The position numbers and the translations under genes are program-made. Positions 1-64,000 of a stretch of 64,000 nt of DNA are shown here, in pieces. Origin of the DNA: Cinnamomum chago (taxonomy: Eukaryota; Streptophyta; Magnoliopsida; Laurales; Lauraceae); NCBI GenBank assembly GCA_038049695.1, contig CP142456.1:18380501-18444500 (forward strand), given 5' to 3'. The stretch's first letter is position 1, and each line of letters starts with the position of its first letter. Below the pieces are notes generated by a model. That model saw nothing but the letters and a program-made list of their open reading frames with translations. It ran no database searches and was not told the origin of the DNA.

Positions 1-455
1 AATTGTATTTTTATTTTTTTTATATTTCTTTTATTTTTACCGACGCACAAAAAACGTCGGTAAAATATTTTTATTTTTATTTTTTTAATAATACCGACGA
101 AAAAAACGTCGGTAATTGTATTTTTATTTTTTTTATATTTCTTTTATTTTTACCGACGCACAAAAAACGTCGGTAACATATTTTTATTTTTATTTTTTTA
201 ATAATACCGACGAAAAAAAACGTCGGTAATTATATTTTTATTTTTTTTATTTTTCTTTTATTTTACCGACGCACAGAAAACGTCGGTAAGATGTTTTTAT
301 TTTTATTTTTTTAATAATACCGACGAAAAAAAATGTCGGTAATGGTATTTTTATTTTTTTTATTTTTCTTTTATTTTTACCGACGCACAAAAAACGTCGG
401 TAAAATATTTTTATTTTTATTTTTTTAATAATACCGACGAAAAAAAACGTCGGTA
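1..455. repeat. 113-bp tandem repeat in the CACTA subterminal region
   Basis: Four head-to-tail copies begin near 1, 114, 228 and 341, so the period is 113-114 bp. Each unit holds two inverted pairs, one with the spacer GCACAAAAAA and one with a pure A spacer, separated by T-rich filler. The copies differ at few positions, so the amplification looks recent compared with other repeats in the window. Confidence 0.85.
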
Positions 456-710
456 AATTATATTAATTTATTTTTTATTTTTCTTATTAATTTTACCGAC
501 GAAAAAAAACGTCGGTAAAAAATAAAAAGACGTCGGTGAAAATCATGATTTTACCGACGAAAAATTAATTCGTCGGTAAGGTATTTTCTTTACATTTTTT
601 TGCCGACGACTGACCGACGAAAAAAAAAACGTCGGTAAAACCTTTACTGACGTTTTTTGGACTTTTAGCGACGAAAAAAAACGTTGCTGAAGGTGTAATC
701 TGTTGTAGTG
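1..710. mobile_element. CACTA-type transposon, right-hand end only
   Basis: The stretch is packed with short inverted pairs of the form TTACCGACG...CGTCGGTAA, the subterminal repeat pattern of plant CACTA (En/Spm) transposons. It ends in TGTTGTAGTG at 701-710, the inverse of the CACTACAACA terminus seen at 28162 and 55762. The other end lies left of the window. CACTA elements duplicate 3 bp, so AGA at 711-713 should be the target duplication, but the left copy cannot be seen. Subterminal pairs of this kind are the binding sites of the TNPA-type protein in characterised CACTA elements; that role is inferred here. No coding sequence is visible in this part. Confidence 0.85.
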
Positions 711-833
711 AGAGAAGGGACTCTGTTTCGCCAAGTCGAGGAGGCTGAAAGCATTCTCCAAAGGAAGACTCAAGAGTACGAGCAACGACAGATTCTTTGG
801 GAAGAGCTTCCCCGTACTGCAGATGGATCGTGA
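711..833 (+). pseudogene. Short open coding-like fragment, origin unknown
   Basis: Directly after the CACTA end a 40-codon open stretch reads into a stop at 831. It is charged and probably helical, with EEAESILQRKTQEYEQRQ in its middle, as in a coiled coil. It lies antisense to the gypsy element to its right. Some Tat-lineage elements carry an antisense reading frame near their 3' end, and this could be such a remnant, but it could equally be host sequence. I do not recognise a family. Lysine-rich, A/T-biased sequence follows to about 1100 with nothing else recognisable. Confidence 0.3.
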
Positions 834-1189
834 CGTTCTGCTACTTTTTATGGGAAGATCTTGAAGAAGCATGGCCTAGAAACTTTAGAGGCCACGGGTC
901 TGCTCGAGGAGTTGAGTCTTTGGTTGAAGACCATGTGAGACTGAGCTCCTGATTCTTGTAACAAACTTTTTTTTTTTTTTTTTGTACCCGTGTATACACA
1001 CATATTTTTTGGTACTCTTTCTTTTGAAGTGCTCGTGGACATTTCTTTTTAGCACTTCTCGTTTTGTATTCCTTCTTTTCACTCAAATTCTTTTGTGATA
1101 AATTCAAGCAATAGTTAAATGAGAATGTTTGTTTGGAAATTTGATCAAAAGTTTGTCATTTTGTAGAAAACCTTTTGTCAAATGGTTGT

Positions 1190-1790
1190 TTTGGCGTGAA
1201 AGCCGAATTTTGAGATTGTATGGAAGCCAAAATTTGGGTCGGCATGGAAGCCGGAATTTTGAGGTGTAAAAGCCAAAATTTGGGATGGCATGGAAGCCGG
1301 TTTTGTTTGTGGCATGGGAGCCAAAAATTTTGAGATGGCGTGAAAGCCAATTTTGAAATGGCGTGAGAGCCGAATTTTGTGGCATAGGAGCCGAAGTTTG
1401 GGATGGCATGGAAGCCGGTTTTGTTTGTGGCATGGGAGCCAAAATTTTTGTTTGTGGCATTGATAGCCGGGATTTGTTTTTGGATGGAAGCCGAATTTTT
1501 TTTTTGGCATGGAAGCAGAAAATTTGTGGCGTTTATAACCGATTTTTTTTGTGGCGTTTATAACTGAATTTGTGGTGTTTATAGCCGATTTTTGGCATGA
1601 GAGCCGATTTTTTTTTAAAACCAAGTTTTGTTTTGTTGGCGTGAAAGCCAGGTTTTGTGGCATTTATAGCCGATTTTGTGGCATTGATAGCCGATTTTTT
1701 GGGTGAGAGCCGGGTTTTTGGCATTTATAGTCGATTTTTGGCGTGAGAGCTGGGTTTTTGGCATTTATAGCCAATTTTTGTGGAATTTAT
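1190..1790. repeat. Minisatellite with GGCATGGAAGCC-type units
   Basis: Roughly 20 to 25 degenerate copies of a short unit such as GGCATGGAAGCCGAATTTTG, with variants GGCGTGAAAGCC, GGCATTTATAGCC and GGCATTGATAGCC. Unit length varies from about 20 to 35 bp. The apparent open frames here, rich in Met-Pro-Gln or Phe-His-Ala, are by-products of the repeat. Minisatellites of this kind are known from the 3' non-coding part of Tat/Ogre-type elements, which fits the neighbouring element. Confidence 0.8.
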
Positions 1791-1811
1791 AGCCGAGTTT
1801 TTGGTTTTCAA

Positions 1812-2260
1812 AAATGCAAGTATCGACTAAAAGTCGTCTCCCTGCTGAATGGTTTTGTAAGTATTGATGGAATGTCGCCTCCTTGCTCATTCGTTGCGAG
1901 TATCGATGGAAAGTCGCCTCCTCGCGAATTTGGGCGCAAGTATCGACTAAGCATCGCTTCCTTGTTTTTTTCAAAAATTTGGTTTTGTGGGTTTCGATTG
2001 AATGTCGCTTCGCCGTGATTTTTGAAATTTGAGGTCCCCTTTTTTTTATGGACCTCGGTTTTTTGTTTGAATTTTGGGTTTGAGGATATCAACTGGAATG
2101 TTGCGTCTCCGCGATTTTTTTGAAATTTTGCAAGTATCGACAAAGTGTCGCTTCCTTGCAGTTTTGAAATTTCGAAAGTATCGAATGGGGTTCCCATCCT
2201 TCCGATTTTTGGGTTTTGCGAGTATTGACTGAGCGTCACTTCCTAGCGGTTTCTAAAAAA
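1812..2260. repeat. Second minisatellite, TATCGA...GTCGC units
   Basis: About nine degenerate units of roughly 45-60 bp with the core AAGTATCGA...AAAGTCGCCTCC and a T-rich spacer. It follows the first minisatellite without a break and is unrelated to it in sequence. It probably belongs to the non-coding 3' part of the gypsy element, which reads on the minus strand. 2260-2520 is T/G-rich and holds nothing I can name. Confidence 0.7.
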
Positions 2261-2614
2261 CCTTTTTTTTTTTGTTTAAAGACACGAGGGTCGTAAATTT
2301 TGACTTAAAATCGTTTTTTGTTGTAAAAGTCAGGGTGGACTAGGGTGGAAATTCCTGAGTCCTGATTTTGTTTCAAACCATAAATTTTGGGTTCAAGGGT
2401 TGAAAATTTGGTCAAGTCGGGGAAGAGGCTCCTAAACTTGGATTTTTGGAATTTTTTTTTTTAACAATGAAACTATGAAAGTAAGCATTGTTTTGAAATT
2501 TTAGAAATCTCAACATAAGGATGAAAAATCTAAAAGAGGTGGGTTTGACGAGCGAGTACCTGAGGATAGGCTTTGGCCGTGGAAGCACTGCTCTGACCCA
2601 ATGGCGTAAGTCTT

Positions 2615-3470
2615 CAAGGGTAGTACCGCTTCAAGAACTTGCCGTTGATAGGCAGCATACATCTGTCGCCTTCCATGTTCAGAAGTGCGTATGCGCCGTT
2701 GGAGAAGACTTTGTCAACGACGAAGGGTCCCTCCCATTTTGGTTTGAGTTTGCCTTTGGATTTGTGGGCAAAAACTATTGGCTTTTTTACCGCAAGAACC
2801 AAGTCACCCTTTTTATAGGTGCGTTGCCTGAGCTTTTTATCGAAAGATCCTGCCATGCGCGCTTGGTACAACTCAATGCTTTGTAAGGCTTCGAGCCGTC
2901 TTTCATTGAGATTGTCCAGTTCTTGGAGTCTCAATTTGACATTGCTTTCTTGCGTCATGTCATTTTGCAAAGATACCCTTAAGAAAGGAATTTGTACTTT
3001 CAAAGTGACAATAGCTTCGCATCCATAGACCAAAGAGAACGGTGTGCTATGGGTTGGTCCTCGAACGGTGGTTCGATAAGCCCACAAAGCTTCAGGTAGT
3101 TTATCTCCCCAGTCTCTTTTGTGACTAGAGACCATTTTCTTGAGAATTTTGCAGCGTGTCTTGTTGAAGGCTTCTGCTAGTCTGTTTGCTGCTGGATTGT
3201 ACGAAGTCGAAGGACAACTCTGGATTTTGTATTTGTCGCAAAACCTGTAGAATTGGTGATCCCGAAATTGCGGTCCGTTATCATGAACGAATATTTTAGG
3301 TATGCCGAAGCGACAAATAATGTTGATGCGCAAGAATTGAAGGACTGATGAGGTCTTCATTTCACTGAGCGCAAATGCCTTTGACCAATTGGAGAAATAA
3401 TCCGTAGTGGTGAATATGAAACGATGGCCTTTGCTTGACGGGGGAGAGATAGGACCTATGATGTCCATAC
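2615..3470 (-). pseudogene. Gypsy integrase part (fossil)
   Basis: The integrase core is recognised by DIIGPISPPSSKGHRF near the start, the VHDNGPQFRD block containing an active-site Asp, and the later LAEAFNKT block containing the Glu. It continues into a C-terminal domain with KPKWEGPFVV and LNMEGD, usual for Tat-lineage integrases. Part of the fossil element described above and not a host gene. Confidence 0.85.
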
Positions 3471-3784
3471 CCCAAGCTTCGAGCGGCCATGAGATTGCTG
3501 TGGGATGTAGTCATTCTGGAGGCATATGAACATAGTCTCCATGAACTTGGCATTGGTGGTAGCGTTTAGCAAATTGCATGGCGTCAGCTACCATGGTAGG
3601 CCAATAATATCCTAGCCTTTTTATCTAATCGTAGAGCTTGGGACCATCTTGATGAGCTCCACAAAGACCAGCATGTACTTCTTTGAGTGTTTCCTCGGCC
3701 TCTTGTTGTGACAAGCAGCGCAGAAGTACCCCATCGAAGGATTTTCTGTAAATGAAAGTTTGAGGTTCGTTTTTGAACGCTTAC

Positions 3785-4737
3785 CCGTTCTTTTGGATCT
3801 TTAGGGAGGATTCCGAACATAGTGTAATAATGAACGGATCTCTCCAGTTGCCGATTGGAGATTTGAGGATGGAGATCCGACTTCTGGCCAATAGGTGGCA
3901 TTCAGCAACTGCTTGGTGTGTGTTAAGAGGAGGGAGAATCCTTCTTTGACACACTGTAATTTGCATGTTTTCCTTTTCCTGGATCGCCATGGATGCGGCA
4001 AGTCCGGCCAGGGCATTTGCATGGATGTTCTCACCTCTGAGGATATGGATGATGTGACAGATGTCAAACCTTTGGCGAAGTGATTGTGCCTTGTTGTAAT
4101 AAGGCAACAGATCAGGCTTCTTGACTTCAAATTTCTGATTCATCTGGTTGACGATCAGTTGAGAGTCCCCAAAGACTTCCAGCATGGTGATGCCAGATTC
4201 GAGAGCTAGTTCCAGTCCTACGATCAGGGCTTGGTAGTCAGCTGCATTATTTGAGCATGGTTCCAGTAGCGAGAAAGCATGTGGAATCATGTGCTTATTG
4301 TGGCTAACAAAGAGGATGCCAACTCCCGAGATCAGCTTTCTTTTTTCATTTGTCCTGGTTACACCGTCAAAGTACATGTCCCAGGAGGCATTTGGTGAGA
4401 AAGTCTCCACGTTGTAGACAGGATCGTCTGGGAGATCATCCCTCAGTGGAGGATCTTTAGGCAATGGATGCTCTGCAAGAAAGTCTGCTAGAGCTTGGCC
4501 TTTGATTTTCTTTTGTGGTACATACCTGATATCAAATTGTGATAGGAGGATGGACCATTTTGCTAGTCGGGCATTGAGAGAACCTACTTTTGTGACCAAA
4601 ACTTTTAAGAGGTTGATCCTTGAAATCAGGTAGACTGTGTTTGAAAGGAGGTAGTGACGTAGCTTTTGTACGACAAACATCACTGCAAGGCATTCTTTCT
4701 CGACTGGAGAGTAGCGATGCTCCTCACCTACTAGCAT
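3785..4737 (-). pseudogene. Gypsy RNase H plus archaeal-type RNase H part (fossil)
   Basis: The first part, with EKECLAVMFVVQKLRHYL and GQALADFLAEHPLP, is the ordinary RNase H that follows gypsy reverse transcriptase. The second part, with WDMYFDGVTRT, NAADYQALIVGLELAL and VFGDSQLIVNQ, is a second RNase H of the archaeal/plant type. The pair is diagnostic for the Tat lineage. Confidence 0.85.
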
Positions 4738-4881
4738 ACGACTGAGGTAGTATAGAGTAGCTTCGCTTCCTTTGTCATTCTCTTATGCGAGCAGAGCGCC
4801 CAAGGAATGGTCGAGAGCTGTTGTGTACAAGATGAATTGTTTTCCAGTGGTTGGGACAGCCAGCATAGGAGGTTTAGTCAG

Positions 4882-6609
4882 CTATGATTTGATGTCTTGA
4901 AATGCCGCTTCAAATTCAGCATCCCAAACAAAGTTCACGCCTGTCTTCATTAGGCGAGAGAATGGATGACACTTTCCTGAGTGATTGGAGATGAATCGTC
5001 TGATGTATGTCAACCTTCCTTGAAGTCCTTTCAATTCTCTTAAGGTCCTCCGAGAAGGCATTTTTAGAATAGCCTTGACTTTGATGGGGTCAAGTTCTAT
5101 TCCAGCTTTCCGGACTATGAATCCAAGAAACTTACCCGATGAGACACCGAAGAAGCATTTCAGCGGATTCATTCGCAGTTTGTGTTTGCGAAGTCGGAGG
5201 AAGACTTCCCGAAGGTTTTTCAGATGGTTTTCTTTTCTTCTACTGTTGACGGCGAGGTCATCAACGTAACATTCAACCATCTTGTGTTGCATATCTTGGA
5301 ATATCTTCATCATAGCCCTTTGATATGTGGCACCAGCATTTTTCCGACCAAATGGTATGACAGTGTAGCAATACACGCTAAATGGGGTCCGAAATGATGT
5401 GTGTTTTTCATCTTCAGGATGCATCTTTATCTGATTGAAGCCAAAGAATCCATCCATGAATGTCATTCGCTCAAACCCATAGGTGTTGTCAATCATCACC
5501 TCTGGTATGGGGAGCGGGAACTCATCTTTGGGGCAAGCACCATTTAGGTCTCTATAATCAATATAGACCCTGATCTGCCCATTTTTCTTTCTCACGGGGA
5601 CAATATTGGCCAACCATTCAGGATGCTGTTCCTCGTGGATGAAGCCAACGCTTTTGAGTTTTTGAACTTCTTGTTCAATTTTGTCCATCAAGTCTGGACG
5701 TAATCTTCTTTGGCCTTGTTTGACAGCCTTGATGTCTTCTTGCAGATTGAGTTTGTGGATTGCTATTTTGGGGTCTAAGCCAGGCATTTCAGCATAAGAC
5801 CATGCAAAACAATCAACGAACTCACGAAGAAAAGAGATATACTCGGGTAACTCATCATCCTTTATATTCTTTCTTATGAATACAGGACGCGGGTTATCTG
5901 GTGTTCCCAAGTCTATCTTTTGAATAGGATCTTCTGTTGGAAGGTTCGAAGGTGGTTCCTCCACAATATTTTCGGAGGCTTCCAACTTAACGAAACCTTC
6001 TGGAGTTTCAAGGGCATTTTCAGGCCAAGGCTTTGTTTCTGGCCATGGGTTTTTAGGACCGGTGATCTTCTCAAGGCTTGCTATGAGGTGATCCCAATCA
6101 CCTGTTGAAATTGGGTCGAAGTAAAGTACTTCTTTTGGAGACGATGACTTTTCTGGGTCAGAACGCCACATGTCTGTATCACCGGATAATTCCTCTTCAT
6201 CATCAGAGAAATCGTACCAATTGGTAGAGCTTCCTAGATCCTTGACGGGTGATTCTTCAAAGGGATATCCAGGGAGATCAATGTCTTCAAGGACATGAGA
6301 TCTTAAGGCTTGGTCGGCAAATCGACTCCTCAGCATTTGTGTCAACTGTCCCATGGGCGCGTTGGGATCATACCCCAACCCATGTGAAGATCTTTCTACA
6401 TGATCGTAGAGTCTCCAATCTTCCAGTTGACTTTTGGTTAAGGAGGGCCCCAGTGGTGTGAGAATATAGCGACCTTGCCCCAGATTGACTGGCTTTTGAA
6501 TGTCATAATCCATTTTCTTCATAATAGCTTGTGCCATAGGACTATATAGAAATAGTTGAGGCATGGAAAGATTCAAGCTTGTGCCTTCGTTTTGGAAAGA
6601 TTCAAGCAT
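4882..6609 (-). pseudogene. Gypsy reverse transcriptase part (fossil)
   Basis: RT blocks are plain: KKNGQIRVYIDYRDLN, PLPIPEVMIDN, the VIPFG block, and the catalytic VECYVDDLAV, followed by FLGFIVRKAGIELDP and the tether QGRLTYIRRFISN. The upstream third is an acidic, Pro/Glu-rich linker typical of Tat polyproteins ahead of RT. This belongs to the fossil element on the minus strand. Confidence 0.9.
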
Positions 6610-6775
6610 GGAATTTGATAAGGAAGCTTCTGATCTATGGAAAAAGAATGAGATTGGTTGTAATTTTTGTGGTAATCCCGGCTAGAACGGGTACCTCTAC
6701 CAACTTCAAGAGCTTCTTGAGAAGGGTCTTCATTTAGAAGATCGTCCTTGAGATCCAAGGGTTGATCCTTCTCAT

Positions 6776-9241
6776 TTACTGAAGATGTGTCGCAGCAGAG
6801 TCACCATCCTCAGTGATTGCGTTACATGGAGCATTTTCCAGGAACAAGTCCTGAACAGCATCCAGCAACTTTTCTCCTTTATTGAGTAATTTGTCGGTCC
6901 AGACATCTCCTATGCGGTCAGGTATCTGAGACGAATTGACCAGGTCTCCATCGGCTGAAATTTCTTCATGATGATCAGTCGAAAGAGCTGTGAGTTGCGC
7001 CGTCACGGTTTCAGGGGACGAAGGCTGAAAAGATGTTATCTCAGTGGAAGTCACCCGAGAAAATGTAGCTCCAGAAGATATACTATCAGGTGTAGCCGGA
7101 GAGTACGTGTCTTCGGTAAATGATGCTTCAGAGGCACTATCATCCTGAACTATCGCATTGCAAGTTACCCTGATGGGAGATCCCTCCAGAGTGGACTGTT
7201 GGGAGTCGGACTCATCAGCAGATGTGAGAGGATCATCTATCCAACAATTTTCTCCATTTTCAGGAGTTGAAGGAGGAGGTACTTGTTGATTTTTAGGAAC
7301 TTTCGGTTCCGGATTTTGATCGTGGAGATCTTGCTCTTGTTCTAAGGCAAGGCGCTGCAAGATCCTCGCATGCTTTTCAAGATCAGGCATGTGAGCCAAA
7401 TCTTCTTCGTCATCTGCCCCTTGTGGTTCAATACGATTGGATTCCACTAGAGCGTTGAAGGGTACTGAGTCAACAACATCTTCTTGAACAGCCTCTTGGT
7501 CTTCTTCATCATCAGACCAGGATTCTTGTTGCCTATATGGGTTATACCAGATTACCGGTATAAGGTGAGATTCGGGAATCCATTCTTCATCGGAGAGGTA
7601 TTCTCCTGTTTCAAGGGATTCTTCCCACTCGTCGGTGTCACTGGCGGTGTCATTGGACTCGTATCCATCTATGGAGAATCCAATCAACGAATTGCAAGAG
7701 TATAATGCCCCCTGCGTAGTTTCATTTTTGAATTGAGGTGGTATGAAATCACCAAGGGTGATTTTTCTTTCCACCTTCGAAGCCTTGGATCCTTCCGTTG
7801 CCCCCAGTGAAGCATTGGAAGAGGTCTCTGCCCTTTCCAGGATTTCTTGCTTTGATTGAGCTTTCTCCTGCTGTTTGAGCTTGCGGAGTTGTCTCTTGGC
7901 TTGCCATCGTTGGTCGGCGGTAGGCTTTGTTTTGACAATCTCCCAATTTTCATCTTCAAGGAGATCGGGATGCACCCATATAGGTTGTCCGTCAAGTGTT
8001 GAATAAGGGACCACCTCTTAGGACGTCTAGGTCATTTTTATCACCTTAAAGGAAGTAGCGGTCTCCTCCTTTGGTGATTTTGAAGTTTGTCCATACGACA
8101 CCAAGTTGACGGAGGCAGACCCATAGTTTTTGTCAAAGGTGATGACTCCGTTTTTCCACATCTCGTTGATCTTCTCTCTCACAATAAAGCGTTGATTGAG
8201 AAGATGTGAGATCATCTGGTGGTAGGGACAATACCTAGGATCGTTGGTTTTGCCAACATCTCCTGATCTTTTGGGCTCAGGCAAGGTGAGTTTACCATTT
8301 GCTACAAGAGCCTCGAAGATTTCTTCAACATCTTCGTCGAACGGGTATTTTTTCTCTACTCGTTCTCTGAAGGCATCAGAGAGTTCAGGTTTCTTATCTG
8401 CAGCTTTATTTTCAGCTTTCTTTGGCTGCTGAGGAGCTGGCTTGGTTTGCACATTAAGAACCTCCTTTTTCTTTGGCTTTGAGGTCGTAATGGTAGCCGG
8501 CTCTTTCTTTGATGACTGCTGACTGTTGAGGTCTTTGATCACCGTTTCAGCCTCCATGGAAGCTTCTAGGAGTTCTCCCAGGTTCTTTGATTTGTTGTCG
8601 ATAATCATGGAGCGAATCCTTGCTCTCATGTTGTTACGGCCGATGTCAATGAGCGACGCTTGTGGCAGCACATCTGAGCACTTGTATGCCATAGCCTTCC
8701 ACTTGTGAATGAAGTTGTAAGTTGACTCATTCTCCCTCTGTTTTAGGCTGCAGAGTTGTGCCGTAGTAACTAGATGATCCTCACCTTTGAAGTGGGTCAG
8801 GAAGCGTGTCTTTAGCATGGCCCAATTTTGGATGGAGTCCTCTTGCAAAGTAGAGTACCAATCGAAGGTCGTACCTTTTAGGGTACTTGCAAAGAGACGG
8901 ATCTTGAGGGCATCTTGATCCGCGATAGCTCCCGTCAATATCTTAAAGTGGATGACGTGCTGTCTGACTGAACATTTCCCCGTATATGTTTGGAGAGTAG
9001 GTTGTTTGAATTTTGTAGGGAACGGGACCGAGTCCATCCATAAGGGATATGGACTATTCCCTTTGGGCCAAGAGAGAAGCCGGGTAAAACCCCTGTGACT
9101 CCTAGGTGGTAGCACAAGTGGACTCAACCTTCGGTTACTGAAGAAGGGGGTACTGGGGGTTGATACCAAGACATTTAATTCTAGAAAAAGGGAGGAACCG
9201 TGGTCCTGACCACTCAAAAGTTTGTTAAAACTCATTTTCAA
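6776..9241 (-). pseudogene. Gypsy gag and acidic linker part (fossil)
   Basis: The gag portion is identified by PFPTKFKQPTLQTYTG, FASTLKGTTFDWYSTL and LKQRENESTYNFIHKWKA, the conserved retrotransposon gag core of Tat elements, followed by a Lys/Pro-rich tail and CPYHQMISH. A long acidic region with runs such as SWSDDEEDQEAVQEDVV follows toward the polymerase. The right limit of true element sequence is uncertain because the first 60 or so residues do not resemble gag. On the minus strand a TATAAATA at about 9286-9294 sits just ahead of this frame. Confidence 0.75.
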
Positions 9242-10590
9242 GTGTGGTGTGTATATGAAGTATAGAAATGATGTGCAAATAAGGTTATTTATACACCCAA
9301 ATTTTCACAACTATACAAGTGTGAAGTGATTCACATTTCTCTTACAAAAAAGGCAGTACAATCTCTAGATGGTAATTGCATTCTTATGGTACCCACCGTC
9401 ACCTTTATTTTTTCCATTCCTGTGCGCCACACATTTGCAATCCAAGTGGTTCATTTTGTTTATTGGGCTAATAAATACCAAAACCTCAAGCTTATTATCT
9501 TAAATCTTTCTGGATTTTTAGTAATTTGTGAAAAAGTCGAAGTCTACATATCTAATTTTCTTTCACTTTTATGCCGGACTCTAATTCACGATCCAAAATA
9601 TTCAACATGGATTTTGAGAAATTTGTGAAAATGTCCAAGACTGTCTAAATATATCGAAAATCATTGGAATTACTCATTTACTCAATTGAAAATAGTGATT
9701 TTGACAAACATGATAATGTGGTTCACATGTGCAACATTTGCATATGTAGCATTTACATGTCATTTTTATTTTCCCATCGCATGCGTAAAAGCCAAACAAC
9801 CATATAAGGATTTGTTGTTCCGGCCAAAAACAAAGATATACATCCATTAAACCAGACCCGGATACATTTAAATGATAAAAAAAAAAAAAAAAAAAAAAAC
9901 ACAGACGAATCTGAGTTGATGCTTATATGCTTGCCATACTCTTATTCGCAAATTTTTATTTTTTGTAAAAACACTGTGCAATTCTTTCATAATAAAATCT
10001 AAAAGTAACTAATGCTTGGAACATCAATTCATGAGGAGCCAGTGTTTTTGTGAAAGTTCGGAATGATTATAGGTAAGCTTCATGTATGAAACTCGGAGGC
10101 ATTTTCAAAAGTGTGTTTGCAGTAAGATTCCACATATATATTTGTAAATTTTAACATTATGCTGAAGTTTGACAAGGGGATGCTCAATTGATTGTCAATC
10201 CCGCATGTCACTCAGCTACCTACATTTATCCTTAGATATGCTACTATTCGCACCTGTGTTTGCTTCCCTTCACTTTGTGGGCTTCTATTTCCACTTGTAT
10301 AAGTTATCCTTTCCAGTTTGTGTGCTTCCTCTTCCCACTTGAATGCAACTGCATGATAAGAGCATGCATGTTTAGTTAAACTCCAAGGACTTCTAAGACT
10401 CTGTACTTCTATAAGTGGATATAAATAAAGAAAAACAACGACAGAACAACACAGAACCCCAGTGCATAAGAATTTTAAAGTCTCATCTACATCCTATATT
10501 ATGTCCCTCAGTCCTCACCTCTAACTGAGTCTGAATTTATCATGAGTTCCTATATATATATTCTATAAAAATAAATATGCCGACACGTTT
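9242..10590. other. AT-rich stretch without recognised features
   Basis: No open frame with recognisable content, no terminal repeats and no RNA gene seen. A poly-A tract of about 22 bases lies at 9877-9898. The longest open frame (9326-9628, plus) is AT-driven and shows no family motif. Confidence 0.6.
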
Positions 10591-10599
10591 CTTATTAAA

Positions 10600-10900
10600 A
10601 GAACGGATTTGACGGATCCTGTCCATTTCTTGGCCGAGCTGAAATCCTCTGCTCTGTGAACCAGACCAGACAGTCCACTGTACATGCTGAGTATCCATGG
10701 CATCCTTCAACCAGGCAGAGGTCCCTTCTTGTTATGGGTCCAATAGAAATGGTCCAGTAATCAACTAGCTGACAGACCAAAATCATAAAACTAGAGTCTA
10801 GGAAAATCATGAGTATGGATTGGCACCTAGTATCCCGTGTTTGGAAGGAGTGAACCCACGGGCTCCAGCCTAAATGAAAATTCAAACAACTTAAAATAAA
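10600..10900. repeat. Upstream part of duplicated CTNIP unit 1
   Basis: This stretch resembles 43185-43300, upstream of the second CTNIP gene: both share GAAATCCTCTGCT, an AGACC(A/C)...CA block, CATG followed by GAGT, and the CCTTC(A/C)A block in the same order. It places the left part of the duplicated segment about 1.5 kb upstream of the first gene. The 96-codon minus-strand frame here has no counterpart at the other copy and is not called a gene. Confidence 0.55.
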
Positions 10901-10920
10901 TATCTGCCATGTTTATAAGA

Positions 10921-11091
10921 TGTATTTAAATTTTACTCTAAAATGAGTTGGTCCCATTGTAAAATTAAGTATGTCATTGATGACACAATTAATGAATATG
11001 ATTAGTAATGCATAAGATAATGTTAATCATATTATCAATGATATGCTCAATTATGGTGTGACAAACTCATTTTGGAATAAATTTGAGGACA
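10921..11091. mobile_element. MITE-like element with about 33-bp terminal inverted repeats
   Basis: The left end TGTATTTAAATTTTACTC and the right end, read in reverse as TGTCCTCAAATTTATTCC, pair over about 33 bp, including CAAAATGAGTTTGTC. The 171-bp interior is AT-rich and codes for nothing. A related half-copy is at 45515-45600. No clear target duplication was found, so the superfamily is open. It sits in the far promoter of the first CTNIP gene. Confidence 0.6.
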
Positions 11092-11204
11092 TCCATGAAC
11101 AGGGGCAGCACTGATTTTAAGTGGCTCGGATTCTCAATAACGGAGTTCCACTGTGGATTAAAGAGGCTCGCCAGGACCGGGACGACTCTGTTTCTCTGTA
11201 GTGC

Positions 11205-12060
11205 AGGACTTCATCCTCTCGTTTTCCATCCACTTTCAAGGAAGCTACTGTGACCCTCTTGAAATGCAGGGCTGCATCATCCGTCTTCCATCAATTTACG
11301 AGGAAACCACTATGAATCTCTCTCAACTGCAAGGCTTAATCCTCACTTTCGAAAGTGCAGAGCTTCATCCATTCATCTACAAGGAAAAATCACTGCCTCT
11401 TTCCGTCACCCAGACGCGTTTCCAGGCTGTAGAATACCACACCTATGTTATTCATGACCCATTCAGTAATCAAATAAGAAACAATATCTTTTTATCTTAC
11501 CGTAATTCTTGTCCTCTAGAAAACCCACATCAAAGTAAATAAGAAGAAAAGAAAAAATCCATTTCTACATCCTTACTTTCATTATCTTACAAGGAAACCA
11601 CGGAGAATTTCTCTGTCAACTGCAGGGATTCATCCTTTCCTTTTCCATTAGTCTACAATGAAAATCTCGTCTCTCTCTACACACACGTTTCGTGGCTGTA
11701 TAAGACCACCTGTATTCTTCATCTCCTATTTTCTCTCCCAACTTTCAATAATCAAATAAGAAAACCATCTCTAACTCTTAATTGTACTTAGAAACTAAAA
11801 AAGAAGAAACAACAGAGCCATGTCTTCGTCCTCTGCTTCCATTAACTTGTAGGGAAGCTACAGCGACTCCGTCTCTCGACTGAAGGGCTTCATCCTTTCC
11901 TACTCCATCAATCTACATGGAAATATCACCGCCTCTTCTCTCTCTCCATCCCTCTCTACCTCCCTATTGGCTATAAAGTCCTGTACCTTCTTCTCCTATT
12001 ATCACTCCATCTTTCTACAATCAAAGAAGCCATTACTTCTATCTTCCTCCTACAGTCGTC
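11205..12060 (+). promoter_or_regulatory. Promoter and leader of CTNIP copy 1, built of tandem repeats
   Basis: Three copies of a core-promoter-like block start at 11425 (GGCTGTAGAATACC), 11694 (GGCTGTATAAGACC) and 11969 (GGCTATAAAGTCC), spaced 269 and 275 bp. Each is followed by ACC..TAT/CTTCTTCTCC, an ATCAAA(T/G)AAG block and a purine-rich leader like that before the real start codon. The third copy has the best TATA box (TATAAAG, 11972-11978), with an inverted CCAAT (ATTGG) directly before it and a start codon 139 bp downstream. The second has TATAAG at 11699; the first lacks a TATA. Shorter units of about 67 bp with CTTCATCC...CCAT...AAGGAA repeat from 11207 to 11410. Use of more than one start site is inference. 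Confidence 0.6.
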
Positions 12061-12116
12061 CTTCATAAAATCCAAATCAAAGAAGAAGAGAAAGACCCAC
12101 ATCTTCTTTCGTTAAG

Positions 12117-12374
12117 ATGGCCCTCCGCAGAATAGAAGCAACAGTAATCTTTCTCGTTGTGGTCATGAACGCGGGATCTCTCCTAGCATTGAGGCCTCTG
12201 GAAAGGGAGTTGTTACTGCCAAGAGACTCTTCGTTGTTCAATTCACTTCCCAAAGCGCCCTCGCCAGCTTTAGGACACTCCAATTGTACACACATCCCTA
12301 GTCCGGGTGGTGGTCAGTGCCCTAACAAAAGCAGAAGCAAGCCTTCAGGACGCCCTTTCGTTTCCGTTCCCTAG
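12117..12374 (+). CDS. CTNIP/SCREW-type phytocytokine precursor, copy 1 (85 aa)
   Basis: Single-exon gene for a small secreted peptide precursor. Residues 1-24 are a signal peptide with a hydrophobic core (VIFLVVVMNAGSLLA). Next come LRPLERELLLPRD, a variable spacer, and the C-terminal motif NCTHIPSPGGGQC, with two Cys at C-X10-C. The family, named for the Cys-Thr-Asn-Ile-Pro motif, is processed outside the cell into a short disulfide-bearing peptide that is perceived by HSL3/NUT and modulates immunity and water loss. The start is chosen because TTAAGATGG aligns exactly with the second copy. After the shared CPNKSR region, this copy reads on for about ten more residues than the other, ending SGRPFVSVP. 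Family assignment rests on motif and layout only. Confidence 0.75.
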   Translation: MALRRIEATVIFLVVVMNAGSLLALRPLERELLLPRDSSLFNSLPKAPSPALGHSNCTHIPSPGGGQCPNKSRSKPSGRPFVSVP

Positions 12375-12845
12375 CTTGATCATGATTCCTCTCTTAGCAG
12401 ATGCCATGACCACAAACACAAGATGCAGAATTAGGGGTCGTCTTTCCAGTTATTACTTCGCTCTAATATTTGCCTTCTTCCTGCGTCTACAGGCTGCTTT
12501 CCCACTTGAGTGTGGGCATTCCTATGGGTAGGGGCTCTCACTTCGGTCTCAGTCATTGGCAGGTAAAAAAGAGGAATTTTTATGGATTAATACCTCTTAA
12601 ATTTGATTTTCACTTGCAAATAACAAAATACATAAAAATCTCGCCAGAGCGCTTTCGTTGCAATTCTTTACTGTGGTACGTACATGACCCACGATATCAA
12701 TATCACATATTAAAGATGAGACCGTAAAGAATTGCAATCAAAGTACATGGTGGCATTTTCATGTCTTTTGTTTTTACACTTGGAAATCATTTTTTCAAAA
12801 AGGCACTAATTTGTAAAAACTCTTACTTAAAAACTAGGGGCCATT
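12375..12845. other. 3' flank of CTNIP copy 1
   Basis: Continues the similarity to the 3' region of the second copy for a short way after the stop (CTTTCGTTTCC...). It then becomes AT-rich with no recognisable gene. The open frames at 12307-12727 are out of frame with the peptide and show no family motif. Confidence 0.5.
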
Positions 12846-12864
12846 TTTTTGCATTTTTTTATGT

Positions 12865-13570
12865 TTTTCCCGGCGCTAAAAAAAACGCCGGCAAAGGTCA
12901 AAAAACGCCGGAGAAAACATTTACCGGCGTTTTTTATTGCGCCGGCAAAGCGCCGGAAAAAGTACGCCGGTAAAACCTTTTGCCGGCGAAATAAGGAAGC
13001 GCCGGCAAAAGTTTACACATTACCGGCGAAAAATAACGCCGGGAAAAGTTAATATTTCGCCGCAAAAAAGTGTTATGTTTTAAATAATAAATTTTTAAAA
13101 AAGATTTGCCGGCGTTATTTTCGCCGGTAAATGGTTATATTTTGAATAATAAATTTTTTAAAAACTTTTGCCGGCATAAATTTTCGCCGGGAAAAGTGTT
13201 ATGTTTTAAATAATAAATTTGTAAAAAATCTTTGCCGGCGTTACTTTCGCCGGTAAAGGGTGATATTTTAAATAATAAATTTTTTAAAAACTTTTGCCGG
13301 CTTTAATTTTCGCCGGGAAAAGTGTTATGTTTAAAATAATAATTTTTTAAAAAACATTTGCCGGCGTTATTTTCGCCGGTAAAAAGTTTATATTTTAAAT
13401 AGTAAATTTTTATAAATCTTTGCCGGCATTATTTTTCGCCGGGAAAACATATTTATTTTTCGTAAACTTTATTTAGAAAATTTTTTGCAGGCGCCTTTTT
13501 GCGCCGGGAAAACATGAATATAATTTTTTTTTAAAATTTTGCCGTACTTCTTTTAGGTCGGCAAAATATT
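12865..13570. repeat. Subterminal CCGGCG repeats, left side
   Basis: About ten units of roughly 65 bp from 13050 onward, each with an AT-rich filler (TTTTAAATAATAAATTTTTT) and the pair TTGCCGGCG...CGCCGG(T/G)AAA. From 12865 to 13050 the pairs are packed more tightly. The filler and the GGAAAA/GGTAAA alternation show two interleaved subtypes. Confidence 0.85.
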
Positions 13571-13720
13571 TATATTTTAATCAAATTTTTTTCCTATATA
13601 TAAATCATTACACTGAAGGTCTCCAATTAAAAAGACATTAATCTAATTAATAAAAATCTATCAACACAAAAATATACAATAATTGAAAAGGGCAACATCC
13701 AACCAAAATGAAAATTAATA

Positions 13721-14883
13721 TTATCCAATTCGTGTAGAGTTTAGTCGACTGTTAGAGAGGAACAACATTTTGGCTGCATCAGTAATCAAAGGAACAACAG
13801 CTCCTGCAGGCCCCAGTCTGCTCATGCTCAGAACCTGCAGCACATATGTCAAAGACAGGTCATACAACATTTGGTGGGACGGTGCTTTTTTTCTTTCTTT
13901 TTCAACCCCAAATCATTATCAACAACATTACTGGAATTAATAACCTTCAAACAACCAAAGGATTCATAAACATTGCATATTGTGTCACTCAAAACAGAAC
14001 TGAAACGTGGAATGTCTGAATTCATACCCCTGTTTCCTGGTAGAGATGACCCAGAAGATGGCATAGCTCCATCTGATGCTCCCAACAGCAGCAGCAAGCC
14101 TTCTCTTTAGGTGATGTTCTGGCACTCCTTCCATGCTATGGACCCCAGAAGCTATATGCCCACAAATGTTCCTCAGTTTCTACTAGAAAGATCATAAACT
14201 TCCCTATCTAAGACTTCAACAACTATAAAAAGCTTTTACCAAACAATAAAAAAAAAAAAAAAAAAAAGACCTATCAAAAGCAGCTTTTAGAGGTCATATT
14301 CAGGCACTGCACCTTGGTTCTTCAGCTTAGGAAACTGGGTTGTGGTATTGTTGAACAGATTTGGGTCTGAAAAACAGAGATTTTGAAGAATGGAGGAGCA
14401 AAAAGTGGCTTTTGCAATACCACCCTAGTTTCAGATATCAGGAGCCAGAAACCCTGCAAATAGAGATGAAATTTTCAGAGGTGACAGAAAAAATTTATCC
14501 TAAAAAAACCAGTAAAAAAAAAAATTTCCACTTTTATATGGAGTGGTTCTGTGCCATTGCTACCCCAGAAAACAGACCCAATCCAGAAAAGGCAGAATCA
14601 AAAAAGTTCTGGCACCTGGAAATTAAAGGCTGCTTATCTAAAAGAGATATGTAGCATCACTGCACCAGCATTAGCAACCAAAAAGGTTCTGAAATAGCAG
14701 AAAAAGGGATCATGGAAGACATTTAAAACACTAGCCTTAGAATATGTTTGGAAGGCTTAAAATATTTATATTGAGAGAGTTTGAGACAGATTCAAAGTGG
14801 ATGCTTATTACACTGACCTTGACTTGCAGCTGCAGGAATTTGACATATTCAATGATCTCATCAAACATTGACGCCTTGTCCGT
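13721..14883 (-). pseudogene. Captured bHLH transcription factor fragment (LRL/UNE12-like)
   Basis: Two exons with correct splice sites on the minus strand. Exon 14818-14883 (66 bp, phase 0) encodes TDKASMFDEIIEYVKF and on to LQLQVK, the helix 2 end of a plant bHLH domain. It is bounded by CTGCTGCAG before and GTCAGT after. Exon 13721-13834 begins after GTGCTGCAG and encodes VLSMSRLGPAGAVVPL, the strongly conserved segment after the bHLH domain in subfamily XI (LRL1-3, UNE12), then departs from the family and stops. The basic region and helix 1 exon were not found up to the right end. In the host these factors act in the nucleus in root-hair and fertilisation programmes; this copy lacks DNA-contact residues and lies inside a transposon. 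Confidence 0.8.
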
Positions 14884-16401
14884 CTGCAGCAGGGGGAAAA
14901 AAGAAGGGTTCATTCTACAATATATAACAAGGTGCTAAGAGATATGTAGCATATTCCATACAAACTTCAACCATGCAGAAACTAATCACAAGTGAATTCC
15001 CTATGATATTCCTTGTCCTCTTTACTTAATAAATGGATCATATAGCAAAACCCAATTTTTTAATCCATGATCCAATCAAATTATCAGGGTAGAACTGCCA
15101 CTTTAACATACACTTGATTTTGGGGCATGGATATATGTTGGAAAAGCACCTAAGACTGGCATCGATGCATGCAATTCAGCATGCAAACAACGAGTGGGGT
15201 GCATGCAAACAGTGAATTTTGGGCACAAAATTGAGGATGCAAACCATATTCAAATTGCATGAAAGTGGATGGATTCTCAGCACTAAAAATAACGAGTAAA
15301 ATGAATGGTGTGCAACATGGCAATAAAGATCTTGCAAATGGGTGTACTGCAGAGGAATTTTAGTATCCAAACTGTGGATAAAATGAATGGTATTAGGCAT
15401 TCCAACAGTAGGCAAAATGCATGGATTTCAGCATGCTAACAGTGAAGGGAAAGCATGCTAGCAGTGAATAGAGTGAAAGAAATTCAGTAAGCAAATCACA
15501 TTGAAAAAGTGGGTGCCATGCATGGAGTTCCAGCAACCAAACAATGAATTGGGTGTATGATATTCAGCTACCAAACAATGATTTGGGTGTACATTCAAAT
15601 GAAACCCATTTCTCATCACATTCCCACATATCCAAACAGGAAAAAAAAAATCCTGACACGATCTTCTTGGCCGGTCTTCACAAAATCCAGTCAGGCAGCC
15701 ACCCATTCAAATCCAGCCAACCAAATCTCCAAACACATAAATTTCCTTCATCTCTCCTCATCCACCAATGTATATATAAAACCACATCAAACCACACAAA
15801 CATAATCCAAATTCAACAGTCATCCATGGATGACAAAAAATTTCTTATCCATCCACACCAACATATAATAGTAATTACTATCATCAAAAAGGTAAGAAGT
15901 TTTCCTATGTCCAACCACACCAACAAAATAAGTGGTAATACAGTCATCAATATCAAGGCCTATAGTGCCATTCATTGAAGTTTGTATAGGGATATCTTCC
16001 ACTCTGAGAGATTTCTTTTTTCTTTTTATTTATTTATTTTTTGGTTTCTTTTTTTTTAATAGGTAAAATGACTTGAGCCCACAAAGAAAGAAAGGAGGTA
16101 CTCTGTACACACAATATTCGTTCATATGACTAGCACCAAAAAATCTGCATGAGACGCAAAAAGGTCTCTCAGATGATCCTAGCATCTATTTTTTACCACA
16201 TTAAATGTGGGGCACCGCATGCTATTCAGAAATTGCAAGTAAGCGACAGAGAAGCACATGTTCATCGGCATGAAAATATTAAAGCATGTCCTGTACCATG
16301 AAACAGAATATTATACTGACATTACTGATCCATACTCAGGCATATTTATTGTAGATTCGCTTGTAGCAACATGAGCAAAATTATATTGCTAGCATACTTA
16401 C

Positions 16402-16463
16402 AGAAGTTGGTACCAGCAGAGATCGAGATTCCTTCAACGGTTCCCATGCCCTTAAACCATCAG
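16402..16463 (-). pseudogene. Unidentified captured exon
   Basis: A 62-bp exon-like block between a good acceptor (AAAATTTCAG) and a consensus donor (GTAAGTAT) on the minus strand. One frame reads ADGLRAWEPLKESRSLLVPT. I do not recognise the family. It may be another captured host exon or part of the element's own spliced transcript. Confidence 0.35.
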
Positions 16464-17110
16464 CTGAAATTTTAGTACACTTTTCTAACATCAGCCAGAC
16501 CACATAAAAGGAAAACATCCCTAATAACCAATTCAAGGTAATAAACCATTAAATACCAAACCATCCACCTGAAAATCAAGAAGAACTTATAAGAGGAATC
16601 ATCAACTGCTACAAGTGGTTTTCCATCCACCATAAAGAAATGAAATGAGAATATTCATAAGGATTCATATTAATATTCAAGTATCCTTACAACATTAAAA
16701 GCACCTTACTAGGTCCATTGGAAAATAAAACAAACATGATAACATTCCACTCTGTAACAACATTCAAAACATTGATGATTCCTGATTTCATGTGGCTGCA
16801 TCTTTTCCACATGGAATCACACACCCAAAAATCTTCTTCACTTTTCATTCAAACCTGCAAAAAAAAAAAAAGCAAGTTCCACAATGTAACAACATCCATT
16901 AAAGTGGTACATAATCTATAAACCCATGTCCAATTGGTTTTGAAGGGACTCTTTTCCAAGCACAAATCAAATGGCAATTATAGAAGACCTGAATTAGATC
17001 AATCTGTCACAAATTCCATGCCTTGAACACTTTTTGTGCACTCTATATGTATAGCTCCCTATATTCTTATCTACATTTATCCTTAATTAGAGATAGTAAT
17101 TAGAGATAGT

Positions 17111-17310
17111 AATGAACGTGCCCGTAAATACCATTTTGAAAAGAGTAATCATATACAAAACCTGGAGAAGTCGCATCTTGAGCTCCACCAGAGGTGCCAT
17201 CCCCACCCACAAGGGAACTTGGGTCTATGCCTACGCGCTCAGCTAGGGAGAGGACTAAGCCCTCAAGAAGTCCTACCTGCTGCCGCAATTGAACAATCTC
17301 AGGATCAGGG
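17111..17310 (-). pseudogene. Coiled-coil coding fragment, possibly CACTA second gene
   Basis: The minus-strand frame reads DPEIVQLRQQVGLLEGLVLS and then LAERVGIDPSSLVGGDG, ending near a possible donor at TCTCCAG/GTTTTG. A Leu-heptad helix before a Gly/Ser-rich tail resembles the C-terminal part of TNPA-like or Transposase_24 proteins encoded by CACTA elements. The match is by style only. Flanking sequence from 14900 to 16400 and 17400 to 19850 shows no further exons I can name, only AT-rich introns or filler. Confidence 0.3.
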
Positions 17311-19854
17311 CATATCCGATTCTGGGTTGAGGCTAAAGTGGACTTCGTGCGAATTCCAAAACCCTTATTATGTACAATGTATACCTAGCTATATTGTATT
17401 TATAAATATGATATGAATACCGAAGGGGACAAAAAAAAAAAGAAGCAAGAAAAGCAAAAGTTAATGTTATAGATATTCAGATGTTAATGTTGATGTTTGG
17501 AGTTTAAACAAAGGGTGAAATCAATGATCAGCATATTAGAGGATGATTATTGATAGTTTTAGGCCAAGAGAAAATCAAGAGATGTCATTTCACAGATGAT
17601 ATGGGTTTGTGTACAAGAAAGAAATGGCTCCTATGAAGTATGGGTAAATGTATTTTACAATAAAATTTTGGTTGATTGACAGTGAAGCAAAATTCAGAGT
17701 ACCATGACATGACTGAAGTAAACTAGCGAGGCATGAAAAGATACACAGCATGTTGCTTGGGTTAACAATAAGCACCACGTGCTCTTGTTCTCCTTGATTA
17801 CTTATGTGAAGCTATGGATATGTTCAAAACATCTAGAATTAAGGCCCATTAGGAGCTCCAAGCACATATCCTTTTTGTTGCTTGACTTTCCTTTTGTTGG
17901 GTGTTATTGCACTGTAAATTATTTTCCAATAAACCCGTGGCATTGAGGGTGTTATAATAGTTTCTCCTAGAGGCTACATTTGGATCAATCAACTTTTTGC
18001 AAACAGGACAAGCACGCTTTAAATTTCTTGGTTATTTGGAATTTTAGACATTCTACTTCTGGATAAATGCACAAATTGATGCCTTTTAGGTGTTAAGGAG
18101 TCCTGTACCCCAGAAATCAACATGTGCAGGGCATTTATTTTCTTTTACTGATTTGAACTTCAAGTAAAATTAAATTCAAAATCTTGAATCAACACGCCAT
18201 GCCAAACATTTATGCTAGATTTTAGCATGATAATAAATACCAGGAAACCTCTTTCAATGGGAATACATTTCATGGAAAATAATAGCTTGTATGTAACGGA
18301 TGGCAATGGGGGTGCTAAATTAGAACTACTAAAATCTCCTGTACTGATTATAAAACTGTATCTAAAAGTTCCAGCTTATAAATAAACGAAAGATGAAAAT
18401 TTTCATCCAATGACTTAGGAAAATCTTCTGTGAATCAGTACATTAGACTCAAACATTGAACTCAAATTTTGAAATAACTATTTGTTAGAACTCAAACATT
18501 GAACTCATATGTTAGTTCATTCTTTAGAACCAAGCTAATCTATAGAAAAAGAACCCAAAGAAACTTCCACACGTGGGAACATATTTCTTTATTCTACATC
18601 CAAAAACATTGCGAAAGTGTATTCTAGCATTAGATTTTAGCACTTTTATGATTTTGGTTTAGCCTGAGACATAAGACTTTTCAGTGCAAGTGGAACGTTT
18701 TGGCCATTATACCATAAGTGGTTGTTAAGTGGAACGCAAACATCCACATAAAATGGCTCTTTCCATTTCTGCTTCCTCTTTTGTGGCCTTACACAAACAA
18801 GCCCAGAGAAATCTTAAGTTGAAAGATTGGAAATCCACTGTAGCCTCTAGGACATCTAATCTCAGTCAACTATTACTTATTATTTGTAGAATTAAATGTG
18901 ATATCTTCTTCCCTTTTTTTATTTTAAACAACAAACGAATAAAATTTTCAACCTTTCAATGCAATCACCAGCTTCTCAAAAACCTTACAAGAACTATCAT
19001 AAAAAGTTAAGAAAAAAAAAAAAAAAAAACCTTCTACAAGAAACAGAGCTCATCCGCCACCACCAAAAGTATTTAGAATTGTTGTATACAACTCAATGCC
19101 ACATCTAAGAAAAAAAATCAATTAAATCCATTTCAAGAAGAAGATAAAAATCAATAGCCTGAAAAAAATAGTGTTATAAAATGCACTCTTCAAAGCTTTA
19201 TCTAGCAACCAGCTCTTGAAAGTAAGCACCATATGCAATTTACTAAATCTATGGCACACCATTCTCTTCATATAAAAAAGGGACCAAACTAACAGCTTTA
19301 GAGAAGTGAATAAACCATGTATAATCATTTCATGGTAAAGCAACTAAGGAACATTCAAAAGAAGCAGGGGCCATAGACTGAAATTCACAATCCAACAAAA
19401 AATGGAAAACTTGTCTGTAGCATCAAAGACTACTTAGACAATCTCATTGAAAGGTACTGAGCATACAACATACAGGTTGGTAATGTCAGGAGGACAGGCC
19501 CAGAAATATTTCATATCTGTTTCTTTTACTAGAAAATGGTAGACATGATTCATATCTTTTCCATCATAAATTATGTAAATGATTTGCAATAAGCCTGAGA
19601 ATCTTAATTACCAGAATTCAACATCACTCACTATAGAAATCATCGAGAATCAAAATAGCTTAAGGAAAAAAAAAAAAAAACCATGCCAAAATTAAATAAA
19701 TGAAAAAACAGATTTTGGGTTCCATTTCAAGTAGCGAATGAATGAATGAATAATATTAGTTGATAAAATGCATGGCCTGAGACATCTGGACAAAGGGTTT
19801 TTATACTAAAAGCAATAGAAAGTTGGACAAAAAAGAAGTCCAGATCTAGTATAC

Positions 19855-20280
19855 CTGCAACCGACGCCGAGCTTGGGCGAGACGGAGATGGGCGCTGCGA
19901 GCTTGGGCGCTGCGAGACAGAGAGGGAGCTTGGGCGCTGGACAAGGGAGATGGGCGCTGGACGAGGTGAGAGGGGCCAGGGACCGAGAGGGAGATGCAGA
20001 GAGATGAGGGAGATGGACCGAGAGGGAGATGGGCGATTTCTTTTGTGATTTGGGGAAATGCAGAGATGAGGGAGAAGGACCGAGAGGGAGAAGCAGATGA
20101 GGGAGATGGACCGAGAGGGAGAAGCAGAGATGCAGAGATGGACCGAGAGGGGGCGCTGCGAGACGGAGAGGGAGAAGCAGAGAGATGGGCGCAGAGAGAA
20201 GGTTTGAAGCAGAGAGAGATGATCGAAGCAGAGAGACGGTTTGAAGCAGAGAGAGAGGGTTTCGATAAACATATGATGGC
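19855..20280 (-). repeat. Purine-rich (GA) leader tract in the CACTA-like element
   Basis: Degenerate units of about 35-45 bp around GACCGAGAGGGAGATGGGCG and GAAGCAGAGAGATGG. Read on the minus strand it is CT-rich and lies just inside the subterminal repeats, as the CT-rich tract at 28790-29200 does in the second element. This is the expected place of a promoter and 5' leader for the captured exons. Long open frames on both strands are low-complexity Ser/Leu/Pro or Glu/Arg products and are not genes. Confidence 0.6.
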
Positions 20281-20329
20281 TAGAATGCAGGATAGGATGG
20301 GATTTAGTGAATTACAATCAATCCCGGCG

Positions 20330-20646
20330 CAAATAGTCCGCCGGCAAAACCACTTCGGGGGTAACACAGCGCGGGATGTCCCAAATGAAGGCGCGCCGTG
20401 ACATTTGCCGGCGAAATATAAATACGCCGGGAAAAACTACTTTTGCCGGCAAAAATTCGCGCCGGGAAAAGTTTTTAACAACTTTTTTATTAACACAGTT
20501 ACCTTTCCCGGCGAAAAAAAAATCGCTGGGAAAAAGTGACCTATACCGGCGTAAAAATTATTTTCGCCGGGAAAAGGTATACTTTCCCCGGCGTTTAATA
20601 TTTATGCCGGGAAAAAACGCCGGGAAAAATGTAAATTGTTGTAGTC
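20330..20646. repeat. Subterminal CCGGCG repeats and right terminus
   Basis: Inverted pairs of GCCGGCG or CCCGGCG with CGCCGGGAAAA, tighter than on the left side, running to the terminal AAATTGTTGTAGTC. The foldback element starts only four bases after the end. Confidence 0.8.
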
Positions 20647-20649
20647 ATT

Positions 20650-20922
20650 GGGTGGTTAAAAATGAAGATCAAAGGTAAATTTTTAAAAACTAGCATAAAC
20701 TAACTTGTTCTTTTGATTCTATTTTACTAAAAAAATATTTATTGTATTACATTCATTTTTAGAAATTCACCTTTGATATATACTCATTTTCAATATCAAA
20801 GGTGAATTTCCAAAAATGAATGTAATATAATAAATATTTTTCTAGTAAAATAGAATCAAAAGAAGAAGATATTTTATGCTAGTTTTTAAAAATTTACCTA
20901 TGATCTTCATTTTTAACTACCC
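20650..20922. mobile_element. Foldback MITE, 273 bp, nearly perfect hairpin
   Basis: The left arm starts GGGTGGTTAAAAATGAAG and the right arm ends CATTTTTAACTACCC. The two arms of about 130 bp pair along almost their whole length around a short centre near 20785-20795. Only a handful of mismatches and small indels are seen. A transcript would form a long hairpin, the kind of MITE that can feed 24-nt siRNA or young miRNA genes. No target duplication is clear, so the superfamily is open. Confidence 0.8.
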
Positions 20923-20929
20923 TATATAT

Positions 20930-21300
20930 TCAATTTCTATATATTTTAATGCAAACCAACATGGTCTAGTTTAGATATATTTAGATATTTTCAATAGGGT
21001 TGAATTAGAGTAAGTTTCTTATTTACTCTTATGTATTGTTCTTTATTTGTTATTGAAATTGAAAATAATAAATTTATGTAAGAGTACCCAATTTCTTTTT
21101 TTCAATGGCATCAGCCATCAGACCCATCTTACTTATAACCACGTTCTCACAAATGGGGTGCCATCCCACCATCTTTCTTTTCTCACTCTCTATTTTTATC
21201 ATTGCAAATAAAAAAGATTGACAGACTTAAGTAATTAGTGAGTCACCAATTTTGCCAGACTCAAAATGAGCGAGAAGCATCTGATCATGGGACATATAAA
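20930..21300. repeat. Downstream part of duplicated CTNIP unit 1
   Basis: Aligns with 45020-45430, downstream of CTNIP copy 2. Shared blocks in order are ATTTTAATAGG/ATTTTCAATAGG, TTGAATTAGAG, GAAATTGAAAATAATAAATT, GGCATCCCACCATCTT or its variant, and TTAGTGAGTCACCA. The CACTA-like element and the foldback MITE separate this flank from its gene. Confidence 0.75.
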
Positions 21301-21510
21301 TGCAAAACCGTTTCTTTTAATTTGTATCATCATGTTGCAAGAAATAGGCATTCGTTTGCAGTATTTCTGTTAGATTTGTTCATCTATGTTGGCAAGGAAT
21401 GCAAACGGTTGGGTTTAATTGGAACCTGCATCTATCCACTTTTATTACGGGTAGGTGTGGTAGTGTTTTTCTCAATGTTGGGACAACTACATATGGGTTT
21501 TTATTTATTA

Positions 21511-23940
21511 CTAGTGGAGCCCTGCATGTGCAATGTACGTGCACCGAACACACAGTTTTACTAAGAAAATCTTAAAAAAAAAAAAAGTTCTTAAAAAATT
21601 CAGTAGAAGCTTCAATACATTTAAAAATCAAATTTCAACAGAAAATGAGTAATTGTAAATTGCAAGGCCCGTGCAATGTCCAAATACAGTTGACACTACT
21701 TTTTTCCTATACATTTGAAAATAATAAAATAATGATATAGTGAGAAAAATGAGATCTCAAAAGAAAATCGATATGGAATTTATATAATTTTTTGAGGATA
21801 TAAATCACATATTTGTAGATATTTTATCATGGATGTGTACAAATAAATTTAAATTTACTTTATTTAACATGTCAGGTCAACTTATCAATTTCCTGGTAGA
21901 CTTGACTCACTAATGTTGGAGTCTAGTCGAAAGCATAGTCAAATTGATAACCAGATGAGCTTACTGTTCTAACCAATTACAATGAACATTATACGTTCAC
22001 TACAAAATCAAATTTTATTAAGGAAAAAAATTTAATTATATCCTACCTAAGGACATCAGAATAAAAAATTTTAGTTGGTGGTTTTAGTCTTAACTTACAA
22101 AGAATAATAACATCTCACACCGACCGCCAAGAATAATGAAGTAATCCGGCTTATTCTCAAGCGATAGGGATCAACAATAGTGGAACTATGATATGAACTT
22201 TGACGGGTAAGATTTGCAGAGCACTTGTTGATCAATATTAGTATTTAATATGTACTTTATTTTATTTTATAAGACAAACCACTATTAGGTAAAAAGAGGC
22301 AATACCTCTCCAAGAGTCAGCATCTATACAAAGTGCTATATTTTATACCTTGTAAGAAAAGACTAATACAAAGTAATCATAAAAGTTCAGTTAAATGGAA
22401 GCTCACAAATAGAGATATCCATAGGGGAAAAATACGAAAAACCAAAAACCGACAAATAAAAATCTGCCAAAAGAATTGGACCTTCCTCTTAAGAAATACA
22501 TATGAATGTAACTCAGGTATTCTAGATCAACTCTTCTACTATGTTCTGTTTAGAGGATGAGAGTGATGATAAAAGTAAGAAAAATTCGAAATGAAAAAAG
22601 ACAACTGAATTTGTTGCAGCTCAACATCAAATAGTTATTTTAGTTGTTTATACTTAAAACGATCACTTCATTCACTGACTCTAAAGTTAGTAGTAACGCT
22701 AGCATAACAAACAGTTTCTATAAGATTCCCATTTTCCCTTTAAGGAAAGGCATAACGCTTCATTGAAATATATGAAAAGAAGAAGAAGAGGCATAATTCT
22801 TCCTTACACAATTACTCAAAGAGGAAAAACCTCATACCCACAAAATTTCCTGCATTAAAAATCTTGTAGTATCTAAATAAGAAGACTGTTAAAGGAAAAT
22901 TTAAAAAAGAAGAGCGAAAAAAAAACATTTGAGATAGATTCCAATCTTATCCACATTTTCCTTTTCTTTTCTCCACCACCTTAAAAAAAAAAAAACAAAG
23001 AAGCTGAAAAACAGTTACTTGATTTATTGGAATGTATTAAAATGAAATTTAATTACTTTTAAAATATCAGCATATACTCAATAGAAGAGATTAAAAAAAT
23101 TATTAGGATTGTGTGTGCCAAGTTTGGTCTAGATCCAGGTTCATTTGGGTATAGGAGGGGGTAGTTAGCAATTTTTCAGAGAATTTAGGGGGCTTTTTTG
23201 TAATTTTAGATTTTTTGACATTATGGTACCATTGGGTAGATATTTTTAATTCACTAAACTTTAGTCTTCTAGCTCATCTTCATGATCCGGATCCTCAAAA
23301 TCCCTCTAAATCCAAGCCTGACCCAAAGTCAATTTTAGACAAATTGGAAACTTCCCATGATGTCCCAATCTTTATCCATCCCATTCAGTCTCTCTTATCT
23401 CTTTTCTTTCTCTTTCCTTTATCTCATTCTATTTCTTCCCTTACTACATCTTACTCGCTTTTTTAATAGGGTATAGAAATATAAGATAATATATATAAGA
23501 ATAATACTAAGTGAGGCGCACATCTTGCATTTTCTTGGGCAGGTGTATAGTGAAAAAGTATTATACTTTTCTCTCTTTTATATAAGGGTATAGAAATATA
23601 TCTAATAATAATACAAAGTGGGGCCCACATCTTGCATTTTATTGGGCAGGTGTGTAGTGAAAAAGTACTACACTTTGCTCTCTTTTATATAAAGGTATAG
23701 ATATATAAATATATCTAATAATAATACTAAGTGGGGCCCACATCTTGCATTTTATTGGGCATGTGTGTAGTGAAAAAAGTATATCATCTTTCTCTCTTTT
23801 ATAAGAGTAGAGATATATTTAAATAGAATAATAGAATATAAATATATAAGGGTGGGCCCCACAACTTGCATTTTATTGGGCATGTGTATAGTGAAAAAGT
23901 TATCATCTTTCTCTCTTTTATAAAAGTAGATAGATATAGC
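21511..23940 (-). mobile_element. Non-autonomous Helitron, about 2.4 kb
   Basis: On the minus strand the 3' terminus ends CTAG followed by T at 21511, preceded by an imperfect hairpin (stem TGCACGT...ACATGCA, 21523-21543), as Helitrons require. The 5' end near 23940 reads TCTATCTACTTTTATAAAAG, with A just outside, so the A/T insertion rule fits. No Rep/helicase is encoded. The interior from 21560 to 23460 is AT-rich, without recognisable exons. Exact 5' boundary is uncertain because several similar 5' ends are stacked there. Confidence 0.65.
23468..23940 (-). repeat. Four tandem copies of a Helitron 5' end
   Basis: Copies begin (minus-strand 5' side) near 23585, 23692, 23803 and 23940. Each has TTTTATAAAAGAGAGAAA or a close variant, then TTTTTCACTATACAC, TGCCCAATAAAATGCAAG and GTGGGGCCCAC. 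Periods are about 107-137 bp. Such repeated 5' ends can come from replication slippage during rolling-circle transfer or from serial end capture; this is inference. Confidence 0.7.
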
Positions 23941-24304
23941 CAAGTTGGGTTCAGGGCAGGTTTGGGGTTTTGTTTGTCTACCTCACCCCTGCCCTGTGTA
24001 TATAATGTAAATATTTATTAGTGAAGTTATGCACGAACTTATCCAGTGTTGAGCAACAGCTTAAGGCATTAGGATGAAAAATGTGTGTTTGATCTCTACA
24101 ACACTTGTTCATGTCATGCATTATATATTTTCAAATTTTAGAACCTTTAAAATTGGAGCCCACCTGATCCCATCGAGAGTTTGATATCACATTCAAATGA
24201 CCCATCATGGGGCGGGTCGGATTTGAATGAGATAAATTTTTTGATTGGGTAGGTTTAGGTTTAGGTTTACTTCGATGGCTCGACCCATATCAATCCGTGT
24301 GTGG

Positions 24305-25380
24305 TGTCACATCCCGGTCTCGAGATTACCTGGCCAAGGGCAATTCACGAGGTGTGACACGCGTACTCCCGTGCTCATCACACCTGTTTCGGATCAAGTG
24401 TGAGTCACGATGGAGATAAATCCACTTTTCACATGTGTGATATTCTCACAGACACCTGTCTTTGTACATTTAATAGCAGAAGCATCAAACAGAACATACA
24501 AGGTGTCATATCATGAGCTGTCCCATTTTCAAGTTCATTACACAAAAGATGAATTCAGTACTATTAAGAAGTAGAGAATTAAAACTTACTCTACCTCAAT
24601 AATACAAAAGTACCTATATACGTCACTACCAAAAGTAATATCTAGTTCAACTTCACAAAAGTATTCTATCAACAAAGAGGAAATATGACGCTCTCTGAAG
24701 ACGAGAGCTAGACAGCTCCCTCAGCTGTCCACTTTTCTAAGCCTGAAGGTACCTCGATTGCCTCCTCCTCTCCCTCCTCAGTCTCCTCAAGACCCGGATT
24801 GGGACCTGTGTCTATAACACCAAGAATAACTAGTGAATACAACGATTCAACTGAGTATAGGCAATAATCCAATTACACATGGTGTATCAAATTCAGAATT
24901 AATAATAGAAAATTATATAAGAGATCATGTGAAGTAAAACTAGGCAATTGTGCAATGAGATTTAAATCATGCTCAAAGATTCAATAATGATTGGAAGTTA
25001 ACAAACTAGTTGGTAAGCACATTAGCTAAATCCTCTTAAAGGGGGCATGCGTTTTGGGATGTCACCAGTGACCCGGCCAAAGGTTCAACTGGCTACCCGA
25101 GTTCTGAAGTTCTGGTGCTCCGGATTGTCTTCTGCGCAGAGACATTCACAATCTAAACCAAGAGCCAACCCCGTCTGGTATCGTGCGATCAAAGCTAAGT
25201 AGTACCGACTCATTTAAATCAATATGAAACTGAACTTGAGTAGACCAAACTAATCCTTTCATACTACAATTCAATTCATATACTTTCACAAATCTACTCA
25301 AGACTTCCCAATTTATGATACAGTTAAAACACACTAATATTAAGATGACAATGCAGGTAATAATATAAAAGGAGTACAAT
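24305..25380. mobile_element. LTR-derived fragment starting TGTCACATCCCGG
   Basis: Begins TGTCACATCCCGGTCTCGAG, a form common at the ends of plant Ty3/gypsy LTRs. It continues with sequence typical of a non-coding LTR, with no open frame. I could not find its other end or a second copy. Old and broken. Confidence 0.4.
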
Positions 25381-25519
25381 ATATAATATATATATATATG
25401 GGAGTTGCTCTGGTAATAGAGCCTCCCACCATCTCTATGAGAGAGCTCAATTTGGGCCATTCTTTTTCATTTGGGATCCAACGGTTCATGATAAAAGTAA
25501 AAAAGCAGCCGCGCAGGAG

Positions 25520-25890
25520 AGAAACATCACATGCCCATGTCAGAACTTCCGCCTAAATTTGGACGAAACCCTATCCTTTCTCTTCTCAACCGGTGCACCC
25601 CTCCATTCTGTTCTGTCGCCCGACCATGCTGCTTAGACTGACCAAAACTGCCGCCCAAAAGAGAAGCTTGATGATGCTGTGATGATCCATTCTGTCCTCT
25701 TCGAAGCCCGATGACGCTGCACCACTCCATTCTTCGTTCTGAGATTCACCGGACGATGCTTCGAAGCCGCCTGATCAAAACTGCCGAAGCGAGAGTAGTT
25801 CGCTGTGAAGCCCAAAAGAGAAGCCCAACGACGCTGTGACGATCCATTCTCTTCTCTACGAAGCCCAACGACGTTGCGACGATCATTTTT
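25520..25890. repeat. Degenerate short tandem repeats, GAAGCCCRACGACGCTG units
   Basis: About five imperfect copies of GAAGCCC(A/G)A(C/T)GACGCTGTGA followed by CGATCCATTCT, spaced about 50-65 bp. The two short minus-strand frames over this stretch are repeat products. An unusually GC-balanced island between AT-rich blocks. Confidence 0.5.
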
Positions 25891-25989
25891 TATCGACACT
25901 TATATGTGCAGCGCTTAACTGCAAGACCACGTTGTCGTCAAGTAGTAAATGGCTAAATAGTCCGGATTATAGATCCTACGGAGAGAGGA

Positions 25990-27433
25990 TGGAAGAAGCA
26001 ATGAATCCAATTAAATGAGAGTTGAACTAAGATATAGCTAATATAAACAATTGAAGTGAATAATTAAAACTAATAAATTATGCAATGTAAACAACTAATT
26101 AAAAATCTAAAATATGAAACTGATAAGATCTAATCCAATCTAACAAGCTACACTAAATTATTGGATGAATGGTGGTGGAAATGAAAGACTTAAGGTGAAG
26201 ATGTGGTGTGAAATGTGTAGGATTTTAAAACAAGTTGTAAAGTGTAGATCTAACAATCTGGAAGCGAAAATAACAAATCAAATAAAGATTAAAATTAACT
26301 AAAAAAAATATGAGATTAGGCAATCCAAGATCCACTAAGTATGTAATTAAATCAAATAAGCATGTTTTAATTCAACTCTCAAATCTACAATCCAATTAGC
26401 AATCTCTTGCCTAATTGGATTGGATGATATAATAATGAAGATTAAAGTAAAGAAAATCAAAAGCCAAAATCGTAGAACATCATCTAGTTACTCTAACAAT
26501 AAGTCATCAAAATCAAGGTACGAAAGATCAAAGATAAGGGTTATATAGCATACTATGTGAGAGAACTTAATCCAACTACAACGCATTAATTGAGATTATC
26601 CAAGCATCAAGTGTAGAGATAGAGCATGAGAAATGAGAGAGATTAGCACAATTAGAACTAAAATCTACTAATCAATTAAGGCACAAGTAGGGAATTTAAA
26701 CTAAAACATGCATGGAATTGAACTAATCACATTACTTAGTTTCAAAATGAGAGCACTTAGTTTCAAAATGAGAGCCTAATCCAACTCTAAATCTTCTTTA
26801 ATGATCTTCAATTATACACTCTCTCTAGATTAGTTATAAAGAAGCTCCTAAATGCAATCTTAAAGTAAAAATAAAATTGCCAAAAGATCTCCCCCTTGTC
26901 ACTCTACAAATACGTTCCAATTTATAGGAACATTGAAGACCATGGATTGCTTGAATTTGATTTGGAGGCTTTTGATTGGCTCAGTGGAGAGGTGAGTTGG
27001 ATGGAATATTTTATATGTAAAAAATAATATGCAATTGTTGGGATTTGAACCCATAACATATTTCATACCAACCCAAATTCTAACCAATACTTTCTACTGG
27101 AAAATGACTTCTTTTATACTTAAAGTCTTCTCCTCTTATTTTGGGATTCTTCAACGCTTCACGAAGATTTCTTTATGGAACTTCTTTATTGAAATCTCTT
27201 CTTGATGCCTTGGGATACTAGCCGGAAGGTTGGGGAAGTCGCGGGGTCCACCTACACAAGAGAAATTACATAAAAATATGCTATAAATAATCGGATTTAT
27301 ACATGATAATCCGATAATCCGTTAATGTGATAGAAGGATAACATCTCCGTGTAAAGCAATTGATATGCATATGAGATGTTGATAAAACTCGGAGTAATGA
27401 GGGGTAAAATATGCAATGTTTAACACTCATCAA
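25990..27433 (-). mobile_element. LTR-derived fragment, minus orientation
   Basis: Read on the minus strand it starts TGATGAGTGTTAAACATTGC at 27433, a usual plant LTR start, with a TATA box (CCTATAAATTGG) around 26916-26930. There is no coding content. The other boundary is uncertain. 26741-26775 contains a direct repeat of ACTTAGTTTCAAAATGAGAG. Old, and probably a solo or partial LTR. Confidence 0.45.
27000..27100 (-). mobile_element. Possible tRNA-derived SINE remnant
   Basis: Minus strand carries TTGGTTAGAATTTGGG (weak A box) and, about 35 bp on, ATGGGTTCAAATCCCAAC, a good RNA polymerase III B box. The cloverleaf is not complete, so this is not called a tRNA gene. Placement inside an LTR-like sequence suggests an insertion. 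Confidence 0.3.
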
Positions 27434-27479
27434 TTTTCTCCAACGCCAACGATGGATTCTGGGACTCAAGATTGTCAGG

Positions 27480-27760
27480 TAAGTTTTCTTCCTTTTCAAC
27501 TCAAGATTGATGTGGGTTCTGGACAATTTTTTTCCTTGCTTCTTCCTTTACAACTTTCATTCCTGTATGTTACTTTTCTATGTGTGGGATTTCGGTCATT
27601 ACTCATTAATGTGTTGTTTGTGTGGAATTTCTTGTTCTTGTTTCTTCCTTTACAACTTTCAATATTGTATCTTGCTTAGACATTTGTGTGGGATTTTAGT
27701 CTACTTTCATTACTGTACTGTTTGCGTGGCATTTCGGTCATTACTTTCAGTTGGATTTGT
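27480..27760 (+). repeat. Imperfect tandem repeats of about 60-110 bp
   Basis: Blocks TTCTTCCTTTACAACTTTCA and TGTGTGGGATTTCGGTCATTA recur two to three times with drift. Open frames here (87 and 111 codons) are Phe/Leu/Cys-rich repeat products with no family likeness. Confidence 0.55.
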
Positions 27761-27888
27761 TGTCATTGTTGAAGAAATGGAGAGGTTTCCACTTAAAGTT
27801 ATGTGGTTTATTCTTTGGAAGGTCACTTCCTTTGGAAAGTGATTGTGTTTGAAAATTCACCATTATAAAAATCTTAATATATACATAC

Positions 27889-27891
<3 letters not shown>

Positions 27892-27919
<28 letters not shown>
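27892..27919. repeat. (GT)n microsatellite
   Basis: About fourteen GT units after an ATACATACAT run. Confidence 0.9.
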
Positions 27920-27922
<3 letters not shown>

Positions 27923-28189
27923 TCAGCCATCTTGGCAATTGTTGGTCATCCAATTCAAAGCAATGAATTGGATGGTTTTCAATTTTCATGATAACATTTG
28001 GATCACTCATGTCAAAGTTGAACTATTAGAAACATCAATAAAATAATAGATGCCTAATTCACAAATGTTCTTTATTCTTATTTTTTATGATAATGAAAGG
28101 AAGGTGGATCTACTCTATCATCAAAGATCCGTTTATTGATTGCCATTTCCTAATACCCTATCACTACAACAAATTGCACTTTTAGCCAC

Positions 28190-28790
28190 GTTTTTTAGCG
28201 ACGCTTTTATAATTTCGTCGGTGAAAATTAGCCTTTTACCGACGTTCTATAGAAAACGTAGGTAAAATTGATTTTCACCAACGTTTTTTAGGAAAACGTC
28301 GGCAAAGTTCACTGTTGGAATTTACTTTATTTAAAACCATAGATTATTACCGACGAATTATAAAACGTCGGTAAAATTAAACTTTAGCGACGTTTTATTA
28401 GTTTCACCGACGTTTTTTTTTCGTTGATAAAAGTCGTTTTTATTTTATTTTTGATTTTACCGACGAAAGAAATGTTGGTAAAAATATTGTATTTTTTATT
28501 TTACCGACGAAAAAAAATGTCGGTAAAAGTATTTTATTATATATATATATATATTTTTTTTTTGCCGACGAAAAAAAACCGTCGGCAAAGTTAAATTTTA
28601 TTATGAGGTGTAAAATAAATATTGATTTGAACTTTTAGCGACGTTTATGTAAAACGTCGGTAAAGCTGAATTTTATTTTTAAGAAAATTAAAAATGAGGG
28701 ATCTTTAACGACGAAAATGTTTTTTTGCCGACGAAAATATGCGTCGGAAAAAGTATTACGGACGTTCAGTATAAAACGTTGGTAATAGAT
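28190..28790. repeat. Subterminal CCGACG repeats
   Basis: About fifteen inverted pairs such as TTTACCGACG and CGTCGGTAAAA, with decayed versions (CGTAGGT, CGTTGGT, TAGCGACG). They are more degenerate than those at 1-710, so this end is older or longer inactive. Confidence 0.85.
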
Positions 28791-29215
28791 GTATTTACTT
28801 TTCTCCTCTCTTGTTTCCCTCTCCCGCCAATGCTCTGAAACCCTCTTTTCTTTTCCCTCATCTGCTCATCTCTCTATCTCTCTCTCTGTCTCTCTCATCT
28901 GCTCATCTCTCGTTTCCCTTCTCGCCAACGCTCTAAAACCCTCTTTTCTTTTCCCTCATCTGCTCATCTCTTTCTCTCTGTCTCTCTCATCTGCTCATCT
29001 CTGTCTCTAGATCGGCGCTCTCTCTCTCTCTCTCGATCTGCTCTCCTCTCTCTCTCTCTCTATCTGGCTTTTCCCTCTTTTCTCTCTCTCATCTGCTCAT
29101 CTCTCTCTCGATCAGCGCTCTCTCTCTCTCTCGATATGCTCTCCTCTCTCTCTCGATCTGGCTTTTCTCTCTCTCATCTGCTAATCTCTCTCTCTCTCTG
29201 CTCTTTCCCTCATCT
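28790..29215 (+). repeat. CT-rich leader tract
   Basis: Repeats of CTCTCATCTGCTCATCTCTC and related pieces. It lies just inside the subterminal repeats and is followed by CCATCTC-rich sequence and a plausible donor near 29494 (TCTGCAG/GTTAAC). It corresponds in position to the GA tract at 19855-20280. Short open frames here are not genes. Confidence 0.7.
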
Positions 29216-30297
29216 CCCTCACCATCTCCATCTCCATTCCCTCATCGGCATCATCTCCATTACCACTCACGCAGACCTCACCCTCTCCATCTCTGTTGAT
29301 ATAAAAAAAACCCATCTCTATCGATCTCCAAAAACCCATCTCAGTTATCAGGCGCAGACCCATCCCATTGAAGAAAACTAGTGCCCCCTTCTCCGTTCAT
29401 CTTTTCCAAAGCCAGCACGAGTTTGACCCTTTTTCTGGTCGTTTCTCCAAAGCCATTTGGAGTTTGCAGCCTCTGCATCTCTCCCCTCTCTGCAGGTTAA
29501 CTCTCTTTCTCATCTCTTCTCTCTTCTTTTCATTTATTTACTGAAATCTGAATTATTTGCTTCCTTTTGTTTTGCAAAAATATCGATGTGTTACAGTTTT
29601 ATGTTGTGGTCCAGTTATAATGAGATGGAATGAATTGAATGTTAGGTTTATATTGTAAGGTTGCTTGTACTGTGGAATGGAATGTTTATGGCACTAAAAT
29701 TGTTACATTTGTAAGAGTTTTTTTTTTTGTTTTTTTGGCAATTTAAGGAGAAATTGTCACAGCTACTTGAGCTATTCGATTTGGAAAAAATTAATCGCAT
29801 AGATGGTGACCAACACTGACCAAAACTAGTTTGAAAAATCTCCCAATGTTTTGTCTCTATTCAAAATTTCAGTTAGGGAAGCAAATAAACTTGAATTATT
29901 CAACAAAACTTCGTTTAATGGTACTGAAAGTAAGAAAATGGGCTTGATTATGTCGAGTGAGGCAGTGAGGCCAAAGAGAAAAGGAGGTTCAACCATTGGG
30001 AGGGTAGAAGAAAAAAAATCCGGCCCTTACAAGTAAATGGTTGTGGAGGTTTGGAGATGAGCAAGAATAAGGGTTTTTGGATTCATATCCCTTAGACAAA
30101 ACTGCCTCCTCAGTGAGTGAACTTCTTAGGCTGATATATCTGGTACAAGGTCATGTATAACAAAATAATCCTCTACTGAGTGCTATATGTTTGTGCATGA
30201 AGATGGACATCAGAGGTGCTTCTGTAAGGAGGTTGTTGGGGGTCCCAAAAGTTTCATTAACGAGTCTTCTAGAGGATATTTTAAATTGTAGGGAGAT

Positions 30298-31054
30298 TGC
30301 AATGTATGACCTTGTCGTCGTTTTAGCCCCCGGTGGGCCATTGAAGCTCCTTGTCGAGTTGGCATCCAGCCGGGATGAGGAGCTTCCGGCGCTTATCTAT
30401 GAGGCCCGCCCCACAGTCTCTCGCGACGCGGTGCACGCCCCCAGTTCATCGCCACCCCATGAATTGCCGTCTCGGTCTGGTCTTATGGTTGGTGGTGCTA
30501 CGGAGACTATCTGTTGAGCTTCAATCCCTTTCGTACCCAAACAATGCAGATTATTCCATGGTTGAAATTGAAGATGAGGAGAATTCACCCTTGGTTGTTG
30601 CTAATTCTGATGCAATCAATGAGCAACAACTATTACTTAGGACCCGAAATTTGGAATTTGGTGTCAGTGGGGATTCTGGAATTGGAACTGTTCATGATGA
30701 AATGTCACCCCTTGTTGAGGTTATGAATTTGGAGGATGAGAGAGCACGAACAGGGAGAGGCAATGAGGAGTTTGAGATGTCGATGAGTAGAGGTATTAAG
30801 CTGGGTTTGGGGGATTTTGTATTCTACAGTGTTCTTGTGGGCAGGGCTGAAATGTATGATCTGATGACAGTTTATGCTTGTTACCATGCAATCATATCTA
30901 GACTTGGGTGCACTCTTATTTTGCTGTCAGTGTGCCGTCGTGCTTTGCCTGCACTTCCCATCTCGATTGCATTAGGTGTCATGTTCTATTTCTTGACTCG
31001 GCTGTTATGGAGCCATTTGTTGTCGGGGCATCAACAAACTTGGTGATGTTCTGA
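30298..31054 (+). pseudogene. Presenilin pseudogene, C-terminal two thirds
   Basis: Presenilin is the aspartic protease subunit of gamma-secretase in endomembranes. Recognisable blocks are [20 protein letters not shown] (helix 6 with the first catalytic Asp in YD), [17 protein letters not shown], a long acidic loop, [19 protein letters not shown] (helix 7 with the GLGD catalytic Asp, 30804-30815), [16 protein letters not shown], and [20 protein letters not shown] with the PAL motif at 30948-30956. Helices 1-5 are absent. The frame changes between about 30460 and 30515, and again near 30999, after which the family's MEPFVVGA ending lies in another frame and closes at 31054. The usual GRAAMYDL reads GRAEMYDL. 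Plant presenilin genes are often intronless, so DNA capture and retrocopy cannot be separated. Confidence 0.88.
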
Positions 31055-31731
31055 CTGAAAATATGTTTTTTTTTTCTTTTTCACTGGAGAGATACATACT
31101 AATAAAATGGGGAATTTAATCATTACTGATGATATGTTTGTGCTGTGTATGGAATGAGATTGCTTATGTATTGTTGTTACTTTTTGTTTGAATGACATGT
31201 GAGGATTCAAGATTTCTGAATTTGAAACTATTGTCATTCCCATTTGTCATTAGCATTATTCAATCTAGGAAAATTGCATAATTATTGTTTTCTACTTGTT
31301 GTTCAAGTGCTTAAGTGCATTCTATACTGAAATTATAATCCTTAAAAAAAAAAAAAAGAAAATGGAAAAGGCTTATGACTTTGTTTCTATACTGAGATAA
31401 TAACCATTTGACACTATCCGGGCTTAACAACAAATTTCACCTAAGAAATATTTGAGAACTTTGGAAGGGTCTGAAAGGAACTTGCAAATGTGCTATCACT
31501 ATAGTGGTCCTTGTATCAGGGATGTGTAAAAGTGAAATAAGAAAAATAGAAAAAGAAGAGAGGATGATAGGAGACGTGGGTGAGTGAGACAGAACTTGGA
31601 GAGTATACCGATGTGGTTATAATTTGTGATTAGACTGGGTTGTTGGATCAAATCACAACTGATTATGGCATTTTCACTCATAGGATAAAGTCTAATCTCT
31701 GTTGTGAAAATTCTATATGGGGCTACCAGAA

Positions 31732-32555
31732 TGGATTACTAGTTCTATTTAACCAATCAATGCAGCGGAAATAAATCAATCAGACAATATAGAACTAGCT
31801 ATCTACCAATCACACACCACAAGAAGGCAGACACAATATTTAACGTGGAAACCCTATCCAGGGAGAAAAACCACGAACCAGAAATCAAGAGTTCACGAAC
31901 AGTTACAAGATATACTCACAAGCTCCTTTACCTAAGTCTGCACCTCGACCCAAGGACTATAGTTATTCTTGCAAAGAATCCACTGACACGACATCCACCG
32001 CGCCCCGTTCTCCTTACTTGATCTCCTCACACCTTGTCAACCAAGATGATCAATCTTCTACAAGAAGGTAGAAGCAGTAACAACTTTCTAGAGCAGCCCT
32101 TCAGAATAATCTCTCAATGGCTCTAGAGATTAACTCTCTCTAAAATATCTCTGACTCAGATCAATGAGAGTTGTGGTGGTTGTCTAGGGTTGAGAGAAAC
32201 ACCCTATAAATAGCCCAATATTCGTGCCTAAGACTTAGTGCACAAGTAGGACTCAAACTAGGAAACAGAGTCTCAAAAGGAAACAACTTCGTGTGAAAAT
32301 AGGAGACTTTCCCGGAATCTGCACACTGTCCGATCGATCGGTCATACAGGTCCGATCGATCGGCCTGACATTTAACTGAGACCTTTTTCTGACCGATCGA
32401 TCGGTCTGAGGCTCCGATCGATCGGGCCTGGGAAAATTCGCCCGGTCTTCTTTTTCCCTTCAGCTCTTCCGGCGACGTAACCATAGTCCATTCTAAAATA
32501 AATTAGAAAATACAACTCAATGGACCCAGAGTTTTGTCCAACCCATGAATTAGCC
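31732..32555 (-). mobile_element. Probable Copia-type solo LTR or LTR fragment, minus orientation
   Basis: On the minus strand it begins TGTTGGCTAATTCATGGG and ends near AGTAATCCA at 31732, giving about 824 bp. A TATA box (GGCTATTTATAGGG) sits near 32206-32219 and an AACGTGGAAACCC block near 31839-31852, as in many plant Copia LTRs. No internal coding region is next to it. I found no convincing target duplication. It is a fossil nested in the CACTA element. Confidence 0.5.
32330..32425. promoter_or_regulatory. Four copies of the palindrome CCGATCGATCGG
   Basis: Perfect 12-bp palindromes at 32330, 32352, 32393 and 32414, arranged as two close pairs (spacings 22, 41 and 21 bp). On the minus strand they lie about 110-220 bp upstream of the LTR's TATA box, so a U3 enhancer role is possible but not shown. 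Confidence 0.6.
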
Positions 32556-32599
32556 AACAAAAATACTAACATGTTGATTACATCATATAAAAGGTAAGT

Positions 32600-34250
32600 A
32601 ATAACGGTAACTATAAGAAGCAAATAACGGTAACTATAAGAAGCAAAACAAATGAATTGTTGACAAAAACATATTTGTCTAGTGTAGGGTATGCCATAGT
32701 CCCTAGAAACGTGTGATTTTAATTCATGACATGACAATGACTTACTTTCCCCCAAGGTGGTCTGCTATTATCTTTCACATCCTGCTTGGATAAGATTGTG
32801 TCCACCTGAAATCTTCTAAGACCTTATGCAAAGATATATGCCAGTTGATTTGTTTTTGAGAAAAAAGGAGTTGAAACTATTGAAGTGTTGCTGAGGTTTT
32901 TACAACATTGGAGGTTTATATCTTCTTGAAAAAGATGTGTTGAATCTTGGGGATTTAACCTTTTTCTAGAGGACATAAAGATTGGCTTTCTGTAAGACAG
33001 TCCTAGATGTGGAAACTCCCTGGATTGGGATTCTTCTCTGTATTATGTTGTGATGCAACTGTTCCATAAATCAGCTTAGTTCGTGTTTTTAACATTACTT
33101 TAGTTTTGTGGATATATTTATGTGGATTGGATGATATATGGGTCGCTCTGTGCTAAAGTTCAGAATTGCTGAATTTGATGTCTGAAACTGGGTCTCTAAA
33201 TTACATTTTGGCCAAAACTATATTGTTGTGGGATTTTAAAACTACAAGCAGCTTGTGGATACACTTTGAACTGATGGTTTCATTGGAATGAGCTTGCTTG
33301 GTATATATTTTGTTGCACTCAAGCGCTTGATACGCACCTTGCTCGTTTTGACATGGGCAGTACCAAATGCACATGGCATTATGCGATCCACCTGCATGCA
33401 AGGTGTATAGTTCTTTCATCAATAGAATCATAAATCCCCACTATATTCAGAACGAAATAATTAATATTCATGTTCACAAGAATTGTACATTCATATAAAA
33501 TATATGCTTGCTGCTAGTGAAGTGATTCATGATGATTGGATAATGCAAAAAAGTATCATGTTTCTAGTATGAACCTACACATCTATGGCTTGTGTGATAC
33601 CTTAGGCACTCGGTCTAACAAGAATTCTCTGCCCATAGATAGAAAAACACACTCAAATGGGAATCCGCTGAATATGAAAGGAAAAAAAAATTCAAAATAT
33701 CAATTCCTCAAACAAGGCAACTGTCTTAATTAAGCTAAAAAAAGGAGATTCACATGCTCTTTAGGGCTTGTTTGGCAATTCTACTTGTAGAGTCAAGTAA
33801 GGTAAAGCCCCATTTCTAAAAAAAAATAAAAAAATAAAAAAATATCTTGAAAATTAAAATAAAAAAAAAACCCATCAAAAGCACTTTAATTGTGGTTTTT
33901 TCTTCTAAATGTCAACAATTAAATTGTTAGCTTGCTCCATTGTCTTCTTCAATTCATCTTCTGACGTTTGATACTAGTCGCAAAAAGATGCAATATGGAT
34001 CAACCTGCAAATACCACCATCCAAAAGAGAGGCAAGTTAATTCATTTTGTATAACATGTTAACTAGAAAAGCAAAAACTGAGTTTAGAGGAAAAGATTAT
34101 CAACTGAACATAGGTATGACATTCATGCATAGATCCTTAACCAATGTTCAACATTGGGTCTCCAAACATGCATTTTATACTGCTGGTTAATTTTGGTTAG
34201 ATTAGGTAAGAAATGCATGAATAATAAGAATACAAGGACTGACCCATTGT
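32600..34250. other. Non-coding stretch, no recognised feature
   Basis: AT-rich sequence with short direct repeats (GGTAACTATAAGAAGCAAA at about 32610-32647) and A-rich runs at 33815-33870. The 76-codon minus frame at 33201-33431 and the 65-codon plus frame at 33536-33733 match nothing I know. Confidence 0.5.
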
Positions 34251-34276
34251 TTATAATTTCTAATTACTTGTGATTA

Positions 34277-34670
34277 GGTCAGATATGGACAAGAGTTGGA
34301 TATTACATCATCAGAACCGATTTATTGCTGAGTACATAGCTGGTGTGAACTTATTTATTGATTTTGCAAAGGCGAATTCCCCCGGGGCAGTGTTGATTAA
34401 CTGCCCATGTAACGATTGATGTAACCATCGGAAGCAAGACTATGTAACCGTGAGAACTCATTTGTACATTCATGGAATGATGGTCTCATACCTACGGTGG
34501 ATATTGCACGGGGAGCCTATAGTTCAACCCGATGATTCGGATGAGAGCGATGATGAATCAGAAGATAATCAGGATGAATACAATGAGTTGATAGAGGACC
34601 ATCGCAGGGGAACTTGGATGAAGATACTCAAGAGAGGGATGATGTGCAGGATTTTGAAAGTTTGTTGAAG
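34277..34670 (+). pseudogene. CACTA TNP2 transposase, N-terminal fragment
   Basis: From ATGGACAAGAGTTGG (34286) the frame reads MDKSWILHHQNRFIAEYIAG, then VNLFIDFAKANSPGAVLINC and PCND. This is the transposase-associated domain that opens plant TNP2-type CACTA transposases, with its Cys-rich CPC block. An in-frame TGA follows PCND at the place where homologues have a second Cys pair; then TVRTHLYIHGMM, YLRWILHGE and an acidic stretch follow. The DDE catalytic part is not present downstream. Confidence 0.8.
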
Positions 34671-34689
34671 GCTTCTCAGCAGGCTTTCC

Positions 34690-35495
34690 GTCCATATATA
34701 AAACTCCGAGATCCGACGGGCGGATCGAAAAACCATAACAGTAGGTCCCGCACTCCAAAGGCGCCCGCATGAAAAATCACCTACCATTTCTAGACCTCCA
34801 ATCACCCAGAAAATTGGTTCAACGTGGCCTGCTCACCGAGAGATTTCTAACGATGTGTAGAACGTCGAAATCCAACGAGCGAATCAAAATCTAAGAAGCC
34901 TGGGCCCGGTAATGACAGCTCGACAAATCTCCACTGGACCCTACCTTTTCATCCCGAATAAGTTCCTCTTAAATCAAAACCCGAACCTAACCCAATTCAC
35001 CAAGCCCAACCTCGGGCCCAACTCACCTGAACTCCAACCCGGGCCTGACCAAACCCAAACCCAATCTCTACCTTGGACCCCAACCTAGCTTGAACCAGCC
35101 CAAACTCCAGCCCAACCTAGCCTAACCCCACCTAGACCCGACCTGGCCCATTAGCTGCATGGGAGAGGAGAGTCCACGAGATCTGGACTCTCCTCTCCCC
35201 CTGATATCTCTCTGTCCCTTTCAATCTTTAAAAAGATCCATCCCTATCTCCATATCAGGCACATTGACCTCTCCCAGCATCTCACGCACAGAACCCTGCT
35301 CCCATCACGTTCTCTCCTAGGCCCTCCTTCTCCATCACGCAGACCCATCTCTTCCGTTCAGTTTCTCCATCAGGCCCAGCCAACTCCATCAACCTCCCTC
35401 CCAGCGCAAAACCCCTTCCATCTCACCACTCCATTTCCCTACAACCCATCTCACGCACCCTTCGCTCATTTTCCTCCGCGGCAGCACGCCTGACG
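34690..35495. repeat. CCCAACC-rich low-complexity sequence
   Basis: Runs of AACCCAA, CCCGGGCC and ACCTAGCC from about 34970 to 35150, then short pyrimidine-rich sequence. It resembles leader or LTR-type sequence of plant gypsy elements, but no boundaries were found. No gene. Confidence 0.45.
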
Positions 35496-38100
35496 CAATG
35501 CAGCGGCAGCCCTGGCCCACACGCAGCACCTTCTTCCACCTCCTCGCGCCGCCGGACGCCTCCCCCTGCGTAGGTACCCCCCTTCCATCTCTGCGACACT
35601 GTAGCACCCACCTGCACCCATCTCCCATGTCTTCTTCCTGTTCTCTTTCTCTCTGCCACTCTCTCTCCTTTGCTTGCCCTTCCTCTCTCTCTCTGCACCC
35701 TCCTCCATTTCCCTCGCCTCTCTCCCCCACCTTCTTCCTCTCTCCTCTTTCTCTCCTTCTCTGTTTCCCTTCTTTCTTCCTCTCATTCTCCTCTCTACTC
35801 TCATCTCTCTCGCTCCCCATCTGTCTCTCGCTCTCACTGCTCACCCTCTCTGCCCTCTCTTCTCTCTTCATCTCGTTCTCTCTGTTGGAAATAGGCGGGC
35901 CTCGTGGATAGGTTTTCAAAACTTTTTGACCCACTTGACTCAGGGATCAACTATCCAGAGGGCTATAAAACTCAATCCAGGATCCATGTCCTCAATCTCT
36001 GCCATCATGATCAGTAAATAAACCTATCAAGAAAATAGAACAACAGCCAACAAGCATCCATAAAAATCTACAACATGCAAGGAAGTAGAATATACCTTTG
36101 GAGCTCGGTTTTACTCTAATGGAGAAGTTGTGCCTTTCTTTGATGATGAAACTCTTTCACGTATCAAACAAGAATCTCTAAGACCTATTGATCTTCCATG
36201 ATATGACCCTCTATCAGATCTCTTTTCTCAAGAAGATGAGTGTGATCTGAAAGAGAAAACCCTACTAGAAACTCCAAGGAACTAGAAGAGAACTAGAAGA
36301 GAGAGGGGAGAAGAGGAGAGGTGTGCAACTCTTGCACAAAGGGGTTTGGGCGTGGGATAATGGTATATAACGTCCAAGGGGGTTTCTCCTTTATTTATAG
36401 CCCTCAAGTCTCCTCTTAAAATTCTCTTACTAATTGTATTAGAAGTCACACTTCCACACTAATTAGTAACATATTATTACCACTATTAGAAGTCTCACTT
36501 CAATTAGAAATAATAAGTTTCTAATTCCTTTCCTTTTAGAGTTCAAGTAGAATTAATAATGATCCAATCTTGGGCTAGCGTGGGGACCACTAGGGATTCT
36601 AAAGAAAGCTGGCTCCAACCGAGACAACACGACCCCACATCTCATGTGCAATCCGGGCCCACAATTAATTGCAAATAACACCACTATATAAATGCAATTG
36701 CACTTTAGTCTTAGGAATAAATTACAATGAAGACCCTAAACTTCCCAATTACCACAAGTAGGCCCCTCCATCATTATCCATGGATCAATTGGAATGAATC
36801 TGTTTCGTCCAATCTTAAATCCACATCTTATTATCCTTGAGCCCCAATTAATCACAGTGATCATCAATATCATCCAATTAACTCTTAATCGAGATGGGTG
36901 TGCACTTACTAATAATAAATCCATTAATTAGCACAAGGGGATAATATAGATAAATTCTACATATTCCCACAGTTCTACTACCACGTACCCAAGACACCGA
37001 GGTGTTGACCTACAATTGGCCTCACTCATTGGTGACTCAAAACAAATGAATAGATAGAAACTTGAGTTATCAATGTCTTAGGATTGAGAGCCTATTGCTA
37101 GGGAATTATGAGAGCAGTCCTTAAATCGAGATAGTATTTCATAAGGTGTTTCTCATGGTCGTTCAATACATCCAATGTACCAGCACTATGATCCAGAATC
37201 TTACATTCTGATGATCGAGACAAATCATACTATCTTATAGTGATCAATGTGTTGCAACCTTATCAGATGAGATGCACAGTCTCATTACTGACTGTGAAGA
37301 TATTTTTATGTATAAGATTTGTGACACATGTCTCCCGTATGTGGATCTCATCCATATACATACATCACATCTAATATACTAATGGGACCCGGTTCATCTC
37401 ATTAAACCATTATGTCATATATATTGGTCATGTGCGTTATGTAATTAAAACACAATTCATCTCATGAATGGAAAGCATGATTTTATTGATAAATATATAA
37501 AGAAATTAATCAATTTATTACATCAACTGGTGGATTGAGACCATACAATCTAACACTCTCCCCCTCTCTGCTCTCCATCTCCCTGCTTACTCATCCCTCA
37601 GCGCTCTCTTCTTCCCTCTCTACAACACCGCTGCACCCACCCGCACCCCCTCTCCCTCTCTTCTTCCCTCTCTGCAGCATCGCTGCACCCACATGCACTC
37701 CCTCTCCCAATCTTCCTCTCCTCTCTCTCTCTCTCTCTCTTCCCTCCTTTCTCATTCTCCCCTGCTCCGCCCTGCAGCACCCGCCTATACTCCCTCTCCC
37801 TTTCTTACTTTCCTCTCTCTCTCTCTCTCCCTCTTTCGCTCCTCCCTGCTCCGCCCCACTCCCTACTACTCTCTCAACCCGCACTCCCTCTTCTCTCTCA
37901 ACCCACACTCCCTCTTCTCTCTCAACTCGTACCCTCTCTCCTCTGCATGTTCTCTCTCTCCCTCTCCCTCTCTTCTACTCTCCCTCTCCCTCTCTCTTTC
38001 ACGCTCTCTCTACTTTCCTCTCCGCCCGTACCCTCTCTCTTTCTCTCTCTTCACTCTCCACTATCACTCTTCCTGTCACTCTCTCTACACCCACCCCATG
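35496..38100. repeat. Polypyrimidine tract, split by a solo LTR
   Basis: CTCTCT-rich DNA at 35496-35882 and 37556-38100, with degenerate units of about 70-95 bp around CTGCAGCA(C/T)CGCTGCACCCAC and CACTCCCTCTCC. The two halves were continuous before the LTR inserted at 35883. Long open frames on both strands (up to 200 codons, Ser/Leu/Pro-rich or Arg/Glu-rich) come from composition. Confidence 0.8.
35883..37555 (-). mobile_element. Solo LTR, Copia-type, 1673 bp
   Basis: Starts TGTTGGAAATAGG and ends CAATCTAACA, with TGTT/AACA inverted ends. It is flanked on both sides by the 5-bp duplication CTCTC (35878-35882 and 37556-37560). On the minus strand a TATA box (GGCTATAAATAAAGG) lies near 36391-36405, so the LTR reads leftward. 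No internal region is present, which is the mark of recombination between two LTRs. The duplication would be likely by chance in this CT-rich tract, so the matching ends carry more weight. Confidence 0.8.
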
Positions 38101-39295
38101 CATGCATAGCCCATTTTGTCATTTTATTTTATTTTAATTCATTTATTATATTTCATTTATCTAGTTAACTTCGTGCATTTAATTGCGTGTTGCCTTTGTT
38201 TTTTCTTTTCTTTTTTTCTCCATGCATTTGAAACTGCCCATGCATCTAATTTAAATTTAAATTTCTTAAGTTTTTATTTGTCTCAAATTATATCCTTTTT
38301 TTATACAATATGCCCGGCATTAAAATATGCCCATGCATCGCGTAACTTAGTCGCATTTTCTTTTACTATTCATTCCGCTTTTCCTTTCTCTTAGCTAAAA
38401 TTTGATAGTGAAAAAAAAAAACACAGAAAAATATAAAATAGAAACATAAAAAAATAACCAAAATAATAATAATAAAAAATTAAAAATTAAAAATAGAACT
38501 TTAGCAATCTTATTAATTAGAAGTAATTAGATCAAATTTAATAATTGAATTCTTTTCCCTCCTCCCCTCTCACTAGAGTTAGAGAACCATATTTAGGAAA
38601 TTCTAGAGTATTTAGGGTAATAAATAAATAAAAAAATTAGAAGTTTACTCATTCTCTTTTCCCCTTCTCATTAGAATAAATTTGTCTAGGATTTTAGGTC
38701 TTATAAATAAACAGAAAACAAAAACAAAAACTAATAATAAAACCCAAAAAGACCAAAAATAAAGAAAAAGATATTAAAATTTTAAAGATAATAAAGTTAG
38801 AAATTAAATAGTAGTTTAGAAAAGGTTTGAATTGATTATAGGTTAGGCCCCACGTATGAACACACAAAAAGAGGCATTTCAAAAATGGGTTATTAGCTTA
38901 TTAGTTTTAAAGATTGGGTTTGGATGCAAGTATCTATGTACCAAGCCCCCATATGTTTCTTTTATTTGAATTCCTCATAATTCTACGAGTTTGTATTTCT
39001 ATAACTGTTAAAAAATGAAAGATCAAATCTAAATAGTAGAAAATGACCATCAAATGAAAATAGAGGATTTTATTGGGAAAAAAAATCCCTGAAATGTCCG
39101 GTGCCCGAAAAAAGTTCCAATAGATTCTTACGGACAGTAAAGGCCCTCCCACCACTTGATTTTTTAGCTTTTAGCCTGAGCATCAATATCAATTCTCAAG
39201 CGTTGTTGGTTTGAAACCCCATTTGTAGGTCCACGTTTTCACTTGCCATTTTAGATGTCTAGACAAGTTTTTCTTTTGAAAATCCATCTTTTACC
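38100..39295. other. AT-rich stretch without recognised features
   Basis: A-rich and T-rich runs with no supported gene or repeat boundary. Short open frames at 38116-38394 and 38694-38882 are Phe/Leu/Ser-rich and match nothing. Confidence 0.5.
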
Positions 39296-39300
39296 TAGCT

Positions 39301-39455
39301 TCTACCTTCTTGGTTTTATTATTACTTTAACTCCAATAAAGAGGTGGGTGGACAAATTTAAACGAAAAACGATTTCTACCTTCTACCTTCTTGGTTTTAT
39401 TATTACTTTAACTCCAATAAAGAGGTGGGTGGACAAATTTAAACCAAAAACCATT
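39301..39455. repeat. 81-bp tandem duplication
   Basis: TCTACCTTCTTGG starts at 39301 and again at 39382. The units are almost identical for about 74 bp, through GAGGTGGGTGGACAAATTTAAA. Confidence 0.9.
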
Positions 39456-39661
39456 TCTCTTATCGCCGTGCAGAACACAAAGAAGAAGATGGAGATCAGA
39501 AGATACCTCTACATGTTTCAAAGCTTTCAAAGGTGATGGAAAGTTGAAAGAAAATGGTGCAAATTCATGCTTGGGATCCAGGGCGGCCCAACAAATTCGG
39601 AGGCCCTAGGCAAGAATATGAAAGTGGGCCCTATTAACAGGCAATAATTATTAAAATATAT

Positions 39662-42169
39662 TTATTTAAAAGATATTTTTCTAGCTTTTTGAGATGCAAA
39701 AATATTGATTAAATTTTTATATTCAAGTTTTGTTAATATATCTTTTTCAATAGATAATATAGCTAACCCATTTAATCTTTCTTGTGACATAGTTGATCGG
39801 AGATAAGATTTTATTAATTTAAGTTTCGAAAAACTTCTCTCCGCTGAAGCAACTGTTACTGGTATTGTTAACAATATTCTAAAAGCTATACATGCATTTG
39901 GAAAACAATCTAATCGTTTTATATAAGTTAGGGTTTCAGCTGGAGTATTAATTTCAGATTGTAGAACTTTTCTTAATACAGTCAACTCTTGAAATAAATC
40001 TAAACCATCAATATCAGAAAATAAGTCATGCTTCAAAAAAGTTTCAAGGTTAAGACAATAACTTTTCAAACTATCATCATCTAAGGATTTTAATTTTTTA
40101 AAACAAAATAAAAAACCAAAAATATTTTCATATATTTTGAATTGTTCAAATCTACTCTTGATCGAAGAAATAGCTAGATCAACTATAAATAAAAAATACT
40201 CAATTCTAAAAGACTCTTCAGCTGATAGTGTTACTGCATTCTCAATTGTATCACCAAATTGTTTTTTCCTAAAAAATTTACGTTTTTATCGAAATACTGG
40301 TTCTATTTCCATTTCAAGTGCAATCTCTTTTGATGAAATCAAAGCAGAGTAAAATCCATTTTCTCTATATGATTCCAAAAAAGAAATAAGTCCTTTTAAT
40401 TGATCAATAGCAACATCAATATGCATGTCTTTGGATTGTAAATTTTTACTAACTGTGTTAACAGCAAATAATATATCATACCAAATATTCATACCCAATA
40501 AAAATTCAAAGTTTTCAATCTCATATGTAGCTAAGCATGTGGCTTCACTTCTTGTTTTAGGATCTTCACTAATTTTTGCTAATTGAATTAAAGCATCTCG
40601 TATTTTCGGAGCCTGATACTTGATTGCTTTAACACTTTCGATACGACTTTCCCATCGCGTTTGAGATAATGATTTAAGAGTTAACATAGATATATTATCT
40701 TGTAAAATTTTCCATCGTTTTGTTGAAGAAGAAAATAATGAGTATATACGTTGTAATACTCCAAAAAAAGATATAGCTTTAGGACAAGAGTTAGCTATAT
40801 CACAAAGTACGAGGTTAAGATTATGACATCCACATGGTGTGTAAAATGCTCTTGGATTTATATCTAGTAGTCTTTTTTGTACACCTTGATGTTTTCCTTT
40901 CATATTAGATCCATTATCATATCCTTGTCCTCTTACATCATTTACATCAAGTCCAAGTTTTTTATTTACATTTATAAGTTCATCAAAAAGGCCTTTCCCA
41001 GAGGTATCATCTACTTCCGAAAATTCTAAAAAATATTCTTCTATTTTTATTGGACTTGTTGAAATATCTACACATCGCAGTATAAGAGTCATTTGTTCTT
41101 GATGACTTGCATCAGGAGTACAATCAAGTATTACTGAAAAATATTTTGCTTCTTTAATCTTATTAATTATTACACTTTTAATTTCAGAAGCTAACATTTG
41201 TATTAATTCATTTTGTATCTTATGCCCGAGATAATGATTATGAATTTCACCATCTTTAATTCGTCGAACATGTTCTTGCATTATTGGATCAAATTCCGCA
41301 ATCCTTTCAATTAAACTTAAAAAGTTTCCATTGTTGTCTTGATATATTTTCTCATTCTTCCCACGAAATGCCAAATTATTTTTAGCAAGAGTTTTTACCA
41401 CAGCTAAAATTCTTACAAGTACTTTTTTCCAATAATCTTTCTCTTTGTTAATTTGTTCTTGAATATTTTCATCAATAGTTTTATTTTTTGACAATCTTAT
41501 TTCTAAATCAACCCATGAATTCATGTTAGCAATATGTTCATTAGTTGTTTCATGAGTTTTGAGCTTATAACTAAGATTTTTCCAATCTTTAGTTCCTTCA
41601 TTAACTAATTGACTTGTGCTAGGTTTTGAATTGAATAACTTACAACAAAAGCAATATACTCTATCTAAATCTTTTGAATATATTAACCATTTTCTATCAT
41701 GCTTTTCTCCGTTTGACAATTTTCGAGTGTAATATGTAATAGAAAAATGTCTATTATTTTCATCATTAGGAAAGTCTAAATTATTTTCCCTAATAGGACC
41801 TCTTTCAACTAATAAGTCTCTTAATTTTGTGTCAATATTTTTCCATTGTCCTGGATCATAGATATTTATTGGAACATAATCTAATAGTTCACTAACATGT
41901 TCACATTCTTTATCATTTTCTACTTCACTAACAAATTTACATTCTTTACCAATTTCATTTTCTTTTAAATCTTTTTGGCATTCCGTTGATTTTTCTATAT
42001 TATTTAATTGTTCAATCGTTGAATCATCATTTGAATTTTTTGTTGTTGTTGGTTTATCACCAATAACAAATTTATCGAGTGCTCCTTTTTGAGATTCAAT
42101 AAATTCATCTTGTTTTCTTTTCTTTTTTTTACGTTTTTCACATCCAGAATCATATCTTCGAGTAGACAT
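39662..42169 (-). pseudogene. hAT transposase, TTF-zinc-finger/ZMYM1-like, one premature stop
   Basis: An 835-codon frame, open except for one TAA at 40286-40288. Order: basic Lys-rich start (CEKRKKKKRKQ); an acidic linker; a TTF-type zinc finger with YCFCCKLF and later GTKDWKNLSYKLKTHETTNEH; the DUF4371 catalytic region with YFSVILDCTPDASHQEQMTL, RGQGYDNGSNMKGKHQGVQ and TPCGCHNLNLVLCDIANSC; then TRWESRIESVKAIKYQ. After the stop come NTPAETL..., IPVTVASAERSFSKLKLIKS and LNGLAILSIEKDI, the C-terminal hAT dimerisation domain. The stop lies ahead of this domain, so the truncated product would lack dimerisation. Frames before and after are in the same register, so nothing else breaks it. Plain hAT superfamily, not a domesticated gene, as it lies within intact ends. 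Confidence 0.93.
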
Positions 42170-42394
42170 ACTAATTATATAACTTGCAGTTACTACAATG
42201 AAAAATTATAACACAAAATTTATAAAAATTAAATTAAACTAAAATAAAAGTTCAAGAACAACACAACCTGGTATTGTTCCGTTCTTCGGTACTGTTGGCA
42301 GTAAGATTGATCCTAGTTTTGTAGCAACAACATTCAAGCAAAAGCAAAAGGCAGCACTTTCATTCAGAAACTTCACACAGAGAACTTCATGCAG

Positions 42395-42429
42395 AGAGAG
42401 AGGGAGAGGGAGAGGGAGGGGGAGAGGGA

Positions 42430-42462
<33 letters not shown>
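42395..42462. repeat. (GA)n and GGGAGA microsatellite
   Basis: GAGAGAGAGGGAGAGGGAGA then about twelve GA units, inside the 5' side of the hAT element. Confidence 0.9.
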
Positions 42463-42466
<4 letters not shown>

Positions 42467-42615
42467 CCTTTCTTTGCAGAAGTTTAACAGTCTACTACAA
42501 CTAGGAGCAATTTTCTAGGTTAGTTATTAAAGTGAGAGTCAGACTTACCCTTTCTTTGTAGAAGTCTAACAGTCTACTACAACTAGGAGCAATTTTCTAG
42601 GTTAGTTATTAAAGT
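42461..42615. repeat. 82-bp tandem duplication in the hAT leader
   Basis: ACTTACCCTTTCTTTG starts at 42461 and again at 42543. The two units differ at a few sites. They lie between the hAT right terminus and the transposase start, where the promoter should be. Confidence 0.85.
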
Positions 42616-43168
42616 GTTAATGGACCTATCAATAAAATTTGGGCCCTCTCAAATCAGTCTATCCAAAATATATATACCCATATCTAAAATAGGGGGCCCC
42701 AAAATTTTGCAAAAATTGGGGGCCCTAGGCGGCCAACTAAGTGGCCTAGGCCTAGGGCCGGCCCTGTTGGGATCCCATACTAAAAAGGAAAAAAGAAAAG
42801 GAGCATATATAAATATATATCTAGAATTGGCCCATAGGACCATGGCCATTCACATATATTTATTAGGGCCTCTTTCGTTCCCGGACGTCTTAGGGGCCGG
42901 GTTTTTTTTCGTAAAATCCTCTAAAATATACAAAGTGCAAGTGAGAAAATTGAATCAAGAGAAGATGAAGCATTAACAGCCATATAGAAATTTCAAAATC
43001 TCATTTACATGGTTGCTTTATATATATAGTTTATCCCCCATCTTTTTAATAATCGTTTATAAATAAAACTCATTTTACAACGAATTCTGATGTATTCCAT
43101 AGAAACAAACCTACCGTTCATGTTTTGTGTGAAAGAAGAGGGGCTGTGACAGCCATGTAAATGACTTT

Positions 43169-43174
43169 GGTCAA
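43169..43174 (-). promoter_or_regulatory. W-box candidate upstream of CTNIP copy 2
   Basis: GGTCAA at 43169-43174 is TTGACC on the minus strand, the WRKY-binding W box common in immune-induced promoters. A single 6-bp match about 880 bp from the start codon is weak evidence. Confidence 0.25.
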
Positions 43175-43320
43175 AACATGCCATATGTGTAAGTCTTCGC
43201 CCAGCAGAAATCCTCTGCTTTCTTTCTACGAACTAGACCCACCGACGTGCATGTGGAGTTCACATCGCAACCTTCCACTAGTTATAGATGACCGCGCTCC
43301 TCCTCCTTGTGGGTCCTGTA

Positions 43321-43825
43321 GGTGTAGCATTCGACCTGATTATTTTTCATAACGCACAAGCCTGGAAAATAACATACGGGAGAGCCTCTGCCGTGCCTCT
43401 CCCAAATGCTACACTCTTTCCTTTCCTCTTCCATTCACTTGCAAGGAAGCCACTCCAGCTCTTCCCCTCATCTGCGAGGCTTCTTAGGGTGTAGCAATCG
43501 ACCTGATTATTTTTCATAACGCACAAGCCTGGAAAATAACATACGGGAGAGCCTCTGCCGTGCCTCTCCCAAATGCTACACTCCTTCCTTTCCTCTTCCA
43601 TTCACTTGCAAGGAAGCCACTCCAGCTCTCCCCCTCATCTGCGAGGCTTCTTAGGGTGTAGCAATCGACCTGATTATTTTTCATAACGCACAAGCCTGGA
43701 AAATAACATACGGGAGAGCCTCTGCCGTGCCTCTCCCAAATGCTACACTCCTTCCTTTCCTCTTGCATTCACTTGCAAGGAAGCCACTCCAGCTCTCTCC
43801 CTCATCTGCGAGGCTTCTTCCTCTC
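43321..43825 (+). repeat. Three 167-bp tandem repeats upstream of CTNIP copy 2
   Basis: The block ACCTGATTATTTTTCATAAC starts at 43334, 43501 and 43668, an exact 167-bp period. Each unit runs through GAGAGCCTCTGCCGTGCC, CTTTCCTCTTCCATTC and CATCTGCGAGGCTTC. Units differ at only a few sites, so the array is young. The last unit ends about 220 bp before the start codon. Short open frames in the units repeat with the array and are not genes. Confidence 0.95.
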
Positions 43826-43876
43826 TTCTTCTTTGAATCAACAAGCTGACCTCTTTCTCCTTCACGTTACCTGTTT

Positions 43877-44047
43877 TATAATGGTCCTATGCTCCTATTT
43901 TCTTCATCTCTCCCATTCACATTCCCAACTTTCTTTAACCAGATCTAAGAGACCACTGCTTCTATCTTTCTCTAACTCTCATCCGCATCAAAGAAAAGAA
44001 AACGAAGAAGAAGAGGAGGAGAAGGACCGATGTCTTCTTTTGTTAAG
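43877..44047 (+). promoter_or_regulatory. Core promoter and leader of CTNIP copy 2
   Basis: TATAATGGTCCTATGCTCC at 43877 corresponds to TATAAAGTCCTGTACC at 11972 of copy 1, including its downstream CTATTxTC. A purine-rich leader (AAAGAAAAGAAAACGAAGAA) precedes the start codon in both genes. An upstream in-frame ATG at 44030 is absent from copy 1. Confidence 0.6.
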
Positions 44048-44266
44048 ATGGGCCTCTGCAGAAAAGCAACAACAGTCCTCATCTTTCTTGTCCTGATCAT
44101 GAATGTGGGAACTCTCCAAGCATGGAGGCCGCTGGAAAGGGAGTTGTTACTGCAAAGAGATGTGGTCGTTCTTCAAGTGCCGGTGCCACCTTCAGGGAAC
44201 TCCCATTGTACGAACGTCCCAGGTCAAGGTGATGCTGACTGCCATAACAAAAGAAGGAAGCCATGA
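44048..44266 (+). CDS. CTNIP/SCREW-type phytocytokine precursor, copy 2 (72 aa)
   Basis: Small secreted peptide precursor, single exon. Signal peptide of about 25 residues (TVLIFLVLIMNVGTLQA), then WRPLERELLLQRD, a short Val/Pro spacer, and HCTNVPGQGDADC with two Cys at C-X10-C, ending HNKRRKP. The motif and layout match CTNIP/SCREW peptides, ligands of HSL3/NUT with roles in defence and water balance. The start at 44048 is preferred over the in-frame ATG at 44030, because TTAAGATGG is shared with copy 1 and the signal peptide then has a normal N-terminus. With the upstream start the product has 78 residues. It is closer to the canonical motif (CTN[IV]P) than copy 1. Confidence 0.78.
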   Translation: MGLCRKATTVLIFLVLIMNVGTLQAWRPLERELLLQRDVVVLQVPVPPSGNSHCTNVPGQGDADCHNKRRKP

Positions 44267-44269
44267 GAG

Positions 44270-45010
44270 GAAGCTCTTTTGTTTCCAGCCCCTTGCTACG
44301 ATTATTTTTTGAAGGGGTTTTGCATACGTAGATAAATGCCCTTAAAAATCATGCTTTTGCTTCAAAGTTGTTGACTTTTAAAATATTTTCTGCATAGGTT
44401 CCTACCAACTAGGATTGGCAGAAATTACCATTTTGGCCTTTAAAAAATTTGATATCGTGTGCAAGATATCACACAAAATCCTCCTTAAAAAAAAATAATA
44501 AAAAAATCCTCCCCTGAAAACCCCAAAAGTAGCCCTTAGTTTATTTGGAAAAATTTAGTTTTACTGCAAATGTTCTTCCATCTTTTCCTATTCTTTCTTT
44601 TCACCTTGCCACCATGCCCCTTGCACAAAATTAAATTTCGATTTTTCATCCATGAAAAGCTAAAGAATATTTTTTTATACCACGCTAAACTTCCTTTCGT
44701 ATTTCTCGAAGCTATGAGTTTAGGGCATGCATACCTTTTTATGATGAGTGACATAGAACAATAGGAGAAAGGTTTTCACAAATTAAAAAAGAGAAAACAA
44801 AGGGAAAAAAGGACTTTTCATAACGTACTAAAGTAGAAAGTTGTGTATGCTTGAAATCTGACAAACACATGTTATCGCACAAAATAAGAGCAAAAAGGTG
44901 ATTTTTCAACCATCCTATTTTTCAACAACCCATTCAGAATTTCTTCAAAAGTCAACAGCTATCATTCAAAAGTCAGATTTAAGGACAATTGTACGGCTAA
45001 AATCCCTTCT
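44270..45010. other. 3' flank of CTNIP copy 2, no further gene seen
   Basis: Shares a short 3' stretch with copy 1 (TTTTGTTTCC...). It then becomes AT-rich. Open frames at 44536-44764 on both strands are short and unrecognised. Confidence 0.5.
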
Positions 45011-45019
45011 TAAAACTAG

Positions 45020-45430
45020 GTTTAGGCATATTAAGATATATTTTAATAGGATTGAATTAGAGTTTTAATTAGATTAAGTGTGCTATTTTATATCATTCAT
45101 TGTTTGTTGTTTTCTTTTTTCTATGTTGAAGTTAAGTGTATATTGAAGATCTCGATCATTCATTACTGTTCATTATTTCTTAGTGAAATTGAAAATAATA
45201 AATTTATGGAGAGATGTAGTCTCTAAACATATAGTCTCTAATTAATATATTTTCTTTTAATTAATGATATCAAAGCCATCGTTATTCCAGCCCCTGAGGG
45301 CATCCCACCATCTTCTCTCTATTTCTTTTTATCTTTTTTCTTTAAAGGAAACTATTGACGGATTTGAATTAGTGAGTCACCAGTTGTGGTTGACTCAAAA
45401 TTAGCAAGATGCATTGGATGACACAACATT
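45020..45430. repeat. Downstream part of duplicated CTNIP unit 2
   Basis: Counterpart of 20930-21300: TTTTAATAGGATTGAATTAG, GAAATTGAAAATAATAAATT, GGCATCCCACCATCTTC and TTAGTGAGTCACCAGTT occur in the same order. Here the flank is about 750 bp from the gene and not split by a CACTA element. Confidence 0.75.
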
Positions 45431-46302
45431 GCAAGGACTCCAAATTTGTGTGGCTCTCCATATGCTTTCCATGGGTGGGATACGTGGAACTCTATGGTGG
45501 AGCTCACCTACTGATAATCTCAACCGTTATGCATTAATCACATTATCACTAGATGTGCTCAATTTTATGGTGGACTAACTCCTATTGAATTAAAATTTGA
45601 GGACGTCACCGGAGGAGAGGACATTCATCTTGAACAAATGAATTATCTATAAGTGTGCCCTACAGTGATGTTCTACATATCTCATTCATGGAAAGCGTGT
45701 AGGATTCAATTTCACGACCTTTTTTGGCATTATGTTGAATGAAATTAGCAGTCATTACTATGTTGCAGATCAAGAATAGTTTGCCATATTTTATAAGTAG
45801 AGAGGAGGCTTGCAATCCAATATATCGTGATCTAGATTGTGTCTCTAGTGGGCCCTTCGCTTAGGCAAGCTCTTTCTGAAGCTAGTTTTGGCTATGGGGT
45901 CATAGGATTTATTACAGTTGGGAATTAAATGTACTGAGTTCCTCATCATCATTCTGAAGGGCCCATATCTTTCTAAAGATCATAGTGGGCTGCCCCATCA
46001 GATATGGAAGATTAAGTTCACCATGGTGATGTAGTGGGCCGCCTCGAGCTTCACGATCTCTATGGACAACGATTACATAATGATCACCTTGCAAGGCACC
46101 TCATCATCGTAAGGTGGGTTTCACTTCACCATGGCCCAATCATGCAGTTCGGTGATCCACAATGAATTTATACAAGTGCAATTGTGAGCAATTGTCTGAT
46201 GTTGCCAGCAGCCATCCATCAACTTATTGATTCAAAATGGACCCGCTATATTGGAACCGAGCAAAACTTCACTACAAATGGCTGGGGTGATACACAATTA
46301 GG
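45430..46302. other. Stretch without a gene; MITE-related half-copy at 45515-45600
   Basis: 45515-45600 resembles the right half of the MITE at 10921-11091 (AATCACATTATCA, TGTGCTCAATTTTATGG, AATTTGAGGAC). The rest has no supported feature. Confidence 0.45.
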
Positions 46303-46304
46303 TA

Positions 46305-46347
<43 letters not shown>

Positions 46348-46352
46348 ATATA
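46303..46352. repeat. (TA)n microsatellite
   Basis: About 24 TA units with one interruption, directly before the Helitron 3' terminus. Helitrons insert between A and T, so a TA array is a natural target. Confidence 0.9.
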
Positions 46353-46360
46353 CATACATA

Positions 46361-46382
46361 CTAGTTATGCTTGCACGTGCAA
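46361..46382 (-). other. Helitron 3' terminus with hairpin
   Basis: CTAG end with a 12-bp palindrome TTGCACGTGCAA, six bases inside it. The same design, decayed, ends the small Helitron at 21511. Confidence 0.8.
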
Positions 46383-46764
46383 CAAATATATGAAGAAAAT
46401 TGTAGGTGGCGTTGAAAAACCACCTCAAATAGGTTGCATTGGTTTTGATCACATGCGAAGGGAGACAAATGGGATTATGGGATCATTGTTGGCTTTTAAG
46501 GTTGGGAGTTGGGTGATTCTAAAAATATGACAATATTTCATGTAGGACTTGTTTGTTTGCATTGAAACACATGATTAGTAGTTAAAAATGAATTGACAAA
46601 GGCATAAACTAAAATGTTTAGAGTGGCAGTTCGAAGATGATTCATTGATAAAACAGAAAAAATTTCGGTGATTTCAAAAGTACTACTACTGATATTATCA
46701 CTTAATTGAACGAAGGCTTGCAACTTACAACCAAGGGTAGTAAGAAATGATATATTCCACTTAC

Positions 46765-46834
46765 CTGCATGGCTAAGTCCAAAGATAGCGACTTTGCGAT
46801 CTCTCATTTGACTTAGCTGCATTTGGAGTAGCAC
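46765..46834 (-). pseudogene. Unidentified captured exon
   Basis: A 70-bp exon-like block between acceptor AAGTGTAG and donor GTAAGTGG. One frame reads LLQMQLSQMRDRKVAIFGLS. Family not recognised. Confidence 0.35.
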
Positions 46835-48051
46835 CTACACTTAAATAGGATTATGTGCATTAACAATGACACCAAACATTATGAACATTTACATTTTAAC
46901 AAACATAAAACCCACATCTACATGCTAGTACTTGTTGCGATAGCGCAACTTAGAAATGAAAATTGTGAATTGGAGCCAAAGGGTTAATTTTCTTCCTTGT
47001 CACACTGATGATGGAGTCTGCATTTAATCTTGGGCAGTGCTAATTTTGTTATGCTTATAAGGAATTGTGTGGTTTATTGCCGATTGGCTGAATTGCTGAA
47101 TTATTAAAGCTCTTCGATTAATTGGTAATTGGGCTGCATCTTGTGCTAGGCTGAAACATTAAATTGATGATGAAGAAGGTGCAAATATCTACCAATTTCT
47201 TTGGAGACGATATTGATCAAATGTAGATGGTATGATGGCTAGCATTGATGGTGACAGTCATATGACAATTGGCTCGCATCTATTTTTAGTTGAGCAATGA
47301 ATACATATTAAATATGAAATGACAAAAAGAACTTCAAAATCTAGCAATCACCAAAACAGAGGAACAACTCATTAGCTGGATGAAGCTTAATGAACTAAGT
47401 TTCAGCTGTTTTCCCTTCCTCAAGAGTCCGTTTACCATCATATACTTGAATACAGAACAAAAGCCATTAAGATAATGGTCAAGTATAAAATAATATTGTT
47501 GGTATCAAAGAAATGCAACAAATAAAATAAACAACTTAAATTCAAGTACTACAATATATAGGCGGAGGCAATGTAGCAGTTTTAGGAGGAGAAGTTTGAG
47601 GTGAGATGTTAAGGCATGTTAAATTGTCAATTTCATTTTCCTATGTACTTTTCTGCCTCCCTTTCTTACTTTGCAAATCATATAGAAATAAAAAATGTGG
47701 ATAGTTTTATTAATGGTTTTAAAAAATGTACCTTTTCACGTTTCCTTTTTATCAATATTAGGAATCACTTATGGATTGTAGGTTTGTAGAACCATGTACT
47801 CTGCAAATTCAAATTCACTATCATCAAAACTGCTGTTGTCGGAGCTAGATTTATAGAAGATATGTCTAGATATATTCATGAAGATGTGAAATATGTCATT
47901 TATTGCAGAGTGATAGTCAAAATTAGAAGTTCCAAATCCATTTGAACAAGTAACAGACCAGTATTGTTAAAAGATGAAGATTCTTATTTAAAGTATTACA
48001 ATGATGATAATTGGCATCCAAAGAAAATAAAGTTGCTAAGGATGCACTTAC

Positions 48052-48574
48052 ATTGAGGTTTGACAGCCATCAACAGCTTCTCCCCCTTCTTCATTGTTTT
48101 CATAGGCTTTGAGAAAGCAAGACAAAAGAATCCTCATTGGAAGGCCACTCTTACATAAGTAAATTTATAAACAATTGATTAAGAACTTGTGCTTAGTTAA
48201 TCAATCAACAAACTTACCATGTTTAACAGTATAGTCCATTCCATAAGATTTGGAGATGACAGTTCCATCTTCAAGTCGAGTTTCATGTTTTACTGTGGCG
48301 AAAAGAGATTGAAGAACATATTACAATTTAGTAGATCATATTTTCCAAGCTGCAAAGCTATGAAATTAGTGTTGCAAAATTGTATAGCAAGAACTTCATC
48401 AAGGTCCTTGGGATTGTTGCATTTCTTTCTATTTGCAATTGCATTGGGTGAAATGGTTGGTGGAGACACTGACTGTCCATAAGCCAGTTCAAGGGGGATG
48501 GTAAAGATAGCATTCTTGGCCTTGTTCATTGTTATAATGCCTTGGTTGGATTTCTTTATCACTTGGCGTATCAT
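48052..48574 (-). pseudogene. Captured FKBP-type peptidyl-prolyl isomerase exons (ROF/FKBP62-like)
   Basis: FKBPs of this class are multidomain HSP90 co-chaperones that isomerise prolyl bonds. Minus strand: 48574 leftward reads QVIKKSNQGIITMNKAKNAI then FTIPLELAYGQSVSPPTI, the C-terminal half of an FKBP domain, then NPKDLDEVL after an apparent deletion of about 25 codons. After an intron-like gap with acceptor CGCCACAG comes VKHETRLEDGTVISKS, ending at donor GTAAGTTT (48217). Exon 48052-48132 follows, with correct phase, reading GFFCLAFSKPMKTMKKGEKL and LMAVKPQ up to donor GTAAGTGC. These match the first-to-second FKBP domain region of plant FKBP62/65. The active-site core is incomplete, so no working enzyme is expected. 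Confidence 0.85.
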
Positions 48575-50533
48575 TTAAAAAGGCACATCAAAAAACAATT
48601 AGAAGAATGTAATTTTCAATGCTACACCTAAATGCAAAAGGAAAGAGAAATAAGCATATTGCAATAATTTGTTGAGCACTATGACAAGAAATATGAAATT
48701 TCTTAGAATTCATAGGAATTAATTGTTTTATTGAAGATCTACCTATAGTTCATTATTCTTAAATCGTATTGAGCAACATATCATAAATTGACATAAAATA
48801 ATGTCATTAGAAGACCAAATAAAACACTAACTATTGCCACTATACTGATGTGAAACTTAGTTTATCAACAATTTTAGAAGTTTGCCAAATTGTTTCAAAG
48901 AAGCTTCATCTATAAACATTGCAATTGACTCTTACAATGTTTATAGCACGTAGTAGCCCCAAAAAAACCGAAAGGTTTATAGCATGTGTAAGGGATCCAC
49001 CAAATATGCCACGTGCCTCATGGACTTCACAAAAGGTTTATAGCAATGGCCAACAACAAAATGAAACTCCTTGTTGATGATGAATATGATCATGGGAGAG
49101 AAATAATAATTACAGTCCATGTACCTGCTACTGAACATTGCTTTGAGTTCATGGACTAAAAAGCAGGGTCATTAAGAGTCCATGTTTGTGTATCTGAAAA
49201 GAAAATGGAAAAGAAAGTACTAAGGGAAGAAGGGGAGGAGGGAAAAGTTAAGAAATTGTTTCTTCACAAAAAGGCAAACCGACATGAGTTTTATTAAATA
49301 AATGCTCTTAATAAAATGAGGCGATGCCTACATGTTTTATCTCTTATTATATTAAGTAACAATCATTTGATGGCATGCATAAAAATGACAACAGTATGGG
49401 GCGCATCTATACCGTCACTAAGGGACCATTGGATTTTCACAAACTTAGTGCCGGTAACCTGAGTTACTTTCCAGTGAAAGTTTCTTTTGTTTTTTGATAT
49501 AACCAAGATGTAAAACAGAGTTACATTTATTTGGATTTATAGATAAACTGGTTGCTTTTTGTCTATAAACAACTAATCAAGATTATGATTTATAAACAGC
49601 ATGTTGTGTTGATTACCCTGCAATATTTGAGCAATCTAATAATTGTATCAATGATAAATCATAAGATTTAAAATTACGAAAGAAATTGTAGGAGTTTCAT
49701 GGAAACATTGAGAATTAGGCCAAGAGCAGAATGAGGAGAAATTAGCAGAAAGTCGATAGAGAGGGGAAAAATTATAATATCTTGTTGAAGTTGAGAGTCA
49801 AATCTGGTGAGTGTGTATGGTCTGGAAGAGAAGGAAACGCCATTTGCATCATTGAGATAACAAGTCCTCCTCTTTCCAATGCCACTTATCTTTTTTTCCC
49901 CTAAGAAAATGAAGAGAAATCAGGGATTTACTGAGGTTTCATGAAAAACCTGCACTAATCAAGATGACATCTAGAGACAAAGACATGAAAATTATTTTCA
50001 AGAAAAGGTAGAATTAAAGATGAACATTTTCAAAACAAGAACCCAAAACATCAAAAGATATAATAATTAGTCATGATAAAATAAAATAAAATAAAATGCT
50101 AACAAGCAGAAGTCTTCAGTCAAAGCCACATTTTTTCCCTTTTTTTTAATGGTAATGCACTGGAACCCAAATGTAATCTAATAAAAAGCAAGGAAAGCTA
50201 CCAAACTACTGTTACATTCACTGCATTGTTTTTCATTTTCAATGTATAATCTCTACATTCAAATGTTTAGATAAGTGTCATTCTCACCTCATACGCATTA
50301 ATATCTAGAAAAAAAAAGGACATGCAACTAAAGTATATATGGTTATCGATAACAAACTTAATAGCAAAACACCAAATCCTTCACATTTATAAGTGAAAGG
50401 GAATTAGGACAATGGCAAAAAATATGTAATTAATATGCAATCATGTTTAAGAGAATGGAGAGGCTGCATCTAGTTTTCCTTTCTTAGGGCGTTGTGGTTA
50501 GAGAAAAACGAAGGAGAAATTAAGCGGACTAAC

Positions 50534-50668
50534 CTTTGTGCCCATGAAAACATGTCTAGAGAAAAGATGTGCATTTAGAGCATTTAGAGTGGCTGTTACT
50601 GTTGCTTCATGCTTTTTAGCAATATCCATCTTTTGCCTTCCCACTTCACTCAAAGCAAGTCTAAAGTT
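50534..50668 (-). pseudogene. Unidentified 45-codon exon inside the Helitron
   Basis: Exactly 135 bp, open in phase 0, between acceptor CTTACAAAG and donor GTTAGTCC. It encodes NFRLALSEVGRQKMDIAKKH then EATVTATLNALNAHLFSRHV, an amphipathic helical segment. I do not recognise the family. It could be a captured host exon or an upstream exon of an element transcript. Confidence 0.4.
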
Positions 50669-51439
50669 CTTTGTAAGTAGTTGAATTGCAAATAGAGTTT
50701 TAGCTGGATTAGTTAAGGATATGTTTTACATGCATATAAAAATATGAATTACTGTGTAATTGGTGTTCTGTTACGACTCAATACTCATCCAAATTTATGA
50801 ATATGAAATCTTGGGTACAGATAAATTAAAGTAAGAAAAACTCACAAATTGAATAGAGAGTGGAGGCTCATCTCTAGAAAATCATTGTAGAAAGCTCCAA
50901 TCCATATAGTTGATGGATGATGGTGTCTTGCGGGTAGGAGATAGAGGAAGCATTCAGGTTGGGGTGGTGAGAGATGAATAAGGAACTACATGAGCTCTAT
51001 TTTTTGATGTTTTCCAGAGAAGACATAATGTAATTTACAGTTTTCATGCCACTCCAAAAGAATTTATGATGGTTTATGATCAATATAAATTTGATTCATG
51101 ATGGTTTGAAGTTCAATTTGCATATATAGTAAGAATTATGTGATTTAAAAGAATGCAGAAGGTCATAATTCATTGTTGACATAGAAAAGTGTGTGTCAAT
51201 TTGTAAGACAGAGAAGCAGAAATAAAAGACTAATAATCAGAGAAAAACAAAACTCTATAGATAGCATCTTTTTCAAAAACATCCATAAAAAAAAGGTGGA
51301 TGTAGTTGCATGCTCGAAGTAAGACAAAAGAAAGGAACTATCATCGTTATATGATTTTGATACATAGTTGAAATGTGACTGATAGTAGAAGTTAATATTT
51401 ACAATTAATATTTACAAAGTATTGTTTCTGACACATTGT

Positions 51440-54400
51440 CTATGCTTGGCTTTCATTAGGAACGTCATCAATTGACACAACCGTGAAGTTTACTTCTGAG
51501 TTGTATTGATAGGCTTTCAGCTGAAATATGTATTCTTGTCGATTGAATTTGTCGATAATGTCTTTGATTTCACTTATTTGTCCCTATATTAAAATAAAAT
51601 GATAAGTTCAGTATTTTAAAGGAATTGGATATGTAAGTATTGGTAATGAGGTGAATTTGATAGAAGCATACTTGCTCTGAAAAGTTCATCATTTGAATTG
51701 TCGTGCATGAAGAAAGTTTCATGATTTCGTTTCCAAATAATGTTGCTGAAATTGTTCCTGTGGAGTCATAAATATTTGCAACAACTCTAAACCTGAAATT
51801 CAAGAATCAGTTAATTAGTATTTACATATATATATATTATATGTAAAAATTGTCTTACCATGGTTGTGCTGTGGTTTCTTTGTAGGTACATGAACAAGAG
51901 ATTTCAGTGTTATATTTTTCTGTTGTTTTCTTCTTGCATCCACTACAACCCATGTACCAAAACTTTTGTTGCAGATTATCCACTGAAATTGATGCTCTTA
52001 TGTGATGTATAACATTCTGAAGAGAAGACTTTGCGTTATTAAGCAATTGTTGAAATGAGAAAATGAAGTTGATTTGAAAAGAAATGAAGTTGATTGATTA
52101 AAGTACCAATGTTTTTGAATTCAGAATGTCTTCGATGTTTGTAGTTGTTGTTGCCGATGCAGTTGGAATGTTTGTTTGAGACATATTTGTTCGTAGTTCA
52201 ATAAGCTTAGCCTCATGGTTTAAACACCTAGCAAGAAATAATTTATGATATTAAAAAAATTATCTTATAAGAATAATTTTATGTAGTTTCATTAAAGAGG
52301 AAAAAGTGGTCTGAATAATGATCTGTAATTACCAAGTGTGTAATGTGGTGGCAATTGGTATGTCAGGGTTAATGATTAGTGTTGAGGAATGTCTTGTATT
52401 TAGACCGACTATACCTGAGAAAAAAAAAGAAGAAAAGAACCATGTTAATGTATTCATTTCTCATAGCTATAGTAAATAGATTTACTATTTTTATACCATT
52501 ATAATATGAGATCTTTGTACGTGTGACAAGAATGATCGGCATTGTATCTAGCGTTGTTGATAGAGTGTCAATCTCCTTTGCCATGAAGTTGTTCCACATA
52601 GACAAATTGATTGTTGTGAAACTAAATATTATAAAAAAGAAGGCATTAGTGGCAGTATATGGTAATTGAAAATAGAGAAAGTTATTAAGAAGGTAAATGA
52701 TTTAAATGATTAAAAAAGCAAATGACATACTCTGAGTCTGCTAGAACTATTTGTTGAAGTGGCAATGTTTCTGATTTGACTTTCTTTTGGGGGTAGTATA
52801 TCAAGAACTATAGCAATTATGTCTGAAAAATAGGATTGTAACGAATAAAAATGATGCATGTTCATTTACATTTCATGGATGATGATAGTTCATAAATATT
52901 ATTGTACTATAAATTTTTTTTACCTATTTCTGCCTCTGAATCTTGCTTGTGAATATTAGATAGCGGAGTAAAATTGTAAATGTTGCTACTGATATCTTCA
53001 TCTTCTTTCGGGACTTCTTCAATGATAGAGTGACTATTTATGAACCACTGATATTTTGTATTTTCAAATTTGTATCTTGGGTTGCTTGGACGGACAGAGA
53101 TATTTGACACATAGTAGTTTTTCAATACAATTAACGTGTTTTCAAGTAAATCAATATCACTGTCAAATATAGTGGCTCGGACCCTAGTTCCCTGCATACA
53201 TTAAAAAAAACCAAAATCATGATAAATAAACAAATGATGATGAAAAATGAAAGGAGTGAATTTTATGGTTGTGGGGTAAATATCTAGTTTTCACTGGATT
53301 TAAATATATATTTTTCATAGGATTGCTTTATTTTATCTAATTTATATAGAAATCACCTTGTCTTTTATCCTAGTTTTGTTAAATTAATCCACGGGAGATG
53401 AATATTACATATATGGTGATCTTGGAGTTTTCTTTGCTAATAATTTTATAAAGCAAAAACATGGAAAAGGAAAAAATTTGGAAGAAATTAAAGTTGCTCT
53501 GGTAGTTTCACTTACTTTATTATTACAGAAAGCTCATAGTATGCTCTGTGACTGTATGCAATCATCAATTGAAATAAAAGAGAATTTCAATCTCCATTGA
53601 CTTACTGAAATAAGAAACAATTTCAGTTTCCATTCACCAATCGAAAAAAAATAGTGGCCTTGGAGTTTTCTTTACTGATAATTTTATAAAGCAAAAAGTT
53701 GGAAAAGGAAAATATTTGGAAGAAATTAAAGTCAATTAAACAAAAAAACAAACTCCATCAATGAAGAGAGAGAGACAGGAAGAGAAATCTGGAAATATCA
53801 GATGGTGTTAGTATTATAACATCCTTCTATTAGAAAGAAAAAAAAACCATTTTCTTTCTCACAGCAAGTAGGAAAAAAAATTAAAAAGGGAAAAAAACCC
53901 ACACTACAGATTCCATCATAGATTACAAAAAATTAAAAAGAAATGATGGAAGCACTTTGAGATGTGAGAAGAAAGGGAAAATTGTGTTACATGTTGGGGT
54001 GACATGGAGAAAATCCAAAGAGATGGTATTCATCCTCTTTAGAAGAGAGGAAAAAAGAACCTCTATAGTTGCCATGGAGAGATGAACAATCAAGAGAAGA
54101 GAGGCATTGAATCTAACCTCGAAGGAGAGAGATAGAAAGAGAGGAGATATGAAGCCCTTTTTTTTTTTTTTCAAGCATGAGAAGGCAACATGCATCTTTA
54201 AGTGAGGCCCAATTATTTATTTTGCAAGCATGACAAGGCAAACATGCATCTTACGCGGACATGGAGGTGTAGAGAATCCAAACGAAACAGAATTTTAAGC
54301 CCCATTCATTTACTTAAATAAGAAAAATTTTCAGTTTCGATTCATCAATCCAAATAAAAAAATGCAATCAATCTAGAATGTCTAAATTATGGGCCACACC

Positions 54401-54731
54401 TTGGATGAGTAGCTACTTATTTATGACCAATAGTCTCTCATACTAAAACAATTACGTAACCTAATATATTGTAGAGTTTAATGAATCCAAACTGAAAAAA
54501 CTAGTAAACCTATAAACAAATAATATTCAAATATCATTAAAAAAAAGTAAATTCAAAAGAGGGCATATATAGTTGTTTATTTACCTCAAAGTCACTAAAT
54601 ACTAAGTTTTGATATGCTTTGTTGCCAGCCCTTGATTGATGAGGAATGCTTTTCTCATTCACTATTATTTTGGCTGTCCAATTTGATGTGCGCTCTGTTA
54701 TATCTTTGATTTTTGTACAATCTCTAGGCAT
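51440..54731 (-). CDS. Helitron-encoded RPA1-like single-strand DNA-binding protein, about nine exons
   Basis: Plant Helitrons often carry a homologue of the large RPA subunit, thought to coat single-stranded DNA in rolling-circle transposition. Exon 1 (54585-54731) starts MPRDCTKIKDITERTSNWTA and ends at a GTAAAT donor. Exon 2 (52924-53191) carries the DBD-A OB fold (GTRVRATIFDSDIDLLENTL). Exon 3 (52731-52822) and exon 4 (52497-52621) give DBD-B (DIIAIVLDILPPKESQ, WNNFMAKEIDTL, VTRTKISYYNG). Next come about 52332-52415 (INPDIPIATTLHTW), about 52108-52228, then 51860-52017 with the DBD-C zinc ribbon (WYMGCSGCKKK...CSC), about 51675-51793, and 51440-51585 ending in TAG. The exon 3 to exon 4 phase does not close with the sites I chose, so one junction is wrong or the frame is damaged. 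The 1.4-kb first intron holds nothing recognisable. Confidence 0.8.
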
Positions 54732-54894
54732 TTTGGTAGACCTATGGAAAGAACAATGAAGCATTTATTGATTAGAGCTGTAAATAAAAATTATGATTGT
54801 GTATGTCTGAAAATAGTAGATATATATATATATACAGCAACAAATAAAATATATGAAAAATTGGTATTCAAATTACCTATAACAATAATAGGTG

Positions 54895-55761
54895 CTAAAT
54901 AGAATTGGCAAGTGTCAAAATTTCTTGGTATACAACATTTGATGTACATGCATCTTCTGATGTTTCATTTATGGCTGGTTTAATGAGAACTTTTACAGTA
55001 GAAGCTGTTTTCGCTCTGGATAGGGCAACATACAGTTGGCCATGTGAAAAAACTGGCTGTGGAAGATATATACCAACATGTTCCAATGTTTGTCATTGTG
55101 CTTTGTTGACAGTCATGGCAAAGCTTAGACGAATTGGAAATTGTTTTCTTTTAAACATGAATGGATATCTGTCATTTTCAGCTGGCTGAAGTGGAATTCT
55201 TGGTATAAAAACTCGTTTTCCTCGATAGTGACCAACAATTATTTCTGCATCAATTAGATTTTTTGTAAATGTTCGACAGACTATAGTCTGCCTGCATAAT
55301 CCTGATGATGGATCTATGTTTTGCAACAACATTATTGGACAATTGATCTTTAATATTAATTCATGAGGAGGAAGTCCACTTGGTGTTAGGCTGTTTAAGA
55401 ACTCTTCTTGCGGAGGTTGCTCTGTATCATCTATTGCCGAATCAAAGCTGTAATACTTGACATGAGAACCAGGAAAATGGTTTATAAGCAAATCATTGAT
55501 TTCATCAACGAAATCATTTTTTGGAGTTAGTATTGCACGACTTGCTATAAAATCTGAATTGCTGGCATTTTTTTCTAGCTCTGGAAATGTAGCCTCTATC
55601 AAATCGGCCCTTGATGTTATGTCATCTTTGTAAGGAATGACCATGCCATTTGGGATTTTTATTTTGTCATTGTTTATGGAATTTTCTATCCCATTTCCAA
55701 CCCGTAATAGGAATTTACTAAATGATGGGTCAAATTTTGCCCTCATGTTTTCGGTCAGCTT
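54895..55761 (-). pseudogene. Helitron Rep/Hel protein, PIF1-type helicase C-terminus
   Basis: The minus-strand frame contains VVVKLTENMRAKFDPSFSKF, EKNASNSDFIASRAILTP, GLPPHELILKINCPIMLLQN, GLCRQTIVCRTF and then FAMTVNKAQ, QTLEHVGIYLPQPVFSHGQL and YVALSRAKT, the closing motifs of the Helitron PIF1-like helicase. A TGA at 55090-55092 replaces the Gly codon of the AQGQT motif, in frame. The gene is then cut at 55762 by the CACTA insertion. The Rep nuclease part is not in the window. The element cannot supply its own helicase in this form. Confidence 0.9.
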
Positions 55762-55789
55762 CACTACAACAAATTGCATTATTACCGGC

Positions 55790-56060
55790 GTTTTTTCCCG
55801 GCGCAATCAATAAACGCCGGGAAAAGTATAACTTTTCCCGGCGAAAAAGGGTATTTCGCCGGGAAATGATAATGTTTTCCCGGCGACAAATTTTCGCCGG
55901 CAAAGGGAGTATTTTACCGGCGCAAAAATTGTATTGCCGGGAAAGGCTATATTTATTGCCGGCGAAATAGGCATTTCGCCGGCAAAGTTCACCCGCATTA
56001 AGGCATTTGGTAATTTTACTTTTGCTGGCGCATAAATTTCGCCTGGAATGTCTTCTGCTA
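55790..56060. repeat. Subterminal CCGGCG repeats
   Basis: About eight inverted pairs such as TTCCCGGCG and CGCCGGGAAAA with spacers of 5-12 bases, decaying to GCTGGCG and CGCCTGG at the inner edge. Confidence 0.85.
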
Positions 56061-56099
56061 TGCAAAATAAAAAATGAGTGGAGCCCAAAAATCTATTTT

Positions 56100-56640
56100 T
56101 CTATTTCCCGCGCCCGCGCCTCCTCCAACTCCATATCCATTTCCTGCATCCTTTCCCGTGCCCGTGCCTCTTTCTCTAAATCGTGTTCGTGTTCGAAGCT
56201 GCCCCCTTTCCATTTCCAGCGTCCCCGCCTCTTTCTCTAAATCGTGCATCTCGTGCATCTCTCTCTTTCTTCATCATCAATTCAACTGCATTGCCTTCTT
56301 ACAACCCCCTTTCTCTTTTGCATTAGTGTTTGGGGTTTGATTTCTTCCAGCAGCGTCGACGCATTTGATTTCCATCATCTCGTTCTGGTGCGTTTGATTT
56401 CTTCCACCAGCGTCGACGCGTCGCAGCCCGCCGCTGGTCGAGAAGATGGCCCCCTCAAGATCTGGCTCGTCTCTCCCGGCTCCGTCGAATGGCACGCTAT
56501 TCCATGTGTCCGCAAACTATCCAAGGCAATCCCGATTCTAGGGTTTCTTCCTTCGTCTATTCTCATCCAGCATCGACGGTTTGATTTCAGAGTGGGATCT
56601 TTTCTCCTTGAAGCAGAAGGTATTCATTCAAATGCCCCTT
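56100..56640 (+). other. GC-rich leader and candidate first exon
   Basis: Repeats of CGTGCCCGTGCCTC, CTCTTTCTCTAAATCGTG and TTTGATTTCTTCCA(C/G)CAGCG. One open frame (56244-56642) includes GPLKIWLVSPGSVEWHAIPC, not recognised. The position corresponds to the leader tracts in the other two gene-carrying CACTA elements, so it may be a captured promoter and first exon. Confidence 0.4.
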
Positions 56641-59600
56641 AGATTACAATCGATTTACAGTTTTTTTTTTAAGAGGTTTGATTTACATAATTTTTTTCTG
56701 TTATTACTGCTCTAGTTCTGTTGGTTACCTTTTATTTTAATTTTTTAGATGCGAATCTGGTTTGGGGTATTTTTGGATTGGTAGGGCTGAAGGAGAAGCT
56801 CCGAGTACCGTATGCAGAAATTTGGAGAGGGAGAGAGCTTCCATTTCAATCAACAACGACAATCCCCAACGACTCCACCCCACTGTCTGAAAACTAATAC
56901 AAGAAACTGAACTGATATTTTCAGAGGAATCTTGCATGGATGTTTGATCCACCTGCAAATAAGAGGTACCAACTTATCATTTCCCCATCCCAGATTCCAT
57001 TCAAGCTTAAAAATCACGTAATCCTTGTCCTTTTTTTTTTATTACACTCGATTTATTCATCATCTTCTTCTAGTAGAAAGTTCAGATATTTCTTTCTATT
57101 AAATTGGGTGTTGTTGGAGGAGATCTGTTTAAGATCCGGTCCAGTTTGCTTTGGTTTTAGGGTTAGTTTTGATGTAAGCCCAAATCACAGGAAGTTTGGA
57201 TCTTTGGGAGCTATGTATGTTTTTTTTTTTTTGTGCTTTGCGGTTTGATGTAAGCCCAATTTTTTTAAAGCCAGAGAAGCAAGAGGCGGGTGTAGGCAGT
57301 TGAAATTAGTTGGTGTATACACAAGCTCCTCAACAGGGCTGATCTTTTTGAATGCTTAAATTGTTTTAAGTTGGTCACTGAGATAAGGAAGAGGAGGATA
57401 TGGGGTCATATCTTTCAGTGGGTGGGTTTGGCTATTGCCTATTGAACAAGACATCACCAATCTGATGTTTGAAAGTGAGCTCTGATAGATAGATTATGTA
57501 TTTGTGTTGTTGGGGTTGGCAACTTTCTCTAGGCTGTAGAGTTTTTCTACAGTATTTTTTTTTTCGAAGCAAGAGACTGGTTGCAAGTTAGTGGAGCCTA
57601 CTCACCAACAAAAATAAGGTTTCATCCTTATTTAATTATTTACTTTTTGCTAGATAGCTAATGAACAAATCCCTCTTTTGGAAATGGACACCCATTACTC
57701 AATTACGCATAAGGTCTGATGAATGTTTATGTAGGGAGTATAGAGACTAAGCAAGTGTTGTATTTATGGAGGTGACAAACTATCATATCACAATCTTCTT
57801 CTAACTTTTTTGAAAAGCATATTGAAGATTATGTTGATTGATCTAGTGTATTATTTATTGTCGTGAATCCTTTGGCTGATTTAGATTAATCAGATTTGAT
57901 CATGATTGTCATTTACCAACTGTTGTAAATCAAAGTTTAAAGCTAGCGCCAAGAATTTTAAAGTCTCTAGCACATGATGAAAAAGGAAGTCATTTACAAA
58001 GGATATGTCATTTTATATCTCTGTCATTTTCAACATGTATGGCCCAAGTTGTTTACGGAATTGTGATAGGATAAGATCCTTGACAGGTTGGGTTATCTTC
58101 TCATCTATTCATTCTAGCCTATAAATAGATGTAATTCTCTTGATTCAATATCCACTTTCTCAAAAATATTTTACGCATATTATCAATGGTTCAAATCACT
58201 AGGTGATGGGTCTTTAATCTAGGGCCTGGGGTTCCTCACAAAAGTGTACACTTGTTTAGCCTAAGGACTCTACACCTTATTTTTTTAAGTTTATTTTGTT
58301 GTTGTTGCTGTGGTGTGCTGGGGCCATGCGGCCATCTCTGTTGTCCAGCTGCTGAGCTCTTTTGTTTAGTAGAGATCAGAAGTGTCGTGCTCTGCATGGG
58401 GTGCTCTTGTTTCTGGTCTCATCTATAGCAGCCCAGTGCTCAATTCCCTTTTCCTCCTCTTTGTTGTTTTCTGCTGCTTCCTTGCTGTTTCCAGCAGCTT
58501 TGTTTCCAGCTTTGTATCAGTTCTAACCAAAACTCATAAACACTTGAACAGGTCATGTTTGGATTAGTTCCACAAACGTTGTTCAACCTGCCAATCTAAA
58601 CTGAAAATTACCCAACTTAGTCCTTTATGCTTTGACCAGCCAACCAACTTGAACCAGATCCAAAATTTTCAGGGATCAGCTATGTATTTCCAATCCGATT
58701 AATAAATGGGCCGGGTGTGAACGAGCCTGACCTGATCTATTGCGCATCTCAGATCCTGGTTGAGTCTAAGCCCTGGCCATGGAAACCATTTTCTGCACTT
58801 GGTTGATGAACTATCTGTAGATGGTTGTTCTTTCTCGCACTAACAACTTGCAAGGATGGCAGCTTTGATATATTCATAGGAAATAGAGTAGTAATATGAG
58901 AGGCTTTGGGGCTTGGAAAATGTTCGAATGCACAATAATCTCAGAGAAACCATTGGTCAGGTTTATATTTATGCATCTATTCTGTTTTCTGAATCAAAGG
59001 AAAACAAACACCTCTGCATCTCAATAGTGTTTTTTTTTTTTGTTGTTTTGAAAATGAATCTTTATTTATTTTTATTTTTTTGGGTAGAATCGGCATCTCA
59101 TTAGTTGGGGTCCATTTGGATCTTCATATAGCAAGTGAAGCTAACCTGGTTTGTGCATAAACCAGCATTAATGCGTTTGGATGACCTGAATTACCTAGGA
59201 GGATTTCCCCCTGACACAGAGACTTCATATACGAAAATGCATATCACAATTGGAAGATTTTTTCTTGCAAACGTCTACAAGAGATGTCATGTTTGAAAAC
59301 GCATATCCACTCTTAATGTAGGGGTACGTAGCATGCATTGATAGGGCAGGATGGAGTTTCCTTTATGTTGTCCCATCCAAATGTTTATAGGAGAAAAACT
59401 TGTCCTGTGCGAAAACACATGTTCACTCCTTTTTTTTAGAGCTGCCTGGAGCATTCTCTGCTCAGCCATGTTGCCTCTCTGTTTTGCCTTTGTTGTTGTC
59501 ATCCTGGAATGGAGTTTCTTTTATGCAGCTGCTATCTAGTTCTGGCGAAGTTGGTTGCTGTGATTGGAGATATCTTTAAGTTCCCCAGCAGTTTTCCTTC

Positions 59601-59885
59601 TCCCTTTCCTCTGGTTTGCTGCTCTACTCCTTTGTTCCTACTGCAGCTGCATGGAGCTTTCTCTGTATTAGCATGGAGCTTTTTTTGTTTTGTTTATTTA
59701 CTTTTGGTTGTATTTTTTCTTCTCCTTTCTCTTTGGGGCTTTGCCTTTCTTTTCTCTTCTCAATACAAATTTACCAATTAGCAAAAAAAAAAAAAACTTT
59801 GATTCCTAGCTAATTCAGCCACACTACTGAAAGGGAAAAAAGAAAATCATTTCACTTCTATGCAAAAACCTTTTAATTGTCCCCA

Positions 59886-59950
59886 GCTGTAGCTCATTGT
59901 TGGTAAGAAACATGGCGTGCACGTGCGAGTGCATGGGTTTAAATCCCTAT
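59886..59950 (+). mobile_element. tRNA-derived SINE-like remnant
   Basis: TAGCTCATTGTTGGTAAG (59890-59907) is a fair A box, and GGGTTTAAATCCC (59935-59947) a fair B box, at normal distance for an internal RNA polymerase III promoter. It is followed by a TA run. Too decayed for a tRNA gene. Confidence 0.4.
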
Positions 59951-60500
59951 ATATATATATAACAAAGTATAGATAAATCAGTGAAGAGTAGGTACCTTTC
60001 TAGGTAAGACCTAAAACTTCATCAACAAAACAGAACAAAGCTCCATTGAACATAGTTCCATAAAAAAGGATCAAGCATGAACTGAAAGAATACTTCATTC
60101 ACATGCACATGGGCTCATGGCAAATGGGCTCACCCAAAACCCAAGAGAACTACACTTTCTTCTTTTGCCATTAGCCTCCTTAAACTTTTCTCTTTCTCTA
60201 ATCACTTAATTGATGATGGGCTGATTTAATTGAGATTGAAGTTAGGAGGCAGTCTTCTTATAGGAGATGGATGATGGGTCTTTGTTTTTGGAGTTGGAAG
60301 GATCGAGGGGTGATGAGAATTTCGATGTGTTGTGATTGGTGAAACCTTTTCTTGAAGCCTCCGAAGGGCTTGGCTTTTAGTGGGGTGGCTTGGTTTTTGT
60401 CTCTGGATTTAGTTGCAAGCCAACTTTTGCTACATGAGAATCTTTTGGTTATTAGATGCCTAAAAAAATCCTGAATGGAAAGGGAGAAAACAATGCAAAC

Positions 60501-60534
60501 CACCCCCCCCCCCCCCCCACACACACACACACAA
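60501..60534. repeat. Poly-C followed by (CA)n microsatellite
   Basis: About 17 C residues, then seven CA units. Confidence 0.85.
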
Positions 60535-61327
60535 CGATTCATCATAGAATATATATGTGAAGTTTAATAGGTATTGTTACTCATCAATTACTTCTTTTGG
60601 GCCTAAAGTATCTACTCCCTTCCATGCGTTTAGTCTAATGTGTCTCTTTTTATTTTTAAATAGCCTTTCAGCCGTATATTTTTCTATTTGGATTTTCTTT
60701 TCAATGTGCTTTTTGTAACATTTTAATTATATATTTGAATTTATTAGTGGTAAATGCATCTTTTCTACTAAAAAAATAAAACATTTAATGGTAGAACAAC
60801 CCTTTAACTGCTTGTTGACCTTTTGAGACATCATTCCCATTAGTATTCACTTTGATAATGTTACTATCCATGAGGCCTGTAGTGCCTCCATTGCATTATT
60901 TGACTGTGTCCTGACTCTTTTTTTTTTTTTTTATGCAGGATTGAATGAAAATTGAAGAAGATTTTATGTTGAAAGATTCCATGCAGAAAAGATGCAGAAA
61001 AGATTTTAGAACCCTTATGGTGTCTGTTTAATGGCTCAGTTGCTATAAACTCTTTTAGTTTTTATCTTTTTCACTATGCTTTGCAAAAGTACTTTATGGT
61101 AAGTTGAGCATTATTGAGATTGAGGATTTAATGATACACCATTATTGATTACAAGACTCATTACTACTTTAGAATTATCTTTGTTTGAATCAGTAATTCC
61201 TCATGGTTCTGAAAAAGGCCAAGACCAACTTCCCTTTTTATTGTTTTGTATCTTGTAATGAGAATGTTGTTTTTGGAATTAGCAGAGTTTTTTTGGTGCA
61301 TCTTTTTAGTGTGTTGGGGTTTATTAG

Positions 61328-61706
61328 GTGTTATAAGAAATCATGGTCTCCATGGTCGGACGAGCCTGTGAAAGGAGATCCTGAGCATGTAGTGCCCGAA
61401 TGTTATTACACTAAACCACCACCTCAGCTGCATGTATGTCGTCATGACTGAATGAAACCTTTTGCTTTGAGTTTTATTATCTTTTGAGTCCTAACTCTAC
61501 TGTTGTGCCTGTAGCAAGGGTATTTTGCGAAGTTTCAGCTTGCAACCCTGTTTTATATCTTTTACAGGTAGAGTTCTTTGTTTCTTACATTAACTTTGTT
61601 GCACTCATCATCCTCAATGAATTAATTTTAGTACCTCCAACTGTAATCTTCTTTTTCTTCCCAGCATGCCAAAAGATGAGGCTCAACTTTATGCTACTAT
61701 TGAACT
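61328..61706 (+). pseudogene. Captured NOT2 (CCR4-NOT subunit) exons
   Basis: NOT2 is a scaffold subunit of the CCR4-NOT mRNA deadenylation complex. Three exons with proper sites encode consecutive parts of its NOT-box domain. 61328-61433: SPWSDEPVKGDPEHVVPECY, then YTKPPPQLH, donor GTATGT. 61515-61567: QGYFAKFQLATLFYIFY, donor GTAGAG. 61665-61706: SMPKDEAQLYATIEL, with a split Ser codon at the previous junction and donor GTAAGT. All phases agree. The next expected exon (YNRGWFYH...) was not found downstream, and the N-terminal part is missing. A Val-Glu in the usual FQVETLF block reads FQLATLF. A gene fragment inside a transposon; transcription is possible but unproven. Confidence 0.88.
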
Positions 61707-61709
61707 GTA

Positions 61710-64000
61710 AGTGCTTTTTTCACTCTCTCATATCCCCCAAGTCTGTTGACCATGAATTTTGTTTAAAAGTCTGTTAGCACTAATGAAAAATGCTAAACAG
61801 GTGTCTAAATGCATGTTAGCTTATTCCCATTTTTGTTTTGTAACCATGTTAAATACGAAGTTGCGGTTATATCATATCATGAGGCCTTTAGTTTGTTTCA
61901 AGTATCAAAATTATCATAAATGGAGATTGAATCAGCCGCAGAAGTTAATCTCTGTTATCATAACAATAATTTAAAACATACATATAACAGAGGTAAGAGA
62001 ATCAAAATCTCTTTAAAATCTCTTTATAAATGTTCTTAGTTCTCTCTGAACAGGATTAGCTTGGATGGAAACAGTGTTTCACAACAAAGTGTCATCAAAT
62101 TTGGCAAACTTGTCAAGTTCTGGAAAAACGCCAAAGCTTCCTCCTTGAATTCCATTACCCAGCACAATGCATGTATTAAGAGAGGGTGGATCCAGCACAA
62201 TACAGGTATTAAGAGAGGGTGGATCCAACTTACAATAGCTACTTTTCTTTTTCCTCCCTAAGCAAAAAGTAAAAGAACATGTATAGAACTATAGATGCGT
62301 AGTTATCATGGTATTATTCAATGAAATTTGTCACATTATTTTTATCAGTTACTGAATTTATGACACAACTGGATCTTATGTTCCTTTCACTTGCTTTGTA
62401 ATCCTAATCTCCATTTTTTTTTAAGGTCGTATGCTTTGTAATCCTAATCTCCAGTTTTGGACTTATTTACTAGTTTGTGGGTGGTTTCTTTGTAGTGTAT
62501 GCAACTGTAGTTGGACACTTGTGACAAAAGAATGTATTGTGTTTTAACTGATCCAATACACCATATGATGTTTTTTAGTTGAATACATTGGCTTCATATG
62601 ATGAAAGATAGCATTGTGAACTTGCACACCGGACAATATATCTATTTACTTAAAACTGTTTCTCCTTTGAATTCTAAACCCTTGAAGCTATCTTCAATTT
62701 TGTCTAGTCATACAAATTATGCTAAATCATTTTTTTTTCATTGTTTACGCTAACAGATTCTGAGAGAACTTGGCTGTAAAAGAAATTCTTGGCCTTTGAT
62801 ATTAGACCTCATGTAGTGGTTTCTTATTGGGCCAACAACAGCTAATTCTTCTGAAGGTAACATGTGTATTTGCTTACCTTTCTGTGGGTTAGTCTCTTTT
62901 GATTCTTGGTTTGCAATCAGATGTAATGGTTCGAGCACCCTGCAAATGCATAATTTTCCTAATGATGTGATTGGCAATGCCACTCACAGGTCACACCCAC
63001 TTTATGCTTCCACTCAATAAGGTGCATGTTCTTTTAAAATCTGTGACAACAAATATAGAATTGCATGCAAAGCTAGGCATAAATCAACCTGGGCTACCCC
63101 ACCATAGACACACTGGTCATACACACACTGGTGACTGGTATGATGATTGAAATGTAGGAACATGGCTACTTTTAAGTGCTCTCTCTATAATCTCTGTCAA
63201 ATGACATAAATATCATGTTGTTGTTGCTTTAGGATAAGGCTTTCTACATTTTTTTACTTTCCCTTTATGTTTGCTGGGTCTGAATTAATGCAAAGGAATA
63301 GATAAAAAGTAGTGTAATTGCCATCATGAATTCAATCCAAGATGATGTCTACCATGTGTGATTATCTTTATTTTTGGGTTATCAACTTGGAGTTTCTTCT
63401 TCATTGCTTTTCTGTTCTGTCACAACAGAGCTTTTGAATTATTTGCAGAAGAGATTTATCAACAGAATCTTGAGCTGGTTCAAGCTGGTTCAAGCCTTGT
63501 TCAATCCTAGCTCATTTAGTTATTGGGCCTAATGTATAGGACCAGTGTCTTTTTATGCTTAAAGCCTGATCAGCCTAACTGGGCTAGAAAACTAGGACCA
63601 ATTCAAGTCAAGATGCCTCTTAAAAAAGACAAAATCCAGCCCATTCAGACTACACTAGAGCTGGGTCCTGCCGGCTTGGTCCATGAGTATGAGCACTAGT
63701 CCTAACCAAGTGTTAGAAACATCCATGATATATATCTATATATTAGATGAGGAACTCATTGGAAGACTCTTGGGGAGGATTCTTCTCAGCTTAGATGACT
63801 TTGTTTTTCATTTTTTGGTAAAATGATATTTTTGGATTTCATTGGTTACTACAAAAAACCTGTGACTAATGTCATTGGGCTTTAAAGAGCAAGTTGTGGG
63901 AGGAGCTTGCATGGGAGAGGGCCTTCAATGTAATTTCTCTAATAAAAGATTGGGAGGTTGTATCCCAAAACTAATTCCTCTGATGCACGTGCTTCTGATC
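61710..64000. other. Remaining CACTA interior, no supported gene
   Basis: AT-rich sequence with a short direct duplication (CCAGCACAAT...ATTAAGAGAGGGTGGATC, 62160-62226, two copies) and CTGGTTCAAGCTGGTTCAAG near 63476. No exons or terminal repeats recognised. Confidence 0.45.

Follow-up and report, generated by a model that had tools for sequence, protein, structure and literature searches.

Two putative CTNIP/SCREW-type peptide genes of Cinnamomum chago belong to a large family in a genome with multiplied HSL3-like receptor genes

We analyzed a 64,000-nucleotide stretch of the Cinnamomum chago genome (the window) and found that two small genes within it, A and B, are members of a family of about 100 places – so that the two-gene frame of an earlier note on this DNA is too narrow. 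We consider it probable that A and B encode CTNIP/SCREW ligands that would signal through HSL3, that they stem from an old duplication, and that a recent sister copy of A (A′) and then a later insertion followed. In this scheme, the leader of the short A or B precursor would be cut off upon secretion, leaving a C-terminal part with two cysteines as the ligand. This ligand would attach to an HSL3-type LRR receptor kinase at its ectodomain and recruit a SERK co-receptor, starting stress signalling. Expression, receptor binding and function of A and B are predictions from sequence. The A/B pair would have arisen by an old duplication inside a cluster at 17.9-18.4 Mb of contig C6 (C6:17.9-18.4 Mb), A would have been copied again recently to give A′, and a 7.8-kb CACTA-like element would afterwards have entered the window copy, between gene A and its downstream flank.

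Two putative CTNIP/SCREW-type precursors

Gene A (12117-12374) and gene B (44048-44266) both lie on the forward strand as intact open reading frames, encoding CTNIP/SCREW-type precursors of 85 and 72 aa, respectively – well within the size limit applied to such precursors (<150 aa). The B frame is open over 44030-44266 and would encode 78 aa if read from the upstream ATG, but since the start shared by its clade is the ATG at 44048, the one at 44030 represents an extra upstream ATG. Consistent with the earlier note, which had described two secreted-type genes with common motifs, we found a hydrophobic leader, an RPLEREL block behind it, a CT[HN][IV]P motif (CTHIP in A, CTNVP in B) and C-X10-C spacing in both proteins, which are 49-51% identical. 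Each leader contains a 12-residue hydrophobic core scoring above 1.8 (Kyte-Doolittle) with a methionine upstream, and is thus predicted to be a signal peptide. A tree places A and B in one clade (support 95/91). No Pfam family matches A or B.

To the earlier note, lack of a CTNIP profile hit would have spoken against this assignment; two profiles gave such hits. With the A/B clade left out of its construction, a CTNIP profile picked only A (E 3e-16) and B (E 5e-18) among 714 window ORFs, and its next match was a reversed decoy (E 0.1). The best PDB matches of a 12-member family profile were the peptide chains 9w1s_C (E 1.9e-6) and 9wum_B (E 0.02). Chain A of both structures is AT5G25930, which PMC13056886 gives as HSL3, the CTNIP/SCREW receptor. 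As single queries against PDB, A matched no CTNIP chain and B reached only E 0.25, while a profile of five RPLEREL members reached only E 0.019 against PDB peptide chains. Because these direct matches are weak, the CTNIP membership of A and B rests on intermediates.

A filter described for CTNIPs calls for two cysteines 9-11 residues apart (PMC9191895). Among the 71 ORFs that we read as letters, out of 100 CTNIP-like places, 61 combine a hydrophobic stretch with a cysteine pair at this spacing (X9-11) and 10 miss the cysteine rule; a C[TS]xxP core is present in 41. When the part behind the hydrophobic stretch was shuffled 200 times, the pair appeared in at most 15 of the 71. These shuffles, the clade-free profile and the flank and gene scores described below (reached by 0/300 background segments) rule out a chance motif, and together the profile matches, core and cysteine pair support the assignment of both genes as CTNIP/SCREW-type precursors.

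We also considered that the RPLEREL genes might form a related cysteine-pair peptide family with a different function that no longer signals via HSL3. The weakness of the direct match between the RPLEREL clade and HSL3-associated peptide chains is in line with this, as are the report that Arabidopsis CTNIP5 is divergent and inactive (PMC9191895) and the many HSL3-like genes in this genome, which could have changed specificity. However, the CTxxP core and cysteine pair are kept in A and B, and a PVPPSG-type approach is kept in B and its relatives, so we regard a change of function as unlikely.

A duplicated block, a sister copy and an insertion

The earlier note had held that A and B share flanks in the same order and orientation, and this is borne out by DNA similarity that is colinear, in a single orientation, from upstream through the gene to downstream. 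The gene block (12020-12376 and 43943-44297) is 72% identical at the DNA level. Upstream, a block that occurs twice at A (11576 and 11836) matches B at 43762 (65%): the upstream region of A (11532-12029, forward strand) holds two ~240-bp blocks that are ~70% alike, part of which recurs upstream of B, where three 167-bp tandem copies (43321-43819, forward strand) contain the common block. Downstream, the homologous forward-strand flanks of A (20969-21280) and B (45020-45414) align in three same-orientation matches, pairing 20969-21011 with 45020-45063, 21034-21078 with 45164-45208, and 21162-21280 with 45301-45414. The local alignment scores (upstream 45, gene 226, downstream 81) were each reached by 0/300 background window segments.

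A flank that turned out to be a genome-wide dispersed repeat would undercut this picture, as the earlier note had recognized. In genome searches sensitive to near copies only, which miss the diverged flank of B, the upstream flank of A had two matches, A itself and A′, and the downstream flank matched only A and A′ up to ~21497. A more sensitive blastn search, able to align A with B, was run on 114 other loci of this genome (277,163 bases) without recovering the flank, and its hits inside the window were confined to the regions of A and B. We therefore reject a dispersed-repeat origin of the flanks as far as near copies genome-wide and diverged copies in the 277-kb sample and the window are concerned. 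A dispersed repeat does start further right (21497-22789), with at least dozens of copies among the matches listed, mostly 83-88% alike; its presence at A′ makes it older than the A/A′ duplication. These results support descent of A and B from one duplicated block. The split is old (mature dS ~0.57), and from order and orientation we infer that A and B once were directly adjacent in tandem.

A and B are not each other's closest relatives, because A′ is nearer to A. This far younger sister lies at C6:18303077, 89.5 kb upstream and in the same orientation, and is 98% identical to A across 2.2 kb, with the match going on rightward at 94-96%. The two coding sequences differ at 0/255 bases. Differences are rarer in the block 11219-12418, whose limits were picked after the bins were seen, than outside it (8/1200 versus 35/1037; Fisher p 3e-6).

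Comparison with A′ also reveals an insertion-free site. The A′ locus matches 10619-12855 and then 20646-21641, with 21 other bases at the junction, and so lacks a 7,790-bp insertion with GCCGG-rich ends (12856-20645). We take the right end of this insertion to be CACTA-like from its motif, which the left end lacks. A MITE-like palindrome next to it (20647-20925; 133-bp arms, 93% complementary) is common to A and A′ and thus older than their duplication. This comparison supports widening of the A-B gap by a transposon-like insertion.

Other transposon-like content, all on the reverse strand, includes gag, RT and integrase ORFs (Pfam; within 2617-9241), an ORF for a hAT-like transposase in the A-B interval (40289-42169; DUF4371, E 6e-21) and a Helitron-like ORF with a Pif1 2B-domain (Pfam; 55096-55806). 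Pfam gave no support for a by-eye guess that the reverse-strand ORF 14737-14913 is a captured bHLH exon, and searches of the window for Rfam families and tRNAs found none. From the earlier account of an old tandem duplication spread by transposons we thus retain the duplicated block and the gap-widening insertion, but not its restriction to two genes; tandem adjacency stays at the level of inference.

Family size and evolution

The cluster around A and B comprises nine places, six with RPLEREL (A, B, A′ and three more). The three additional RPLEREL genes, like the three CTNIP-like genes that make up the rest of the cluster, are found within ~0.53 Mb. Genome-wide we identified at least 100 distinct CTNIP-like places on six contigs, most of them in clusters – a lower bound obtained by merging query rows and leaving out those weaker than ~E 0.1, many that repeated another query, and one query whose places were all present already. 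The best E value is ≤0.01 for 99 of the 100 places and ≤1e-5 for 92, and an additional query contributed no place with E under 0.1 that had not been found before (one at 0.34). Six or seven of the 29 places outside the 71 have stops or are fragmentary; the others are array or paralogue copies with scores like those read. Some groups have altered cores (CSYTP, CSNSS, a moved first cysteine).

Unmerged haplotypes set in tandem could mimic the A/A′ and array duplications, making the expansion partly an assembly artefact. The same-orientation near-identity of A and A′ with its 94-96% continuation would fit, as would a 14.3-kb array at C6:69.84-69.96 Mb, most copies of which score identically, and several contigs of round-number size, as from scaffolding. 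Yet B lacks any near-identical copy (its next match is at 59%), the window has the 7.8-kb insertion absent in A′ while A′ carries ~19 kb absent from the window, only 7/71 proteins have a nearest relative at ≥98% and 35/71 have none at ≥90%, and the places are spread over six contigs. An artefact of this kind is, in our judgement, unlikely, although near-identical copies (A/A′ and the 14.3-kb array) may be inflated in number.

Mature-part dN/dS is 0.26-0.68 in 10/10 pairs of five distinct RPLEREL genes (pairs with dS <1.2 and ≥4 mature-part differences; A′ omitted as identical to A), whereas in the leader some of these pairs have dN at or above dS (0.40 and 0.36 for A-B). Mature dN/dS values of the C6:69 Mb group span 0.34 to 1.50, so that some family members may be undergoing decay or diversification. 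A and B themselves could be decayed or unexpressed CTNIP relics, surviving only as a by-product of tandem copying and transposon activity: compared with its relatives, B is short of four residues and has no C-terminal tail, transposon-like DNA surrounds both genes, and some members elsewhere have stops or dN/dS near 1. That both ORFs are intact with cysteine pair and motif kept, that A and A′ have the same coding sequence although they diverge by 3.4% beyond the 11219-12418 block, and that mature dN/dS stays below 1 in every RPLEREL pair makes this improbable.

HSL3-like receptors and known phytocytokine modules

The genome also encodes HSL3-like receptor genes, with at least 13 places containing a kinase N-lobe plus two fragments. 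A tree joins two C1 and eleven C2 genes with AtHSL3, which has a long branch, at support 99/99, apart from the HAE/HSL-like genes L057-L059. The eleven C2 genes form one cluster and lack the usual kinase intron, which the C1 copies appear to have. Ectodomain identity to AtHSL3 is 50-53% over residues 201-615; of 12 genes compared across this region, five are gap-free, five lack ~70 residues and two lack ~166, and the shortened ones make up 7/10 of the compared C2-cluster genes. HSL3-like receptor genes have thus multiplied in the same genome as the ligand family.

Arabidopsis CTNIP1-5 (PMC9191895) resemble A and B in their short precursor, leader, C-terminal CTNIP-type core and two cysteines 9-11 residues apart. 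The Arabidopsis CTNIP/SCREW set differs in having five members versus ~100 places here, where A and B have the RPLEREL block behind the leader and several groups have altered cores. HSL3/NUT (AT5G25930) shares clade and ectodomain similarity with the receptors described above, which differ from it in number, in the intronless kinase domain of the C2 cluster and in the shortened LRR ectodomain of 7/12. The SCOOP family radiated by tandem duplication. SCOOPs are different peptides, with an SxS motif, a different receptor (MIK2) and, to our knowledge, no cysteine pair. PMC11331138 describes the SCOOP-MIK2 phytocytokine family of Brassicales as confined to one order.

In grasses, HSL3 is expanded with no clear CTNIP (PMC9191895); here, by contrast, a single module has expanded on both its ligand and its receptor side. 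More than 40% of CTNIPs were found to be unannotated (PMC9191895), and the present family shows how many small peptide genes can escape annotation. Its natural series of ligand cores, together with ectodomain-shortened receptors, allows tests of co-evolution and of the HSL3 binding surface. Tentatively, ~100 ligands together with at least a dozen receptors, part of them with shortened ectodomains, might constitute a radiated CTNIP-HSL3 network that co-diversifies into separate ligand-receptor channels. If so, these channels could serve, for example, different pathogens or tissues, in contrast to the single-receptor module of Arabidopsis.

A duplicated pair of CTNIP/SCREW-type genes

The earlier note described two small secreted-peptide genes with shared flanks in a window that spans C6:18380501-18444500. 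Both open reading frames, A (12117-12374, plus strand) and B (44048-44266, plus strand), and the features common to them were found in the window, and blastn joined the two regions in a single colinear chain of one orientation, as had been proposed. The gene regions (12020-12376 and 43943-44297) match at 72% when compared region against region. Three homologous downstream pieces lie 0.75-1.15 kb past B versus 8.6-8.9 kb past A, and an upstream block occurs twice ahead of A and again ahead of B in three 167-bp copies. None of 300 background window segments matched the A-B similarity scores of the upstream, gene or downstream parts. The promoter-near block is tandemly repeated ahead of both genes: three near-identical copies precede B (43321-43819), and two diverged ones precede A (11532-12029), where a TATA-like stretch can be made out by eye in each.

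A dispersed repeat was considered as the source of the flank similarity. Near-copy searches of the genome (1.06 Gb, 14 contigs), at a stringency that did not detect B's diverged flank, placed the A flanks only at A and at its sister copy A' (89.5 kb upstream, C6:18303077), except for a dispersed repeat from ~21497. A search sensitive enough to pair A with B covered 114 further loci of this genome (277,163 bases) without a flank match, and inside the window it returned the A and B regions only. The dispersed-repeat reading of the shared flank found no support in either search. Between A and B, an open reading frame (30351-31046, plus strand) encodes a presenilin C-terminal part (Pfam PF01080, E 4e-38), as a gene or a fragment.

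Membership of the CTNIP family, also claimed earlier, was borne out by a 62-member profile built without the A/B clade: tested against 714 window ORFs plus a reversed version of each, it found only A and B, ahead of any decoy. Another profile, built from 12 members with A and B among them, matches two PDB chains with CTNIP in their printed stretches, 9w1s_C at E 1.9e-6 and 9wum_B at E 0.02. The A/B clade's own profile matches a PDB CTNIP chain weakly (E 0.019), as does B singly (E 0.25); A singly gave no PDB CTNIP match. Chain A in both entries is AT5G25930, which PMC13056886 identifies as the receptor kinase HSL3, and the chain lists suggest that 9w1s and 9wum are receptor-ligand complexes. 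PMC9191895 gives Arabidopsis five CTNIPs, places activity in the C-terminal 23 residues, reports that two cysteines are required and filters for 9-11 residues separating them. A hydrophobic core followed by a cysteine pair at this spacing occurs in 61 of the 71 ORFs read; with the part behind the core shuffled, the pair appears in a mean of 7.7 and a maximum of 15 of 71.

Insertion and order of duplications

The A' locus (L002) matches window positions 10619-12855 and then 20646-21641, so that the simplest reading of 12856-20645 is an insertion gained by the window copy. Its right end reads as a CACTA-like terminus. The proposal that transposons spread the locus apart is supported as far as this transposon-like insertion goes; the left end has no such terminus, and at the junction A' holds 21 bases without a window counterpart. 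Farther right, 21641-23723 continues at C6:18304831-18306915 (94%) and 24041-25640 at C6:18326192-18327815 (96%), a spacing that implies ~19 kb in the A' copy absent from the window.

In a 71-row tree, whose deeper forks are unsure because of few columns and long branches (a program warning that includes A and B), A, A', B and genes at C6:17.90, 17.95 and 18.16 Mb form a single clade (support 100/99), named here after its RPLEREL block, with A/A' grouped with B (95/91). The A and A' coding sequences show 0 differences in 255 positions. Over 2.24 kb they differ at 8 of 1200 positions within 11219-12418 versus 35 of 1037 outside, the block limits having been set after the bins were seen; this pattern would fit gene conversion, or selection acting on the promoter together with the gene. 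Mature-peptide dS between A and B is ~0.57, so their split is much older than that of A and A'. Among five distinct RPLEREL genes, mature dN/dS falls within 0.26-0.68 for every one of the 10 pairs; leader dN/dS approaches or exceeds 1 for certain pairs, A-B among them.

CTNIP-like genes across the genome

Searches at E up to 10 found 59 places with A, 20 with B, and 45, 94 and 86 with three other members, merging into at least 100 distinct CTNIP-like places: 39 at C6:69.4-70.0 Mb, 25 on C4 (30.8-31.5 Mb), 18 on C3 (122.0-122.5 Mb), nine at C6:17.9-18.4 Mb, five on C7, two on C10, and one each on C1 and at C6:67.2 Mb. An extra query with a canonical member listed 66 places at E 1 or better; the only one not already counted, C4:5082679, has E 0.34, and below E 0.1 nothing was added. 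Among 71 proteins, identity to the nearest relative is at least 98% in seven, 90-98% in 29, 70-90% in 26 and below 70% in nine.

By position, C6:69.84-69.96 Mb is a tandem array of period ~14.3 kb, with two CTNIP-like genes, one on each strand, in most units; most copies of a given kind have identical search scores. The array may have been amplified very recently, homogenised by gene conversion or inflated in assembly. In the C6:69 Mb group (L104, L107-L110, L112, L114) the position of the first cysteine with respect to the TN/TS core is changed (PPCRSGGTNGPGGKC, PPCSSDGTSAPGAGGHC), and the mature-peptide loop would be altered with it.

An expanded set of HSL3-like receptors

With the HAESA kinase as query, 11 of the 138 matches listed fell at C2:108.3-109.0 Mb. 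The ectodomain of one of these genes is colinear with AT5G25930 at 513 bits, versus 396 for HSL1 and 370 for HAESA; against the FLS2 entry 4mna it totals 514, spread over three repeat registers with a best single score of 211 bits. The kinase of that gene returned 15 places at E 1e-70: 11 full-length matches (one with a stop) and two fragments on C2, and two places on C1. Arabidopsis HSL3 groups with both the C1 and C2 sets (99/99). The CTNIP and HSL3 genes together point to an angiosperm genome. Three places (L057-L059) reach at least 66% identity to the HAESA query, so this one search revealed no HAE/HSL1/HSL2-type expansion like that of HSL3.

The C1 matches end near a break-off point also seen in HAE/HSL-like genes. 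The two C1 frames run out of kinase sequence at GYVAPG or GYIAPG, the pattern that a kinase-domain intron would give; the C2 genes continue GYIAPEY or nearly so. The apparent intron of the C1 copies L081 and L082 is missing from the C2 cluster (L051-L056, L060-L064), whose ancestor may have been a copy that had lost it, perhaps by retroposition. Of 12 ectodomains compared with Arabidopsis HSL3 (L063 excluded), five are gap-free, five lack residues ~418-487 and two lack residues ~322-487. Ectodomain dN/dS exceeds kinase dN/dS, sometimes narrowly, in all 15 pairs tried, which are non-independent and include one with saturated kinase dS.

The analysis shows how the genes are built, which family they belong to, the order of the duplications, the insertion and the growth in receptor number. 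Beyond this, the A and B precursors would be secreted and cleaved, and the mature peptides would form a disulfide, bind HSL3 with SERK and may act in stress; two reviews (PMC13056886, PMC13157962) assign the SCREW-NUT system a role in drought and stomata. Searches of largely open-access literature, which did not extend to the per-species counts in a figure of PMC9191895, listed no title on such a CTNIP/HSL3 expansion. A, B and their relatives extend a known family by new members; what surprises is the scale, on the ligand and the receptor side alike.
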